In this document: positions 1 through 64,000 of the stretch, one piece after another
Numbering within the stretch: the first letter of the stretch is position 1
How the letters are laid out: each line of letters opens with the position of its first letter
Notes under the pieces: generated by a model
Seen by the model: only the letters and a program-made list of their open reading frames with translations
Databases searched by the model: none
What the model was told of the DNA's origin: nothing
Assembly: GCA_963681505.1 (NCBI GenBank)
Contig: OY811989.1
Location: forward strand, 4,244,736 to 4,308,735
Reading direction: 5' to 3'
Origin: Eunapius fragilis
Taxonomy: Eukaryota; Porifera; Demospongiae; Spongillida; Spongillidae
DNA length: 64,000 nt
Program-made: the position numbers and the translations under genes

Positions 1-340
1 CTCCCACACATTCTCCTCTCCCTCCTCCCACACTCTCCTCCCACACATTCTCCTCTCCCTCCTCCCACACTCTCCTCCCACATTCTCCTCTCCCTCCTCC
101 CACCCACTCTCCTCTCACACTTCTCCTCTCCCTCCTCCCACACACTCTCCTCCCATACTTCTCTCCCTCCTCCCACACACTCTCCTCCCACACTTCTCTC
201 CCTCCTCCCACACACTCTCCTCCCACACTTCTCTCCCTCCTCCCACACACTCTCCTCCCTCCTCCTCCCACACATTCTCCTCCCTCTCCTCCCACACATT
301 CTCCTCTCATACAGTCTCCTCTCCCTCCTCCATGCATTCT
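1..340. repeat. CT-rich minisatellite in RhoGAP intron
   Basis: Degenerate tandem repeat built on CCTCCTCCCACAC and CTCTCCTCCCACA blocks, about 26-32 bp per unit. It lies upstream of a splice acceptor at 448-449, so it is most likely intronic. The minus-strand open frame across it (WEEGEE-type repeats) is a product of the repeat, not a gene. Confidence 0.8.
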
Positions 341-449
341 CCCCCTTCCTTCCTGCCTCTACCACTTCCTCCATCCTTGTCTTGTTCTGCCTTCCTCCCA
401 CACAACTCTTCCTTTCAACCCTCTTCTAATCAACAACCTTTTCCCTCAG

Positions 450-1466
450 GCATGTGTGGGACAGTGATGTCACGCAGTGTCGTGTGGTGTTTAAGATAGA
501 CGATCAGACAGAGGTTTTCCAGTACGTCACTTCTGCTATGTCGCCATATGGGCACAGAGACCACTGTACCTTCAGGCAAGTGTGTGTGTGTATGTGTGTG
601 TGTGTGTGGAGGAGAAGGTATAATTGATCTATCCCTCCCATTCCCAATTAACCATGTATCATAACACGCCGTATGCCGATTGGGTCATTTATACATGTGG
701 GCCACACCCATGCATCTTTGTCCGTAGTCTCCCTCCAAACAAGTAGACCCTACAGCACCCACCATATGATGATCCACAGAGAGACTTCCACAACTCCCTG
801 GAATGTGTAAGGGTGTCCAAAAATGTCTTTGAAGAAGGAATACATCCATGTCAGATACACAGGTCGGGGGGGGGGGGGTTATATCTTTGTCCCAGAGAGG
901 AATGTCAACAAATCTTGGAAGATACCATACTGTGGAAACGAATCCCTTCTAAAGCTTATAAGTAGAGGAGATGTGGAAACGAATCCCTTCTAAAGCTTAT
1001 CAGTAGAGGAGATGCTATAAAAATTTCCACTGATGGAGTGTCCTCAATTTGGTGGAGAAGTGACTGTTTTTTTTTTTGAGAGAGGAGAATTGCTTATTTC
1101 CTTTAAACGTGCATGGTTCTGAAGTTCACTGGTTATGCTGTGATGGTCACTAGTGTTAGCTGCCAACAGTTACTGCCTGTGACATACCTAACACAGTACC
1201 CCCCCCCCCCACCAATACTGCTTGTAATGTACCTAACATAGTACCCACCCATGTGGGAGCCTCAATCTATGCTTTGTTCCTTGTGCCAAGAACTCCACCC
1301 TGATTGTGTTGGGATGTATTTGGAGTATGCCATTTAACCCCCTCAACCTTGAGATCCATGCAACGTGGAAGGGAGGGTTAGTTGGTTGATTGTGGTTAAT
1401 ATGTAGTTTATGAAATATTGGCGTCATGGCAGCAATACAAGTTGTGGGGGCACAAGGTTAGTGTGA

Positions 1467-1534
<68 letters not shown>

Positions 1535-2328
1535 ATGTGTATCTCTCATTGGCAACAGAAGGTGATAGATACCATGGCCCATGGCTATGGCTGCACCACC
1601 ATTTGGGCGTACTAAAAACATGATTTAGGTACAGTAATATAGATTGCTGGCAGGGACTAGCAATGTGGACTAGCAATCATTGGGGACAGTTGCTGATCTT
1701 TGCCAGCAAGATGGACGTGTATTTGCTTATTCATTATTGATTGGCTGCACCCCACCGCTGCCTCCAATATTCTTTGTGTCAGTAATCCTTTTAAAGTACA
1801 AACAGTCCTTATAAGGGTGTAATAAGTACAGGTCATAATGTTATGAGCCCTTTGGGAAATCATGTTGGGTTACTGCATGATTTGCATAACTAATTGACCC
1901 ACTGCTCTTCCTGTTCAAACAAATATGTTTGCCATAACCAATTGTAGTGATAGAGGTACAGTCCCCCACATGGTGCTCACAACACCATCAAGTCCAATTT
2001 TGTCTGCTAGTTTTTTTTGAAGTAACAGTAAAGCACACATCAATTCTTGAAAGTCACATGTTTTAGATAGGTTACCATGTCAAGTTTCACTTCAGCATTC
2101 CTTGTACATTAATTTAAAACATAAGCACTATAAATAACTAAAAGTCACAGCAAGTGTTTGGTGAGACACATCTGGCCAAAATTGCCCTGGCATTCTGCCT
2201 CATGAGGGTGAGGCTGAGGCGACTGTAGATGCCCGACATAACCTCATTCAGAGGTCGACAGAGTTGAGTGGCTACCATATTATTAGTACTCAATACAATG
2301 GTCTGCCCATGTACATAGCACTTCAGTG

Positions 2329-2359
<31 letters not shown>

Positions 2360-2747
2360 ATGTGTGCAGGTCTTGGAGGTACGACAGGGCTTCAGACTGT
2401 TATATCGTTGTGGCAACCTCAGTGACACATCCTTTGGCAAATCTTTTAGCAGGGATAAGATCCATCCAGATGGCTTCTGACTATGTGATAGAGCCACTGG
2501 ATGAGAACAACTGCAGGGTTACTCATCTCTGTCGTGTGGACATGAGGTAATATGGGAAGTGTGGTAAACATAATGTACTGGGAGGCTGTAGATATGAGTT
2601 GCCTCAGCCATGTTCTTTTATAGAGGCCACTCTGCTGATTACTACAGAAGCAACTATGGATCTTACCTTGCATCTCACAGTGTTCTTCTGCTGAGAAATA
2701 TGATCCAACAACTGGAGGAGCTGGACTTTCTAGAAACCCCTGTCTGA
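450..2747 (+). CDS. DLC1/STARD13-like RhoGAP, last three exons (START domain), partial
   Basis: Three spliced exons encode the C-terminal START domain of a DLC1/STARD13/STARD8-type Rho GTPase-activating protein. Exons: 450-575, 2370-2546, 2624-2747 (stop TGA 2745-2747). Phases agree across both junctions (AG|G and AG|A, both Arg). The protein begins HVWDSDV with DQTEVFQYVTSAMSP, matching human WDEDF and QTEVYQYVLNSMAPHP. It continues FRSWRYD (human LRTWRT), then GIRSIQMASDYVIEP and CRVTHLCRVDMRGHS (human SQYLIEP, RLTHICRVDLKGHSPEWY), ending DFLETPV. In this family START binds lipid and the upstream RhoGAP domain inactivates Rho; that part lies before the window. The first donor is GCAAGT, a GC-AG intron. 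The acceptor at 2369 sits on a (TG)n tract rather than a pyrimidine tract. Copies of the last two exons recur at 10.5, 24.2, 58.1 and 59.6 kb. Confidence 0.85.
576..2369 (+). other. 1.8-kb intron of the START gene, with duplicated sequence
   Basis: Intron between START exons. It holds a (TG)n microsatellite near 1471-1533, a poly-G tract near 867 and poly-C near 1200, and no gene. From about 1621 the sequence is shared with 9819-10475, 23596-24238 and about 59050-59640. A block at about 1180-1390 recurs at 58610-58800. It is therefore the source, or a sister, of the intron pieces carried by the duplicated START copies. Confidence 0.7.
1471..1533. repeat. (TG)n microsatellite
   Basis: About 30 uninterrupted TG units in the START-gene intron. 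The Cys-Val and His-Thr frames on either strand are repeat artefacts. Confidence 0.95.
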
Positions 2748-2861
2748 ACCTTGTTTTTACTCTCCCTCCCCCCCCCTCTCTCCCTCCCCCTTCTCTCTCT
2801 CTCCCTCGCTCCCTCCCCCCTCTCTCCCTCCCCCTCTCTCCCTCCCCCTCTCTCTCTCTCC

Positions 2862-2892
<31 letters not shown>

Positions 2893-4022
2893 AACCCCCC
2901 CCCCCCATTTCTCTCTCACTCAGCCTCTAATGTTCTGCTCTGCATGTCATATTATTCCACACTGTCAGTATGATTATGACCTCACGTATCAACGTTAGGA
3001 ATTGTCCTAGACAGGTAGGTCCAACCAACAGGAGGGGGTAGGGACCAGGTGTTTAAAGGCATCAGCAGCATGTGTTTGTAAAATTGCAATATCAGCCAAA
3101 AAGAATTGAATTTTCTGGACCCATTGTCACAGTCACATGTATAAATTGAATCCTGTGGCTACTCCTAGATGTGTAGCTTTCTTTTTATATTGATGGTCAT
3201 GTTGCTTTGCATTGTACCTTCACAATCAGTAAGCATCTGAATAGTCTACTTGCACAAGGAAGTAATCCTGAAGTTGCTGCAAGAAGTTGTATCCAATTAA
3301 TGGCATGCCATACGAAATCTGCTAGACCTGCTGGATAGTGTTGTTGTAGGCAGACATCCCCAGAGGCAATACCATAGCAGAGGTTACCGAGGTTGCCTTG
3401 AGTTGTGCCTTCAGAGGAAGAAACCTCACTCCACTACAGTTCACACATTTCGGCAGTGGCGTTGGGGGGGGGGAGGGCGGCAGAAATCATATTCACAATC
3501 AATTTCAACATATATGGCGTGGACTTTATAGTGAAAGTTGATTGTGAACACGATTTCTCTCCCTTCATAATGTACAGCTAGCATTCGTACAGTGGGAGTG
3601 GGGCCGAGGAATGTAACATACGGTCGCATTTATTTATCCATTTTCCCCCCGCACGTGTACGTGGAACATAGACAATGTCAAGGTACTAGTACGTAGTTAT
3701 AGTTTTATATATTACTAGTATCTCTGGTTTGAAGGCATTTTTGATTAGTGATACCCTTACTGCATTATTATCTTAATACTGTCACCTAATCCAACTAATC
3801 CATGGGAGCTCTACACCCAAGTTATGCTGGTCTTATACCGGTAGCAGCCGCGGATCCAGGATTTGGGAGCGGGTGGGGGTGGGGGTGGGAGTGGGGGCGG
3901 GGGTGGCAGGGGTAGGTCTCCGCCCACCTCAGCCCCATCAGAGTCTGCTGGTCCCAGATGCTTCAATAGTAAACTGCATGCAATTATGGGCTATTCCATC
4001 TTTTAAAAGGTGATTAGCGGCC
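2748..4022. other. 3' flank of START gene, duplicated block
   Basis: Starts with a CT-rich low-complexity tract (2760-2905). The rest has no convincing gene. It is repeated after the START copies at 10824-11530, 12924-13166 and 24660-25250, and in part within the ZNF3-5 units (37.3-37.7, 43.3-43.6 and 49.9-50.2 kb). A recurring landmark is the GGGGCCGAGGAATG block near 3600. A 0.2-kb part (about 3060-3260) occurs in inverted orientation at about 37050-37290 and 43050-43270. Confidence 0.6.
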
Positions 4023-4135
4023 GCTTTTCAGGAAAAATAACTTGGAACTGTAGAAACGTGTCGCCTGTCGACGGACAGGGTTTGCTACGAAAGCTAACGT
4101 TTGTACGCACAGTTAAAAAAAAATTCCTGAAAAGC
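4023..4135. repeat. short inverted-repeat element
   Basis: Ends form an inverted repeat built on GCTTTTCAGGAA and TTCCTGAAAAGC, extending into AT-rich arms (AAATAACT/AGTT). A second copy lies at about 15532-15632 in the paralogous unit. It is probably a small miniature inverted-repeat element; no target duplication was resolved. Confidence 0.45.
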
Positions 4136-4184
4136 AGATGTGCTACCTTATAAACGAACTGAGCATAAGTTCAGCTTTCCCAGA

Positions 4185-4395
4185 CTTGAGCTATAATCCT
4201 ACCATCCCTAAGGCTGAACCTAACTAGGCCCAGCTCGAACTAGGCATACAGCCTCAAATCAGGTGTACTAATACTATAAATAATTAGTATACGCCTGTTC
4301 GGGATGCATTGTTCTCAGGCTGTATGCCTAGTTCGAGCTGTTACGTTCAGCCTTTAGGAATGGTAGGGTCACAGGGCCATGGTCGATAGCTCAAG
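4185..4395. repeat. foldback element, copy 1
   Basis: Long imperfect palindrome. The left arm from CTTGAGCTATAATCCTACC through GCTCGAACTAGGCATACAG pairs with the right arm CTGTATGCCTAGTTCGAGC through GGTAGG to ATAGCTCAAG. The copy at 15680-15881 keeps the same arms. It is likely a miniature inverted-repeat transposon older than the unit duplication. Confidence 0.6.
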
Positions 4396-6958
4396 ACGAT
4401 TGCAGTTGCTATATTAAAAAAGCGATGGGGATGGACTTCAGCTACGAGCTGTTACTGTATTTAAAGCCCCTCCCCTCCTCCCCCCCGTGGACCCGCGACT
4501 GGGTATAGCATGTGAAGGCTGCCAGAGAGGTGTGGTAACCGAGGCATTCCTTTTCTTTATTTCTAACCGCGTACTTATGTGCAAACCAAAATGTACCACA
4601 TTCATTGTGTGTACATTAATGGTGATACTCAATCTCTATATGAAAATGCATGCAGAGCTGCAATGGGCCTCTAGTAGAGTAAATGCCCTCTGTTATGAAA
4701 TGCATACATATTAATATGTGCTGCCTTTTGACACTTAAAAGTTTAAAGAGGTATAAACACAAGTGATTTACAATACAAAATAGATAATTATCTCAACTTA
4801 ACTTAATGGCCGATGACCAAAGGATTAGCAATCAAGATCTAGTTGAGATAAGCTACATTTCATAATTAGTTGTCATAGCAGATTGTGCAGACTGATAGCT
4901 ACAGGTCAGCTTTTTGCAACTGTTTTGGGCTATCAAATTTATATCTTGCTAAACCATTTCTATATTATACATATCTTCTCCAAAGATTAGCTCGTCAACC
5001 TTAATGGTATTGCAGTGTGCTTATAAATAGAGGCAGTGATTTACCACCAAGTTTGCACAAGGGGGTTGGTTCAGTAATATAGGTGGTGGTCAAAAATAAA
5101 AACCTTCTCTCATTAAATGGCATGCTATGCAGTTTAATAAAACAGCACCAGATAGATTAATTAACGAAACAGCATAAAAAATGGACAATCAGATACATGT
5201 ACATGTAAATCACACCTTTATGATGTTACATTACCCTGATGTATACAAGGATGAATTGCCACCTGGTCTAAAGTATTGCAGAACAACATTACCATTGCCA
5301 ATCAAGTTAACAAAAATAGTACTAGGATCCAGGTTAAATTAGTGAAGCTTACATTGCCTCCGATGGGCAGAACAATGTTTCCGATCAGCTTGTGTCGTTA
5401 TGTACTGTTATGGCTCTGATTTTATGATTGTTCTAAACGCATCAAGTTTATACGATGTCGTATTTTACAGTCTCAGTAACAGTAGCGATGGGAAACGGTC
5501 ATGTATGATTATGGGGATTCCTTGTTGTGTACTGGGCACAATCATGCCCGGTCCTAGTGGATAATCGTTCAACGTGTGCATACGCAGTTTGACTAGTATG
5601 ACCTTAGTGCACAGTGGTTTAAAACCATAGGTGACCAGGGGATTTTGAAATTTTTGTAAACAAATATACCCAAATTGTTTGTATCCTTTTGCTTGTAATT
5701 TAGTGGTGTTAAGTAAATGAAAATATTAATTATGGTTTATGGTCAAAATAATCAAGTTTAACTATCTATCTAACTGTAATGAACTGAAAAGTTTTAATTA
5801 AATATATAAACATATACTACCATAGCATATTATTATTTATTTATTTTAAAACTAAAACATGCTATAGGAATATTGCATGACAGTAACAACACTGATTAAA
5901 TACAAATTCAGCTCTACCAATTAATTATAATAATCATTTGAGAATAATTACTTAAAATAACCCAATGTAATCAAGATATGTGTACATAATATAATTTAAT
6001 AGTACACTTGAATTGCTTATAAACGTACCGAAGGGGTTCCTTCAACCTATTATGCTCCCCAAGTACATGTATTAACATGCACACGTACATCCAACGAAAG
6101 ACAAAAAGTGTGCACACACGACATGCTCTTGTTTCTAATGAAGACATGAAAGACGGCGCATCATAAAGAACACAGATACTGTCTACAGACAGAACAGCTT
6201 TGTTTGCATCGTAGCATAGACGCTGCAATAGTCCCCAGTCACTTAATTGTGGCTATTATTATGCAATATTTAGAGATTGCATTTCCCAGTATGCCCTCGC
6301 CTTGGAGAAGTTAGGTGGTACAGTTCAATTTTTCGATACTTTTCTCTGCTTTCAGAATAGAAAATTACCCACACTGAATACCCTAACTATGATAAATATA
6401 GTATACATCAGTAGAGAAGAAAATAGACTTCCCGAGTACATATTAAATATTACAAAACAACCTGTTATGAAAAATGAAATGTTTTGTTAATTTCATCATA
6501 AATGTGTCTTTGTTGTCTAAATACAATTCAATTTGAGTATTCAGACATAATCATTAGTACGCCAGGGTAATTTGGACTATTGTGAATGTATTTGTGTCAA
6601 GAAACATTGAAGTGAGACCCTGACCCAATGTCATTGTCCTAAACCACTGTGTAGTGTACACCTACAGTTGTAATAATACTTTAATGCGCACAACGTGCAG
6701 AGAGAAAAATGTGTGAACTTGAAAAAAAAAAAGTAAGCCTGTCACTCTATGTATTGTAGAAAGGAATTGAAAAAGCCCTTGTTCAAAATTGGCCTAACCA
6801 AATGCTCAAGAAACGAGCACACAGACAGATAGACAGAGTTTATTATTTCTTACTAGTTAGTATGTAAGCAAGGATGTCGGTTGTACCCACACTGCCCATA
6901 TGTAAACCTCACTGCTTTAATCACTGCATTTCCCCCTCTGTATTATACTAGTGAAGAA
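4396..6958. other. AT-rich spacer upstream of ZNF1
   Basis: No gene recognised. The stretch aligns along its length with 15882-20574 once the insertion at 16153-18204 is removed, so it is part of the duplicated zinc-finger unit. The last 100 bp hold a conserved 3' splice-site-like sequence (TTTCCCCCTCTGTATTATACTAG at 6930-6952, quoted in parts here) just before the ZNF start codon. It is present before all five zinc-finger genes and suggests an unseen 5' exon. Confidence 0.55.
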
Positions 6959-7816
6959 ATGGCCAATAGAGAGGAAGCACATCAGAGTGAACAAGTTGGA
7001 GAGGTATTGTCCTCAGGGACAAGACCACATCAGTGTGAACAATGTGGAAAGAATTTTTCATATCAGCCAACCATGAAAACGCACATGCTCACTCATACAG
7101 GGGAGAAGCCACATCAGTGTGAACAATGTGGAAAGACATTTTCACGACAGTCACACCTGAAAGGACACATGCTCACTCATTCAGGGGAGAAGCCACATGA
7201 GTGTGAACAATGTGGAAAGACATTTTCACGACAATCAAACCTGAAAAGACACATGCTCACTCATACAGGGGAGAAGCCACATGAGTGTGAGCAATGTGGA
7301 AAGACATTTTCAGTACAGTCAAGCCTGAAAACACACATGCTCACTCATACAGGGGAGAAGCCACATCAGTGTGTACAGTGTGGAAAGACATTTTCAGTAC
7401 AGTCAAGCCTGAAAGCACACATGCTCACTCATACAGGGGAGAAGCCACATCTGTGTAAACAATGTGGAAAGACATTTTCACTGCAATCAAACCTGAAAAC
7501 ACACATGCTCACTCATACAGGGGAGAAGCCACATCAATGTGAACAATGTGGAAAGACATTTTCACTACAGTCACACCTGAAAGGACACATGCTCACTCAT
7601 TCAGGGAAGAAACCATTTATCTGTTTCTGTAAGAAATCATTTGCATCAATAACTCGATTAAAAGCCCACTGCCGAATACATTGTGATGAGAGATTGAAAT
7701 GTCACAACAGAGGATGCACCAGATCATTTTTATACATGAAAGGGTTGAAGTATCATCTCAAGAGTTGTAAACATGGCAGTGAGAGTAACAGGTCTTCCAG
7801 TGTCTATGGTGACTGA
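6959..7816 (+). CDS. C2H2 zinc-finger protein ZNF1 (7 canonical + 2 atypical fingers)
   Basis: 285-residue protein with no intron in the finger region; a probable DNA-binding nuclear protein. Layout: 22-residue N-terminus (MANREEAHQSEQ...), seven 28-residue fingers of the PHxCEQCGKTFS-LKxHMLTHTGEK type (residues 23-218), one atypical CxC...HxxxH finger (PFICFCKKSF), then a Cx4C...Hx4C motif and an 18-residue tail ending SVYGD. Contact residues (-1,2,3,6) per finger: YPTT, RSHG, RSNR, VSST, VSSA, LSNT, LSHG. I chose the ATG at 6959 because the five paralogues align from MANREEA (context GAAATGG), while upstream frames differ between copies through single-base indels. No KRAB, BTB or SCAN domain is seen. 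An ATTAAA lies about 95 bp past the stop. Confidence 0.88.
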   Translation: MANREEAHQSEQVGEVLSSGTRPHQCEQCGKNFSYQPTMKTHMLTHTGEKPHQCEQCGKTFSRQSHLKGHMLTHSGEKPHECEQCGKTFSRQSNLKRHMLTHTGEKPHECEQCGKTFSVQSSLKTHMLTHTGEKPHQCVQCGKTFSVQSSLKAHMLTHTGEKPHLCKQCGKTFSLQSNLKTHMLTHTGEKPHQCEQCGKTFSLQSHLKGHMLTHSGKKPFICFCKKSFASITRLKAHCRIHCDERLKCHNRGCTRSFLYMKGLKYHLKSCKHGSESNRSSSVYGD

Positions 7817-9668
7817 GCCCTTACTGTTAATGAGGGTAGAGTGTTACCAAGTTAAACTATGTCAGCGTTGGCCATATGTTGTCTTGTTTTTAGGTAGTAT
7901 TGTAATTATTAAATGTATCTTTTATAAAATATTGTAGTAGTAAAAATACATATTTAAATAATGCATATCCAGTAATGAGCGGTCAAAAAGTTTGCGAATC
8001 AATGAATATTCCCGTATATCTTCCCATAGACATGTATGGGGTACTTGAATACCAAGCACTTGCCATGAGGGATTTGTAGCACACTACATTTGCTGGCGTG
8101 CTTGGTATTCAAGTACCCCATACATGTCTATGGGTAGATATACGGGAATATTCGTTGATTCGCAAACCGCGAATTAATTACTTAACGGATATGGATTTTA
8201 GTTGAAGAATGGTTAATGGAATAATTTTTTGAAGTGACGTATATCATAATCAATCCTGCTCCTGCTTATAGTACATTTAAAAATTAAAAAAAAGCAGTAT
8301 TTCAAGCGGCATTGAAATGGTTGCTGGGGCTTGATACAGCAGAGGGTCCTCTGACCAGATGAGATGTTGGACCCTCTTTGACATCATCATGCCACTACCT
8401 GTAAGTGTGGGGGAGATGTGGTATTTTGCCATAACAAGTTGAGTATATATATATGGAACAGTGCCCAGCAAAATCACCCTCTGGATACTTTCCAGGCTAA
8501 CGCACATTGAAATGCATGACTAATTATAAATTCAGCGCCCAATAACTTTATGATGGATAGTCCAATTTAGGATGTGTAAGGTCCATTTAATAGAGTCACG
8601 GAAAATCAAAAATTTGAAAACTTGAAAAACTACCCAGAAAGGTATTTTGCTGGACACTATCCTATATATTGGCTGAAGCATGTAGGCAAGCCCATTTTTT
8701 TGGATGTTTGTTGCAACTCACTTCTAATCACAGTCGTTCTCGTCCTGCAGATGTTCTAATCTCCAACTGGGTTCTGGACTAAACTGCAGCTTGTGACATA
8801 TCAGTCATGTAAACTTTAAACTCAAAAATTCTTTCTGAAGCCGGGGGTGACTGCTGGAGCAGCTGCATTTGCCATTGAGCTCTGAGAATATGAGGCCAAT
8901 GATACTAAGTGTAGCAATCTTGGGTGGATCTGTGCCCCTATGGTAGCTGAAACGTATGGTGCATGGGGGAAGGAGGCCATAAAGTCATTTTTTTCGCCTA
9001 GCCACTAATTCACCCTGGTCCAAATCTATGGTGTTATCAGAGCTGTATGGCCAGCTCAGTTAGGTGAGTGCTATTCTGTGCAGACTTTCATGTACTAATC
9101 AGGAGTATATTTGAGTTTGTAGATTATTTTGTAATTTGTGTTTAGTTGTATTGAGGCATTTGTGTTTTGGTAAAATAATTTTGTGTATTAAAAATAAAAT
9201 AAAAACAAAATCCTCGAATAAGAATAATACATACCATGCAGAATTGGGCTGGAAACGTATTGCACAGGTGGTAGAGAGTTATGGAGCTTGGGGTGCTCAA
9301 GTAGTAGCGGAATGCCTGTAAATCCAAAGCGTTGGCAAATCTTTGTGCTTGGTTCCTTAATTTGTGCTGAAATGCTCATGCCATCCTACTCACTCAGAAC
9401 CCTCATTCTGTGCTGCAGGCAAATGAAAGTTATGTTTGTTTCTTATTTGAACATGTAGTGTGTGCACATTACACTGAGGATTAGGAATTTGACTATTTAA
9501 TTTGCTTGCTGAACAGAATATTAATTGCTAATGTAATGGAAGGATGTTTTTTCTTTTGAGAATCTTGTTTATAATGAATATCATTTTAGCCAATCATTTG
9601 CTGAATCCTATGTAGCGCTGGAATTTTCCGAGGCGTTGTAGACATTACCTCTGTGTGTGTGTGTGTGT

Positions 9669-9707
<39 letters not shown>

Positions 9708-10475
9708 CATGGGGGCAGAAGGTGATAAGGTGACTGGTTATGGCCATGGCTGCACCACCTTTTGAGGGCTGAAATTAATAATTCATTAGTTTTTGTACTA
9801 AAAACATATTTATGTGATTTAGGTACAGTAATACAGATTGCTGGCAGGGACTAGCAATGTGGACTAGCACTCATTGGGGACAGTTGCTGATCTTTGCCAG
9901 CAAGATGGACGTGTATTTGCTTATTCATTATTGATTGGCTGCACCCCACCGCTGCGTCCAATATTCTTTGTGTGTTTGTTTTGTATAACATAATCCAGGT
10001 ACAAACAGTCCTTATAAGGGCGTAATAAGTACAGGTCATAATGTTATGAGCCCTTTGGGAAATCATGTTGGGTTACTGCATGATTTGCATAACTAATTGA
10101 CCCACTGCTCTTCCTGTTCAAAAAAATATGTTTGCCATAACCAATTGTAGTGATGGAGGTACAGTCCCCACATGGTGCTCACAACACCATCAAGTACAAT
10201 TTTGTCTGTTACATGTAGTTTTTTTTGAAGTAACAGTAAAGCACACATGAATTCTTGAAAGTCACATGTTTTAGATAGGTCACACAGATTAACATGTCAA
10301 GTTTCACTTTCAACTTTCCTTGAAGGGTCATGCTATTTAAACTGTATTAGTACTAAATACAATGGTCCCCCATACATTGCACTTCTGTGTGTGTGTGTGT
10401 GTGTGTGTGTGTTTGTGTGTGTGCGTGTGTATGCGCGTGTGTGCATGCATGTGTGTGTGTATATGTGTGCACAAG
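7817..10475. other. ZNF1 3' flank to START copy B
   Basis: No protein gene supported. It contains the foldback at 7991-8166, an AT-rich stretch that matches 21601-24238, (TG)n tracts near 9653-9704 and 10387-10465, and from 9819 onwards a copy of the START-gene intron. Relative to the paralogous stretch it has about 190 bp extra near 8650-8840 and lacks the 160-bp insertion seen at 22840-22999. Confidence 0.6.
7991..8166. repeat. foldback element downstream of ZNF1
   Basis: About 68-bp arms. TTTGCGAATCAATGAATATT at the left pairs with AATATTCGTTGATTCGCAAA at the right, and the inner arm ends ACCAAGCA/TGCTTGGT around a 40-nt loop. The copy at 21766-21957 keeps longer outer arms (AATTATTCACGG/CCGCGAATTAATT), so this copy has lost part of its left end. 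Non-autonomous transposon remnant. Confidence 0.7.
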
Positions 10476-10823
10476 TCTTGGACTGAGGTATGACAGGGCT
10501 TCAGACTGTTATAATGTCGTGGCAACCTTGGTGACACATCCTTTGGCAAATCGTTTAACAGGGATAAGATCCATCCAGATGGCTTCTGGCTATGTGATAG
10601 AGCCACTGGATGAGAACAATTGCAGGGTTACTCATCTCTGTCGTGTGGACATGAGGTAATATGGGAAGTGTGGTAAACATAATGTACTGGGAGGCTGTAG
10701 ATATGAGTTGCCTCAGCCATGTTCTTTTATAGAGGCCACTCTGCTGATTACTACAGAAGCAACTATGGATCTTACCTTGCATCTCACAGTGTTCTTCTGC
10801 TGAGAAAAATGATCCCTGTCTGA
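10476..10823 (+). pseudogene. START-domain exon copy B, decayed
   Basis: Copy of the last two START exons (10476-10655 and 10733-10823). Compared with the copy at 2370, a 4-bp insertion (CTGA) after TCTTGGA shifts the frame near the exon start. The last exon has a 33-bp in-frame deletion, so it would end LLLRKMIPV. The donor GTAATA and acceptor TTTATAG are kept. No copy of the 450-575 exon precedes it. Most likely a duplicated fragment, not an independent gene. Confidence 0.75.
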
Positions 10824-11533
10824 ACCTTGTTTTTACTCTCCCTCCCCTCCCCCCTCTCTCTCTCCCTCGCTCCCTCTCTCTTTATCTCTCTCACAACCCC
10901 CCCCCCCCCCCCCCATTTCTCTCTCACTCAGCCTCTAATGTTCTGCTCTGCATGTCATATTATTCCACACTGTCAGTATGATTATGACCTCACGTATCAA
11001 CGTTAGGAATTGTCCTAGACAGGTAGGTCCTACCAACAGGAGGAGGGGGTAGGGACCAGGTGTTTAATAAGCATCAGCAGCATGTGTTTGTAAAATTGCA
11101 ATATCAGCCAAAGAGAATTGGACCCATTGTCACAGTCACATGTAGATATTGAATCCTGTGGCTACTCCTAGATGTGTAGCTTTCTTTTTATTGATGGTCA
11201 TGTTGCTTTGCATTGTACCTTCACAATCAGTAAGTCTTATTTGCATCTGGATAGTCTACCTGCACATGGAAGTAATCTGAAGTTGCTGCAAGAAGTTGTA
11301 TCCAATTAATGGCATGCCATATGAAATCTGCTAGACCTGCTGGATAATGTTGTTGTAGGCAGACACCCCCAGAGGCAATACCATAGCAGAGGTTACCGAG
11401 GTTGCCTTGAGTTGTGCCTTCAGAGGAAGAAACCTCACTCCACAACAGTTCACATATTTCGGCAGTGGCGTTGGGGGGGGGGGGGGGGGCAGCAGAAATC
11501 ATATTCACAATCAATTTCAACATATATGGCTTA
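10824..11533. other. START copy B 3' flank
   Basis: CT-rich tract and poly-C (10850-10912), then sequence collinear with 2920-3530. The 107-residue minus-strand frame at 11227-11550 lies in this non-coding flank and is not conserved in unit 1; I do not call it. Confidence 0.5.
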
Positions 11534-11795
11534 CAAGTAAATAAAAACATTCTCTACGAGAAAGTTGGTGGAATATAGGATTTTGGTGGTGTAAAAAGCA
11601 AGGAAACAAGGTCTTATCAGAAGGGAAAATGTCATAGTCCTATATTTAGCACATTTCTAGGGCATGTGTTATTTGTGTGCTAAATATAGGACTATGACAT
11701 TTTCCCTTCTGATAAGACCTTGTTTCCTTGCTTTTTACACCACCAAAATCCTATATCCCACCAACTTTCTCGTAGAGAATGTTTTTATTTACTTG
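11534..11795. repeat. 262-bp foldback within element A
   Basis: Arms of 120 bp are nearly identical to each other around a 22-nt loop. The outer part (CAAGTAAATAAAAACATTC... GAGAA.GTTGGTGG.ATATAGGA) is shared with the foldback at 16152-16436, while the inner part is different sequence. Confidence 0.85.
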
Positions 11796-12194
11796 TTTTC
11801 TTTATTTATTTTTTTCATATATTATATAAAAGCGAGTCCTCCAGCCGATTCTGAAGCTATTGGTGAAATTTTCATCGCTTAGAAATGTTCCTGTCCTGAG
11901 TTATGCGTTGCCAAGAAGGAGAAGAAGAAGAAGAATAAGAAGAATGAGAAGACGACCCGCCCCTTGTTCCGAGACTGGGTACGAGGACGGGCAGTACACT
12001 CTTGTTCTCAACAACCACGCGGTTCAGCGACATGAAACAAAAACGAAACTACTCATTTTTGACTTCTAGATCGATTGCTAAAACAAGCTACACGATCCGA
12101 TCGTCGGGAGTGTTGTTACAGCCGGGTCGCGTTTTTTTAATGACTTCATAGTCGGGGTCAAATCCTATATGGAAGTTTCTAACGAAACTTCCGA
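11534..12194 (-). mobile_element. Helitron-like element, copy A (non-autonomous)
   Basis: Absent from the matching place in unit 1 (about 3520). Read on the minus strand it starts TCGGAAG with a perfect 9-bp stem/4-nt loop hairpin (12171-12192; stem GGAAGTTTC/GAAACTTCC), followed by ATATAGGATTT. It ends ...TTTTTATTTACTTG just after a small hairpin (TCTC-GTA-GAGA). The plus-strand left end is a near-perfect foldback, arms 11534-11653 and 11676-11795. The body has a purine-rich GAAGAAGAAGAAGAATAAG run shared with copies B and C. It has no coding capacity. 5'-TC and a 3' hairpin are Helitron hallmarks; the terminal CTTG and the long foldback are not canonical, and the flanking base at the 5' end is C rather than A. 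Confidence 0.5.
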
Positions 12195-12455
12195 GACAGT
12201 ACCTTTTATAGTGAAAGTTGATTGTGAACATGATTTCTCTCCATCATAATGACCTATCATTGTTACGTGAGACCCCCCCCCCCTGGGGCGAAGTCGGGAT
12301 TAGGACTTGACGCGTGAATATCATTACTAGCCACACATTTGACCATAGTCGGGCACGCGTTTGACCTTTTATCAGACCACGACATTTGACCGGTTATTAA
12401 CCCCCAACCAGGGGCAGTTTGCTTTAATAAAGGTCAAATCCCTCCCAATGCCCCG

Positions 12456-12899
12456 CAGCCCCGGATCCAGCATAGGCTCGGGGGGGGGCGGCCGCCCCCC
12501 CCATTCATACGAAATGCCGCCCTCTGGGACCAATTTCCGCCCCCCCCCCCCCCCCCCCCCCCCCCGCTCCATTCCCCACGCACTATCACGCACGCGCGCA
12601 CAAACCAAGATATAAATCATCGAACGGCAAGCAGCACCCCCCCCCCCCCCCCCGCTTTTGAATCGGGCCTAAAACGGACAGCACCCCCCCCCCCCCCCCC
12701 CCGCGTTTGGATCGGGCCTAAAACGGACAGCACCCCCCCCCCCCCCCCCCCCGCTTTTGGATCGGGCCTAAAACGGACAGCACCCCCCCCCCCCCCCCGC
12801 TTTTTGTATCCGCCCCTGGCTTCGCATGCATTCATTGTCAATGTGCCGCCCCTCCAGTAAAACCGCCCCCCCCTTAGCCAAATCCTGGATCCGGGGCTG
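12456..12899. mobile_element. hAT-type non-autonomous element, nested, 8-bp duplication
   Basis: 15-bp perfect terminal inverted repeats, CAGCCCCGGATCCAG and CTGGATCCGGGGCTG, flanked on both sides by the 8-bp duplication ATGCCCCG (12448-12455 and 12900-12907). CAG-starting ends with GGATCCAG and an 8-bp duplication are typical of the hAT superfamily. The interior has no transposase; it contains poly-C runs and four tandem copies of a GATCGGGCCTAAAACGGACAG-plus-poly-C unit (12630-12800). Confidence 0.85.
12630..12800. repeat. poly-C-linked tandem repeat
   Basis: Four units of about 56-60 bp, each a CTTTTGGATCGGGCCTAAAA core plus ACGGACAGCA and 15-20 C residues. The length of the C runs is likely variable and error-prone in assembly. 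Confidence 0.8.
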
Positions 12900-13175
12900 A
12901 TGCCCCGGGGGGGAACAATGATAGGGCGCATATAATGCATTCGTACGGTGGGAGTGGGGCCGAGGAATGTAATATACGGTCCCATTTATTTATCCATTTT
13001 TCCCCCGCACGTGTACGTGGAACGTCACTACAATGTCAAGGTACTAGTACGTAGTTATAGTTTTATATATCTCTGGTTTGAAAGCATTTTTGATTAGTGA
13101 TGCCCTTACTGCATTATTATCTTAATACTGTCATCTAATCCAACTAATCCATGGGAGCTCTACACGCGAGTTATG

Positions 13176-15366
13176 TAGTCTGGGGACCCGACTGATGGCT
13201 GTACTATCAGTCTGGTGACTTGATCGCATCCGTTTTGTGCACTAGGTGGTATCATGAAATCTCATGAATACAATAATGTGGATAACGGTTTACCTATCCA
13301 GAGATAATATATAGAGGGATTGGCAACGAGTTCACTTAACGCTAATTAACGCGTGCCATCCGCACGTGAATCCATAGAAATTTCCTGTTCCCTATGCAGC
13401 CTTGTACAGGCACTTTGAGTATGAAAAGCTAGACATAAGTCCACTGATCTGACAACCAGTTTTGCTTTATTCCTCAATCAACTATAATCCTATAGGAATG
13501 GATTGGCATTGACCTTTGGGTGATATGTAATCCTTGCTAACTTACAAGTTACAAAAGTCATATTTATATCCTGTAGGCTTCACGACCATGCAGCACTAAT
13601 TGCATTGATACAGAGCCACCATAACTTGGTGCACTGTGAACCTTACTAACATGTAATGGCCTGTTCCAGTAAAAGAAGTGGGGTGTTTGGGCATGTGGAG
13701 GTGTTGGGGGGGGGGGGGGGGGTTGCTAATTTGGCGGTATTTATAGTTACAGTAAAGAGTGAGAGGAGGGAAGATGAGAGTCACAGGACTGTTTTTCCTT
13801 TTGTGCAGTTATGCATTATCCAAATTCCACTCGATCCAGACCCCCTTCACAGTGCACCAGCTCCTGAACCCATTCCATTACATCATAACTGCTCCTGTTG
13901 AATCCCTTTGTCCCACCCCCCCCCCCCACACACACACACACTCTTCCAAGCAACAATAAATCCCATCCCCTCATCACAGATGACAAATGGGATTGTGTAG
14001 GGGGTATTTTAAGGTTACATTCGAGATGGGTGTGAGGAGTAGAGTAGGATCGTTTGAAACCAATTGGACTTTTAAGCAGTAGTGGTTGCATGCTAAACTT
14101 TTATACACATTCAAGAAGGGAACAACACACTCTTGTCAACGGTAATAAAAGCTGGATAGAGCAGGCTAGTGGTAGTACTCAACGATCAAGAAACAGACTA
14201 TTCTCGCGAGGCTGTGGGCGCTCGCCGTTCTTTTGCGAATAAATTCACCTTCCCTTCGAAAAAATGCAGGTTGTCAACCAAACGCGTGGTGCCCATCACT
14301 ATACTTGGACGCTAAAATGTAAGGAATGTGCTACAAGCCAGTATAGGTTTTATAGTACTAGCCTGCTTAGCAATGACTACACTGTCCCACAAGATTTGCA
14401 TACTCGATATGTTATACGGGTGGTTCTGAGCGCGTTATTGGCAAAACAAGAATGGCACGCTAAAATACAACCATTTTTAAGATGGGGTAACGGATTTCAG
14501 AAAGAACAACCCGTCGATTCACTAGATACTGTCCCACAAAAAAGAGCGCACCCAACATTGGAAATTTTCGCTGAACTTGGACAAAAATAAAATGACGCGG
14601 AGAACTCTCGATCCTGAAAAACTTGTTAAAATACACATATACAATAACCTGCTTGCGTACTACAGTGAAACGTGCCTATCCATCTTTGTTCCAAAACGCC
14701 AGCGAATTTTCGTACCCCTTTCACACTTCGATGTACGTGTGATTCACAGCAGGTCGGATGGCACACATAAAATTGCAAATATCTATGGCTCACGTGACGC
14801 GTTGCCAATCCCTCTATATATTATCTCTGACCTATCACTGCACAAGCAGTACTAGTCCCCAGACTATTTAGCATTAGTATGGCGGATAATCTTTCTGTCC
14901 TTGTGGATATCATGACCTTACCAACCTTCCACTCGAAGGCGGAGCCTTAACGGAACATCTTCATCTAGCGTTGTACGTTTATGGCGGATGTTCGCGCAAT
15001 ATAGGAAGGCAGACATAACAAAGACTCTTGCCATATCCAGTTGGTAACACTCCAAAAACGTCCTGCCCAGTGGCTATAGCTAAAACTACTTCCAACTGAA
15101 GGCTCTTTATCTCGGTAAACCTAAGTCATTCCACAGCGTAATGGATAGCATGAACTATTAACATCCGTATATCGGCCATTACAAAAAACACGTGGTATAG
15201 ATTTATATTATTCATATTGTTATGGCTTATAGTTAATGACTACATGCTCGTAGGTGGGGCATAAATTAGATTCATGCTACTGCACGAATTCGTGCAGTAG
15301 TGCACAAAACGGATACGAGCTAGTCACCAGACTGATAGTACAGCCATCAGTCGGGTCCCCAGACTA
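13176..15366. mobile_element. Mutator-like element, 2.2 kb, 9-bp duplication
   Basis: Terminal inverted repeats start TAGTCTGGGGACCCGACTGA and run at least 44 bp perfectly (to CAGTCTGGTGACT), then imperfectly to about 75 bp (ATCCGTTTTGTGCACTA). The insertion is flanked by CGAGTTATG at 13167-13175 and 15367-15375. Unit 1 has one AGTTATG there (about 3820). The 9-bp duplication and long TIRs fit the Mutator superfamily. No transposase is recognised. A second right end (…AGTCCCCAGACTA at 14853-14866), preceded by sequence matching the inside of the left arm, suggests an element built from two related ones. A 108-codon plus-strand frame (14264-14590, MQVVNQTRGAHHYT...) has no family I recognise. 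Confidence 0.75.
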
Positions 15367-15679
15367 CGAGTTATGCTGGTCTTATACCGGTAGCAGCAGC
15401 GATTTTGGTTTGGGAACGAGGTGGGCGGGGCGGGGGCGGGGATGGCAGGGGTAAGTCGTCCCAGAAGCTTCAATAGTAAACTGCATGCAATTATGGGCTA
15501 TTCCATCTTTTAAAAGGTGATTAGCCACCGCTTTTCAGGAAAAATAACTTGGAACTGTAGAAACGTGTCAACAGGGTTTGCTACAAAAGCTAACGTTTGT
15601 ATGCACAGTTAAAAAAAATTCCTGAAAAGCAGATGTGCTACCTTATAAACGAACTGAGCATAATTTCAGCTTTCCCAGA

Positions 15680-15881
15680 CTTGAGCTATAATCCTACCAT
15701 CCCTAAGGCTAAGGCCCAGCTCGAACTAGGCATACAGCCTCAAATCAGGTGTACTAATACTATAAATAGTTAGGATACGCCTGTTCGGGATGCATCGTTC
15801 TCAGGCTGTATGCCTAGTTCGAGCTGTTACGTTCAGCCTTTAGGAATGGTAGGGTCACAGGGCCATGGTCAATAGCTCAAG
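15680..15881. repeat. foldback element, copy 2
   Basis: Paralogue of 4185-4395 with the same arms (CTTGAGCTATAATCCTACC / ATAGCTCAAG) and a few small deletions. It was carried along by the unit duplication. Confidence 0.6.
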
Positions 15882-16151
15882 ACGAATGCAGATGCTATAT
15901 AAAAAAAGCGATGGGGAGGGTAAACTTCACTTCGGCTACGAGCCGTTACTGTATTTAAAGCCCCCCCCCCCCCATCCTCCTCCCCCCCTGTGGACCCGCG
16001 ACTGGGTATAGCATGTGGAGGCTGCCAGAGAGTTGTGGTAACCGAGGCATTCCTTTTCTTTATTTCTAACCGCGTACTGTTTGTATATGTATGTGCAAAC
16101 CAAAATGTACCACATTCATTGTGTGTACATTAATGGTGATACTTAATCTCT

Positions 16152-16436
16152 ACAAGTGATAAAAACATTCTCTATGCGAGAAGGTTGGTGGTATATAGGA
16201 ATCAAAGGCGGTGGTGGTGTAAAAAGCAAGGGAACAAGGATTGTGATTGAAAAGGAAAAATTAAATGGACCTATATTAGCAGCATGTCGTCATGTTTAAC
16301 TGTGTGTGCTAATATAGGTCTATTTAATTTTTCCTTTTCAATCACAATCCTTGTTCCCTTGCTTTTTACACCACCACCGCCTTTGATTCCTATATACCAC
16401 CAACCTTCTCGCATAGAGAATGTTTTTATCACTTGT
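16152..16436. repeat. 285-bp foldback at the end of element B
   Basis: Arms 16152-16281 and 16307-16436 are nearly perfect complements around a 25-nt loop. The outermost 50 bp resemble those of 11534-11795; the inner sequence differs between the two foldbacks, yet within each the arms match. Confidence 0.85.
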
Positions 16437-16610
16437 TTCCTACATTTTTTGGTAGATTTAGTATTGTATTTAGTTCTTGAAAAGTAACCATGTAGCAAGA
16501 ATGTCAAATGACAGTTTTATTTTAGAATCTCGTGGCCATGCAATTTTTTGAGGTGTGGGTGTACCATTAAAACACACAGTATTACTATTTAAACAATAAG
16601 TACAAGTATT

Positions 16611-16762
16611 TCATTTATAACCCAGGAGCATGTCATCTTGTATAGGATATACTGCTGTATATTCTGGACCAGGATATACTTCTGTATATCCAGGATATAT
16701 AGCAGGTAGAGCAGGTGGAGCTAATCCTGCAGCTGGACATGGAACCACTCCTGGACCTGGAC
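16611..16762 (-). CDS. Pro/Gly/Tyr-rich candidate exon in element B
   Basis: Read on the minus strand, a good acceptor (CACCTGTTTCAG) opens a 49-codon frame ending in TGA (16611-16613). The peptide is rich in Pro, Gly, Ala and Tyr: PGPGVVPCPAAGL, then YPGYTEVYPGPEYTAVYP, ending DDMLLGYK. I recognise no family. The repeated YPG/VYP spacing and the absence of stops suggest real coding descent, probably the 3' exon of a captured gene or a gene of the element. Transcription is unproven. Confidence 0.3.
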
Positions 16763-17073
16763 CTGAAACAGGTGATTTAAACAACCATTAGTTAAAACAA
16801 ATCCTCCACTGGCAAGTGAAGCCATATAATACATCAGACAAAGATTACATGTACCCACTGATCTCACGCTATTATCAGATAAACCACAATACGTTGTCAT
16901 CAGCAACTTTGATACTATTAGATATAAATTATGCACCACAATACACATTAACATTATTACGAAATTGTTGTCAGCGAACAGCGTGCACATATTTCAAACA
17001 ACAGCACGGAGAGAGATGCAATATCTTCCGCTGTAACTGTTGCATAAAATATTTTAGCGATACACTTTTCATG

Positions 17074-17238
17074 CTATAATTTATGTCCAGATCCAACATT
17101 CATGGTGTAACGCACCATCGGGGTGGTCGCTTTGATGGTCCTTTCAGTAGCACGCTTGACACCTTGTCGTGTCTTGTATTGCACTCGTTTGGCATATCTG
17201 TAGGTGTACGAGTGGCTAGTTGTTGCCGGGTTTTTTTT
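17074..17238 (-). CDS. basic candidate exon in element B
   Basis: On the minus strand, acceptor-like GCCCTTACAG is followed by 54 codons and a stop (TAG 17074-17076): KKNPATTSHSYTYRYAKRV, then QYKTRQGVKRATERTIK, ending YTMNVGSGHKL. Lys and Arg are abundant (about a quarter). The frame stays open a further 16 codons upstream of the acceptor. No family recognised. With the neighbouring Pro-rich exon on the same strand it could belong to one captured transcript. Confidence 0.3.
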   Translation of the reverse strand, partial: KKNPATTSHSYTYRYAKRVQYKTRQGVKRATERTIKATTPMVRYTMNVGSGHKL

Positions 17239-18204
17239 CTGTAAGGGCGGTGGTGTGGGGGAGACACATTCTAATTGGAGCCTCTTGCTTCACATTATCT
17301 GCTGTAGACTGTATACCGTAGTATCTGATCGCGTATGTAGTTCCACCGACAGAATTCGAAAGTTATGCTATATAAAAGCTATAGTATAGAAATCAATTCG
17401 GTCAAAACAATTATATGCGATAGTGTCGGGTACTTACGTGTATGGTGGTTTTGGCTTTCATTTCAAGCTGCGTAACGAATGATAAGAGTTGAGAGTAACG
17501 CACAGGCGTCATGCAGAAAATGATACCTTGAATATTCGTCAGGAGCCTTCCTATAACGTTATCGCTGATCCATTCCGTTTCTCAACCATTTGGCATTATG
17601 GTTGGACATTTATACATGGAGCCGTAGGGACCCGAAAAGGCTCTTGGATTCAGTGCGTATACCTCTTCCACAGCGTGCGGGAATATTAAGAATTTGAATC
17701 ACGCCCACGACACGTGGCTATTATTGCATTTAAAAATAGCTAGCTGATGTAATTGGGTATTTTTAACCGAATACCAAATGAGGTACTATTCGCTTTAGTT
17801 AATTGCCCGAACAGTTAGGCGTCTAACAGACCCCCGAAGATAACCTGCGGACGCATCCTGAAGCGATTGGTACACTTGGCATGCTATACAAACGTTCCTG
17901 TCGTGCGTTATACTCTCCGGAAGGAAGAAGAAGAAGAAGAAGAATAAGAAGAAGCCGACGGAGGAGAAATTTTAGGTGGGACTGGGTACGGACGATGGGG
18001 ACGAGTATTTTTGTTCTCTAAAAGTACACCGTCTTGTGACACAAATACAACGCAGAACTGTTGTCCTTTTTTATATCGCTCGAATGCCACTAAGAGCGAA
18101 GTGACCCGATTCTTAAATGTCCCGCTAGACGTGAGTGACATTTTTTTAATGACATTCATGATACTGTTGGATTCCTATATGGAACCTACTCGCGTAGGTT
18201 CCGA

Positions 18205-20574
18205 TATGAAAATGCATGCAGAGCTGCAATGGGCCTCTAGTAGAGTAAATGCCCTCTGTTATGAAAGCATACATATTAATATGTGCTGCTTTTTGACACT
18301 TAAAAGTTTAAAGAGGTATAAACACAAGTGATTTACAATACAAAATAGATAATTATCTCAACTTAACTTAATGGCCGATGACCAAAGGATTAGCAATCAA
18401 GATCTAATTTTGGTTGAGTTGAGCTACATTTCATAATTAGCAGATTGTGCAGACGATAGCTACAGTTCAGCTTTGCTCACCATTTTGGGCTATCAAATTT
18501 ATATCTTGCTAAACCATTTCTATATTATACATATCTTCTCCTAAGAGAAAATGCTGATTAGCTCGTCAACCTTTAAGGTATTGCAGTGTGCTTATAAATA
18601 GAGGCAGTGATTTACCACCAAGTTTGCACAAGGGGGTTGGTTCAGTAATATAGGTGGTGGTCAAAAATAAAAGCCTTCTCTCATTAAATGGTATGCTATG
18701 CAGTTTAATAAAACAGCACCAGATAGATTAATTAACGAAACAGCATTAGAAATGGACAATCAGATACATGTACATGTAAATCACACCTTTATGATGTTAC
18801 ATTACCCTGATGTATACAAGGATGAATTGCCATCTGGTTTAAAGTATTGCAGAACAATATTACCATTGCCAATCAAGTTAACAAAAATAGTACTAGGATC
18901 CAGGTTAAATTAGTGAAGCTTACATTGCCTCCGATGGGCAGAACAATGTTTCCGATCAGCTTGTGTCGTTATGTACTGTTATGGCTCTGATTTTATGATT
19001 GTTCTAAACGCATCAAGTTTATACGATGTCGTATTTTACAGTCTCAGTAATGCTAGTGATGGGAAACGGTCATGTACGATTATGGGGATTCCTTGTTGTG
19101 TACTAGGCACAATCATGTCCGGTCCTAGTGGATAATCGTTCAACGTGTGCGTACGCAGTTTGACTAGTATGACCTTAGTGCACAGTGGTTTAAAACCATA
19201 GGTGACCAGGGGATTTTGAAAGTTTTGTAAACAAATATACCCAAATTGTTTGTCAAAATAATCAAGTTTAACTATCTATCTAACTATAATGAACTGAAAA
19301 GTTTTAATTAAATATTTCAATAATAATAAACATATACTACCATAGCATATTATTATTATTTATTTATTATTTTAAAGCATGCTATAGGAATATTGCAGGA
19401 CAGTAACAACACTGATTAAAAACAAATTCATCTCTCTACCAATTAATAATAATAATCATTAGAGAATAATTACTTAAAATAACCCAGTGTAATCAAGATA
19501 TGTGTAAATAATATAATTTAATAGTACACTTGAATTGCTTATAAACGTACCAAAGGGGTTTCTTCAACCTATTTTACTCCCCAAGTATTAACATGCACAC
19601 GTACATCCAACGAAAGACAAAAAGTGTGCACACACGGCGTGCTCTTGTTTCTAATAAAGACATGAAAGACGGCGCATCATAAAGAACACAGATACTGTCT
19701 ACAGACAGAACAGCTTTGTTTGCATCGTAGCATAGACGCTGAAATAGTCCCCAGTCACTTAATTATTATGCAATCTTTAGAGATTGTTTGAGAGTATCTA
19801 GCTCGTTAGTAAAGAGGTCACAAACCTTGATGCGACTAAAAGCGGCTAACTGTAATGTGATAGCAACAGATGGGCAAAGCAACATTTATAAATTGCATTT
19901 CCCAGTATACCCTCGCCTTGCCTCGCCGTGAGAAGTTAGGTGGTACAGTTCTATTTTTTGATATTTTTCTGAGTTCAGAATAGAAAATTACCCACACTGA
20001 ATACCCTAGCTATGATAAATATAGTGTACATCAGTAGAGAAGAAAATAGGCTTCCCGAGTACATATTAAATATTACAAACCAACCTGTTATGAAAAATGA
20101 AATGTATATATTTAGTTTACAAAATGTCATCATAAATGTCTAAATACAATTCAATTTGAGTATTCAGACATAATCATTAGTATGCCAGGGTAATTGGACT
20201 ATTGTGAATGTATTTATGTCTAGAAACATTGAAGTAAGACCCTGACCCAATGTCATTGTCATTGTCCTAAACCACTGTGTAGTGTACACCTACAGTTGTA
20301 ATAATACTTGAATGTGCACAACGTGCAGAGAGAAAATGCTTGAAAAAAGTAAGCCTGTCACTCTATGTATTGTAGAAAGGAATTGAAAAAGCCCTTGTTC
20401 GAAATTGGCCTAACCAAATGCTCAAGAAACGAGCACACAGACAGATAGACAGAGTTTATTATTTCTTACTAGTTAGTATGTAAGTAAAGATGTCTGTTGT
20501 ACTCCCAGTGCGCATATGCAAACCTCACTGCTTTAATCAATGTATTTCCCCCTCTGTATTGCACTAGTGAAGAA
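18205..20574. other. spacer upstream of ZNF2
   Basis: Collinear with 4636-6958 at high identity, AT-rich, with no gene. It contains about 110 bp near 19785-19900 that unit 1 lacks. The same splice-acceptor-like CTCTGTATTGCACTAG precedes ZNF2. Confidence 0.55.
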
Positions 20575-21600
20575 ATGGCTAATAGAGAGGAAGCACATCA
20601 GAGTCAACAGGTTGGAGAGGTATTGTCCTTAGGGACAAGACCACATCAGTGTGAACAATGTGGAAAGACATTTTCAGATCGGGCAATCTTGAAAAGACAC
20701 ACGGTCACTCATACAGGGGAAAAGCCGCATCAGTGTGAACAATGTTTAAAAACATTTTCACGACATTCAACCCTAAAAAAACACATGCTCACTCATACAG
20801 GGGAGAAGCCACATCAGTGTGAACAGTGTGGAAAGACATTTTCAGATCGGGCAATCTTGAAAAGACACATGGTCACTCATACAGGGGAGAAGCCACATCA
20901 GTGTGAACAATGTGGAAAGACATTTTCACGACAGTCGCACCTGAAAAGACACATGCTTACACATACAGGGAATAAGCCACATGAGTGTGAACAATGTGGA
21001 AAGGCATTTTCACTGCAGTCAAGCCTGAAAAGACACATGCTCACACATACAGGGAATAAGCCACATGAGTGTGAACAATGTGGAAAGGCATTTTCAGTGC
21101 AGTCAAGCCTGAAAACACACATGCTGACTCATATAGGGGAGAAGCCACATCAGTGTGTACAGTGTGGAAAGACATTTTCAGTACAGTCAAGCCTGAAAGC
21201 ACACTTGCTCACTCATACAGGGGAGAAGCCACATCAGTGTAAACAATGTGGAAAGACATTTTCACTGCAGTCAAACCTGAAAACACACATGCTCACTCAT
21301 ACAGGGGAGAAGCCACATCAATGTGAACAATGTGGAAAGACATTTTCACAACAGTCACACCTGAAAGGACACATGCTCACTCATTCAGGGGTGAAACCAT
21401 TTATCTGTTTTTGTAAGAAATCATTTGCATCAATAACTAGATTAAAGTCCCACTGCCGAATACATTGTGATGAGAGATTGAAATGTCAGAACAGAGGATG
21501 TTCCAGATCATTTTTATACATGAAAGGGTTGAAGTATCATCTCAAGAGCTGTAAACATGGCAGTGAGAGTAACAGGTCTTCCAGTGTCTATGGTGACTGA
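20575..21600 (+). CDS. C2H2 zinc-finger protein ZNF2 (9 canonical + 2 atypical fingers)
   Basis: 341 residues: the same 22-residue N-terminus as ZNF1 (MANREEAHQSQQ), nine canonical fingers (residues 23-274), then the conserved CxC finger and the Cx4C...Hx4C motif with tail ending SVYGD. Contact residues (-1,2,3,6): DAIR, RSTK, DAIR, RSHR, LSSR, VSST, VSSA, LSNT, QSHG. Fingers 1 and 3 are near-identical, so a recent internal duplication is likely. Fingers 5 and 6 use the linker TGNKPHE instead of TGEKPHQ. Relative to ZNF1 the C-terminal half is closely alike and the N-terminal fingers are new. Start chosen as for ZNF1. Probable sequence-specific DNA binder; targets unknown. Confidence 0.88.
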   Translation: MANREEAHQSQQVGEVLSLGTRPHQCEQCGKTFSDRAILKRHTVTHTGEKPHQCEQCLKTFSRHSTLKKHMLTHTGEKPHQCEQCGKTFSDRAILKRHMVTHTGEKPHQCEQCGKTFSRQSHLKRHMLTHTGNKPHECEQCGKAFSLQSSLKRHMLTHTGNKPHECEQCGKAFSVQSSLKTHMLTHIGEKPHQCVQCGKTFSVQSSLKAHLLTHTGEKPHQCKQCGKTFSLQSNLKTHMLTHTGEKPHQCEQCGKTFSQQSHLKGHMLTHSGVKPFICFCKKSFASITRLKSHCRIHCDERLKCQNRGCSRSFLYMKGLKYHLKSCKHGSESNRSSSVYGD

Positions 21601-21765
21601 GCCCTTACTGTTAATGAGGGTAGAGTGTTACCAAGTTAAACTATGTCAGCGTTGGCTGTATGTTGTCTTGTTTTGAGGTGTTGTAATTATTAAATGTATC
21701 TTTTATAAAATAATGTGGTTGTAAAAATACATATTTGCAGAAATGAGCGGTCAAAAAGTCAGAAG

Positions 21766-21957
21766 TAATTATTCACGGTTTGCGAATCAATGAATATTCC
21801 CGTATATCTTCCCATAGACATGTATGGGGTACTTGAATACCAAGCACTTGCCATGAGGGATTTATAGCACACTACATTTGCTGGCGTGCTTGGTATTCAA
21901 GTACCCCATACACGTCTATGGGAAAATATTCTTTGATTCGCAAACCGCGAATTAATT
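21766..21957. repeat. foldback element downstream of ZNF2
   Basis: Fuller copy of 7991-8166, with outer arms AATTATTCACGGTTTGCGAATC and GATTCGCAAACCGCGAATTAATT quoted by their ends only: AATTATTCACGG at the left, CCGCGAATTAATT at the right. The right arm has lost about 20 bp. Confidence 0.65.
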
Positions 21958-22839
21958 ACTTAACGGATATGGTTTTGTCTTGATTTTAGTTGACGTATGG
22001 TTAATGGGATAAATTTTTGAAATGACATATATCATAATCAGACCTGCTTATAGTACATTTTAAAATTTAATAAAGCAATATCTCAAGCGGCATTGAAATG
22101 GTTGCTGGGGCTTGATACAGCAGAGTGTCCTCTGCCCAGATAAGATGTTGGACCCTCTTAGACATCATCATGCCACTACCTGTAAGTGTGGTGGAGATGT
22201 GGTATATTGCCATAAACAAGTTGAGTAATATATATATGGAACAGTGCCCAGCAAAATCACCCTTGGGATACTTTTTCAAAATTTCCAGGACTAATACACA
22301 TTGAAATGCATGACTAATTATTAATTCAGTGCCTAATAACTTTATGATGGATAGTCCAATTTAGGATGTGTAAGGTCCATTTAATAGAGTCACGGAAAAT
22401 CAAAAAATTTGAAAACTTGAAAAACTACCCAGAAAGGTATAAAACGCTCAACTCAAAAATTCTTTCTGAAGCCCGGAGTGACTGCTGGAGCAGCTCCATT
22501 TGCCATTGAGCTCTGAGAATATGAGGCCAATGATGCTAAGTGGAGTAATCTTGGGTGGATCTGGTAGCGGAAACGTATGGTGCATGGGGGAAGGAGGCCA
22601 TAAAGGCATTTTCCATGTTGGCCTCTCGCCTAGCCACTAATTCACCCTGGTCCAAATCTATGGTGTTATCAGAGCTGTATGGCCAGCTCAGTTAGGTGAG
22701 TGCTATTCTGTGCAGACTTTCATGTACTAATTAGGAGTATATTTGAGTTTGTAGGTTATTTAGTAATTTGTGTTTAGTAGATGTATTGAGGCATTTGTGT
22801 TTTGGTAAAATAATTTTGTGTATTAAAAATAAAATAAAA

Positions 22840-22999
22840 ACAAAATACTGACAATAATAAATAATAATAATGTTAACTAATCACACAACACAACGTTTCC
22901 AGAGAAACAATCTCCTTGTTGCCGGCCACTGGAGATTGTTTCTCTGGGCCGTTGTGTTGTGTGATTAGTTAACATTATTATTTTCAGTACAAAATACTG
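22840..22999. mobile_element. miniature Mutator-like foldback with 11-bp duplication
   Basis: A palindrome (core 22865-22980, arms TAATAATGTTAACTAATCAC / GTGATTAGTTAACATTATTA) is flanked by ACAAAATACTG at 22840-22850 and 22989-22999. Unit 1 has a single ACAAAATCCTCGAATAAG there (about 9206-9223), which is the empty site. Duplications of 8-11 bp are typical of Mutator-like elements. Confidence 0.7.
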
Positions 23000-24139
23000 G
23001 AATAAAAATAATACATACCATGCAGAATTGGGTTTTTGCACAGGTGGTAGAGAGTTATGGAGCTTGGGGTGCTCAAGTAGTAGCGGAATGCCTGTAAATC
23101 CAAGGCGTTGGCTAATCTTTGTGCTTGGTTCCTTAATTTGTACTGAAATGCTCATGCCATCCTACTCACTCATACCCTCATTCTGTGCTGCAGGCAAATG
23201 TTTATTTCTTATTTGAACATGTAGTGTGTGCACATTGCACTGAGGATTAGGAATTTGACTATTTAATTTGCTTGCTGAACAGAATATAAATTGCTAATGT
23301 AATGGAAGGATATTTTTTCTTTTGAGAATCTTGTTTATAATGAATACCATTTTTAGACAATCATTTGCTGAATCCTATGTAACCCTAGCATTTTCAGAGG
23401 CTTTGTAGACATTACCTCTGTGTGTGTGTGTGTGCATGTGCGCGTGTGCGTGCGTGTGTATGCGTGTGTGTATGTGTGTATATCATGGGGGGCAGAAGGT
23501 GATTAGGTGACTGGTCATGGCCATGGCTGCACCACCTTTTGAGGCTGAAATTAATAATTCATTAGTTTTTGTACCAAAAACATATTTATGCGTTTAGGTA
23601 CAGTAGTACTGGCAGGGACCAGCAATGTGGACTAGCACTGACTGGGGACAGTTGCTGATCTTTGCCAGCAAGATGGACACATGCATTTGCTTATTCATTA
23701 TTGATTGGCTGCACCCTACCACTGCGTCCAATATTCTTTGTGTGTTTGTTTTGTATAACATAATCCAGGTACAAACAGTCCTTATAAGGGCGTAATAAGT
23801 ACAGGTCATAATGTTATGAGCCCTTTGGGAAATCATGTTGGGTTGCAGCATGATTTGCATAACTAATTGACCCACTGCTCTTCCTGTTCAAAAAAATATG
23901 TTTGCCATAACCAATTGTAGTGATGGAGGTACAGTCCACCACATGGTGCTTTCAGCACCATCAAGTCCAATTTTGTCTGTTAGTTTTTTTTTGAAATAAC
24001 AGTAAAGCACACATGAATTCTTGAAAGTCACATGCTTTTGACAGGTCACACAGATTAACATGTCAAGTTTCACTTTCAGCATTCATTGAAGGGTCATGCT
24101 ATTTAAACTGTATTAGTACTTGTCCCCCATACATTGCAC

Positions 24140-24194
<55 letters not shown>

Positions 24195-24238
24195 TGTGCG
24201 CGTGTGTGCATGCATGTGTGTGTATATGTGTGCACAAG

Positions 24239-24613
24239 TCTTGGACTGAGGTATGACAGGGTTCAGACTTATAATGTCGTGGCAACCTTGGTGACACATC
24301 CTTTGGCAAATCGTTTAGCAGGGATAAGATCCATCCAGATGGCTTGACTATGTGGTAGAGCCACTGGATGAGAACAACTGCATGGTTACCCACCTCTGTC
24401 ATGTGGACATGAGGTAATATGGGAAGTGTGGCAAACGTAATGTACTAGGAAGGCTATAGATATGATTTGCCTCAGCCATGTTCTTTTATAGAGGCCACTC
24501 TGCTGATTACTACAGAAGCAACTATGGATATTATCTTGCATCTCAGTGTTCTGCTGAGAAAGATGATCCGCCAGCAAATGGAGGAGCCGGACTTTCTAGA
24601 AACCCCTGTCTGA
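24239..24613 (+). pseudogene. START-domain exon copy C, decayed
   Basis: Exon pieces 24239-24413 and 24492-24613 match 2370-2546 and 2624-2747. Several small deletions break the frame of the first (for example AGGGTTCAGACTTATAATG in place of AGGGCTTCAGACTGTTATA). The last exon has lost three bases at CATCTCAGTGTTC and further bases after it. Splice sites survive. Not expected to encode a START domain. Confidence 0.75.
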
Positions 24614-25780
24614 ACCTTGTTTTTGCTCTCTCTTTCTCTTTCTCTGTCTCTCTCACCTCCCCCCATCTCTCACTCAGCTTCTCATATTCTGCTCTGCATG
24701 TCATATTATTATTCCACACTGTCACTATGATTATGATCTCTGTGGCTACTCCTAGATGTGTCGCTTTATTTGTATATTGATGGTCATGTTGCTTTGCACT
24801 GTATCTTCACAATCAGTAAGTCATATGTACATATGAACAGAATAGCACAAGGAAGGTAGTAATCTCAAGTTGCTGCAAGATGTATTTGCCATACCAAATA
24901 TCTAGACTGCTTGATAGTGTTGTTGTAGGAGACATCCCCAGAGGTAAGGACATGCAATACCATAGCAGAGTTTGCCTTGAGTTGTGCCCTCAGAGAGTAA
25001 GAAACCTCACTCCAACTTGAGCACACCCAGCGATACATGTATTATGTCTAATATAACAGGTGGGAGTGGGGCCGAGGAATGAGCGGTATATCATTACGGT
25101 CCCATCCTTTTTTTTTTCCAGCACGTGTACGTGGGGAGAGTGGACTCCAATGTCAAGGTACGTTGTTTGAAGGCATTTTTGATTAGTGATTCCGTCACCT
25201 ATCCAATTAATCCATGGGACATGTAAGTAGCTATGCTGAGCTTATACCGGTAGCAGTGTGTGTGACATTGGATTGTAACCGAGACATTCCTTCTTTAACT
25301 GGGCGTAGTGTTCGTATGTGTACTGTAAGATAATACTAGTAGAACCGTGCATTAATGGCGCAGTTCCAATTAATGCACACGTCGAACGATTATGCGCCTC
25401 TATCATTGTTACGTGAGACCCCCCCCCCCCCACCCCCCTGGGGCATTGGGAGGGATTTGACCTTTATTAAGCAAACTGCCCCTGGTTGGGGGTTAATAAC
25501 CGGTCAAATGTCTATACTACGTCAAATGTCAAATGTGTGGTCCAGTAATGATATTCACGCGTCAAGTCCCCACCTAGTCACGACTTCGCCTCTTGGGGGG
25601 CGGGGGCGGGGGGTCTCACGTAACAATGATAGATACATTACTCACAATGTGCCCAGTACACAACATATGGTCATACTGAGTGTTATCCATTGCTAGTATT
25701 ACAAACTGCAATGCACCTGTAATTGTAACATGGGTGGTACCCTCACCTCCTCTCCCAAATTTAATTTTTATGCCCATGGT
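24614..25780. other. START copy C flank and inverted-repeat element
   Basis: A CT-rich tract, then flank shared with the other units (GGGGCCGAGGAATG near 25070). The region 25140-25780 resembles the recurring block at 37560-38200 and 38780-39150. Apart from the element at 25401-25631 nothing functional is recognised. Confidence 0.5.
25401..25631. mobile_element. inverted-repeat DNA element (231 bp), intact copy
   Basis: Ends TATCATTGTTACGTGAGACC and GGTCTCACGTAACAATGATA are perfect inverted repeats. The other units have the uninterrupted CGAACGATTACTCAC sequence at this place (for example 43811), so this is a late insertion. Same family as 12255-12923 in opposite orientation. No coding capacity. 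Confidence 0.8.
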
Positions 25781-25782
25781 TA

Positions 25783-26418
25783 TGCACTTGTCAATGGTAA
25801 CTGCAACCCCCTCCCCCTCCTCCGGGACATATGGGGGATTTGATATTTATTAAATCAAATGCCCTACTGTTGGAGACTAATAACTGGTCAAATGACCCTC
25901 CTTGACCCAGTCCCGTTACATGTTTGTAACTGGTCCTGGTCAAATGACCCCTCCTTGACCCAGTCCCGTTACATGTTTGGTACCTTTTATAACCTACGGT
26001 TTTGTTCCTGCTATTCAAAACGAATGCGCGTTCGCCTTCGTAGGTATACCCTTGATATTGTGCCGCTATAAGAGTTGTAGTTATAATTGTACTAGTAGTT
26101 TGGAATTAAAGCACATGTTCTTGTTTCTGGTACGGCACAGGCTAGGTATGATGTTGTGTACCTACCGTGAATGTGTTCTACCAAGGTCGTCACAAGTTTT
26201 GAGCTGCAAAACACGCCGATAGGGGAAGGTCACATGCACGTTGGTTTATATGATTAAAATTCTTTTTCCGCGGTCGAGGTCAAATCCTGTGTATGGTCAA
26301 ATGCGTACCGCAATAATCTGATTAGCCTTGTCAAATCCACCATTAATCCCCCATATGTCCCTGAGCGGGGGGAAGGAAGGGGGGGGGGGGGAGGTTGCAG
26401 TTACCATTGACAGGTGCA
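25783..26418. mobile_element. Harbinger-like element, copy 1, with conserved 80-codon frame
   Basis: Ends TGCACTTGTCAATGGTAACTG and CAGTTACCATTGACAGGTGCA (quoted with one base over the core; core CAATGGTAACTG) are inverted repeats, flanked by TTA on both sides (25780-25782, 26419-26421). A TTA duplication fits PIF/Harbinger. Copies: 38204-38776, 44176-44731, 52315-52897. A plus-strand frame (25977-26222; FITYGFVPAIQNE ... MLCTYREC ... PRSSQVL) is open in all four copies. This copy has a 44-bp tandem duplication near 25888-25980. No transposase. Confidence 0.6.
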
Positions 26419-26421
26419 TTA

Positions 26422-27646
26422 GGGTTTTATAAATCACCCTAGTCTCGTCCCCAGACCCACATGACATAATGATTATCGCTGTTCAAGTTTAAGGCGAATT
26501 TTATAAATAGATTTTGTATTCGTATTTTTAATAATTATGCGTTTGTTTGCAATAAAGGTGATGGTAAATTGCGTATGTAACTTATAAAGCAAGTTTTCAG
26601 CACATTACAAATGTTCAGCAGCCAAACAGTTCTACTACTACTACTTGAATTTAGATGATAGCGTTGTGGTGCGACTGTAACACGTCATGCGTATTGGTTG
26701 TGAAGGATCCACGCCTCGCTAGCGCTACGTAATGGGGTAGAGTTTCTCTAGCAACTGGATTTTAAGCCGAGACTCGTCAATGCACACTTACACTTGCTTT
26801 TATAACATCATACATAATGCAATAGTCTTTGTTCTAGATGCTTCTAGACGCGCAGACCTCCGCTATTCAGTAGATCGCTAACACTTCTATTCAAGTTTGC
26901 CCTGTTCCCAACCGGACCCCTCCTGGATAGGTTAACGTAATAGCATTAGTGGCTTGTGACGTAAACTCTGACGCTCCACTCCTGCGACATTATTGTCGCC
27001 TTGTATAGGCACTCCTTGATAATTCATCAGCGTTATCGTTGCGTTGCCCTTTTCTGTACAACACCAGCACGGGGTCTGAGCACATCAGCTTCTTTAGTTT
27101 GTCGTCGAACCGAGTCTTCTTCATTGGCTATTCGCGGCGGGTATTGGCCGCCCTGCAATAGCCTCAGACACACGACGCGCGCTTTGTCGCTTGTTAGGCT
27201 CGCTCTCTCCTCCCCGGCGGCAGGCGCTGACTGTCCTTCCTGGCGGCAGGCGCTGACTGTCCTCTCCGGCGGCAGGCGCTCACTGTCCTTCCCGGGCGGC
27301 AGGCGCTCACTGTCCTCCCCGGCGGCAGGCGCTCACTGTCCTCCCTGGCGGCAGGCTCTGACTGTCCTCCCTGGCGGCAGGCGCTCACTGTCCTCCCCGG
27401 CGGTGGGCTCTGACTGTCCTCCCCGGCGGCAGGCTCTGACTGTCCTCCCCGGCGGTAGGCTCTGACTGTTCTTCCAGGCAGCAGGCGCTCACTGTCCTCC
27501 CTGGCGGCAGGCTCCGACTGTCCACCATGCGGAGGAGCTGGGGACTGACCCTCTTCACTACGGGGGGCTGTGACAATCTTTTATCCTTCCAATGGCGGTT
27601 CCCAACTGGACTGAGCACCCCTCCTGGATAGGATGACATATTAGCG
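26422..27646. other. spacer with GC minisatellite and flanking direct repeat
   Basis: After 26477 the sequence leaves the duplicated block (its match resumes near 29990). A direct repeat, ACCCCTCCTGGATAGG ... AGTGGCTTGTGACGTAA, occurs at about 26916-26966 and 27616-27666 and brackets the minisatellite at 27212-27535. No gene is called; open frames here come from the minisatellite. Confidence 0.5.
27212..27535. repeat. 26-bp GC-rich minisatellite, about 12 copies
   Basis: Unit GGCGGCAGGCGCTGACTGTC plus CTCCCC, with CTG/CTC and GGC/GGT variants. As 26 is not a multiple of three, the frames that cross it on either strand shift phase from unit to unit and are not genes. Confidence 0.9.
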
Positions 27647-28991
27647 TTAGTGGCTTGTGACGTAATCCCTGGACACTGCTACATTAAAGCAACTAGCTAG
27701 GTCATCGGACTTCTCTTCATCGGCTTGTGTGCTCTCTTCGCCTTCCACATCATCCAGTTCTTCAATCTCTGTCCACCGTTCAGCATTGTTATCTTCACCA
27801 CTGGTTTCTTCGATCATCTCTTCTCTTGTCCTTTTAGAACTGCTTTCAACTACGGTCTGTTCAATTAATCCTGCAACTGCAGCATCCTTTGATTTTCTGC
27901 CCTTCACCACAAACAGTTCCTTTCATCTATCTCCAAGGTTCTGGCTTCCTCGTAAAGGTATCTCTTTCTTCAATACCTTCATCTGTGGTAGCCCAAGATA
28001 AGTAAATACCACTTGCTTTCCAGCCATCGGCCATGGCAGACTTCTTGGTTTCTGAATTTTTTTCCAACGTCATGTAGACCCATTTTACGAAGGAAGTCTT
28101 GGCACTTCTTAAACTAAGGTCAAACCTTAGTTGGTCTTGTGATACACCTCTCAAAAGTTGTTCCTGAGCTACCGGGCTCAACCAAGAAGCAAAGAGAGAA
28201 GCTACTCCAGATTTAAACACAAAGTTTTAGGGTAAGTCTAGAGATTGAAGCTCAGCTGTGCAAGAGGGCTAGAACATACGTTGCATACAATACAGCCACA
28301 TACTCCAAAATTGTACTTTCTGTGGTCCAATGTAATGAGTGCAAGAGTAGGTCTGACATTGCGTCTATCTCATCACCCTTTGGGTGACACTATCTGTTTC
28401 TCCTACCAAATGATTTGCACTTTATCTCGCCAACCAAGTACTGATATTTGCTTTGCCTCAGATGGACCCCGGGTATGTTTTGACAGGGCAAAGGATTAAC
28501 ACCTGTTTCATCAATGTTAAGGAATAGAGAAGGGGGAATGCTGTATTTCCTCACTAAAAACACCACCCTTCTGAGAAACATTCTTTTGATGGCAGTGAAG
28601 TCTACAGGCAAACTGCGAGATGTTTTTGTGATGGCCCTGTACTTGTGTCCAATCTTTAACAGGAACCTCCTGTACCAAACCCTGGAAGGCACCCATGAGA
28701 TCTTGTGCTCTTTAAAAAATATCAGTAATGTGCTTGACAGTGGAACCCAGCATTGTACTGGGCCACTATCATACCTGCCAAAAGGCAGAGTAAGCTATTG
28801 GTATTGTTGGTCTTTGACTTCGGTACAACACCACATTGACCACGTAGCTTTGGGCCATGCTTCTTTGGCATGGTTTCAGATATTTGAGGAGCTGTTTTCT
28901 CTCTTTCCATCTGCTTTTTCCATGTGCAAACTGTCGATGGCATAAGAGGTTTGCCATTTGCGCAAAATACACTGGGCATGTGCTTCATCAC
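27647..28991 (-). pseudogene. decayed pogo/Tigger-like transposase
   Basis: Minus-strand pieces of a DDE_1-type transposase in the order N- to C-terminus: 28991-28722 (KPLMPSTVCTWKK, likely helix-turn-helix part), 28692-28390 (VWYRRFLLKIGH; VRKYSIPPSLFLNIDETGVNP, holding the first catalytic Asp), 28220-27927 (KTSFVKWVYMTLEKN; KKSAMADGWKASGI, typical of the family's C-terminal domain) and 27910-27647 (acidic tail, EEMIEETSGEDNN). The stretch between NIDETGVNP and the KWV part is too short to hold the second and third catalytic Asp, so the core is deleted, and frames change between pieces. A dead DNA-transposon gene, unlike the pogo-type gene at 32.7-34.1 kb in sequence. Confidence 0.7.
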
Positions 28992-29176
28992 CCAGTCACA
29001 GGTTTCTTTTACGGATAACTTCTGTGCAGTTTGTAAGGAAAAGAATAACTCCTCAACCCATGTACCCCCTCTTTAACTGCCATGCCTCCTTCATACATCC
29101 ACCCCTGAGATACGCCTCGACAGTGTGGTTTTACCCAGGCTTTGTAGTCACGGCTCGCTGGAGTGGAAAATCACAC

Positions 29177-29930
29177 CTTGCTAGAGTGGAAAATAGCGAT
29201 GATTCATTGGAATATAAATACAATGACCTCGTAACGTGATTCAGATTGCCTGCTTTAAAAACTGTGGTATCACTGATTAGGTTGTCTTTCAATTTAAACA
29301 TGTGACTTACGCACGATGACCCTGAAACAATATTAAGGTTATAAAACACTATCTGTTTTTGTCGCTTTGCACACACGCACGCACACACATTGCATTACAA
29401 AATGATACACAAGGGCATACGAGTCTAGAAAATGAGATACAAACCACACAGCACATGCGCACACATACACACATGGTTAACCGTTTTTCATAGCAACAAC
29501 ACAGGTACATGTGCTAGTTGGATATTGATATCGAGGCCTGTGTCAATCAAAGTGCTAGACAAGTAAAATGTTGTGTTTGTGCATATGTTATTAATCGAAA
29601 TGCACATGACTTTTCACAGAGCTTCTGGAGTAATCTGAACCGTGTGTGTGTATGTATGTGTGTGCGCGTGCGCGCGCTTGTTGTACGTTGCATGGTTTTC
29701 ATATGCCCTTGTGTGGTATTTTGCAATGCAATGTGTGTGCGAAGCGACAAAAACAAGATGCATTGTTTTATAAAACCTTGTCATCATGCGTAAGTCACGC
29801 GCTTAAATTGAAAAACAACCTAATCAGTGATCTGAATCACGTTATGAGGTCATGATATTCCAATGAATCATCACTACTTTCGAGGTCATGATATTCCAAT
29901 GAATCATCACTACTTTCCACTCTAGCGAGG
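29177..29930. mobile_element. long-inverted-repeat DNA element
   Basis: Imperfect arms of roughly 250-300 bp. CCTTGCTAGAGTGG at the left pairs with CCACTCTAGCGAGG at the right, and inner matches include GATGATTCATTGGAAT/ATTCCAATGAATCATC, TTTGTCGCTTTGCACAC/GTGCGAAGCGACAAA and ACAAGGGCATA/TATGCCCTTGTG. The right arm has a 36-bp tandem duplication (29845-29916). No transposase seen in the centre. Non-autonomous element of unknown superfamily. Confidence 0.65.
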
Positions 29931-30125
29931 TGGATCAATGTGCCAGGATGGTACGTGTCCTCGAAGTGTGCCGCCAATGCCATGTCAAGGTTCGACCAGA
30001 TAAATAGCACAAGCCCAGCAGCATGGGACTGACAAAAATGGTTCATCCAATGGCAGCCACAACCGTTCTTGATACACAAGGACAAAAGTGGGGGTGGTGG
30101 GGTGGTACACCTTAAACGTGCTCAC

Positions 30126-30261
30126 CATTGTCACCATGAGGTTGGCCGGAACCTTCAGTTGTAGCAGGTGACTGGCAAGATGGTGGTTGTTGAGGAATAG
30201 CACCCATAAACTGACCAAAGCTTGCTTGGGATATTCTCTGCTCTGTGGAAAAGGACTCCAT
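30126..30261 (-). CDS. candidate first coding exon (MESFS...), unit 3
   Basis: A minus-strand frame from ATG (30261) runs 45 codons to a donor-like AATG|GTGAGC (30120-30126). It reads MESFSTEQRISQASFGQF, then AIPQQPPSCQSP and GSGQPHGDN. The same 136-bp frame is open in the paralogues at 39989-40124 and 45959-46094, whereas the overlapping alternative frame is stopped in one of them. Gln, Ser and Pro are abundant, as in disordered activator regions. No downstream exon identified and no family recognised. Confidence 0.3.
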
Positions 30262-32201
30262 TCTTCTTCAACTTGAAAAAGGTAGCAGCTGACACTGTTA
30301 GAACACGTAGCTCAACTGCCATTGCCAAATGCTGAGCTTGCAGTGATATATGTATGGGGCTTGCGTCCGGCGTGGTGGTCACCTCACCTGTAAGAGGGTT
30401 AAGAAGATATTTACTTACCAACACTCAAAGGAATTAATAACACTGAAATACGTCATGTTAAACATATTTACACCATACGATTGTTTCATTCCATTGAAAA
30501 GTGGGCAAAAAGCCCTAATTCCCCCTATCGATTTTTTCCCCATAGCAATGGACTAATTACGCCCTTAGCGACAACCTGTCCAGAGAACTAAGCCTTTTCG
30601 GCAAAAGCTGTTTGGTCTTTTTTTTAGTCTGGACTATTGAGTTTGTTTCTACTGAACTTCACGCACTGAACTACCTGAAAGATAGGCACTACCGCTCTAC
30701 TGGAAGCATGCTATTAGGTCGCTAGTACGGTGGGTTGTTTTGGAGTGGGGGAGATAAACCGTGCTCTACTAAAGTTTCCGACCTTATAAGGTCCACTGCC
30801 GTGGTAGGTTTTCCAGTTAGTTTTTATTTAGAGTTCGTGGTGCCACGTTGTCTAACAGGATATTTTTGTCTTTGGATTATTGCTTATTATCGCTGTTTTG
30901 ACGCCATTTTATTATTCAAGTTTGCTGTACTCACCGACGTTTCTACCTCAGACAGTCCATCACACCATCACAAAATGTCTCAGTGTCCACCCAAGCCACT
31001 TTGGGCTTGGTGAGGGGCTAAAGGGGCCTTAGGAGGGTATGGGTGAGAGCTGTAAGCGTTACAAGTTACACAATAAAAGAAATTATCATATTACCAAAGT
31101 CATGGCCTTGGTTGTGGACCTGCCGGAAATTCAAGCGCCCATATCTTGAGCTTGCACAGTGATAAGATGAGATATAAGAATATTTGTGGTGTTGAATGTA
31201 AAAATGGTAGTCAGGTGTAGCAGGAGTCTAGCCACATATAAGCTCCACCCCCCCCTCCCCCCAACTCCCAAAAAAGTGTAAGTGAGATAGTGGTTATCCA
31301 GCAATGCCTACTGTACGGAACAGGAGACAGAATTGTTATACTGGCATGTCCATAGTGGTCAGTATAAAAATATACATGACTGGTATGAATGGATGCACAC
31401 TGGTATTTTGATGGATAGTAGTATACATAGACAGAATGGTTATGCTGGCATGTCTCTGCTTGGAATAAATAGGGAGTGTTCTTCTACAGGCATTCCTAAG
31501 AGTGGTATGAATGTAGCTAGAGAGATCATGGTACATGGCATGTCTGCAGTGATAGGACTAACATAGCAGCTAAACCTGATGAGTGGTATAAATAGTGTTT
31601 ATAAGGCATGCCTAAGAATGGGCAGAATGGTTTGTGTTTTTGTTTTAAAGGGGACTTATAAGGGCGGAAAAAGAATTACAAAGCCCTGACTGAAAGGATT
31701 ATTTAGCACCAATTTGGAACCGTAAGAAAAAACAGCCCAGTAGCAGATGCGTAGAGCGAAAATTAAATACATGGATAGTTGTTGCAATATTTAGTCCCTT
31801 TTTCAAATGCACATGCCATACAATAGCTGTAGAAATGTTATCATCAAACTTTTAATGAATTGTTTTCTAAGGGTCTAAGGGTAACCATGTTGGTTGAACC
31901 ATAAATTTCATATTGTGTTCTAATTATGTACTTAATGCCCACGCAAAACAGCCGTGACCAATCAATGGTTTGAACTTCCAACATTAGGTGAAATTTAGAG
32001 CATGAATTGTGATAGTTTAGGGTGTTTTCCACCATTTTTTATAATTATGTCTGTAAATCATACCCTGACCCCAAATGTCATAGTCTGAAACCACTGTGCC
32101 CCTGTAACCTGAGCCATTAGCACCTACATCTGTACCACTAAAATGTTAGAACCTGCTTGGTAAGACCTGGACAATTGTAGAAATATCAGTCGGCTCTGGA
32201 A
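30262..32201. other. spacer upstream of ZNF3 (shared by ZNF3-5 units)
   Basis: Collinear with 40125-41440 and 46095-48034. It includes a direct repeat of about 110 bp near 31325-31450 (GACAGAATTGTTATACTGGC / GACAGAATGGTTATGCTGGC) and the candidate plus-strand exon at 30975. Nothing else coding is recognised. Confidence 0.5.
30975..31009 (+). CDS. candidate 5' exon of ZNF3 (MSQCPPKPLWA)
   Basis: ATG at 30975, 11 codons plus two bases, then donor GCTTG|GTGAGG. Joined to the conserved acceptor TATACTAG at 34720-34727, the frame continues TG|T GAA GAA ATG GCC, i.e. ...LWACEEMANREEA, in phase with the zinc-finger frame. The exon sequence also occurs in unit 4 (40696), but the ATG is changed in unit 5 (46805), and I find no copy in units 1 and 2. 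Plausible but unproven; the intron would be 3.7 kb. Confidence 0.25.
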
Positions 32202-32338
32202 TAGAGCAAAGGAACCGAATGTGGAACGCACCCCTATTAAGGAACACTAAATCTCATTAACAAATTTAATCACCGTTATGGGTTTACTCGATGAATCTAA
32301 TTGACAGATTCTGTTTCTACTAGCCTACATATATACAT

Positions 32339-32746
32339 TCAACGCTGATGTCGAGCACAATAAAAATTTCCATTAGCATTTGGCAAGCTAGGTGTGCAGC
32401 ACTGTGCTCCTTTGCGAGCCCCTGTTTTCATTATTGCTTCGCAGGGTTTCTTTGTGCGCTCTAATGCAGCCTTTTCCTCTAGAGCTGCCTTTCTTTTTCT
32501 GCGTCGCTCCTCTTTCTCAGCTATCTCTCTCCTCTTCATGTCCTCAGCAGCCTTAAATTCATCAATCCATTGTGCTGAAGTCATGCACTGAGCTGAGCCT
32601 TTCAAACGCTTAAAAGTAGGGGTAGTGTTGTCCTGTGGATCCAAGCTTTCTCCTTCTGAATCATCAGTTGTGCTTCCAGAACTTTGTGGAGAGGTTGGTT
32701 CAGCATGTTGCACCTGCTCAGGACGTACTGCACAATGCAGCCACAT
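32339..32746 (-). CDS. C-terminal part of the pogo-type transposase (Cys/His tail)
   Basis: 135-codon frame overlapping the end of the main transposase frame by 29 bp in another phase. It holds a Ser/Thr/Asp-rich segment (SSGSTTDDSEGESLD), a strongly charged helix (residues about 68-95, KRREIAEKEERRRKRKAALE) and a Cys/His tail: KKPCEAIMKTGARKGAQCC, then YCARHQR. The Cys-x(n)-GxRKGxxC-x(n)-YCxxH arrangement looks like a small zinc knuckle. It is probably the real C-terminus of the transposase, reached by a short splice, or separated by one frame change. Confidence 0.55.
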   Translation of the reverse strand: MWLHCAVRPEQVQHAEPTSPQSSGSTTDDSEGESLDPQDNTTPTFKRLKGSAQCMTSAQWIDEFKAAEDMKRREIAEKEERRRKRKAALEEKAALERTKKPCEAIMKTGARKGAQCCTPSLPNANGNFYCARHQR

Positions 32747-34133
32747 ACATGGAATGGTACTGAATGGACAATTTCAGACGTAACTGCAGATCTTCTTCTG
32801 TTGTCATTGCAACAGCCTCAATATCTACACGCCTCTTCACCTCTTGTGCCACACCATCCTCTATAAAGCTTACAATGGTGACTTGATCAGAAAGTGCTGC
32901 CCCCGACACACCACATGAAGCCATGATTGCATCATGGGGTCCAACTGTATCTTCAGGAAGAGCATCTACCCCACGTAGAGGAGACAGGCCTGTCTTTTGG
33001 AATGCCGACATGATGTTCTCTCTAGTAAATGACCGATGATAGGCATCATTGATTATCATTGGAACATCGTGTGGTAGAATAAGATGTGATACTGAATGTT
33101 TGGTCATTGCAGCAGAAGAAAGCATCTTTAGTGGACCAAACACTCCTACATCCAGAGGTTGTACCAGATGGCTGGTGTGGGAAGGCATGAGCACAATGTC
33201 AAGCTTGTTGGCAATAGCTAATTGTGCAGCATATAAAGAAATGTGTGACTCGTGGCCATCAACAATGAGCAGTTTGTATCCCCGTGTCTCAGGAGCTGGT
33301 AAAATATCAATGAGATGTTTGAGGATCTCATGGTAGATGCTCCGTTCAATCCAGCCACTGGCACTGTAGGCAAGCCCACAGTTTGGATCAAAGTTATGAG
33401 TTGCTCTGGCCATTTCATGCGACACTGATTTTCCCTGGAAGATAAATGTAGGGGGCAGAGCTGTACCATCGGATACAATGGCAGCAACCATCGTAATATG
33501 AACTCCACGCTCCCCATAGATGCCTGTGAGTTTGTGAACACGCTTGGTTCCACAAACTACAGCCACACGCTTCTGGGTTGGGTCAAGCACAATCTGAGTT
33601 TCATCAAGATTGAAGAAGTCTCTAGATGGGTCAAGGCCATGTTCTGCCACTCGCTCGTGAATGAGTTGAAAAAAAGCACGTAGGCGGGAGTCTCTGCCAG
33701 AGGTTGCACGGCTGCGTGATAAGTTGCGTGGTATACGCAAGGAGATCGGAGTGCCTGACTCTGCAGCTCTCTTTCGAAATCCGTCCCACCAGTGTTTAGT
33801 TAGAAGCCCATCTTCACCCTTAAACGTACAGCCTTCCTCCTCTGCTAGTGCCTTTGCAGCTTCGAACACCTCTTCTTTCGTCATCCCCACACCCCTTAAG
33901 TTCATGAATACGATGGCTTTAATCAGGCCTGCCTCGGCCGCTCGTGACAATATCGGTTTTGCCCCTACCCGCCTGTCATCTATAGCTACTTCACCAGTCG
34001 TCAAGCGATACAGAGTCGATGTGCTCATTCCGCTTGCGGACGCAATCTCACAGAATGAGCCTCTTTTGGTCTTGTAGGCTTCAATTGCCATCCTAGCGAC
34101 CTCAGGAGAATAGCCTTTACGCTTATCGGCCAT
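32718..34133 (-). CDS. pogo/Tigger-type transposase
   Basis: 471 residues from MADKRKGYSPEVA. An N-terminal helix-turn-helix (residues about 8-50: SPEVARMAIEAYKTKRGSF; ASGMSTSTLYRL) is followed by a linker and a DDE_1 catalytic core: FFNLDETQIV (first Asp near 176), LLIVDGHESHIS (second Asp near 297), then QPLDVGVFGPLK with the third Asp 36 residues on. The longer frame upstream to 34337 covers the terminal repeat region and is not family-like, so I take the inner Met. The frame ends at 32718, while a second frame (32746-32339) continues with the C-terminal region, so one frame change or an intron separates them. Catalyses cut-and-paste transposition; it looks recent because all three acidic residues are kept. 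Confidence 0.85.
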   Translation of the reverse strand: MADKRKGYSPEVARMAIEAYKTKRGSFCEIASASGMSTSTLYRLTTGEVAIDDRRVGAKPILSRAAEAGLIKAIVFMNLRGVGMTKEEVFEAAKALAEEEGCTFKGEDGLLTKHWWDGFRKRAAESGTPISLRIPRNLSRSRATSGRDSRLRAFFQLIHERVAEHGLDPSRDFFNLDETQIVLDPTQKRVAVVCGTKRVHKLTGIYGERGVHITMVAAIVSDGTALPPTFIFQGKSVSHEMARATHNFDPNCGLAYSASGWIERSIYHEILKHLIDILPAPETRGYKLLIVDGHESHISLYAAQLAIANKLDIVLMPSHTSHLVQPLDVGVFGPLKMLSSAAMTKHSVSHLILPHDVPMIINDAYHRSFTRENIMSAFQKTGLSPLRGVDALPEDTVGPHDAIMASCGVSGAALSDQVTIVSFIEDGVAQEVKRRVDIEAVAMTTEEDLQLRLKLSIQYHSMYVAALCSTS

Positions 34134-34734
34134 AAGTAGACTATAGGCTGTACCATGCAGCTGATAGACGATAGATATCATTTTTAAGCAGGCCCCCCCT
34201 GTCACAAGCAAACCCATTGCGGCTGAGTGTTTATATAGCAACCCTTTGATGTGGTTGTTCCTTATTCGGTACCTTTCCCATACATTGAAGTATGTTTGCC
34301 GAAATGTGAGTTTTCGGTACCAGGATTCGTACAACATTTGCTACGATTACTATGGTTGTAATCTACGTTAAATTCTCTATCCAACAGTGTTTAAATTATC
34401 TCTCAAGCATGCATAGTTTGTCTGCATCAGACAAGGAAAGTTGGGTGTTCCTTAATAGGTTCCTTTGCTCTAAAAGGGAGCAGAACCAATTTCCCATTTC
34501 ACAGAAATTATGTTTTATTTGATAGTATGTTTTTCATATCGATTGTAAGTGGTTAGGGGTATGCATCAGTATGCGGAGGGTAGGACCAGGGTAAAGAGGG
34601 GGTAGGACCAGGGTAAAGAGGGTGTAGGAGTTTATTATCTCTTAGTGTAGGCAAGGATGTCTGTTGTGCTACACATATGCAAACTTCACTGCTTTAATCA
34701 ATGTATTTCCCCTCTGTATTATACTAGTGAAGAA

Positions 34735-36423
34735 ATGGCCAATAGAGAGGAAGCACATCAGAGTGAACAAGTTGGAGAGGTATTGTCCTTAGGGACGAGA
34801 CCACATCAGTGTGAACAATGTGAAAAGAGATTTTCACGGCCATCACTCCTGAAAAGACACATGCTCACTCATACAGGGGAGAAGCCACATCAGTGTGAAC
34901 AATGTGGAAAGACATTTTCACGACAGTCAAGCCTGAAAAGACACATGCTCATTCATACAGGGGAGAAGCCACATCAGTGTGAACAATGTGGACAGGCATT
35001 TTCAGTACGGTCAAGCCTGAAAACACACATGCGCATTCATACAGGGGAGAAGCCACATCAGTGTGAGCAATGTGGAAAGACATTTTCACAACAGTCAACT
35101 ATGAAAACACACATGCTCACTCATACAAAGGAGAGGCCACATCAGTGTGAACAATGTAGAAAGACATTTCAACGAAAGTCACACCTGAAAAGACACATGC
35201 TCACTCATACAGGGGAGAAGCCACATCAGTGTGAACAATGTGGAAAGACATTTTCACAACAGTCATGCCTGAAAACACACATGCTCACTCATACAGGAGA
35301 GAGGCCACATCAGTGTGAACAATGTGAAATGACATTTTCACGACAGTCAACCTTGAAAACACACATGCTCACTCATACAGGGGAGAAGCCACATCGGTGT
35401 GAACAATGTGGAAAGACATTTTCACAACAGCCACACCTGAAAATACACTTGCTCGCTCATGCAGGGGTGAAGTCACATCAGTGTGAACAATGTGGAAAGA
35501 CATTTTCACAACAGCCACACCTGAAAACACACATGCTCACTCATACAGGGGAGAAGCCACATCAGTGTGAACAATGTGGGAAATCATTTTCATTGCAGTC
35601 GAACCTGAAAAGACACATGTTCACTCATACAGGGGAGAAGCCACATTGGTGTGAACAATGTGGAAAGACATTTTCACTACTGTCAAACCTGAAAGGACAC
35701 ATGCTCATTCATACAGGGGAGAAGCCACATCAGTGTGAACAATGTGGAAGGACATTTTCACTACTGTCGAACCTGAACCAACACATACTCACTCATACAG
35801 GGGAGAAGCCACATCAGTGTGAGCAATGTGGAAAGACATTTTCACTGCAGTCAAACCTGAAAGGACACATGCTCACTCATACAGGGGAGAAGCCACATCA
35901 ATGTGTAAAATGTGGAAAGTCATTTTCACATCAATCAAGCCTTAAAAAACACATGCTCACTCATACAGGGGAGAGACCGCATCAGTGTGAACAATGTGGA
36001 AAGACATTTTCACACCAGTATCACCTGAAAAAACACATGCTCACTCATACAGGGGAGAAGCCACATCAGTGTGAACAATGTGGAAAGACATTTTCTGTAC
36101 AGTCAAGCCTGAAAGCACACATACTCACTCATACAGGGGAGAAGCGACATAAGTGTAAGCAATGCGGAAAGACATTTTCACAGCAGTCGCACCTGAAAGG
36201 ACACATGTTCACTCATTCAGGGGTGAAACCATTTATCTGTTTTTGTAAGAAATCATTTGCATCAATAACTGGATTAAAGGCCCACTGCCGAATACATTGT
36301 GATGAGAGATTGAAATGTCAGAATAGAGGCTGCTCCAGATCATTTTTATACATGAAAGGGTTGATGTATCACCTCAATTTCTGCAAACCTGACAGTGAGA
36401 GTAGCGGTGTCCATAGTGACTGA
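34735..36423 (+). CDS. C2H2 zinc-finger protein ZNF3 (17 canonical + 2 atypical fingers)
   Basis: 562 residues, the largest of the cluster: 22-residue N-terminus, 17 canonical fingers (residues 23-498), CxC finger, Cx4C...Hx4C motif, and the second tail subtype (NFCKPDSESSGVHSD). Contact residues (-1,2,3,6): RSLR, RSSR, VSST, QSTT, RSHR, QSCT, RSTT, QPHI, QPHT, LSNR, LSNG, LSNQ, LSNG, HSSK, HYHK, VSSA, QSHG. Fingers 8 and 9 are a recent pair. Linkers are TGEKPH or TGERPH with exceptions at fingers 4 (TKERPH), 8 (AGVKSH) and 16 (TGEKRH). No added domain. Upstream insertion of a pogo-type element ends 264 bp before the ATG and may separate the gene from its promoter or a 5' exon. Confidence 0.88.
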   Translation: MANREEAHQSEQVGEVLSLGTRPHQCEQCEKRFSRPSLLKRHMLTHTGEKPHQCEQCGKTFSRQSSLKRHMLIHTGEKPHQCEQCGQAFSVRSSLKTHMRIHTGEKPHQCEQCGKTFSQQSTMKTHMLTHTKERPHQCEQCRKTFQRKSHLKRHMLTHTGEKPHQCEQCGKTFSQQSCLKTHMLTHTGERPHQCEQCEMTFSRQSTLKTHMLTHTGEKPHRCEQCGKTFSQQPHLKIHLLAHAGVKSHQCEQCGKTFSQQPHLKTHMLTHTGEKPHQCEQCGKSFSLQSNLKRHMFTHTGEKPHWCEQCGKTFSLLSNLKGHMLIHTGEKPHQCEQCGRTFSLLSNLNQHILTHTGEKPHQCEQCGKTFSLQSNLKGHMLTHTGEKPHQCVKCGKSFSHQSSLKKHMLTHTGERPHQCEQCGKTFSHQYHLKKHMLTHTGEKPHQCEQCGKTFSVQSSLKAHILTHTGEKRHKCKQCGKTFSQQSHLKGHMFTHSGVKPFICFCKKSFASITGLKAHCRIHCDERLKCQNRGCSRSFLYMKGLMYHLNFCKPDSESSGVHSD

Positions 36424-38203
36424 ACCCTTACTGTTAATGGTATCTGAGGGAAGAGTGTTATCATGTTAAACTAATGGTCTCGTGGTCAATAGATGTCAGT
36501 GTTGGTCATATGTTGTCATGTTGTTCTTGTATTGTAAGTACAATAATGTGGTAGTAAAAGTACATGATTTTAATGATAATACATAACATGCAGAATTGGG
36601 CTGGAGATGTATTGCACTGGTGGTAGAAAGTTATGGAGCTTGGGGTGCCCATAACTATGGCATGCATGCAAAACTTGGACCAGCAATGCCTCAACATTTT
36701 GCTTCATTAATACATGTACAAATGTGTAGGCTAGTGAAATTTCTATTTCTATTGCGGTAGTTTAGTACAGGTATGGGAATTAAGTGTTTAGAGTTATGCC
36801 CAAACTATGTGCATCAACCCTGAGTACATTGAATTATATTCTTTGATGATCGTGTTTATAATAAATACCATTTCTTTGTAGTTATGTACATAGTCCTGGA
36901 TTTTCAGAGGCATTGTAGGCTTTACTTATTTGTGTGTGTGTGTGTGTGCGCGTGTGATGGAGGACAGAAGGTGATTAGGTGACTGGTCATGGCCATGGCT
37001 GCACTACCTTTTGGGGGCTGAAATTAAAAATTCAGTAATTTGCATACCAAAAACATATGTATCTCTCTTTCTCTACTGGATACAACATCTTGTGCAGGTA
37101 GTTACATAAGTCTTTCTGATTGTGAAGGTACAATGTAAAGCAACATGACCATAAATAAACAAAGAAAGCTACACATTTAGGAGTAGCCACAGGATTCAAT
37201 ATCAACATGTGACTGTGACAATGGGTATGGAAAATCATTTTTTTTTTTGGCTGATATTGTCATTTTACAAACAAATGCGCTGATGCTTTTTTTAAAAAAA
37301 ATCTAGACTATCTCGTGAGGGAGAGATGAAGAGGGCATCATTATTTGGATACCACATCTGCTAGACTGCTTGATATCATTGTTGTCCGGTCTCCCCAGAT
37401 GCAAAGGACGTGCAATACCATAGCAGAGGTTGCCTTGATTAGGAAGAAGCCTCACTCCATCTAGAGTACACCCATATTCTGGCAGCTATGGCATGCGTGC
37501 AAATGGGAGTGGGGCCGAGGAATGAGCGGCATAACATACGGTCGCATTTCATATTATTTTTCAGCACATATACGTGGAACGTGGACCCTGACCAAGGTAT
37601 GTACACGTAGTTTGAAGTCAATTTTGATTAGTGATACCCTTTCTACATACATTGTCATCTAATCCAATTAATCCATGAGACAAGTAATTATGCTGGTCTT
37701 TTAAAAACTGGGAGCAGCGTGAGGACACGGGTGTGTGGCATTGGCATAACCCAGACATTCCTTTCCTTTATTTCTAACTGGGCGAACTGTTTTCTAAATG
37801 TAGGTGTACTGTAAGGTCATACTAGTCGAACCACGGCGCAGTTTCAATTAATGCACACGTCGAACGATTACTCGCAATGTGCACATTATACAACGAGGAA
37901 TTCACATGGTCATACCGAGCGTTATACATCGCTAGCTTTACAGACTGTCGTTGTAGCATCAGTACTCTTCCCCGGATTTGACCTTCATGCGGGATTAATA
38001 ATCAGTCAAATAGCCTGTCCCGCCCTTGTCTCGTCCCCAGACTCACATGACGTAATAATGGTCTAAGATAGACGCGACCTCCCAATAAATGTAACCAAGT
38101 GTATATACGTAATGACATTGTCGTAAACTTATGATACATGCACGTTATTTTTAGCTGCTAATTAGCTGAATTAAACATACAAACATGGTTTTGCGTGCAG
38201 TTA
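36424..38203. other. ZNF3 3' flank, recurring block
   Basis: Shared with 42393-44175 and 49370-50782. It contains a short (TG)n tract near 36930-36956 and an inverted piece of the START-gene 3' flank (about 37050-37290), which reads in reverse relative to 3060-3260. No gene supported. Confidence 0.5.
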
Positions 38204-38776
38204 TGCACCTATCAATGGTAACTACAACCACCCCCCACCCCTCCTCCTCCAGGACATATGGGGGATTTGGATCAAATGCCCCATTGTTGGGGACTAATAA
38301 CTGGTCAAATGACCCCTCCTCGACCCAGTTCCGTTACATGTTTGAAACCTTTTATAACCTATGGTTTCGTTCCTGCTATTCAAAATGAACATGCGTTAAC
38401 CTTTGTAGGTATACAGCTGGTGTTGTGCCGCTATAAGAGTTGTAGCTATAATTGTACTAGTAGTTTGGAATTCAATTTAAAACGTATGTTCTTGTTCTGT
38501 TCAAATATACGGCACAGGCTAGTTATGATGTTGTGTACCTACCGTGAATGTATTCTACCAAGGTCGTCACAAGTTTTGACCTGCAAGACACGTCGGTAGG
38601 GGGAAGTCACAAGCATGTTGGTTTACGATTAAAATTCTTTTTCCGCGGTCGAGGCCAAATCTCCTTGTACAGTCAAATGCGTACTGCAATAATCTGATTA
38701 GTCTGTCAAATCCCACACTAATCCCCCATATGTCCCGGAGGGGGAGGGGGGGTTGCAGTTACCATTGACAGATGCA
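38204..38776. mobile_element. Harbinger-like element, copy 2
   Basis: TGCACCTATCAATGGTAACT at the left, AGTTACCATTGACAGATGCA at the right, TTA at 38201-38203 and 38777-38779. It carries the same plus-strand frame (FITYGFVPAIQNE ... YREC ... PRSSQVL) as copy 1, with two in-frame 6-bp insertions. Confidence 0.6.
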
Positions 38777-39157
38777 TTATGTGAACGTGGACCCTGACTA
38801 AGGTATGTAGTTTGAAGGTATTTTTGATTTGTGATCCTCTTACTACATAATTGCCATCTAATCCAATTAATCCATGGGACATGTAAGTAGTTAGGCAGGT
38901 CTTATAGTGGCATTTGATAGTAACCGAGACATTCCTTTTATTTATTTCTAACTGGGCGAACTGTTTTTTATGTTGGTGTACTGTAAGGTCATACTAGTTG
39001 AACTGCACATTAATGGCGCAGTTCCAATTAATGCAGACGTCGAACAATTACTCACATTGTGCCCAGTACACAACGAGGAATTCACATCCAGCTTTACAGA
39101 CTGTCGTATCATGGGTACCCTCCCGGATTTGACCTTTATTAAATCGAATCTCCACGG

Positions 39158-39293
39158 TTAAGGCGACCATACACTAGGCAACAATGTTGCATGCAACGCA
39201 ATGAATTTTCAGTAAAACATTAGTTTACTGATGTTTTATGCTAAAATTCATAGTGTTGCATGCAACATGTTGTCTAGTGTATGGTCGGCTTAA
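39158..39293. mobile_element. TTAA-flanked foldback element, copy 1
   Basis: Arms GGCGACCATACACTAG / CTAGTGTATGGTCGGC (one mismatch) with an inner GTTGCATGCAAC palindrome in each arm, bounded by TTAA on both sides. Copy 2 lies at 45114-45250 in the next unit. The third unit (about 53258-53285) lacks the element. A TTAA target suggests a piggyBac-type source, but ends do not start CCC as is common there. Confidence 0.6.
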
Positions 39294-39988
39294 GAGATTA
39301 ATAATCAATCAGTCAAATAGCACGTCCATCCTAGTTTTGTCGCCAGACCCACATGACATGAGTATCAGATTATTGGTCTGAGTAATAAGATAGATGCACT
39401 TATTCCGACCTCCCAAGAAATTGGAGGTTGATATAACCAAGTGTATATGACACTGTCGTAAACTTATATTATTTTTAGTGGCTGATTAGCTGAATTAAAG
39501 TGTGGAAATGTGCGAATGTGGTTTTGCGTGGGGTTAAAAAAGATAGACCTATGTCCACAGCAAATGGAGGCAATAAAGACCTTCATGTAAGGAAAAGATG
39601 TTTTTGTCAGGATACTGAAAGCAAATGAGCTATGCATATGTTGTGATGTTTGTGCAAAATCTTGTATGTGTACTGATAGTAAGTGCTGTAGCTTCCCCAT
39701 CTATAAAATACGCCTACAAGGCTGTCCTTATTATAACTGCCTAAGCCGGGGAGATGCAAGACATAATTTTTATTCTTTTTTTAATTTATTTACCCAATCA
39801 CCAAGGGTGGGGGGGGGGGGGGGGGGGTTGACCGACAATCCAGTGGGACATGACTGATCCCAGATAAACAGTACAAGCCCAGCAGCAGGGGACCGACGAA
39901 AATAGCTTGTCCAATTGCAGCCACAACCGTTCATGATGCACGAGGACAAAAGTGGGTGTGGTGGGTGGTACACCCTAAACGTGCTCAC

Positions 39989-40124
39989 CATTGTCACCAT
40001 GAGGTTGGCCGGAACCTTCAGTTGTAGCAGGTGACTGACAAGATGCTGGTTGTTGAGAAATAGCACCCATAAACTGACCAAAGCTTGCTCGAGATATTCT
40101 CTGCTCTGCGGAAAAGGACTCCAT
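39989..40124 (-). CDS. candidate first coding exon (MESFS...), unit 4
   Basis: Paralogue of 30126-30261 with the same 45-codon frame and donor AATG|GTGAGC. Changes include Gln-to-Arg in RISRASF and Pro-to-Ser in AISQQPAS. The overlapping frame read by the longer open frames has a stop here, supporting this frame if any is coding. Confidence 0.28.
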
Positions 40125-41627
40125 TCTCCTTCAACTCGAAAAAGGTAGCAGCTGACACTGTTAGAACACGTGGCTAAACTGCCATTGCCAAATGCTGAGC
40201 TTGCAGTGATATATGTATGGGGCTTGCGTCCGGCGTGATGGTCACCTCACCTGTAAGAGGGTTAAGAAGATATTTACTTACCAACACTCAAAGGAATTAA
40301 TAACACTGGAAAACGTCATGTTAAACATATTTACACCATACGGTTGTTTCATTCCATTGAAACGTGTGCAAAAAAGCCCTATGCCCCCTAACAATTTTTT
40401 TTCCATAGCAATGGGGCTAATTACAACCTTAGCGACATGTCCAGAGAACTAAGCCTTTTTGGCAAAAGCTGTTTGGTCTTTTTTAGTCTGGACTATTGAG
40501 TTTGTTTCTACTGAACTTCACGCACTGAACTACCAGAAAGATAGGCACTACCGCTCTACTGGAAGCATGCTATTAGGTCGATATTTTTGTCTCTGATTAT
40601 TGCTTATTATCGCTGTTTTGTCGCCATTTTATTATTCAAGTTCGCTGTACTCACCTACGTTTCTGCCTCTGATAGTCCATCACACCATGGCAAAATGTCT
40701 CAGTGTCCACCCAAGCCACTTTGGGCTTGGTGAGGGGCTAAAGGGGCCTTAGGAGGGTATGGGTGAGAGCTGTAAGCGTTGCAAGTTACACAATAAAAGA
40801 AATTATCATATACTACCAAAGTCATGGCCTTGGTTGTGGACCTGCTGGAAATTCAAGCGCCCATATCTTGAGCTTGCACAGTGATAAGATGAGAAATAAG
40901 TCAGTTATAAGAATATTTCTGGTGTTGAATGTGAGAATGGTGGTCTTGTGTAGCAGAAGTCTAGCCACATATAAGCCCCACCTCCCACTCCCAAAAAAGT
41001 GTAAGTGAGATTGTGGTTATCCAGCAATGCTTACTGTACAAAACAGGAGACAGAATTGTTATACTGGCATGTCCATAGTGGTCAGTATAGAAATACACAT
41101 GACTGTTATAAATGGATGCACTGGCATTTTGATGGATAGAAGTGTACATAGACAGAATGGTTATGCTGGCATGTCTGTGCTTGGAATAAATAGGGAGTGT
41201 TCTTCTACAGGCATGCCTAAGAGTGGTATGAAATAGTGTTTTCCACCATTTTTTATAATTACGTCTGTAAATCATACCCTGACCCAAATGTCATAGTCTG
41301 AAACCACTGTGCCCCTGTCACCTGAGCCATTAGCGCCTACATCTATACCACTAAAATGTTAGAACCTGCTTGGTAAGACCTGGACAATTGTAGAAATAAC
41401 AGTCGGCTCAATTTCCCATTTCACAGAAATTATGTTTTATTTGATAGTATGCGATTGTAAGTGGTTAGGGGTATGCATCAGTATGTGGAGGGTAGGGCCA
41501 GGGTAACGAGGGTGTAGGAGTTTATTATCTCTTAGTGTAGGCAAGGATGTCTGTTGTGCTACACATATGCAAACTTCACTGCTTTAATCAATGTATTTCC
41601 CCCTCTGTATATTATACTAGTGAAGAA

Positions 41628-42392
41628 ATGGCCAATAGAGAGGAAGCACATCAGAGTGAACAAGTTGGAGAGGTATTGTCCTTAGGGACGAGACCACATC
41701 AGTGTGAACAATGTGGAAAGACATTTTCACGACAGTCAAGCCTGAAAAGACACATGCTCATTCATACAGGGGAGAAGCCACATCAGTGTGAACAATGTGG
41801 ACAGGCATTTTCAGTACGGTCAAGCCTGAAAACACACATGCGCATTCATACAGGGGAGAAGCCACATCAGTGTGAACAATGTGGAAAGACATTTTCACGA
41901 AAGTCAGCTATGAAAACACACATGCTCACTCATACAGAGGAGAGGCCACATCAGTGTGAACAATGTAGAAAGACATTTTCACATCAGTCAACTATGAAAA
42001 CACACATGCTCACTCATACAAAGGAGAGGCCACATCAGTGTGAACAATGTAGAAAGACATTTCAACGAAAGTCACACCTGAAAAGACACATGCTCACTCA
42101 TACAGGGGAGAAGCCACATCAGTGTGAACAATGTGGACAGGCATTTTCAGTACGGTCAAACCTGAAAGCACACATGCTCACTCATTCAGGGGTGAAACCA
42201 TTTATCTGTTTTTGTAAGAAATCATTTGCATCAATAACTGGATTAAAGGCCCACTGCCGAATACATTGTGATGAGAGATTGAAATGTAAGAATAGAGGCT
42301 GCTCCAGATCATTTTTATACATGAAAGGGTTGATGTATCACCTCAATTTCTGCAAACCTGACAGTGAGAGTAGCGGTGTCCATAGTGACTGA
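41628..42392 (+). CDS. C2H2 zinc-finger protein ZNF4 (6 canonical + 2 atypical fingers)
   Basis: 254 residues, the shortest intact member: N-terminus identical to ZNF3, six canonical fingers (residues 23-190), CxC finger, Cx4C...Hx4C motif and tail NFCKPDSESSGVHSD. Contact residues: RSSR, VSST, RSAT, HSTT, RSHR, VSNA. Fingers 1-2 match ZNF3 fingers 2-3, and finger 5 matches ZNF3 finger 5, so this gene looks like a ZNF3 relative that lost about eleven fingers by unequal exchange. Linkers TEERPH and TKERPH replace TGEKPH after fingers 3 and 4. Confidence 0.87.
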   Translation: MANREEAHQSEQVGEVLSLGTRPHQCEQCGKTFSRQSSLKRHMLIHTGEKPHQCEQCGQAFSVRSSLKTHMRIHTGEKPHQCEQCGKTFSRKSAMKTHMLTHTEERPHQCEQCRKTFSHQSTMKTHMLTHTKERPHQCEQCRKTFQRKSHLKRHMLTHTGEKPHQCEQCGQAFSVRSNLKAHMLTHSGVKPFICFCKKSFASITGLKAHCRIHCDERLKCKNRGCSRSFLYMKGLMYHLNFCKPDSESSGVHSD

Positions 42393-42874
42393 ACCTTACT
42401 ATTAATGGTATCTGAGGGAAGATGTTACCAAGTTAAACTAATGGCCTCGTGGTCAATAGATGTCAGTGTTGGTCATATGTTGTCATGTTTTTCTTGTATT
42501 GTATGTACAATAATGTGGTAGTAAAAGTACATGTTTAAATAATGATAATACATAACATGCAGAATTGGGCTGGAGATATATTGCACTGGTGGTAGAAAGT
42601 TATGGAGCTTGGGGTGCCCATAACTATGGCATGCATGCAAAACTTGGACCAGCAATGCCTCAACATTTTGCCTCATTAATACAATGTGGAGGCTAGTATT
42701 TCTACTAGTTTAGTACAGGTATTGGAATTAAGTGTTTAGAGTTATGCCCAAACTATGTGCTTTAATCCTGAGTACATTGAATTATATTCTTTGATGATCG
42801 TTTTTATAATAAATACCATTTCTTTGTAGTTATGTACATAGTCCTTGATTTTCAGAGGCATTGTAGAGTTTACT

Positions 42875-42923
<49 letters not shown>

Positions 42924-44175
42924 ACACGCGCGCACGCGTGATGGGGGACAGAAGGTGATTAGGTGACTGGTCATGGCTGAACCACCTTTTGGGGGCTGAA
43001 ATTTAATTTGCATACCAAAAACATTTATTAGTATTGCTCTCTCTTTCTGTATTGGATACAACATCTTGTGCAGGTAGTTACATAAGTCTTACTGATTGTG
43101 AAGGTACAATGTAAAGCAACATGACCATCAATAAACAAAGAAAGCTACACATCTAGGAGTAGCCACAGGATTCAATATCTACATGTGACTGTGACAATGG
43201 GTATGGAAAATCAGTTTTTTTTTGGCTGCTATTGTCATTTTACAAACACATGCTGCTGATGCTTTTTAAATATCTAGACTATCTCCTGAGGGAGAGATGA
43301 AGAGGGCATCTTTATTTACATACCACATCTGCTAGACTGCTTGATATCATTGTTGTCCCCAGATGCATAGGACATGCAATACCATAGCAGAGGTTGCCTT
43401 GATTAGGAAGAAGCCTCACTTCATCTAGAGTACGCCTATATTCTAGCATGCGTGCAAGTGGGATTGGGGCCGAGGAATGAGCGGCATAACATATACGGTC
43501 GCATTTCATTTTATTCTTCAGCACATGTACGTGGAACGTGGACCCTGACCAAGGTATGTAGTTTGAAGTCAATTTTGATTAGTGATACCCTTTCTACATA
43601 CATTGTCATCTAATCCAATTAATCCATGGGACAAATAATTATGCTGGTCTTTTAAACTGGTAACAGTGTGAGGACACAGGTGTGTGGCATTGGCATACCC
43701 CAGACATTCTATTCCTTTATTTCTAACTGGGCGAACTGTTTTTTAAATGTAGGTATACTGTAAGGTCATACTAGTCGAACCGCGGCGCGGTTCCAATTAA
43801 TGCACACGTCGAACGATTACTCGCAATGTGCCCAGTACACAGCGAGGAATTTACATGGTCATACTGAGCGTTATACATCGCTAGCTTTACAGACTGTCGT
43901 TGTAGCATGAGTACCCTCCCCCGGATTTGACCTTTATGCGGCCAATCAGTCAAATAGCCTGTCCCGCCCTTGTTTTGTCCCCAGACTCACATGACGTAAT
44001 AATGGGTCTGGGAAATAAGATAGACGCACTTATTTCGACCTCCCAATAAATTGGAGGTTGATGTAACCAAGTGTATATACGTAATGACACTGTCGTAAAC
44101 TTATGATACATGCACGTTATTTTTAGTTGCTAATTAGCTGAATTAAAGATACAAACATGGTTTTGCGTGCGGTTA
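42393..44175. other. ZNF4 3' flank, recurring block
   Basis: Collinear with 36424-38203, with a (TG)n tract at 42876-42921 and the same inverted START-flank piece (about 43050-43270). No gene recognised. Confidence 0.5.
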
Positions 44176-44731
44176 TGCATCTCGTAACTACAACCCCCCT
44201 CCTCCAGGACATATGGGGGATTTGACATTTATTAAATCAAATGCCCCATTGTTGGGGACTAATAACTGGTCAAATGACCCCTCCTCGACCCAGTCCCGTT
44301 ACATGTTTGAAACCTTTTATAACCTATGGTTTCGTTCCTGCTATTCAAAACGAACGCGCGTTAGCCTTTGTAGGTATACCGCTGATATTGTGCCGCTATA
44401 AGAGTTGTAGTTATAATTGTACTAGTAGTTTGGTATTCAATTTAAAGCGCATGTTCTTGTTCTGTTCGAACGTACGGCACAGGCTAGGTATGATATTGTG
44501 TACCTACCGTGAATGTGTTCTACCAAGGTCGTCACAAGTTTTGACCTGCCGGTAGGGGGAGGTCACAAGCACATTGGTTTACAATTAAAATTCTTTTTCC
44601 GCGGTCGAGGTCAAACCCCTTGTACAGTCAAATGCGTACTGCAATAATCTGATTAGTCTGTCAAATCCCCTACTAATCCCCCATATGTCCCGGAGGGGGA
44701 GGGGAGGTTGCAGTTACCATTGACAGATGCA
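44176..44731. mobile_element. Harbinger-like element, copy 3
   Basis: Left end shortened (TGCATCTCGTAACT), right end AGTTACCATTGACAGATGCA, TTA on both sides (44173-44175, 44732-44734). The plus-strand frame (FITYGFVPAIQNE...) remains open up to LPRSSQVLTC. Confidence 0.55.
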
Positions 44732-45113
44732 TTATGTGAACGTGGACCCTAAGGTATGTAGTTTGAAGGTATTTTTGATTTGTGATCCCCTTACTACATT
44801 ATTACATTGCCATCTAATCCAATTAATCCATGGGACATGTAAGTAGTTTGGCAGGTCTTATAGTGGCATTTGATAGTAACCGAGACATTCCTTCTATTTA
44901 TTTCTAACTGGGCTAACTGTTTTTTATGTTGGTGTACTGTAAGGTCATACTAGTTGAACTGCACATTAATGGTGCAGTTCCAATTAGTGCATACGTCGAA
45001 CGATTACTCACATTGTGCCCAGTACACAACGAGGAATTCACATCCAGCTTTACGGACTGTCGTATCATAGGTACCTTCCCGGATTTGACCTTTATTAAAT
45101 CGAATCCCCACGG

Positions 45114-45250
45114 TTAAGGCGACCATACACTAGGCAACAATGTTGCATGCAACTCAATGAATTTTCAGTAAAACATTAGTTTACTGATATTTTACTGCTA
45201 AAATTCATAGTGTTGCATGCAACATGTTGCCTAGTGTATGGTCGGCTTAA
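45114..45250. mobile_element. TTAA-flanked foldback element, copy 2
   Basis: Same element and same position in the unit as 39158-39293, so it was duplicated with the unit rather than inserted again. Confidence 0.6.
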
Positions 45251-45958
45251 GAGATTAATAATCAATCAGTCAAATAGCACATCCATCCTAGTTTCGTCCC
45301 CAGACCCACATGACATGAGTATCAGATTAATGGTCTGAGTAATAAGATAGATGCACTTATTCCGACCTCCTAAGAAATTGGAGGTTGATATAACCAAGTG
45401 TATATGACACTGTCGTAAACTTATATTATTTTTAGTTGCTGATTAGCTGAATTAAAGTATGGAAATGTGCGAACGTGGTTTTGCGTGGGGTTAAAAAAGA
45501 TAGACCTATGTCCACAGCAAATGGAGGCAATAAAGACCTTCATGTAAGGAAAAGATGTTTTTGTCAGGATACTGAAAGCAAATGAAGTGTGCATATGTTG
45601 TGATGTTTGTGCAAAATCTTGTATGTGTACTGATAGTAAGTGCTGTAGCTTCTCCATCTATAAAATATGCCTACAAGACTGTCCCTATTATAACCGCCTA
45701 AGCCAGGGAGATGCAAGAATGAAATTTTTATTCTTTTTTTATTTACTTACCCAATCACCTGAAAAATCAAGGGTGGGGGGGGGGGGGGGGGGGGGGTCGA
45801 CCAACGATCCACTGGGACATGACTGATCCCAGATAAACAGTACAAGCCCAGCAGCAGGGGACCGACGAAAATAGCTCGTCCAATGGCAGCCACAACCGTT
45901 CATGATGCACGAGGACAAAAGTGGGGGTGGTGGGGTGGTACACCATAAACGTGCACAC

Positions 45959-46094
45959 CATTGTCACCATGAGGTTGGCTGGAACCTTCAGTTGCTGCAG
46001 GTGACTGACAAGATGGTGGTTGTTGAGGAATAGCACTCATAAACTGACCAAAGCTTGCTTGAGATATTCTCTGCTCTGCGGAAAAGGACTCCAT
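45959..46094 (-). CDS. candidate first coding exon (MESFS...), unit 5
   Basis: Third copy of the 45-codon frame (MESFSAEQRISQ ... SSQPHGDN). The donor reads GTGTGC instead of GTGAGC, which is weaker. Confidence 0.27.
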
Positions 46095-48268
46095 TCTTCT
46101 TCAACTCGAAAAAGGTAGCAGCTGACACTGTTAGATCACGTGGCTCAACTGCCATTGCCAAATGCTGAGCTTGCAGTGATATATCTATGGGGCTTGCATC
46201 TGGCGTGGTGGTCACCTCACCTGTAAGAGGGTTAAGAAGATATTTACTTACCAACACTCAAAGGAATTAATAACACTGAATTACGTCATGTTAAACATAT
46301 TTACACCATATGGTTGTTTCATTCCATTGAAAAGTGGGCAAAAAGCCCTATGCCCCCTAACGAATTCTTTTCCATAGCAATGGGGCTAATTACGCCCTTA
46401 GCAACAACATGTCCAGAGAACTAAGCCTTTTTGGCAAAAGCTGTTTGGTCTTTTTTAGTCTGGACTATTGAGTTTGTTTCTACTGAACTTCACTCACTGA
46501 ACTACGTGAAAGATAGGCACTAACACTCTACTGGAAGCATGCTATTAGGTCGCTAGTACGGTGGGTTGTTTTGGAGTAGGGGAGATAAACCGTGCTCTAC
46601 TAAAGTTTCCGACCTTATAAGGTCCACTGCCGCGGTAGGTTTTCCAGTTAGTTTTTATTTAGAGCTCGTGGTGCCACGTTGTCTAACGGAATATTTTTGT
46701 CTTTGGATTATTGCTTATTATCGCTGTTTTGATGCCATTTTATTATTCAAGTTCGCTGTACTCACATATGTTTCTGCCTCTTACAGTCCATCACACCATC
46801 GCAAAAGGTATCAGTGTCCACCCAAGCCACTTTGGGCTTGGTGAGGGGCTAAAGGGGCCTTAGGAGGGTATGGGTGAGAGCTGTAAGCGTTACAAGTTAC
46901 ACAATAAATATACTACCAAAGTCATGGCCTTGGTTGTGGACCTGCCGGAAATTCAAGCGCCCATATCTTGAGCTTGCACAGTGATAAAATGAGAAGTAAC
47001 TCTTTTATAAGAATATTTCTGGTTTTGAATGTGAAAATGGTGGTCTTATGTAGCAGAAGTCTAGCCACATATAAGCCCCACCCCCCCACCCCCAAAAAAG
47101 TGTAAGTGAGATTGTGGTTATCCAGCAATGCCTACTGTACGAAACAGGAGACAGAATTGTTATACTGGCATGTCCATAGTGGTCAGTATAAAAATACACA
47201 TGACTGGTATAAATGGATGCTCTGGCATTTTGATGGATAGTAGTGTACATAGACAGAATGGTTATGCTGGTGTGTCTGTGCTTGGAATAAATAGGGAGTG
47301 TTCTTCTACAGGCATGCCTAAGAGTGTTATGAAAAGAGTGGTATGAATATAGCTAGAGAGATCATGCTACATGGCATGTCTGCAGTGATAGGAATAACAT
47401 AGCAGCTAAACCTGATGAGTGGTATAAATAGTGTTTATAAGGCATGCCTAAGAATGGGCAGAATGGTTTGTGTTTTTGTTTGAAGGGGACTTAAGTATAA
47501 GGGCGGAAAAAGAATTACAAAGCCCTGACTGAAAGGATTATTTAGCGCCAATTTGGAACCATAAGAAAAAACAGCCCAGTAGCAGATGCGTAGAGCGAAA
47601 ATTAAATAGATGGATAGTTGTAGCAATATTTAGTCCTTTTTTCAAATGCACATGCCATACTATAGCTGTAGAAATGTTATCATCAAACTTTTAATGAATT
47701 GTTTTCTAAGGGTAGCCATGTTGGTTGAACCATAAATATCATATTGTGTTCTAATTATATACTTAATGCCCACGCAAAACAGCCGTGACCAATCAATGGT
47801 TTGAACTTCCAATATTAGGTGAAATTTAGAGCATGAATTGTGATAGTGTAGAGTGTTTTCCACCATTTTTTATAATTACGTCTGTAAATCATACCCTGAC
47901 CCCAAATGTCATAGTCTGAAACCACTGTGCCCCTGTAACCTGAGCCATTAGCACCTACATCTATACCACTAAAATGTTAGAACCTGCTCGGTAAGACCTG
48001 GACAATTGTAGAAATATCAGTCGGCTCTGGAATAAAAAGGAGCAGAACCAATTTTCCCATTTCACAGAAATTATGTTTTATTTGATAGTATGTTTTTCAT
48101 ATCGATTGTAAGTGGTTAGGGGTATGCATCAGTATGTGGAGGGTAGGGGCCAGGGTGTAGGAGTTTATTATCTCTTAGTGTAGGCAAGGATGTCTGTTGT
48201 GCTACACATATGCAAACCTCACTGCTTTAATCACTGTATTTCCCCCTCTGTATTATACTAGTGAAGAA

Positions 48269-49369
48269 ATGGCCAATAGAGAGGAAGCACATCAGAGTGA
48301 ACAAGTTGGAGAGGTATTGTCCTTAGGGACGAGACCACATCAGTATGAACAATGTGAAAAGAGATTTTCACGACCATCACTCCTGAAAAGACACATGCTC
48401 ATTCATACAGGGGAGAAGCCACATCAGTGTGAACAATGTGGACAGGCATTTTCAGTACAGTCAAGCCTGAAAACACACATGCTCACTCATACAGAGGAGG
48501 GGCCGCATCAGTGTGAACAAATTAGAAAGACATTTTCACAACAGTCATGCCTGAAAACACACATGCTCACCCATACAGGAGAGAGGCCACATCAGTGTGA
48601 ACAATGTAGAAAGACATTTCAACAAAAGTCACACCTGAAAAGACACATGCTCACTCATATGGAGGAGAAGCCACATTGGTGTGAACAATGTGGAAAGACA
48701 TTTTCACAACAGTCATGCCTGAAAACACACATGCTCACTCATACAGGAGAGAGGCCACATCAGTGTGAACAATGTAGAAAGACATTTCAACGAAAGTCAC
48801 ACCTGAAAAGACACATGCTCACTCATACAGGGGAGAAGCCACATCAGTGTGAACAATGTGGAAAGACATTTTCACTACAGTCAAACCTGAACCAACACAT
48901 ACTTACTCATACAGGGGAGAAGTCACATCAGTGTGAACAATGTGGAAAGGCATTTTCACTGCAGTCAAACCTGAAAGTACACATGCTCACTCATACAGGG
49001 GAGAAGCCACATCAGTGTGAACAATGTGGAAAGACATTTTCTGTACAGTCAAGCCTGAAAGCACACATACTCACTCATACAGGGGAGAAGCCACATCAGT
49101 GTAAACAATGTGGAAAGACATTTTCACAACAGTCACACCTGAAAGGACACATGTTCACTCATTCAGGGGTGAAACCATTTATCTGTTTTTGTAAGAAATC
49201 ATTTGCATCAATAACTGGATTAAAGTCCCACTGCCGAATACATTGTGATGAGAGATTGAAATGTCAGAACAGTGGATGCTCCAGATCATTTTTATACATG
49301 AAAGGGTTGATGTATCACCTCAATTTCTGCAAACCTGACAGTGAGAGTAGCGGTGTCCATAGTGACTGA
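48269..49369 (+). CDS. C2H2 zinc-finger protein ZNF5 (10 finger units, two degenerate)
   Basis: 366 residues: 22-residue N-terminus, ten finger units (residues 23-302), CxC finger, Cx4C...Hx4C motif, tail NFCKPDSESSGVHSD. Finger 1 has Tyr for the first Cys (PHQYEQC) and finger 3 has Ile for the second Cys (CEQIRKTF), so neither should bind zinc normally. Contact residues: RSLR, VSST, QSCT, QSHR, QSCT, RSHR, LSNQ, LSNV, VSSA, QSHG. Fingers 3-4 and 5-6 form a duplicated two-finger block. Frame fully open, but loss of two zinc ligands suggests relaxed constraint at the N-terminal fingers. Confidence 0.85.
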   Translation: MANREEAHQSEQVGEVLSLGTRPHQYEQCEKRFSRPSLLKRHMLIHTGEKPHQCEQCGQAFSVQSSLKTHMLTHTEEGPHQCEQIRKTFSQQSCLKTHMLTHTGERPHQCEQCRKTFQQKSHLKRHMLTHMEEKPHWCEQCGKTFSQQSCLKTHMLTHTGERPHQCEQCRKTFQRKSHLKRHMLTHTGEKPHQCEQCGKTFSLQSNLNQHILTHTGEKSHQCEQCGKAFSLQSNLKVHMLTHTGEKPHQCEQCGKTFSVQSSLKAHILTHTGEKPHQCKQCGKTFSQQSHLKGHMFTHSGVKPFICFCKKSFASITGLKSHCRIHCDERLKCQNSGCSRSFLYMKGLMYHLNFCKPDSESSGVHSD

Positions 49370-50784
49370 ACCCTCTCTGTTAATGGTATGAGGGAAGAGT
49401 GTTACCATGTTAAACTAATGGTCTCGTAGTCAATAGATGTCAGTGTCATATGTTGTCATGTTTTTCTTGTATTGTAAGTACAATAATGTGGTAGTAAAAT
49501 ATTTCAATAATGATAATATATAACATGCAGAATTGGGCTGGAAACGTATATTGCACTGGTGGTAGAGAGTTATGGAGCTGAGGATTTATTTACATACAAA
49601 GCGATCACATTCACTAAAATTCAGGGCCGGACTATGGCATGCAAAACTTGGACAACATTTTGCCTCATTAATACAAATCTGGAGGTTGATAAAATTTATA
49701 TTTCTATTAGTTACATGCATTAGTACATGTATGGGAATTAGAGTTTTGCCCAAACTATGTGCATTAACCCTGAGTACATTAAATCTTATTCTTCGATGAT
49801 CGTGTTTATAATAAATACCATTTCTTTGTAAAGTTATGTACATAGTCCTGGAAACACATGCTGCTGATGCTTTTTTTAAAAATATCTCCTGAGGGAGAGA
49901 TGAAAAGGGCATCATTATTTGCAATACCACATCTGCTAGACTGCTTGATATCATTGTTGTCCCCAGATGCAAAGGACATGCAATACCATAGCAGAGGTTG
50001 CCTTGATTAGGAAGAAGCCTCACTTCATCTAGAGTACGCCTATATTCTATAGCATGCGTGCAAGTGGGAGTGGGGCCGAGGAATGAGCGGCATAACATAT
50101 ACGGTCGCATTTCATTTTATTCTTCAGCACATGTACGTGGAACCAAGGTATGTAGTTTGAAGTCAATTTTGATTAGTGATACCCTTTCTACATACATTAT
50201 CATCTAATCCAAATAATCCATGGGACAAATAATTATGCTGGTCTTTTAAACTGGTAGCAGCGTGAGGACACGGGTGTGTGGCATTGGCATAACCCAGACA
50301 TTCCTTTCCTTTATTTCTAACTGGGCAAACTGTTTTTTAAATGTATGTGTACTGTAAGGTCATACTAGTCGAACCGCGGCGCGGTTCCAATTAATGCACA
50401 CGTCGAACGATTACTCGCAATGTGCCCAGTATACAACGAGGAATTCACATGGTCATACTGAGCGTTATACATCGCTAGCTTTACAGACTGTCGTTGTAGC
50501 ATGAGTACCCTCCCACGGATTTGACCTTTATGCGGGATTATTAATAATCAATCAGTCAAATAGCCTGTCCCGCCCTTGTTTCGTCCCCAGACTCACATGA
50601 CGTAATAATGGGCCTGGGAAATACGATAGACGCCAACCTCCCAATAAATTGGAGGTTGATGTAACCAAGTGTATATACGTAATGACACTGTCGTAAACTT
50701 ATGATATATGCACGTTATTTTTAGTTCCTAATTAGCTGTTAATTAGCTGAATTAAAGATACAAACATGGTTTTGCGCGCGGTTA
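49370..50784. other. ZNF5 3' flank, recurring block
   Basis: Collinear with 36424-38200, but lacking the inverted START-flank piece and the (TG)n tract. No gene recognised. Confidence 0.5.
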
Positions 50785-52312
50785 CAGTAGCGGCTCGCAC
50801 ATTGCGAAAAGTAACAGCTCGCACATTGCGAAAATAAGCCCTATTCATTGTGGTGTTAGGCCAGGGTTAGTGTTCTTTGCATGACCCAATCGATCGCTGC
50901 AACCCACCGCTAATGAGATTCACGCGGCCCAGGAATCTCATTAGACGGTAGTTTATGTAAACCACCCCCCTGTTGATCATCCCAATATGTACATTAACCC
51001 TTTAGCTGACGAGAGAACACCTGAACGGAATGGCTTTACCGTTTTTCTTCTTGTATTTTCTATGTCCACGATGATTAAGGCAGCTTGCGTATTTCTCCAG
51101 CAGCTATGCATGTAACACCCTGACAACAAAAGTGGCATAAATATGCTGCAGCAACCCATACATGTAAACCACCTACATATTAAAAGCATGTACGTTGAGT
51201 AGATACACACATGTACGTATGCATGTGCATCTTGTATGTGATATGGCCTGTGTGCAAAAGTGAAGGGATAACTGCTCAATAAAACAATAACTGCATCTTA
51301 CCATAGGATCATGTTCTACAGATACCTATATCCCAAGCTGAGGGAATGCATACACACATTGCGCCTGAATTGTGCTGTAGAGAACTTAGTGCATAAGTTG
51401 GGTTATCTAACTGAAGCAATCCCACCGAGCCATACGAATCATTTTACTACGATGGTCATATGCACCTGAAGGGATAAAGCAACAACAAAAAAGGCGAAGT
51501 TTCATCGACCACTTACCCTTGTTAATTTATCACTGCATGGTTTAGTGCGTACATAATCCCCGTTCGTAAACTCGTGCTGCAATGACCAATCAGCGCTCAT
51601 TCACTCGTGTCCTTTGTATATAGTGTACGGGTGAAACACCCTACCTACATGTAGTACTCCAGACAGGCCCTACTATTAGTAACTTTCTTTTTCAACATAC
51701 ATCCTAAATGATGCATGCCCACGATAATAAATTGCATCATGCACATGCTTTATGCGGTAGAACATGATCTTATGGTAAGATGCAGTTATAGTTTTATTGA
51801 GCAGTTATCCCTTCACTTTTGCACACAGGCCATATCACATACAAGATGCACATGCATACGTACATGTGTGTATCTACTCAACGTACATGCTTTTAATATG
51901 TAGGTGGTTTATATGTATGGGTTGCTGCAGCATATTATGCCACTTTTGTTCTCAGGGTGTTACATGCATAGCTGCTGGAGAAATACGCAAGCTGCCTTAA
52001 TCATCGTGGACATAGAAAATACAAGAAGAAAAACGGTAAAGCCATTCTGTTCAGGTGTTTTCTCCTCAGCTAAAGGGTTAATGTACATATTATAAAATAA
52101 TATTTTCTGGGATGATCAACAGGTGGGTGCATGTGGTTTACATAAACTACCGTCTAATGAGATTCCTGGGCCGCGTGAACTCATTAGCGGTGGGTTGCAG
52201 CGATCGATTGGGTCACGCAAAGAACACTAACCCTGGCCTAACACCACAATGAATAGGGCTTATTTTCGCAATGTGCGAGCTGTTACTTTTTGCAATGTGC
52301 GAGCCGCTACTG
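50785..52312. mobile_element. TA-flanked long-inverted-repeat element, 1.5 kb
   Basis: Arms 50785-51316 and about 51757-52312 are near-complementary over some 530 bp around a 440-bp centre. Ends CAGTAGCGGCTCGCACATTG / CAATGTGCGAGCCGCTACTG are flanked by TA (50783-50784, 52313-52314). The motif GCTCGCACATTGCGAAAA occurs twice near each end, as expected for transposase-binding sites. It sits in the TTA at the left border of a Harbinger-like element. No transposase. A TA duplication points to Tc1/mariner-type mobilisation. Confidence 0.8.
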
Positions 52313-52314
52313 TA

Positions 52315-52897
52315 TGTACCTGTCAATAACTATAACCACCCCCCCCCCCCCCCCCCCCCCCCTCCTCCAGGACATATGGGGGATTTGACATTTATTAAAT
52401 CAAATGCCCTACTGTTGGAGACTAATAACTGGTCAAATGACCCCTCCTTGACCCAGTCCCGTTACATGTTTGGTACCTTTTATAACCTACAGTTTTGTTC
52501 CTGCTATTCAAAATGAACGCGCGTTAGCCTTTGTACGTATACCGCTGATATTGTGCCGCTATAAGAGTTGTAGTTATAATTGTACTAGTAGTTTGGAATT
52601 AAAGCACATGTTCTTGTTTCTGGTACGGCACAGGCTAGGTATGATGTTGTGTACCTACCGTGAATGTGTTCTACCAAGGTCGTCACAAGTTTTGAGCTGC
52701 AAAACACGCCGATAGGGGAAGGTCACAAGCATGTTGGTTTATATGATTAAAATTCTTTTTCCACGGTCGAGGTCAAATCCCCGTGTACAGTCAAATGCGT
52801 ATACTGCAATAATCTGATTAGTCTGTCAAATCCCCCACTAATCCCCCATATGTCCCGGAGAGGGAGTGGGGGGTTGCAGTTACCATTGACAGATGCA
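52315..52897. mobile_element. Harbinger-like element, copy 4
   Basis: Right end AGTTACCATTGACAGATGCA followed by TTA (52898-52900); left end TGTACCTGTCAATAACT next to the TA-flanked element. The plus-strand frame 52470-52715 is open and closest to copy 1. Confidence 0.6.
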
Positions 52898-54133
52898 TTA
52901 CGTGGAACGTGGACCCTGACTAAGGTATGTAGTTTGAAAGGTATGTAGTTTGAACGTATTTTTGATTTGTGATCCCCTTACTACATTATTACATTGCCAT
53001 CTAATCCAATTAATCCATGGGACATGTAAGTAGTTAGGCAGGTCTTATAGTGGCATTTGATAGTAACCGAGACATTCCTTTTATTTATTTCCAACTGGGC
53101 TAACTGTTTTTTATGTTGGTGTACTGTAAGGTCATACTAGTTGAACTGCACATTAATGGCACAGTTCCAATTAATGCACACGTCGAACGATTACTCACAT
53201 TGTGCCCAGTACACAACGAGGAATTCACATCCAGCTTTACGGATTTGACCTTTATTAAATCGAATGTCCACGGCTTAATAATCAATCAGTCAAATAGCTC
53301 GTCCCCAGACCCACGTGACGTAATGATTATCAGTTTAATGGTCTGAGAAATAAGACAGACACACTTATTCCGACCTCCCAATAAATTGGAGGTTGATGTA
53401 ACCAAGTGTACACGTAATGACACTGTCGTAAACTTATGATACATGCACGTTATTTTTAGTTGCTAATTAGCAAGTATGGAAATGTGCAAACATGGTTTCG
53501 CGTGGGGTTAAATAACAAATGGAGGCAATAAAGACCATCATGCAAGGAAAAGATGTTTTCGTCAGGTTGCCAACTGGATACTGACGGCAAATGAACTGTG
53601 CATATGTTGTGATGTTTGTGCAAAATCTTGTATGTCATATCGAGAAATTGCATTGGCGGTCAAAAGGATTACACAGTATTCGGTCATTGTGTAATTCAAT
53701 GCCATAGAAAAAATAAATAAAAATAGTGTTCTTAGCCTATCCTGTTGATCACTCACTACCCCTTTATGTGGGGCAGATAACCTCTGATAGGAGTAGGCTA
53801 AGAACACAAGACACTTACACTACACAAATGTAAGGTAGAATTATGGAAACTGCATATGTTATCTTGTTGTTACATGTAATGAATGCCTTTGGTGTACACA
53901 TTAGTTGATGTATGCATTGGTGTATGGGGTGCATGTGGGACATTTGCCATATTGTTGCCTCTTCTTGGCAATAAGTGGTACAACCCTCAGAGTTGCCTTA
54001 GTAACAAATTTTTTAAATTCCCTTTATAAGGTTTTCCTCAAAGAAATCCAGTATGTGGGACTGTGTGATGGTGGTAGTGTTCACTGTTATGTTCACTGTT
54101 CTAGTGTGTGCTGATGTGTAGAGCTATTGGTGT

Positions 54134-54173
<40 letters not shown>

Positions 54174-54730
54174 TAGACTTATGTTGGTCTAACGATGTGT
54201 AAGTTAGGCCGTTTGCCAGCTATACACGCTGTGTGGATGTGTCAGTGTGTACTGTTTTTAAGGGACACAACCCATCATCAAGAAAAAAACATTAGTGGGG
54301 GGAGGGGGGGGGGGGGAGAAGAGACAAATGTTTAGTTGAAACCAAGCAAGACAATTCTGTGCATGTGTTGTGTCACTTGTTATCCCTTCATTGCCAAAGA
54401 GGGGTCAAAAATATGGGAGGGGTGGGGCCCACCCCATCTGATGTGTAGGGTCATTGGGAATGTACACACTTTTGCTAGTGTGTACTGGTATGTGGTTGGT
54501 GGAGAGTATGAGTTGGGTGTGTATGCTGATGGGGGTCATATAGTAGTGTATGCTGGGAGTGTTATGTTGAGGGGGAAAAATGTTATTTGGTGTGTTGGGC
54601 GAGTACTATAGAATTCTGAGTGTGACTGTGTTTTTTGTTAATGTAATAATATTAATAGTTAGCTAGTATATGCACGTGACTCTCATGATGTTCTTGTGAT
54701 TTGTGTGAGTAGCTGAAACACGAGGACACA
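52898..54730. other. spacer with small inverted-repeat element
   Basis: Block matching 38780-39700 up to about 53640, then unrelated sequence with a (TG)n tract at 54131-54170 and poly-G near 54300. A small inverted-repeat element (53726-53807) is listed separately. No gene supported. Confidence 0.45.
53726..53807. repeat. 82-bp inverted-repeat element
   Basis: GTGTTCTTAGCCTAT at the left and TAGGCTAAGAACAC at the right, with partly pairing interior. Likely a tiny foldback element; no duplication resolved. Confidence 0.5.
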
Positions 54731-54734
54731 ACAG

Positions 54735-55045
54735 CATGGTGAATCTATTGATCAGTACGTGGCTGCATTAAAGTTGATGACAAGGAATTGCACGTTTGGA
54801 ATGCTTGAGGAGGAGCTTATAAGGGACAGAGTAGTTTGTGGTGTTTATCAGAAAAGGACTACTGAGGGAGCGGGATCTTACCTTAGACAAAGCTATGGAT
54901 CTCTGTCGGGCTGAAGAACAAACCAAAAAACAGCTGAAATGCATCAGTGAGGAAGCATCGGCTGATTTTTCATTGGTGCATGTCGTAAATCCTCGTCCAA
55001 AGTGTCAATCAACAGCATCTCATAACACACCGCTGAATGAGGACA
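54735..55045 (+). mobile_element. fossil Ty3/gypsy LTR-retrotransposon gag fragment
   Basis: Recognisable stretch of a gypsy-type gag polyprotein: FGMLEEELIRDRVVCGVY, then LLRERDLTLDKAMDLCRAEE, a signature of this family in invertebrates. Only this piece of gag is seen; no LTRs, protease, reverse transcriptase or integrase were found nearby. It is broken and clearly an old fragment. Confidence 0.7.
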
Positions 55046-55055
55046 CAGGTGTTGT

Positions 55056-55097
55056 CAGAACTACCACTACCACCTTTGGGTGGTAGTGGTAGTTCTG
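55056..55097. repeat. perfect 19-bp-stem hairpin
   Basis: CAGAACTACCACTACCACC, loop TTTG, then its exact complement. It sits between the gag fossil and the repeat-protein remnant. Could be a transposon end or an insertion junction; its sharpness suggests recent origin. Confidence 0.75.
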
Positions 55098-55205
55098 TGA
55101 CCCCTGTGGCACGCGTCCTCTCGGAAGCACATTTAGCCAATCGGACAGCGGGGTCATTCCAATACCGACTCCTTTTAGATGCTTTAATGGCAGCTGAGAT
55201 GCTGC

Positions 55206-55716
55206 CTGTTAACCGCGCGGTTTCCCTCCAGGTCCTCTTCATATCGCTGCCTTTCAGCAGCGGTTCTCCTCGAGGTCCTCTTCATATCGCCGCCTTTTAG
55301 CAGCACGGTTCTCCTTGCAGCTATCGCGTACAGAGGCCTTCTTCTTTTCGGGATCGGCCTTGTAGCTGTCTCGTGTAGAGGCCTTCATCTTTTCGGGATT
55401 GGCCTTGTAGCAGTCGCGTACAGAGGCCTTCTTCTTTTCGGGATCGGCCTTGTAGCGGTCGCGTGCAGAGGCCTTCTTCTTTTCGGGATCGGCCTTGTAT
55501 CTGTCGCGTGCAGAGGCCTTCTTGTCGGGATCGGCCTTGTAGCTGTCGCATACAGAGGCCTTCTTATTTTCAGGATCGGCCTTGTAGCTGTCGCGTACAG
55601 AGGCCTTTTTTCGGGATTGGCTTGTAGAGCGCTCGGGCTTTAGCTTTGTTCTCGTCTTGCTTTTGGAGGTATTCCGCTCGTTGCTTAGATCTCTTCTTTT
55701 GATTACGCGAAGGCAT
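55206..55716 (-). pseudogene. repeat-rich basic protein remnant (KKASVRDSYKADPE repeats)
   Basis: On the minus strand, MPSRNQKKRSKQRAEYLQ opens a frame that changes phase after about 37 codons. The next frame carries seven imperfect 14-15-residue repeats (KKASVRDSYKADPE type), then RAAKRRRYEEDLEENR. Similar short charged repeats occur at the N-termini of some invertebrate transposon-encoded proteins; that link is from memory of the family style, not proof. The frame change and the truncated end make it a remnant. Its ATG lies at the edge of the hAT-type insertion at 55719. Confidence 0.5.
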
Positions 55717-55718
55717 TT

Positions 55719-56485
55719 CAGGGGCGGATACAGGAATTCTGGAAAGGGGGGGTCCGACATGAATAATCAAAAGGGGAGGGGTGGGAGGGGGATGTGCCCC
55801 CTCCCGCGCTTCGCGCGGGAGCTTTTGAATATGCGGATAAACCATGGCCGTAGACAACTTTCAGAGTTTGAGGGCGGGGGGGGGGGGGGGGGCTATAACG
55901 ACTTGGGTGGGGCGGGAGGGGGCGCGCCCCCCCTCCTGCCCCCAGAAAGAAGGTTTGGGGTAGCGCTGTAAGCTCCCCATTGGGGTCTTTGCCGCTTTAA
56001 CTTTTTCCTTATTTGTTGTTAGCAAAAACTTTACAATGCAGAATTATTTTCTCTCGAGGAAAATTTGGGGGAAGGGCTCAAGCCCCCCACCCCCCCTACG
56101 TCCTTGTAAACACAGCGTGAGAGTGGCTGTAATTGCGTGAGTCTCCCGCAAAATGCGTGAGAGTTGGCAGGTCTGTGAAAATCACTAGGGAAATAATATT
56201 GATACTGACCAGATGATTCTGATGGTTTCCCGCTCGCTTCGCATGGGTACGCACGTGCTAGTCTCTCGTGATATGACGTAATTTAATGCGCACAAGCAGC
56301 TAATAATTTCATACCCCCTAATTGGGGGTCCCCCCCTTGGACCCGCCACTGGTACCGTTGAAGTACTTGAAGGTCAACGGTAGACTACCTTGGTTGCATA
56401 GATTGCCGTATGCATTACGCCATTGTTCATATAGGAAAGGGGGGGTCCGGACCCCACGGACCCCCCCCCCCTAAATCCGCCCCTG
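55719..56485. mobile_element. hAT-like non-autonomous element, 767 bp, 5-bp duplication
   Basis: Ends CAGGGGCGGATACAGG and CCTAAATCCGCCCCTG pair at 14 of 16 positions, and CATTT flanks both sides (55714-55718, 56486-56490). CAGGGGCGGAT ends are hAT-like. A 5-bp instead of 8-bp duplication is unusual but is recorded for some hAT groups. The interior is G/C-run-rich with a CTCCCGCGC/GCGCGGGAG hairpin (55801-55821) and no coding frame. Confidence 0.65.
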
Positions 56486-56649
56486 CATTTTTAGAAAAAC
56501 AACTTCACTAGCCAAAGTAACAACTAAACTGCACACCATAGAGTATTTATACTGCCTAAAATTATTAATAAAAATCTATTTATATCATTATTAAGTAGAA
56601 CTTGATATATGTGTGTCTGTATGACATGTAAGGATAACGTGCCGGTAAA

Positions 56650-56982
56650 TTTTGAAGCGATTGGTACTATTGCCGTTCTTCACAACCGTTCGTAGCTCGA
56701 ATTATACCTTCCTAAGAAGAAGAATGAGAAGTTAACGACGACAATGGAGAATTATTTTAGGACTGGGCACGAGAAACAGGAAATTGTTTCTCTATACCAC
56801 ACCGTTTTATGACACGGAACCAACGTAGAACTGTAGATCGTTGTGCTCTCGTTCCATCGCGATAAAGAGATAAGCGATCCGTTTCTCCGTTGTCCCTCCA
56901 GGCGCTACTGATGTTTTATTAATGACATACATTCATCAACCCTCAATCAATCCTATATTGAACCTGCTGCCGCAGGTTCAGA
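56650..56982 (-). mobile_element. Helitron-like element, copy C (5' part only)
   Basis: Shares with copies A and B the block GAAGCGATTGGTAC, the AAGAAGAAGAATGAGAAG run, AGGACTGGGCACGAG and the terminal hairpin (56959-56980; stem TGAACCTGC/GCAGGTTCA, loop TGCC). On the minus strand it starts A|TCTGAACC and continues ATATAGGATTG. No foldback 3' end was found next to it, so it is truncated or interrupted, possibly by the hAT-like insertion upstream. Confidence 0.5.
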
Positions 56983-57281
56983 TTCGTTTATCTTTAACAG
57001 TTCAAATGATGAAATCAAATAGCTTGCAAAATTGACGTACGACAACTTTTAATTAATAACGTGATTTATAAACTGCAGAATAGCATTGACGAGACTTTGA
57101 AAAAGTATTGGCGTTTTACTAGTTAATCTTCTGAAGAACAATAAATCAAACTTCAAAAACCTCTACGTTTTTAATTAACTTTGAGTTTTAATAACACACC
57201 ATTAAATAATCCATTACCAAATCAAATACTGCTTTGTACTTCAATAATTTATGATGCTTATTAAAAATCAACCTTAATAAC

Positions 57282-57362
57282 ATGAAAGGGTTGAAATATC
57301 ACCTCAAGAGCTGTGAACATGGTAGTGGGAGTAACAGGTCTTCTGGTATCTATAGTGACTGA
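57282..57362 (+). pseudogene. ZNF6 remnant: last 26 codons only
   Basis: Encodes MKGLKYHLKSCEHG, SNRSSGIYSD and a stop, matching the C-terminal end of ZNF1/2 (KSCKHG...SVYGD). Nothing upstream matches the fingers; the unit is cut just before it by AT-rich sequence. Shows that a sixth zinc-finger unit existed. Confidence 0.85.
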
Positions 57363-58042
57363 ACTGTTGTATGTTGTCATGTTTTTCTGGTATTGTAATT
57401 TTTTTAATGTACAAAAATGTGGTAGGAAAAGTCCATGTTTAAATAATGATAATACATAACATGCAGAATTGGGCTGGAAACGTATTGCACTGGTGGTAGA
57501 GTTATGGAGCTGAGGATTTATTTACATACAAGTGATCACATTCACTAAAATTCAGGGCCGGACTATGGCAGGCAAAACATGGACCAGCAATACCTCAACA
57601 TTTTGCCTCATTAATACAAATGTGAAATAATATATTTATACGGAACAGCGTCCAGCAAAATTACCCTTGTGATACCAAATTTTCCAGGACAAGCAAAAGA
57701 AAAGTAATGCTCGCATTGAAATGTATGGATAGTCCAATTTAGGATCCGTAAGGACCATTTGATAGAAGCATTTTGGAAAATCAAAAAAATTGAAAACTTG
57801 AAAAACTACCCAGATCACTGTCCCATATAGTTACATGCACTATATTTAGTACTGGTATGGAAATTATGTGTTTAGAATTATGCCCAAACTATGTGCTTTA
57901 ACCCTTGCATGCTACCTGAGTACATTAGCTATTTTAATTATTTTTCTTGTTTATAATGAAAACATTTCTTTGCACAGTCATGTGCTGAATCGTACATAAT
58001 CCTGGAATATTCAGAGGCATTGTAGGCATTACTTGTGTGTGT

Positions 58043-58079
<37 letters not shown>

Positions 58080-58081
<2 letters not shown>

Positions 58082-58232
58082 GGAGGTATGACGGGGCTTC
58101 ACACTGTAATATCGTCATCATGGCAACTTCAGTGACACATAATTTGGCAAAGCTTATAGCAAATATTTCAAGATCCATCCAGATGGCTTCTGACTATGTG
58201 ATAGAGCCACTGGATGAGAACCTCTGTGATTA
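58080..58232 (+). pseudogene. START-domain exon copy D, truncated
   Basis: Matches the START exon from GGAGGTACGAC to GAGCCACTGGATGAGAAC, with an extra CATCAT, and breaks off before the donor (…GAGAACCTCTGTGATTAG). A (TG)n tract precedes it as in the other copies. No final exon follows directly. Confidence 0.8.
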
Positions 58233-59639
58233 GTGTCCAGCAAGCCACGGAGCAGGAATATCTTTATTTTGCCGCGGCGGTGAGTTGCCACACGCTAATG
58301 AAGTGATGCAACTGCAAGCAAGGGTCGATCGAACGGGTTGTGGTGCATAACGACCTCCTGATTTTAACACTGTGTGTCTCAATCCGCGCTTAAATTATGA
58401 TACATCAAGCAGATAACGTGATCGCGTACGTGATCGATTGCATGTACCATTACAACCCAAATTAATAAACATCCTAGGTCACACGACATGGATGGCTGCT
58501 CATTCCGTATTCCACACTGAACGTCCAAGAATGAAATTAAAATGACAGAATTCTCTTTATTTTTTAAGGGCAAATGTTTTTCCATATCAGCCTCCCTTTA
58601 ACATACCAAACATAACATAGTACCCCCACCAGTACTGCCTGTAAACATGTACCTAACATAAAATCTATGCTTTGTACCTTGTGCCAAGAACTCCACCCTG
58701 ATCATGTTGTGATGTATTTGGAGTATGCCATTTAACCCCCCTCAACCTTGAGATCCACACAATGTGGGAGAGGGGGTTAGTTGGTTAGTTGCGGTCAAGC
58801 GGGTGGGATATGAAATTTGGCATCATATAGTTTCCTAATTGTAAAACATTCATCTTGGGACCAGTGGAATTTAGATGCGCTAAAGGTGTTTAGTGGAATG
58901 GAAGGCTAGAAGGTTTTGGTTTAGCACATTTAAGCTAATTTTGTTCAGTAGTGGTTCTTTCAGGACACAGGCTATACTTATAAGTACAGGCAGTCCTTAT
59001 AAGGGCATGATAAGAGTGGTGATTGGGTTGATCATCAGATGAGCCATGGCATAATGTTGGGCATGTGAGTATTGGTATATAACTGCTCTCCCTGTTCAAA
59101 AAAATATGTTTGCCATAACCAATTGTAGTGATGGAGGTGCAGTCCCCCACATGGTGCTCACAACATCATCAAGTCCAATTTTGTCTGTTAGTTCTTTTGA
59201 AGTAACAGTAAAGCACACATCAATTCATTGTTTAAATGGATCAGTATTGTTATACGCCAGTGTAGAACACGATGTATTTGGACATTATTGTGTATCCCAG
59301 TTATATGCAGCTAATTAATCTTATACCCTAGTGTATTTTGTATTTTTAGTGTCCACCAGAAATCCTCCCCTTCCCTCTCCAAAAAAAAACTCATTTGGAT
59401 ACACAGAGTCCACTATGGGTTCTAAACACGTGTATATCCTTTATCCTTGTACAACGTGTAATTTTGGTAAAACGCATAAGTCACATGTTTAGATAGGCCA
59501 CACAGATTAAGGTGTGGGGTTTGACCTCTAGCATCCCTTGAAAGTCAACATGTGTTCATGCTATCTAAATCTACATGCCCCCCCCCCCCCCCCCCCCACC
59601 CCATTGCTGCACTGCAGTGTATGTGTGTGTATGTGTGCA

Positions 59640-59944
59640 AGTCACTCAGACTGTTATATTGGCAACTTCTGTGACGGGATAAGATCCATCTGAATGGCTT
59701 CGGACTACGTGATAGAGCTGCAGGGTTACTCAGTGGACATGAGGTAATAGGGAAGTGTGGTAAACATAACATACTGGGAAGGCTGTAGATATGAGTTGCC
59801 TCAGCCATGTTCTTTTATAGAGGCCACTCTGCTGATTACTACAGAAGCAACTATGGATCTTACCTTGCATCTCACAGTGTTCTTCTGCTGAGAAATATGA
59901 TCCAACAACTGGAGGAGCTGGACTTTCCAGAAAACCCTGTCTGA
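59640..59944 (+). pseudogene. START-domain exon copy E
   Basis: The first exon piece (59641-59743) has lost several blocks relative to 2370-2546. The last exon (59821-59944) is intact and almost identical to 2624-2747, with one change to FPENPV. The 77-bp intron is kept. It lies about 450 bp before the transporter, as if the original 3' end of the locus were here. Confidence 0.8.
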
Positions 59945-60390
59945 ACCTTGTTTTTAATCTCACTCACTTTTTAATCTCACTCACTTTCATATTCTGTACC
60001 AGACATACTATTAATGTTATTCCACACCGTCAGTGTGATTGTGATCTCACGGTACTTTGGTATGTTATTAGTGAAGTCATTGATTTCCATATAAGTGCAA
60101 GGTCAGTCAGGTGGTACGGTAAGTCTGACACTAGTACGAGGAATAACTCAAACGATTGTAAAACAATCTAAGAGCTACACTGAGAACCTCGAGCGTCCTA
60201 ACTATTTATAACAAAACAAACTACGCTGTATGTCAGAGGCATAGAGACTTTCGCATTTGTTTTTGGCTTCACGGGTAATTATTACGTAACGCAATGCAAA
60301 ACAAAGCAATTCATTGACGAAAGGCATACGAAATCCTACGCTCATGTGGGTGGTGACTGAACCGTCTTCGCGCTGCATAGGATAAAAGTA

Positions 60391-64000
<3,610 letters not shown>

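Follow-up and report, generated by a model that had tools for sequence, protein, structure and literature searches.

Based on the anatomy of three terminal hairpins in a 64-kb window, the whole stretch of sponge DNA analysed here, combined with searches of the genome, we consider it likely that these hairpins form the 5' ends of a single Helitron lineage, in which the hairpin folds on the transferred strand and is read by its shape and its loop. The lineage comprises at least five families, with approximately 2900 ends that carry the exact motif. The ends share one anatomy, insert between A and T (A^T; one exact case plus flank statistics), are linked to intact Rep-helicase frames and carry compensated stems. 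Stems that differ in matched pairs between subfamilies, together with a very stable type of loop kept on one strand, suggest that a folded single strand takes part in transposition.

Hairpin ends in the window and across the genome

Each of the three window hairpins, read directly, is a perfect 9-bp stem with a 4-nt loop, placed on the plus strand directly between CCTATAT and GA; the stems are GGAAGTTTC, GGAACCTAC and TGAACCTGC. On the minus strand they are Helitron 5' ends, in the order TC-hairpin-ATATAGG (Table 1). The window copy of family 1 is preceded by C, the usual base being A, and followed by T; its boundaries are common to all eight family 1 loci fetched, whose flanks differ. The family 2 copy is flanked by A and T, its 5' end is also found on many other copies, and its 3' palindrome is homologous to that of an autonomous copy. 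For family 3, no 3' end was found within the window.

Table 1. Features of the hairpin-ended Helitrons in the 64-kb window.
Feature	Position	Strand	Details
Family 1 non-autonomous Helitron	11534..12194	-	661 bp; 5'-TC at 12194, 3'-CTTG at 11534
Family 1 5' end	12164..12194	-	TC (plus-strand GA, 12193-12194), 9-bp hairpin 12171-12192 (element-strand loop GTTA), ATATAGG box (plus-strand CCTATAT, 12164-12170)
Family 1 3'-terminal palindrome	11533..11796	.	264 bp; 11533 is the flanking target base
Family 2 non-autonomous Helitron	16153..18204	-	2052 bp; 5'-TC at 18204, 3'-CTTG at 16153
Family 2 5' end	18174..18204	-	TC (GA, 18203-18204), hairpin 18181-18202 (element-strand loop GCGA), ATATAGG box (CCTATAT, 18174-18180)
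Family 2 3'-terminal palindrome	16152..16436	.	285 bp; 16152 is the flanking target base
Family 3 Helitron, 5' unit	56584..56982	-	related tandem array at 55072-55704
Family 3 5' end	56952..56982	-	TC (GA, 56981-56982), hairpin 56959-56980 (element-strand loop GGCA), ATATAGG box (CCTATAT, 56952-56958)
Uninterrupted paralogue of the target of autonomous L069/L071 (contig C1)	17703..17744	+	CTATTA^TTGCAT

The pattern CCTATATNGAAN{10,30}TTC matches three times in the window, as compared to a mean of 0.04 in 100 shuffles, none of which reaches three, and DNA folding z-scores of the six window strands range from -4.6 to -6.9. Genome-wide, TCNGAANNTNCNNNNGNANNTTCNATATAGG yields 1877 matches and its reversed control none, while the stem-blind WTCCTATATN22GAT yields 2905 in 219 Mb against 51 for the reversed control. 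Pairing and loops were counted in the first 100 of these 2905 matches, all on contig C1. Nine of nine stem positions form Watson-Crick pairs in 88 of them, eight in ten and seven in one; the lone match with two is probably an unrelated hit. Thirteen of the 100 deviate in sequence from the family stems, 12 of them with incomplete pairing, as expected of dead copies, yet such stems give no positive support. Among 79 unique 5' ends in the fetched loci, 78 have a GNNA loop, 77 are perfectly paired and 75 are preceded by A. A search with C or T at stem position 3 brought no sixth family to light: the 67 matches (control, 26) look by eye like mutated copies, pieces of 3' palindromes or random matches.

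The sequence-only reading had placed the three hairpins, their flanking motifs and their stems correctly, and the start it gave, 11534, coincides exactly with the 3' end of the first element. Its assignment of the hairpin to the 5'-TC end of a Helitron-like family on the minus strand is borne out by autonomous Rep-helicase relatives with the same end, and both the genome-wide search and the autonomous relative that it proposed to look for gave positive results. Copies with unpaired stems, which it named as counter-evidence, appear only as sporadic mutations among the first 100 matches.

Autonomous copies and the 3' palindrome

Two autonomous elements on contig C1, L069 and L071, are 99.85% identical over 9.87 kb, begin with the hairpin end, stop at the 3' palindrome and both contain a 1977-aa Rep-PIF1 open frame. 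This fusion of an HUH Rep to a PIF1-type helicase places them in the Helitron superfamily. A Pfam scan of the L069 frame (P0001; E 0.001, eight matches) gave Helitron_like_N (2.5e-26), PIF1 (7.3e-20), DUF6570 and a sub-threshold OTU match. No separate endonuclease domain is among these eight matches, and the only nuclease family listed, REP_ORF2-G2P, corresponds to the Rep part and falls below its cut-off. The frame contains HYH and YVTGY, which we take to be the catalytic motifs. One scan of viral contigs returned no relatives of the protein.

One autonomous copy sits exactly between A and T without target duplication, and the base following the family 1 3' end is T in 8/8 cases. Hairpin ends were seen upstream of seven of the 19 Rep loci examined; for eight of the remaining 12, the stretch read was 0.2-0.9 kb at a guessed distance. 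At L073 no hairpin end occurs in the 4.1 kb read upstream, and a family 3 hairpin lies 9.3 kb upstream. The 2020-aa Rep type of contig C9 showed no hairpin 5' end at three loci, with up to ~5.1 kb read. A 3'-anchored retroelement, considered in view of one fixed and one variable end, was dropped upon finding A^T insertion and the Rep-helicase linkage; a hammerhead or other ribozyme was considered by eye only and set aside.

The 3' end is CTTG in 7/7 elements compared (families 1, 2, 3 and 5, some assigned by similarity) and consists of a palindrome of 264-292 bp; its two arms vary in step, also when closely similar copies are compared. Within 12 kb, a palindrome occurs on the 3' side of 26 of 56 hairpins and on the other side of seven of 56. 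That of family 1 holds inverted ATATAGG boxes and, 16 nt before the 3' end, a mini-hairpin (TTCTC-GTA-GAGAA). The inverted repeat shared by both element ends consists of ATATAGG and a family-specific tail; counted by eye, it starts at position 25 from the 5' end and, on the other side of the element, lies 39-40 nt inside the 3' terminus. With gaps set aside and the count restricted to pairs of Watson-Crick type in the first copy, the palindromes of the window copy of family 2 and the autonomous copy differ at four pairs, all four mirrored. Between the window copy of family 2 and L011, assigned to family 3, 16 Watson-Crick changes are mirrored and one is one-sided, with ten pairs set aside for gaps. 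Arm-to-arm copying is probable here, because mostly mirrored changes over arms of 120-130 bp hardly fit base-by-base selection, and it could also yield mirrored changes at the 5' hairpin. No loop inversion was seen in the family 1 palindromes, where seven of eight centres were read, all in the same orientation.

Compensated stems and the one-strand GNNA loop

The hairpin ends fall into five stem families. Six of the nine stem pairs differ between families, and every difference is compensated, none being one-sided, so that the co-changing halves described from the three window copies hold across all five. In six representatives, 54/54 cells are paired, and the covariation score is 0.800, compared to 0.263 for shuffled and at most 0.156 for slid alignments. 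Mean between-family identity is 0.58 in the stem, 0.62 at positions 60-350 and 1.0 in ATATAGG; in the loop it is 1.0 for the two outer and 0.30 for the two inner bases. In all five families the loop reads GNNA with a closing C-G pair, on the element strand only (95 of the first 100 stem-blind matches), and C(GNNA)G matches the stable DNA tetraloop d(cGNNAg), to which PMC8373063 refers in one sentence and one reference title. GNA and GNNA loops are described as extraordinarily stable DNA mini-hairpins in PMC4686876. The element strand folds 0.4 kcal/mol lower than the opposite strand in 5/5 families, a small and energy-model-dependent difference.

Covariation alone is no proof of selection, because the arms of an inverted repeat can copy each other, and the independent events are few, since only five stem families with shared ancestry were found. 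The strand-specific GNNA loop, which the sequence-only reading had not picked up, argues more strongly that the folded strand is used. Thus, of the earlier argument that compensating changes imply a used hairpin, the conclusion gains from the loop, while the step from covariation is weakened by arm copying. In Helraiser, a 3' hairpin with a foreign stem is reported to retain ~90% of activity, whereas a change of the loop, made together with the pair closing it, behaved like the deletion (PMC4778049).

That the arms are merely homogenised, as a folded intermediate undergoes template switching or mismatch repair and with no selection on pairing, would make the covariation a record of folding and not of function. 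This has some appeal given the mirrored changes counted in the 3' palindrome, the report that template switching evens short inverted-repeat arms and inverts spacers (PMC8604942), and one inverted loop, at C1:7813721, among 100 rows of a further set of matches. We nevertheless judge it unlikely, as it leaves unexplained the fixed G and A at the outer loop positions of the element strand in five families with variable inner bases, as well as why the stem is constant in length and always placed two bases from the cut. Moreover, the inverted loop TNNC occurs in 0/100 of the first 100 stem-blind matches, and no family of inverted loops is present among the matches listed. A duplex site for a dimeric protein, with no folded hairpin, is highly improbable: such a site would fit a perfect inverted repeat with fixed spacer at an element end but needs a conserved sequence, while the stem is no more conserved than positions 60-350 despite its complete symmetry, and a one-strand GNNA is no symmetric duplex feature. 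Least probable of all is a hairpin selected in RNA, at the transcript start or as a terminator of the element, for although a stem-loop with a conserved unit of ~390 bp behind it occupies a fixed place at the element start, none of the 54 cells (a small sample) is a G-T pair, which RNA could tolerate as G-U, and two bases separate the hairpin, whose loop is of a DNA-stable class, from the end of the DNA.

Relation to known Helitrons and proposed mechanism

A hairpin at the 5' end is less foreign to Helitrons than the sequence-only reading had assumed. Helitron2 (e.g. Helitron-1_CRe, Helitron-1N1/1N2_CQu) is defined by one, and Bao and Jurka 2013 (PMC3627910) report compensatory changes between related elements, hairpins at both ends and inverted repeats common to both. 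In contrast, the sponge elements, which have 5'-TC and 3'-CTTG ends, insert at A^T, compared to a Helitron2 target given as between TTTT and T or C (PMC5148889), and their 3' end is the 264-292-bp palindrome. The asymmetric terminal inverted repeats of Helitron2 lie at distances of 0-2 and 20-30 bp from the ends, and the hairpin includes the one on the 5' side (PMC3627910), whereas here the repeat lies behind the 5' hairpin, as a shifted version; from the stem itself, only matches of ~5 nt (seven in one case) were found by eye. FoHeli1 and FoHeli2 of Fusarium oxysporum also begin with TC (or T[c/a]) directly followed by a hairpin, and their two printed ends have, in our comparison, a GAA loop closed by C-G, a GNA relative of GNNA. 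They differ in shorter stems, 3' ATTTT and target site, and the account of them in PMC5148889 describes no giant 3' palindrome.

Proto-Helentron-Pi of Phytophthora infestans likewise lacks an endonuclease domain and inserts between A and T with no duplication, and its Rep-helicase falls outside the canonical group, as that of the sponge elements may also do, but it has 5'-TT, 3'-CTAG and a typical-Helitron structure, with no 5' hairpin mentioned in its description (PMC4067079). Canonical Helitrons (Helitron1; Helraiser, PMC4778049) share 5'-TC, the A^T target and a 3' subterminal hairpin, but Helitron1 has no 5' hairpin and ends in CTRR, as opposed to the 9-bp 5' hairpin and CTTG seen here. 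Against Helraiser, the Rep region obtains 30.5 bits with a query of 441 aa, compared to 795 bits for L096, another Helitron of the same genome (728-aa Rep frame query); this bit-score comparison argues against a place in the Helraiser group. Helentrons differ by a C-terminal endonuclease and a TT target.

New here are the one-strand GNNA loop closed by C-G and the long 3' palindrome with co-changing arms, neither of which turned up in the open-licence papers listed or in the passages cited, although further Helitron2 ends are printed in the figures of PMC3627910, where the GNNA rule may already be visible. Taken together, the end features seem to make up a new variant among hairpin-ended Helitrons.

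In the mechanism that we propose, a nick at A|TC would be made by Rep-PIF1, which would carry the transferred strand's 5' end; on this strand, TC would be followed by the 9-bp hairpin capped by C(GNNA)G and the ATATAGG box. The hairpin would fold once this strand is single-stranded and be recognised by shape and loop, not by stem sequence, while ATATAGG, inverted again in the 3' palindrome, may be contacted in a sequence-specific manner at both ends. Termination would be marked by the 3' mini-hairpin and the giant palindrome. Repeated folding, in transposition or replication, could let one arm correct the other, leading to mirrored changes.

More broadly, and with rather less than even confidence, in hairpin-ended Helitrons the strand that is transferred may begin with d(cGN(N)Ag), a super-stable cap specific to DNA, the stem sequence being free and loop and strand fixed. 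Mirrored mutations in both terminal palindromes would then be a natural record of single-stranded folding and arm correction in a transposition intermediate, and the long 3' palindrome a novel type of Helitron terminator, kept up by the same arm correction.

The definition of ends in hairpin-ended Helitrons has so far, in the work cited above, rested on alignments of few elements. In this sponge genome, the open enzyme copies are the probable mover of the thousands of ends. With such ends in five families together with open enzyme copies, whether a 5' hairpin is read as shape and loop on one strand becomes directly testable. Because covariation can stem from arm copying, in a folding element a conserved loop and strand bias are stronger evidence of function than paired changes.

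Hairpin ends in the window and across the genome

The three hairpins that the sequence-only reading had located in the window are found at exactly those positions on direct reading, and the hairpin-end pattern, with three matches against a shuffle mean of 0.04, lies above chance. On the element strand (minus in the window) each end consists of TC, a hairpin with a 9-bp stem and a 4-nt loop, and an ATATAGG box. The genome comprises 219 Mb in 24 contigs, with the window belonging to contig C19, and a stem-blind search for WTCCTATAT, a 22-base gap and GAT yields 2905 matches, compared to 51 for the reversed pattern. In the first 100 of these matches, all on contig C1 and the source of the stem statistics, nine of nine positions form Watson-Crick pairs in 88, eight in 10, seven in one and two in one. 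These 100 fall into five families distinguished by their stems (32, 28, 14, 14 and 11 rows; one other), where families 1-3 carry the three stems of the window and the two further stems are GAGAGTTAC and AGGAACTAC. A non-A base at stem position 3, a trait of both new families, is present in 812 ends versus 34 in the control. Thirteen of the 100 matches listed differ from their family stem, nine by one change and two by three changes; one of the thirteen is probably an unrelated match, and another, within family 5, displays a compensated double change (AGGAACTGC/GCAGTTCCT at C1:1468313).

In two of the loci fetched from the genome the end is repeated directly beyond the 5' end, resembling tandem duplication: in L022 the repeat covers the hairpin and some of the ATATAGG box, in L023 most of the hairpin. 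In L040, a family 3 5' end is adjoined on its outer side by part of the same element in inverted orientation (1888-2741), and beyond this comes a 3' palindrome like that of family 5 (2781-3068). An AAG/AAT run (CTT on the element strand; window 17925-17954) recurs at a constant position within the 5' unit in each of the five families.

Element boundaries, autonomous copies and the 3' palindrome

To the right of the hairpin end, in window orientation, the flanks vary from copy to copy, and this end hence faces out of the element. The loci fetched provide 79 unique ends, and on the element strand TC is preceded by A in 75 of these; the family 1 copy of the window, with C, is among the four exceptions. 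Two C1 loci, L069 and L070, 99.85% identical across 9.87 kb, both start at the TC-hairpin of family 2, with A before it, and contain a 1977-aa open frame, with 3497 bp from hairpin to Rep-domain start in each; the translated L069 frame matches DUF6570, Helitron_like_N and PIF1 in Pfam, and OTU below threshold. The L069 insertion splits CACGTGGCTATTA from TTGCATTT, which are continuous in a related copy at window 17703-17744, and in this one case the element TC...CTTG is inserted between A and T without duplication.

A hairpin lies upstream in seven of the 19 Rep loci examined (91 Rep matches in the genome), namely the above two and five in which hairpin and Rep share a strand: L074 (family 3, with the sequence read as far as Rep), L077, L078 and L086 (family 3) and L093 (family 4), the last four judged by position. 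For eight of the other 12 loci just 0.2-0.9 kb was read, with the distance guessed. No hairpin was detected within the 4.1 kb read at L073, whose Rep has a family 3 hairpin 9.3 kb upstream on the same strand, or in the 1.7 to about 5.1 kb read at three loci of a 2020-aa type on contig C9.

The autonomous element terminates in a 285-bp palindrome, ...CACTTG (L071/L072), and 3' ends of the same kind delimit two window elements with both ends present (Table). The 3'-end word has 4925 genome matches versus 0 in the control; among the first 100 of them, 68 can be grouped into 34 closely spaced -/+ pairs, each a palindrome with both of its ends. The same stretch holds 56 hairpins, of which 26 have such a palindrome no more than 12 kb away on the 3' side and 7 on the wrong side; part of the 26 may be a neighbour's, and family 2 is missed by the exact word. 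Every 3' palindrome compared contains inverted ATATAGG boxes, with tails that by eye, without a statistic and with L029, L011 and L040 put in families by similarity, resemble the same family's 5' box. Also by eye, a mini-hairpin TTCTC-G..A-GAGAA is situated 15-16 nt from the 3' end, with the loop GTA in family 1, GTTA in families 3 and 5, whereas family 2 has a five-base loop, GCATA or GTGTA; that of family 3 has four pairs.

Table. Elements, 3' ends, ATATAGG box tails and other genes of the window
Feature	Family	Window position (strand)	Sequence
Non-autonomous element, both ends present	1	11534-12194	
Non-autonomous element, both ends present	2	16153-18204	
Element piece	3	56584-56982	
3' end, palindrome	1	11533-11796	
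3' end, palindrome	2	16152-16436	
ATATAGG box tails	1		GATTTGA, GATTTTG
ATATAGG box tails	2		GAATCCA, GAATCAA
ATATAGG box tails	3		GATTGATTG, GATTGACCA
ATATAGG box tails	5		GAATTGACC, GAATTGGAG
540-aa open frame with DDE_1 domain, which we take to be a probable pogo/Tigger-like transposase		32718-34340 (-)	
Five related C2H2 zinc-finger open frames, alike in N- and C-terminal parts (Pfam run on one)		6857-7816, 20488-21600, 34651-36423, 41541-42392, 48179-49369 (+)	
ABC transporter gene, two open frames (ABC_membrane, ABC_tran), probably exons		60361-63898 (+)	

Stem covariation, probable arm copying and the loop

When six representatives (one for each of families 1-5, plus a subfamily of 3) are aligned without gaps, all 54 stem cells are paired; six stem pairs have changed on both sides, and one-sided variation is absent. 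Covariation scores 0.800 versus 0.263 (sd 0.071) for shuffled stems, a control that overstates significance because the families are related. With slid partners the score does not exceed 0.156, a control that retains relatedness yet favours a structure derived from these same sequences. From family to family the stem varies as much as positions 60-350 behind it (mean identity 0.58 and 0.62), and ATATAGG is invariant.

The 3' palindromes bear on how such covariation arises. In the seven compared, the arms are 97.5-100% identical within a copy, and changes between copies are mostly mirrored: four of four changed pairs between the family 2 window copy and the autonomous copy, and 16 of 17 between the former and L011 (10 pairs lost to gaps). 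Comparisons of family 1 with the others give 6-12 mirrored and 1-8 one-sided changes, with 1-2 pairs changed on both sides yet unpaired. Counting against mirroring are the family 3 versus family 5 copies (9 one-sided, 16 mirrored) and two family 3 copies (none of either). Pair-by-pair selection is unlikely on arms as long as 120-130 bp, and the 3' arms are therefore probably copied. Since template switching is known to homogenise short arms too (PMC8604942), the 5' covariation shows arm folding or exchange and does not alone prove selected folding; the case for the latter lies in the loop and its closing pair, along with strand and stem length.

Across all five families the 5' loop is G..A closed by C-G, commonly GTTA, GCTA, GCGA, GGCA, GTCA or GATA on the element strand, and GNNA is present in 95 of the 100 matches listed and 78 of the 79 unique ends from fetched loci; the opposite strand reads TNNC. 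GNA and GNNA loops with G-C closing pairs are described in PMC4686876 as extraordinarily stable DNA mini-hairpins, Nakano et al. 2002, cited in PMC8373063, name d(cGNNAg) in their title, and C-GAA-G, the three-base version of GNNA, is the loop of both Fusarium 5' ends given in PMC5148889. These features suggest that the relevant form is the transferred strand in its single-stranded state. Loop inversion does arise: at one family 4 end (C1:7813721-7813754) the loop is reversed compared with those of the remaining family 4 ends listed, which may reflect template switching or cruciform resolution. No family of inverted loops is found among the matches listed.

Relation to known Helitrons

The main surprise of the sequence-only reading, a hairpin at this end, was already known: the 2013 definition of Helitron2 rests on a 5' hairpin that shows compensatory changes (PMC3627910). 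The lineage described here differs from Helitron2 in its target (A^T), its 3' end (CTTG), where its shared inverted repeat lies, and its giant 3' palindrome. In a comparison by score, with queries of different lengths, its Rep region (441 aa) is far from Helraiser, at 30.5 bits versus 795 bits against the solved Helraiser for the Rep frame (728 aa) of L096. The latter (C9:2930200-2934300) is a canonical Helitron in the same genome that belongs to the Helraiser group, with long Rep and helicase frames. Proto-Helentron-Pi (PMC4067079) likewise inserts at A^T and has a non-canonical Rep-helicase protein without endonuclease. We class the lineage as a new form of hairpin-ended Helitrons rather than as a proven member of Helitron2.
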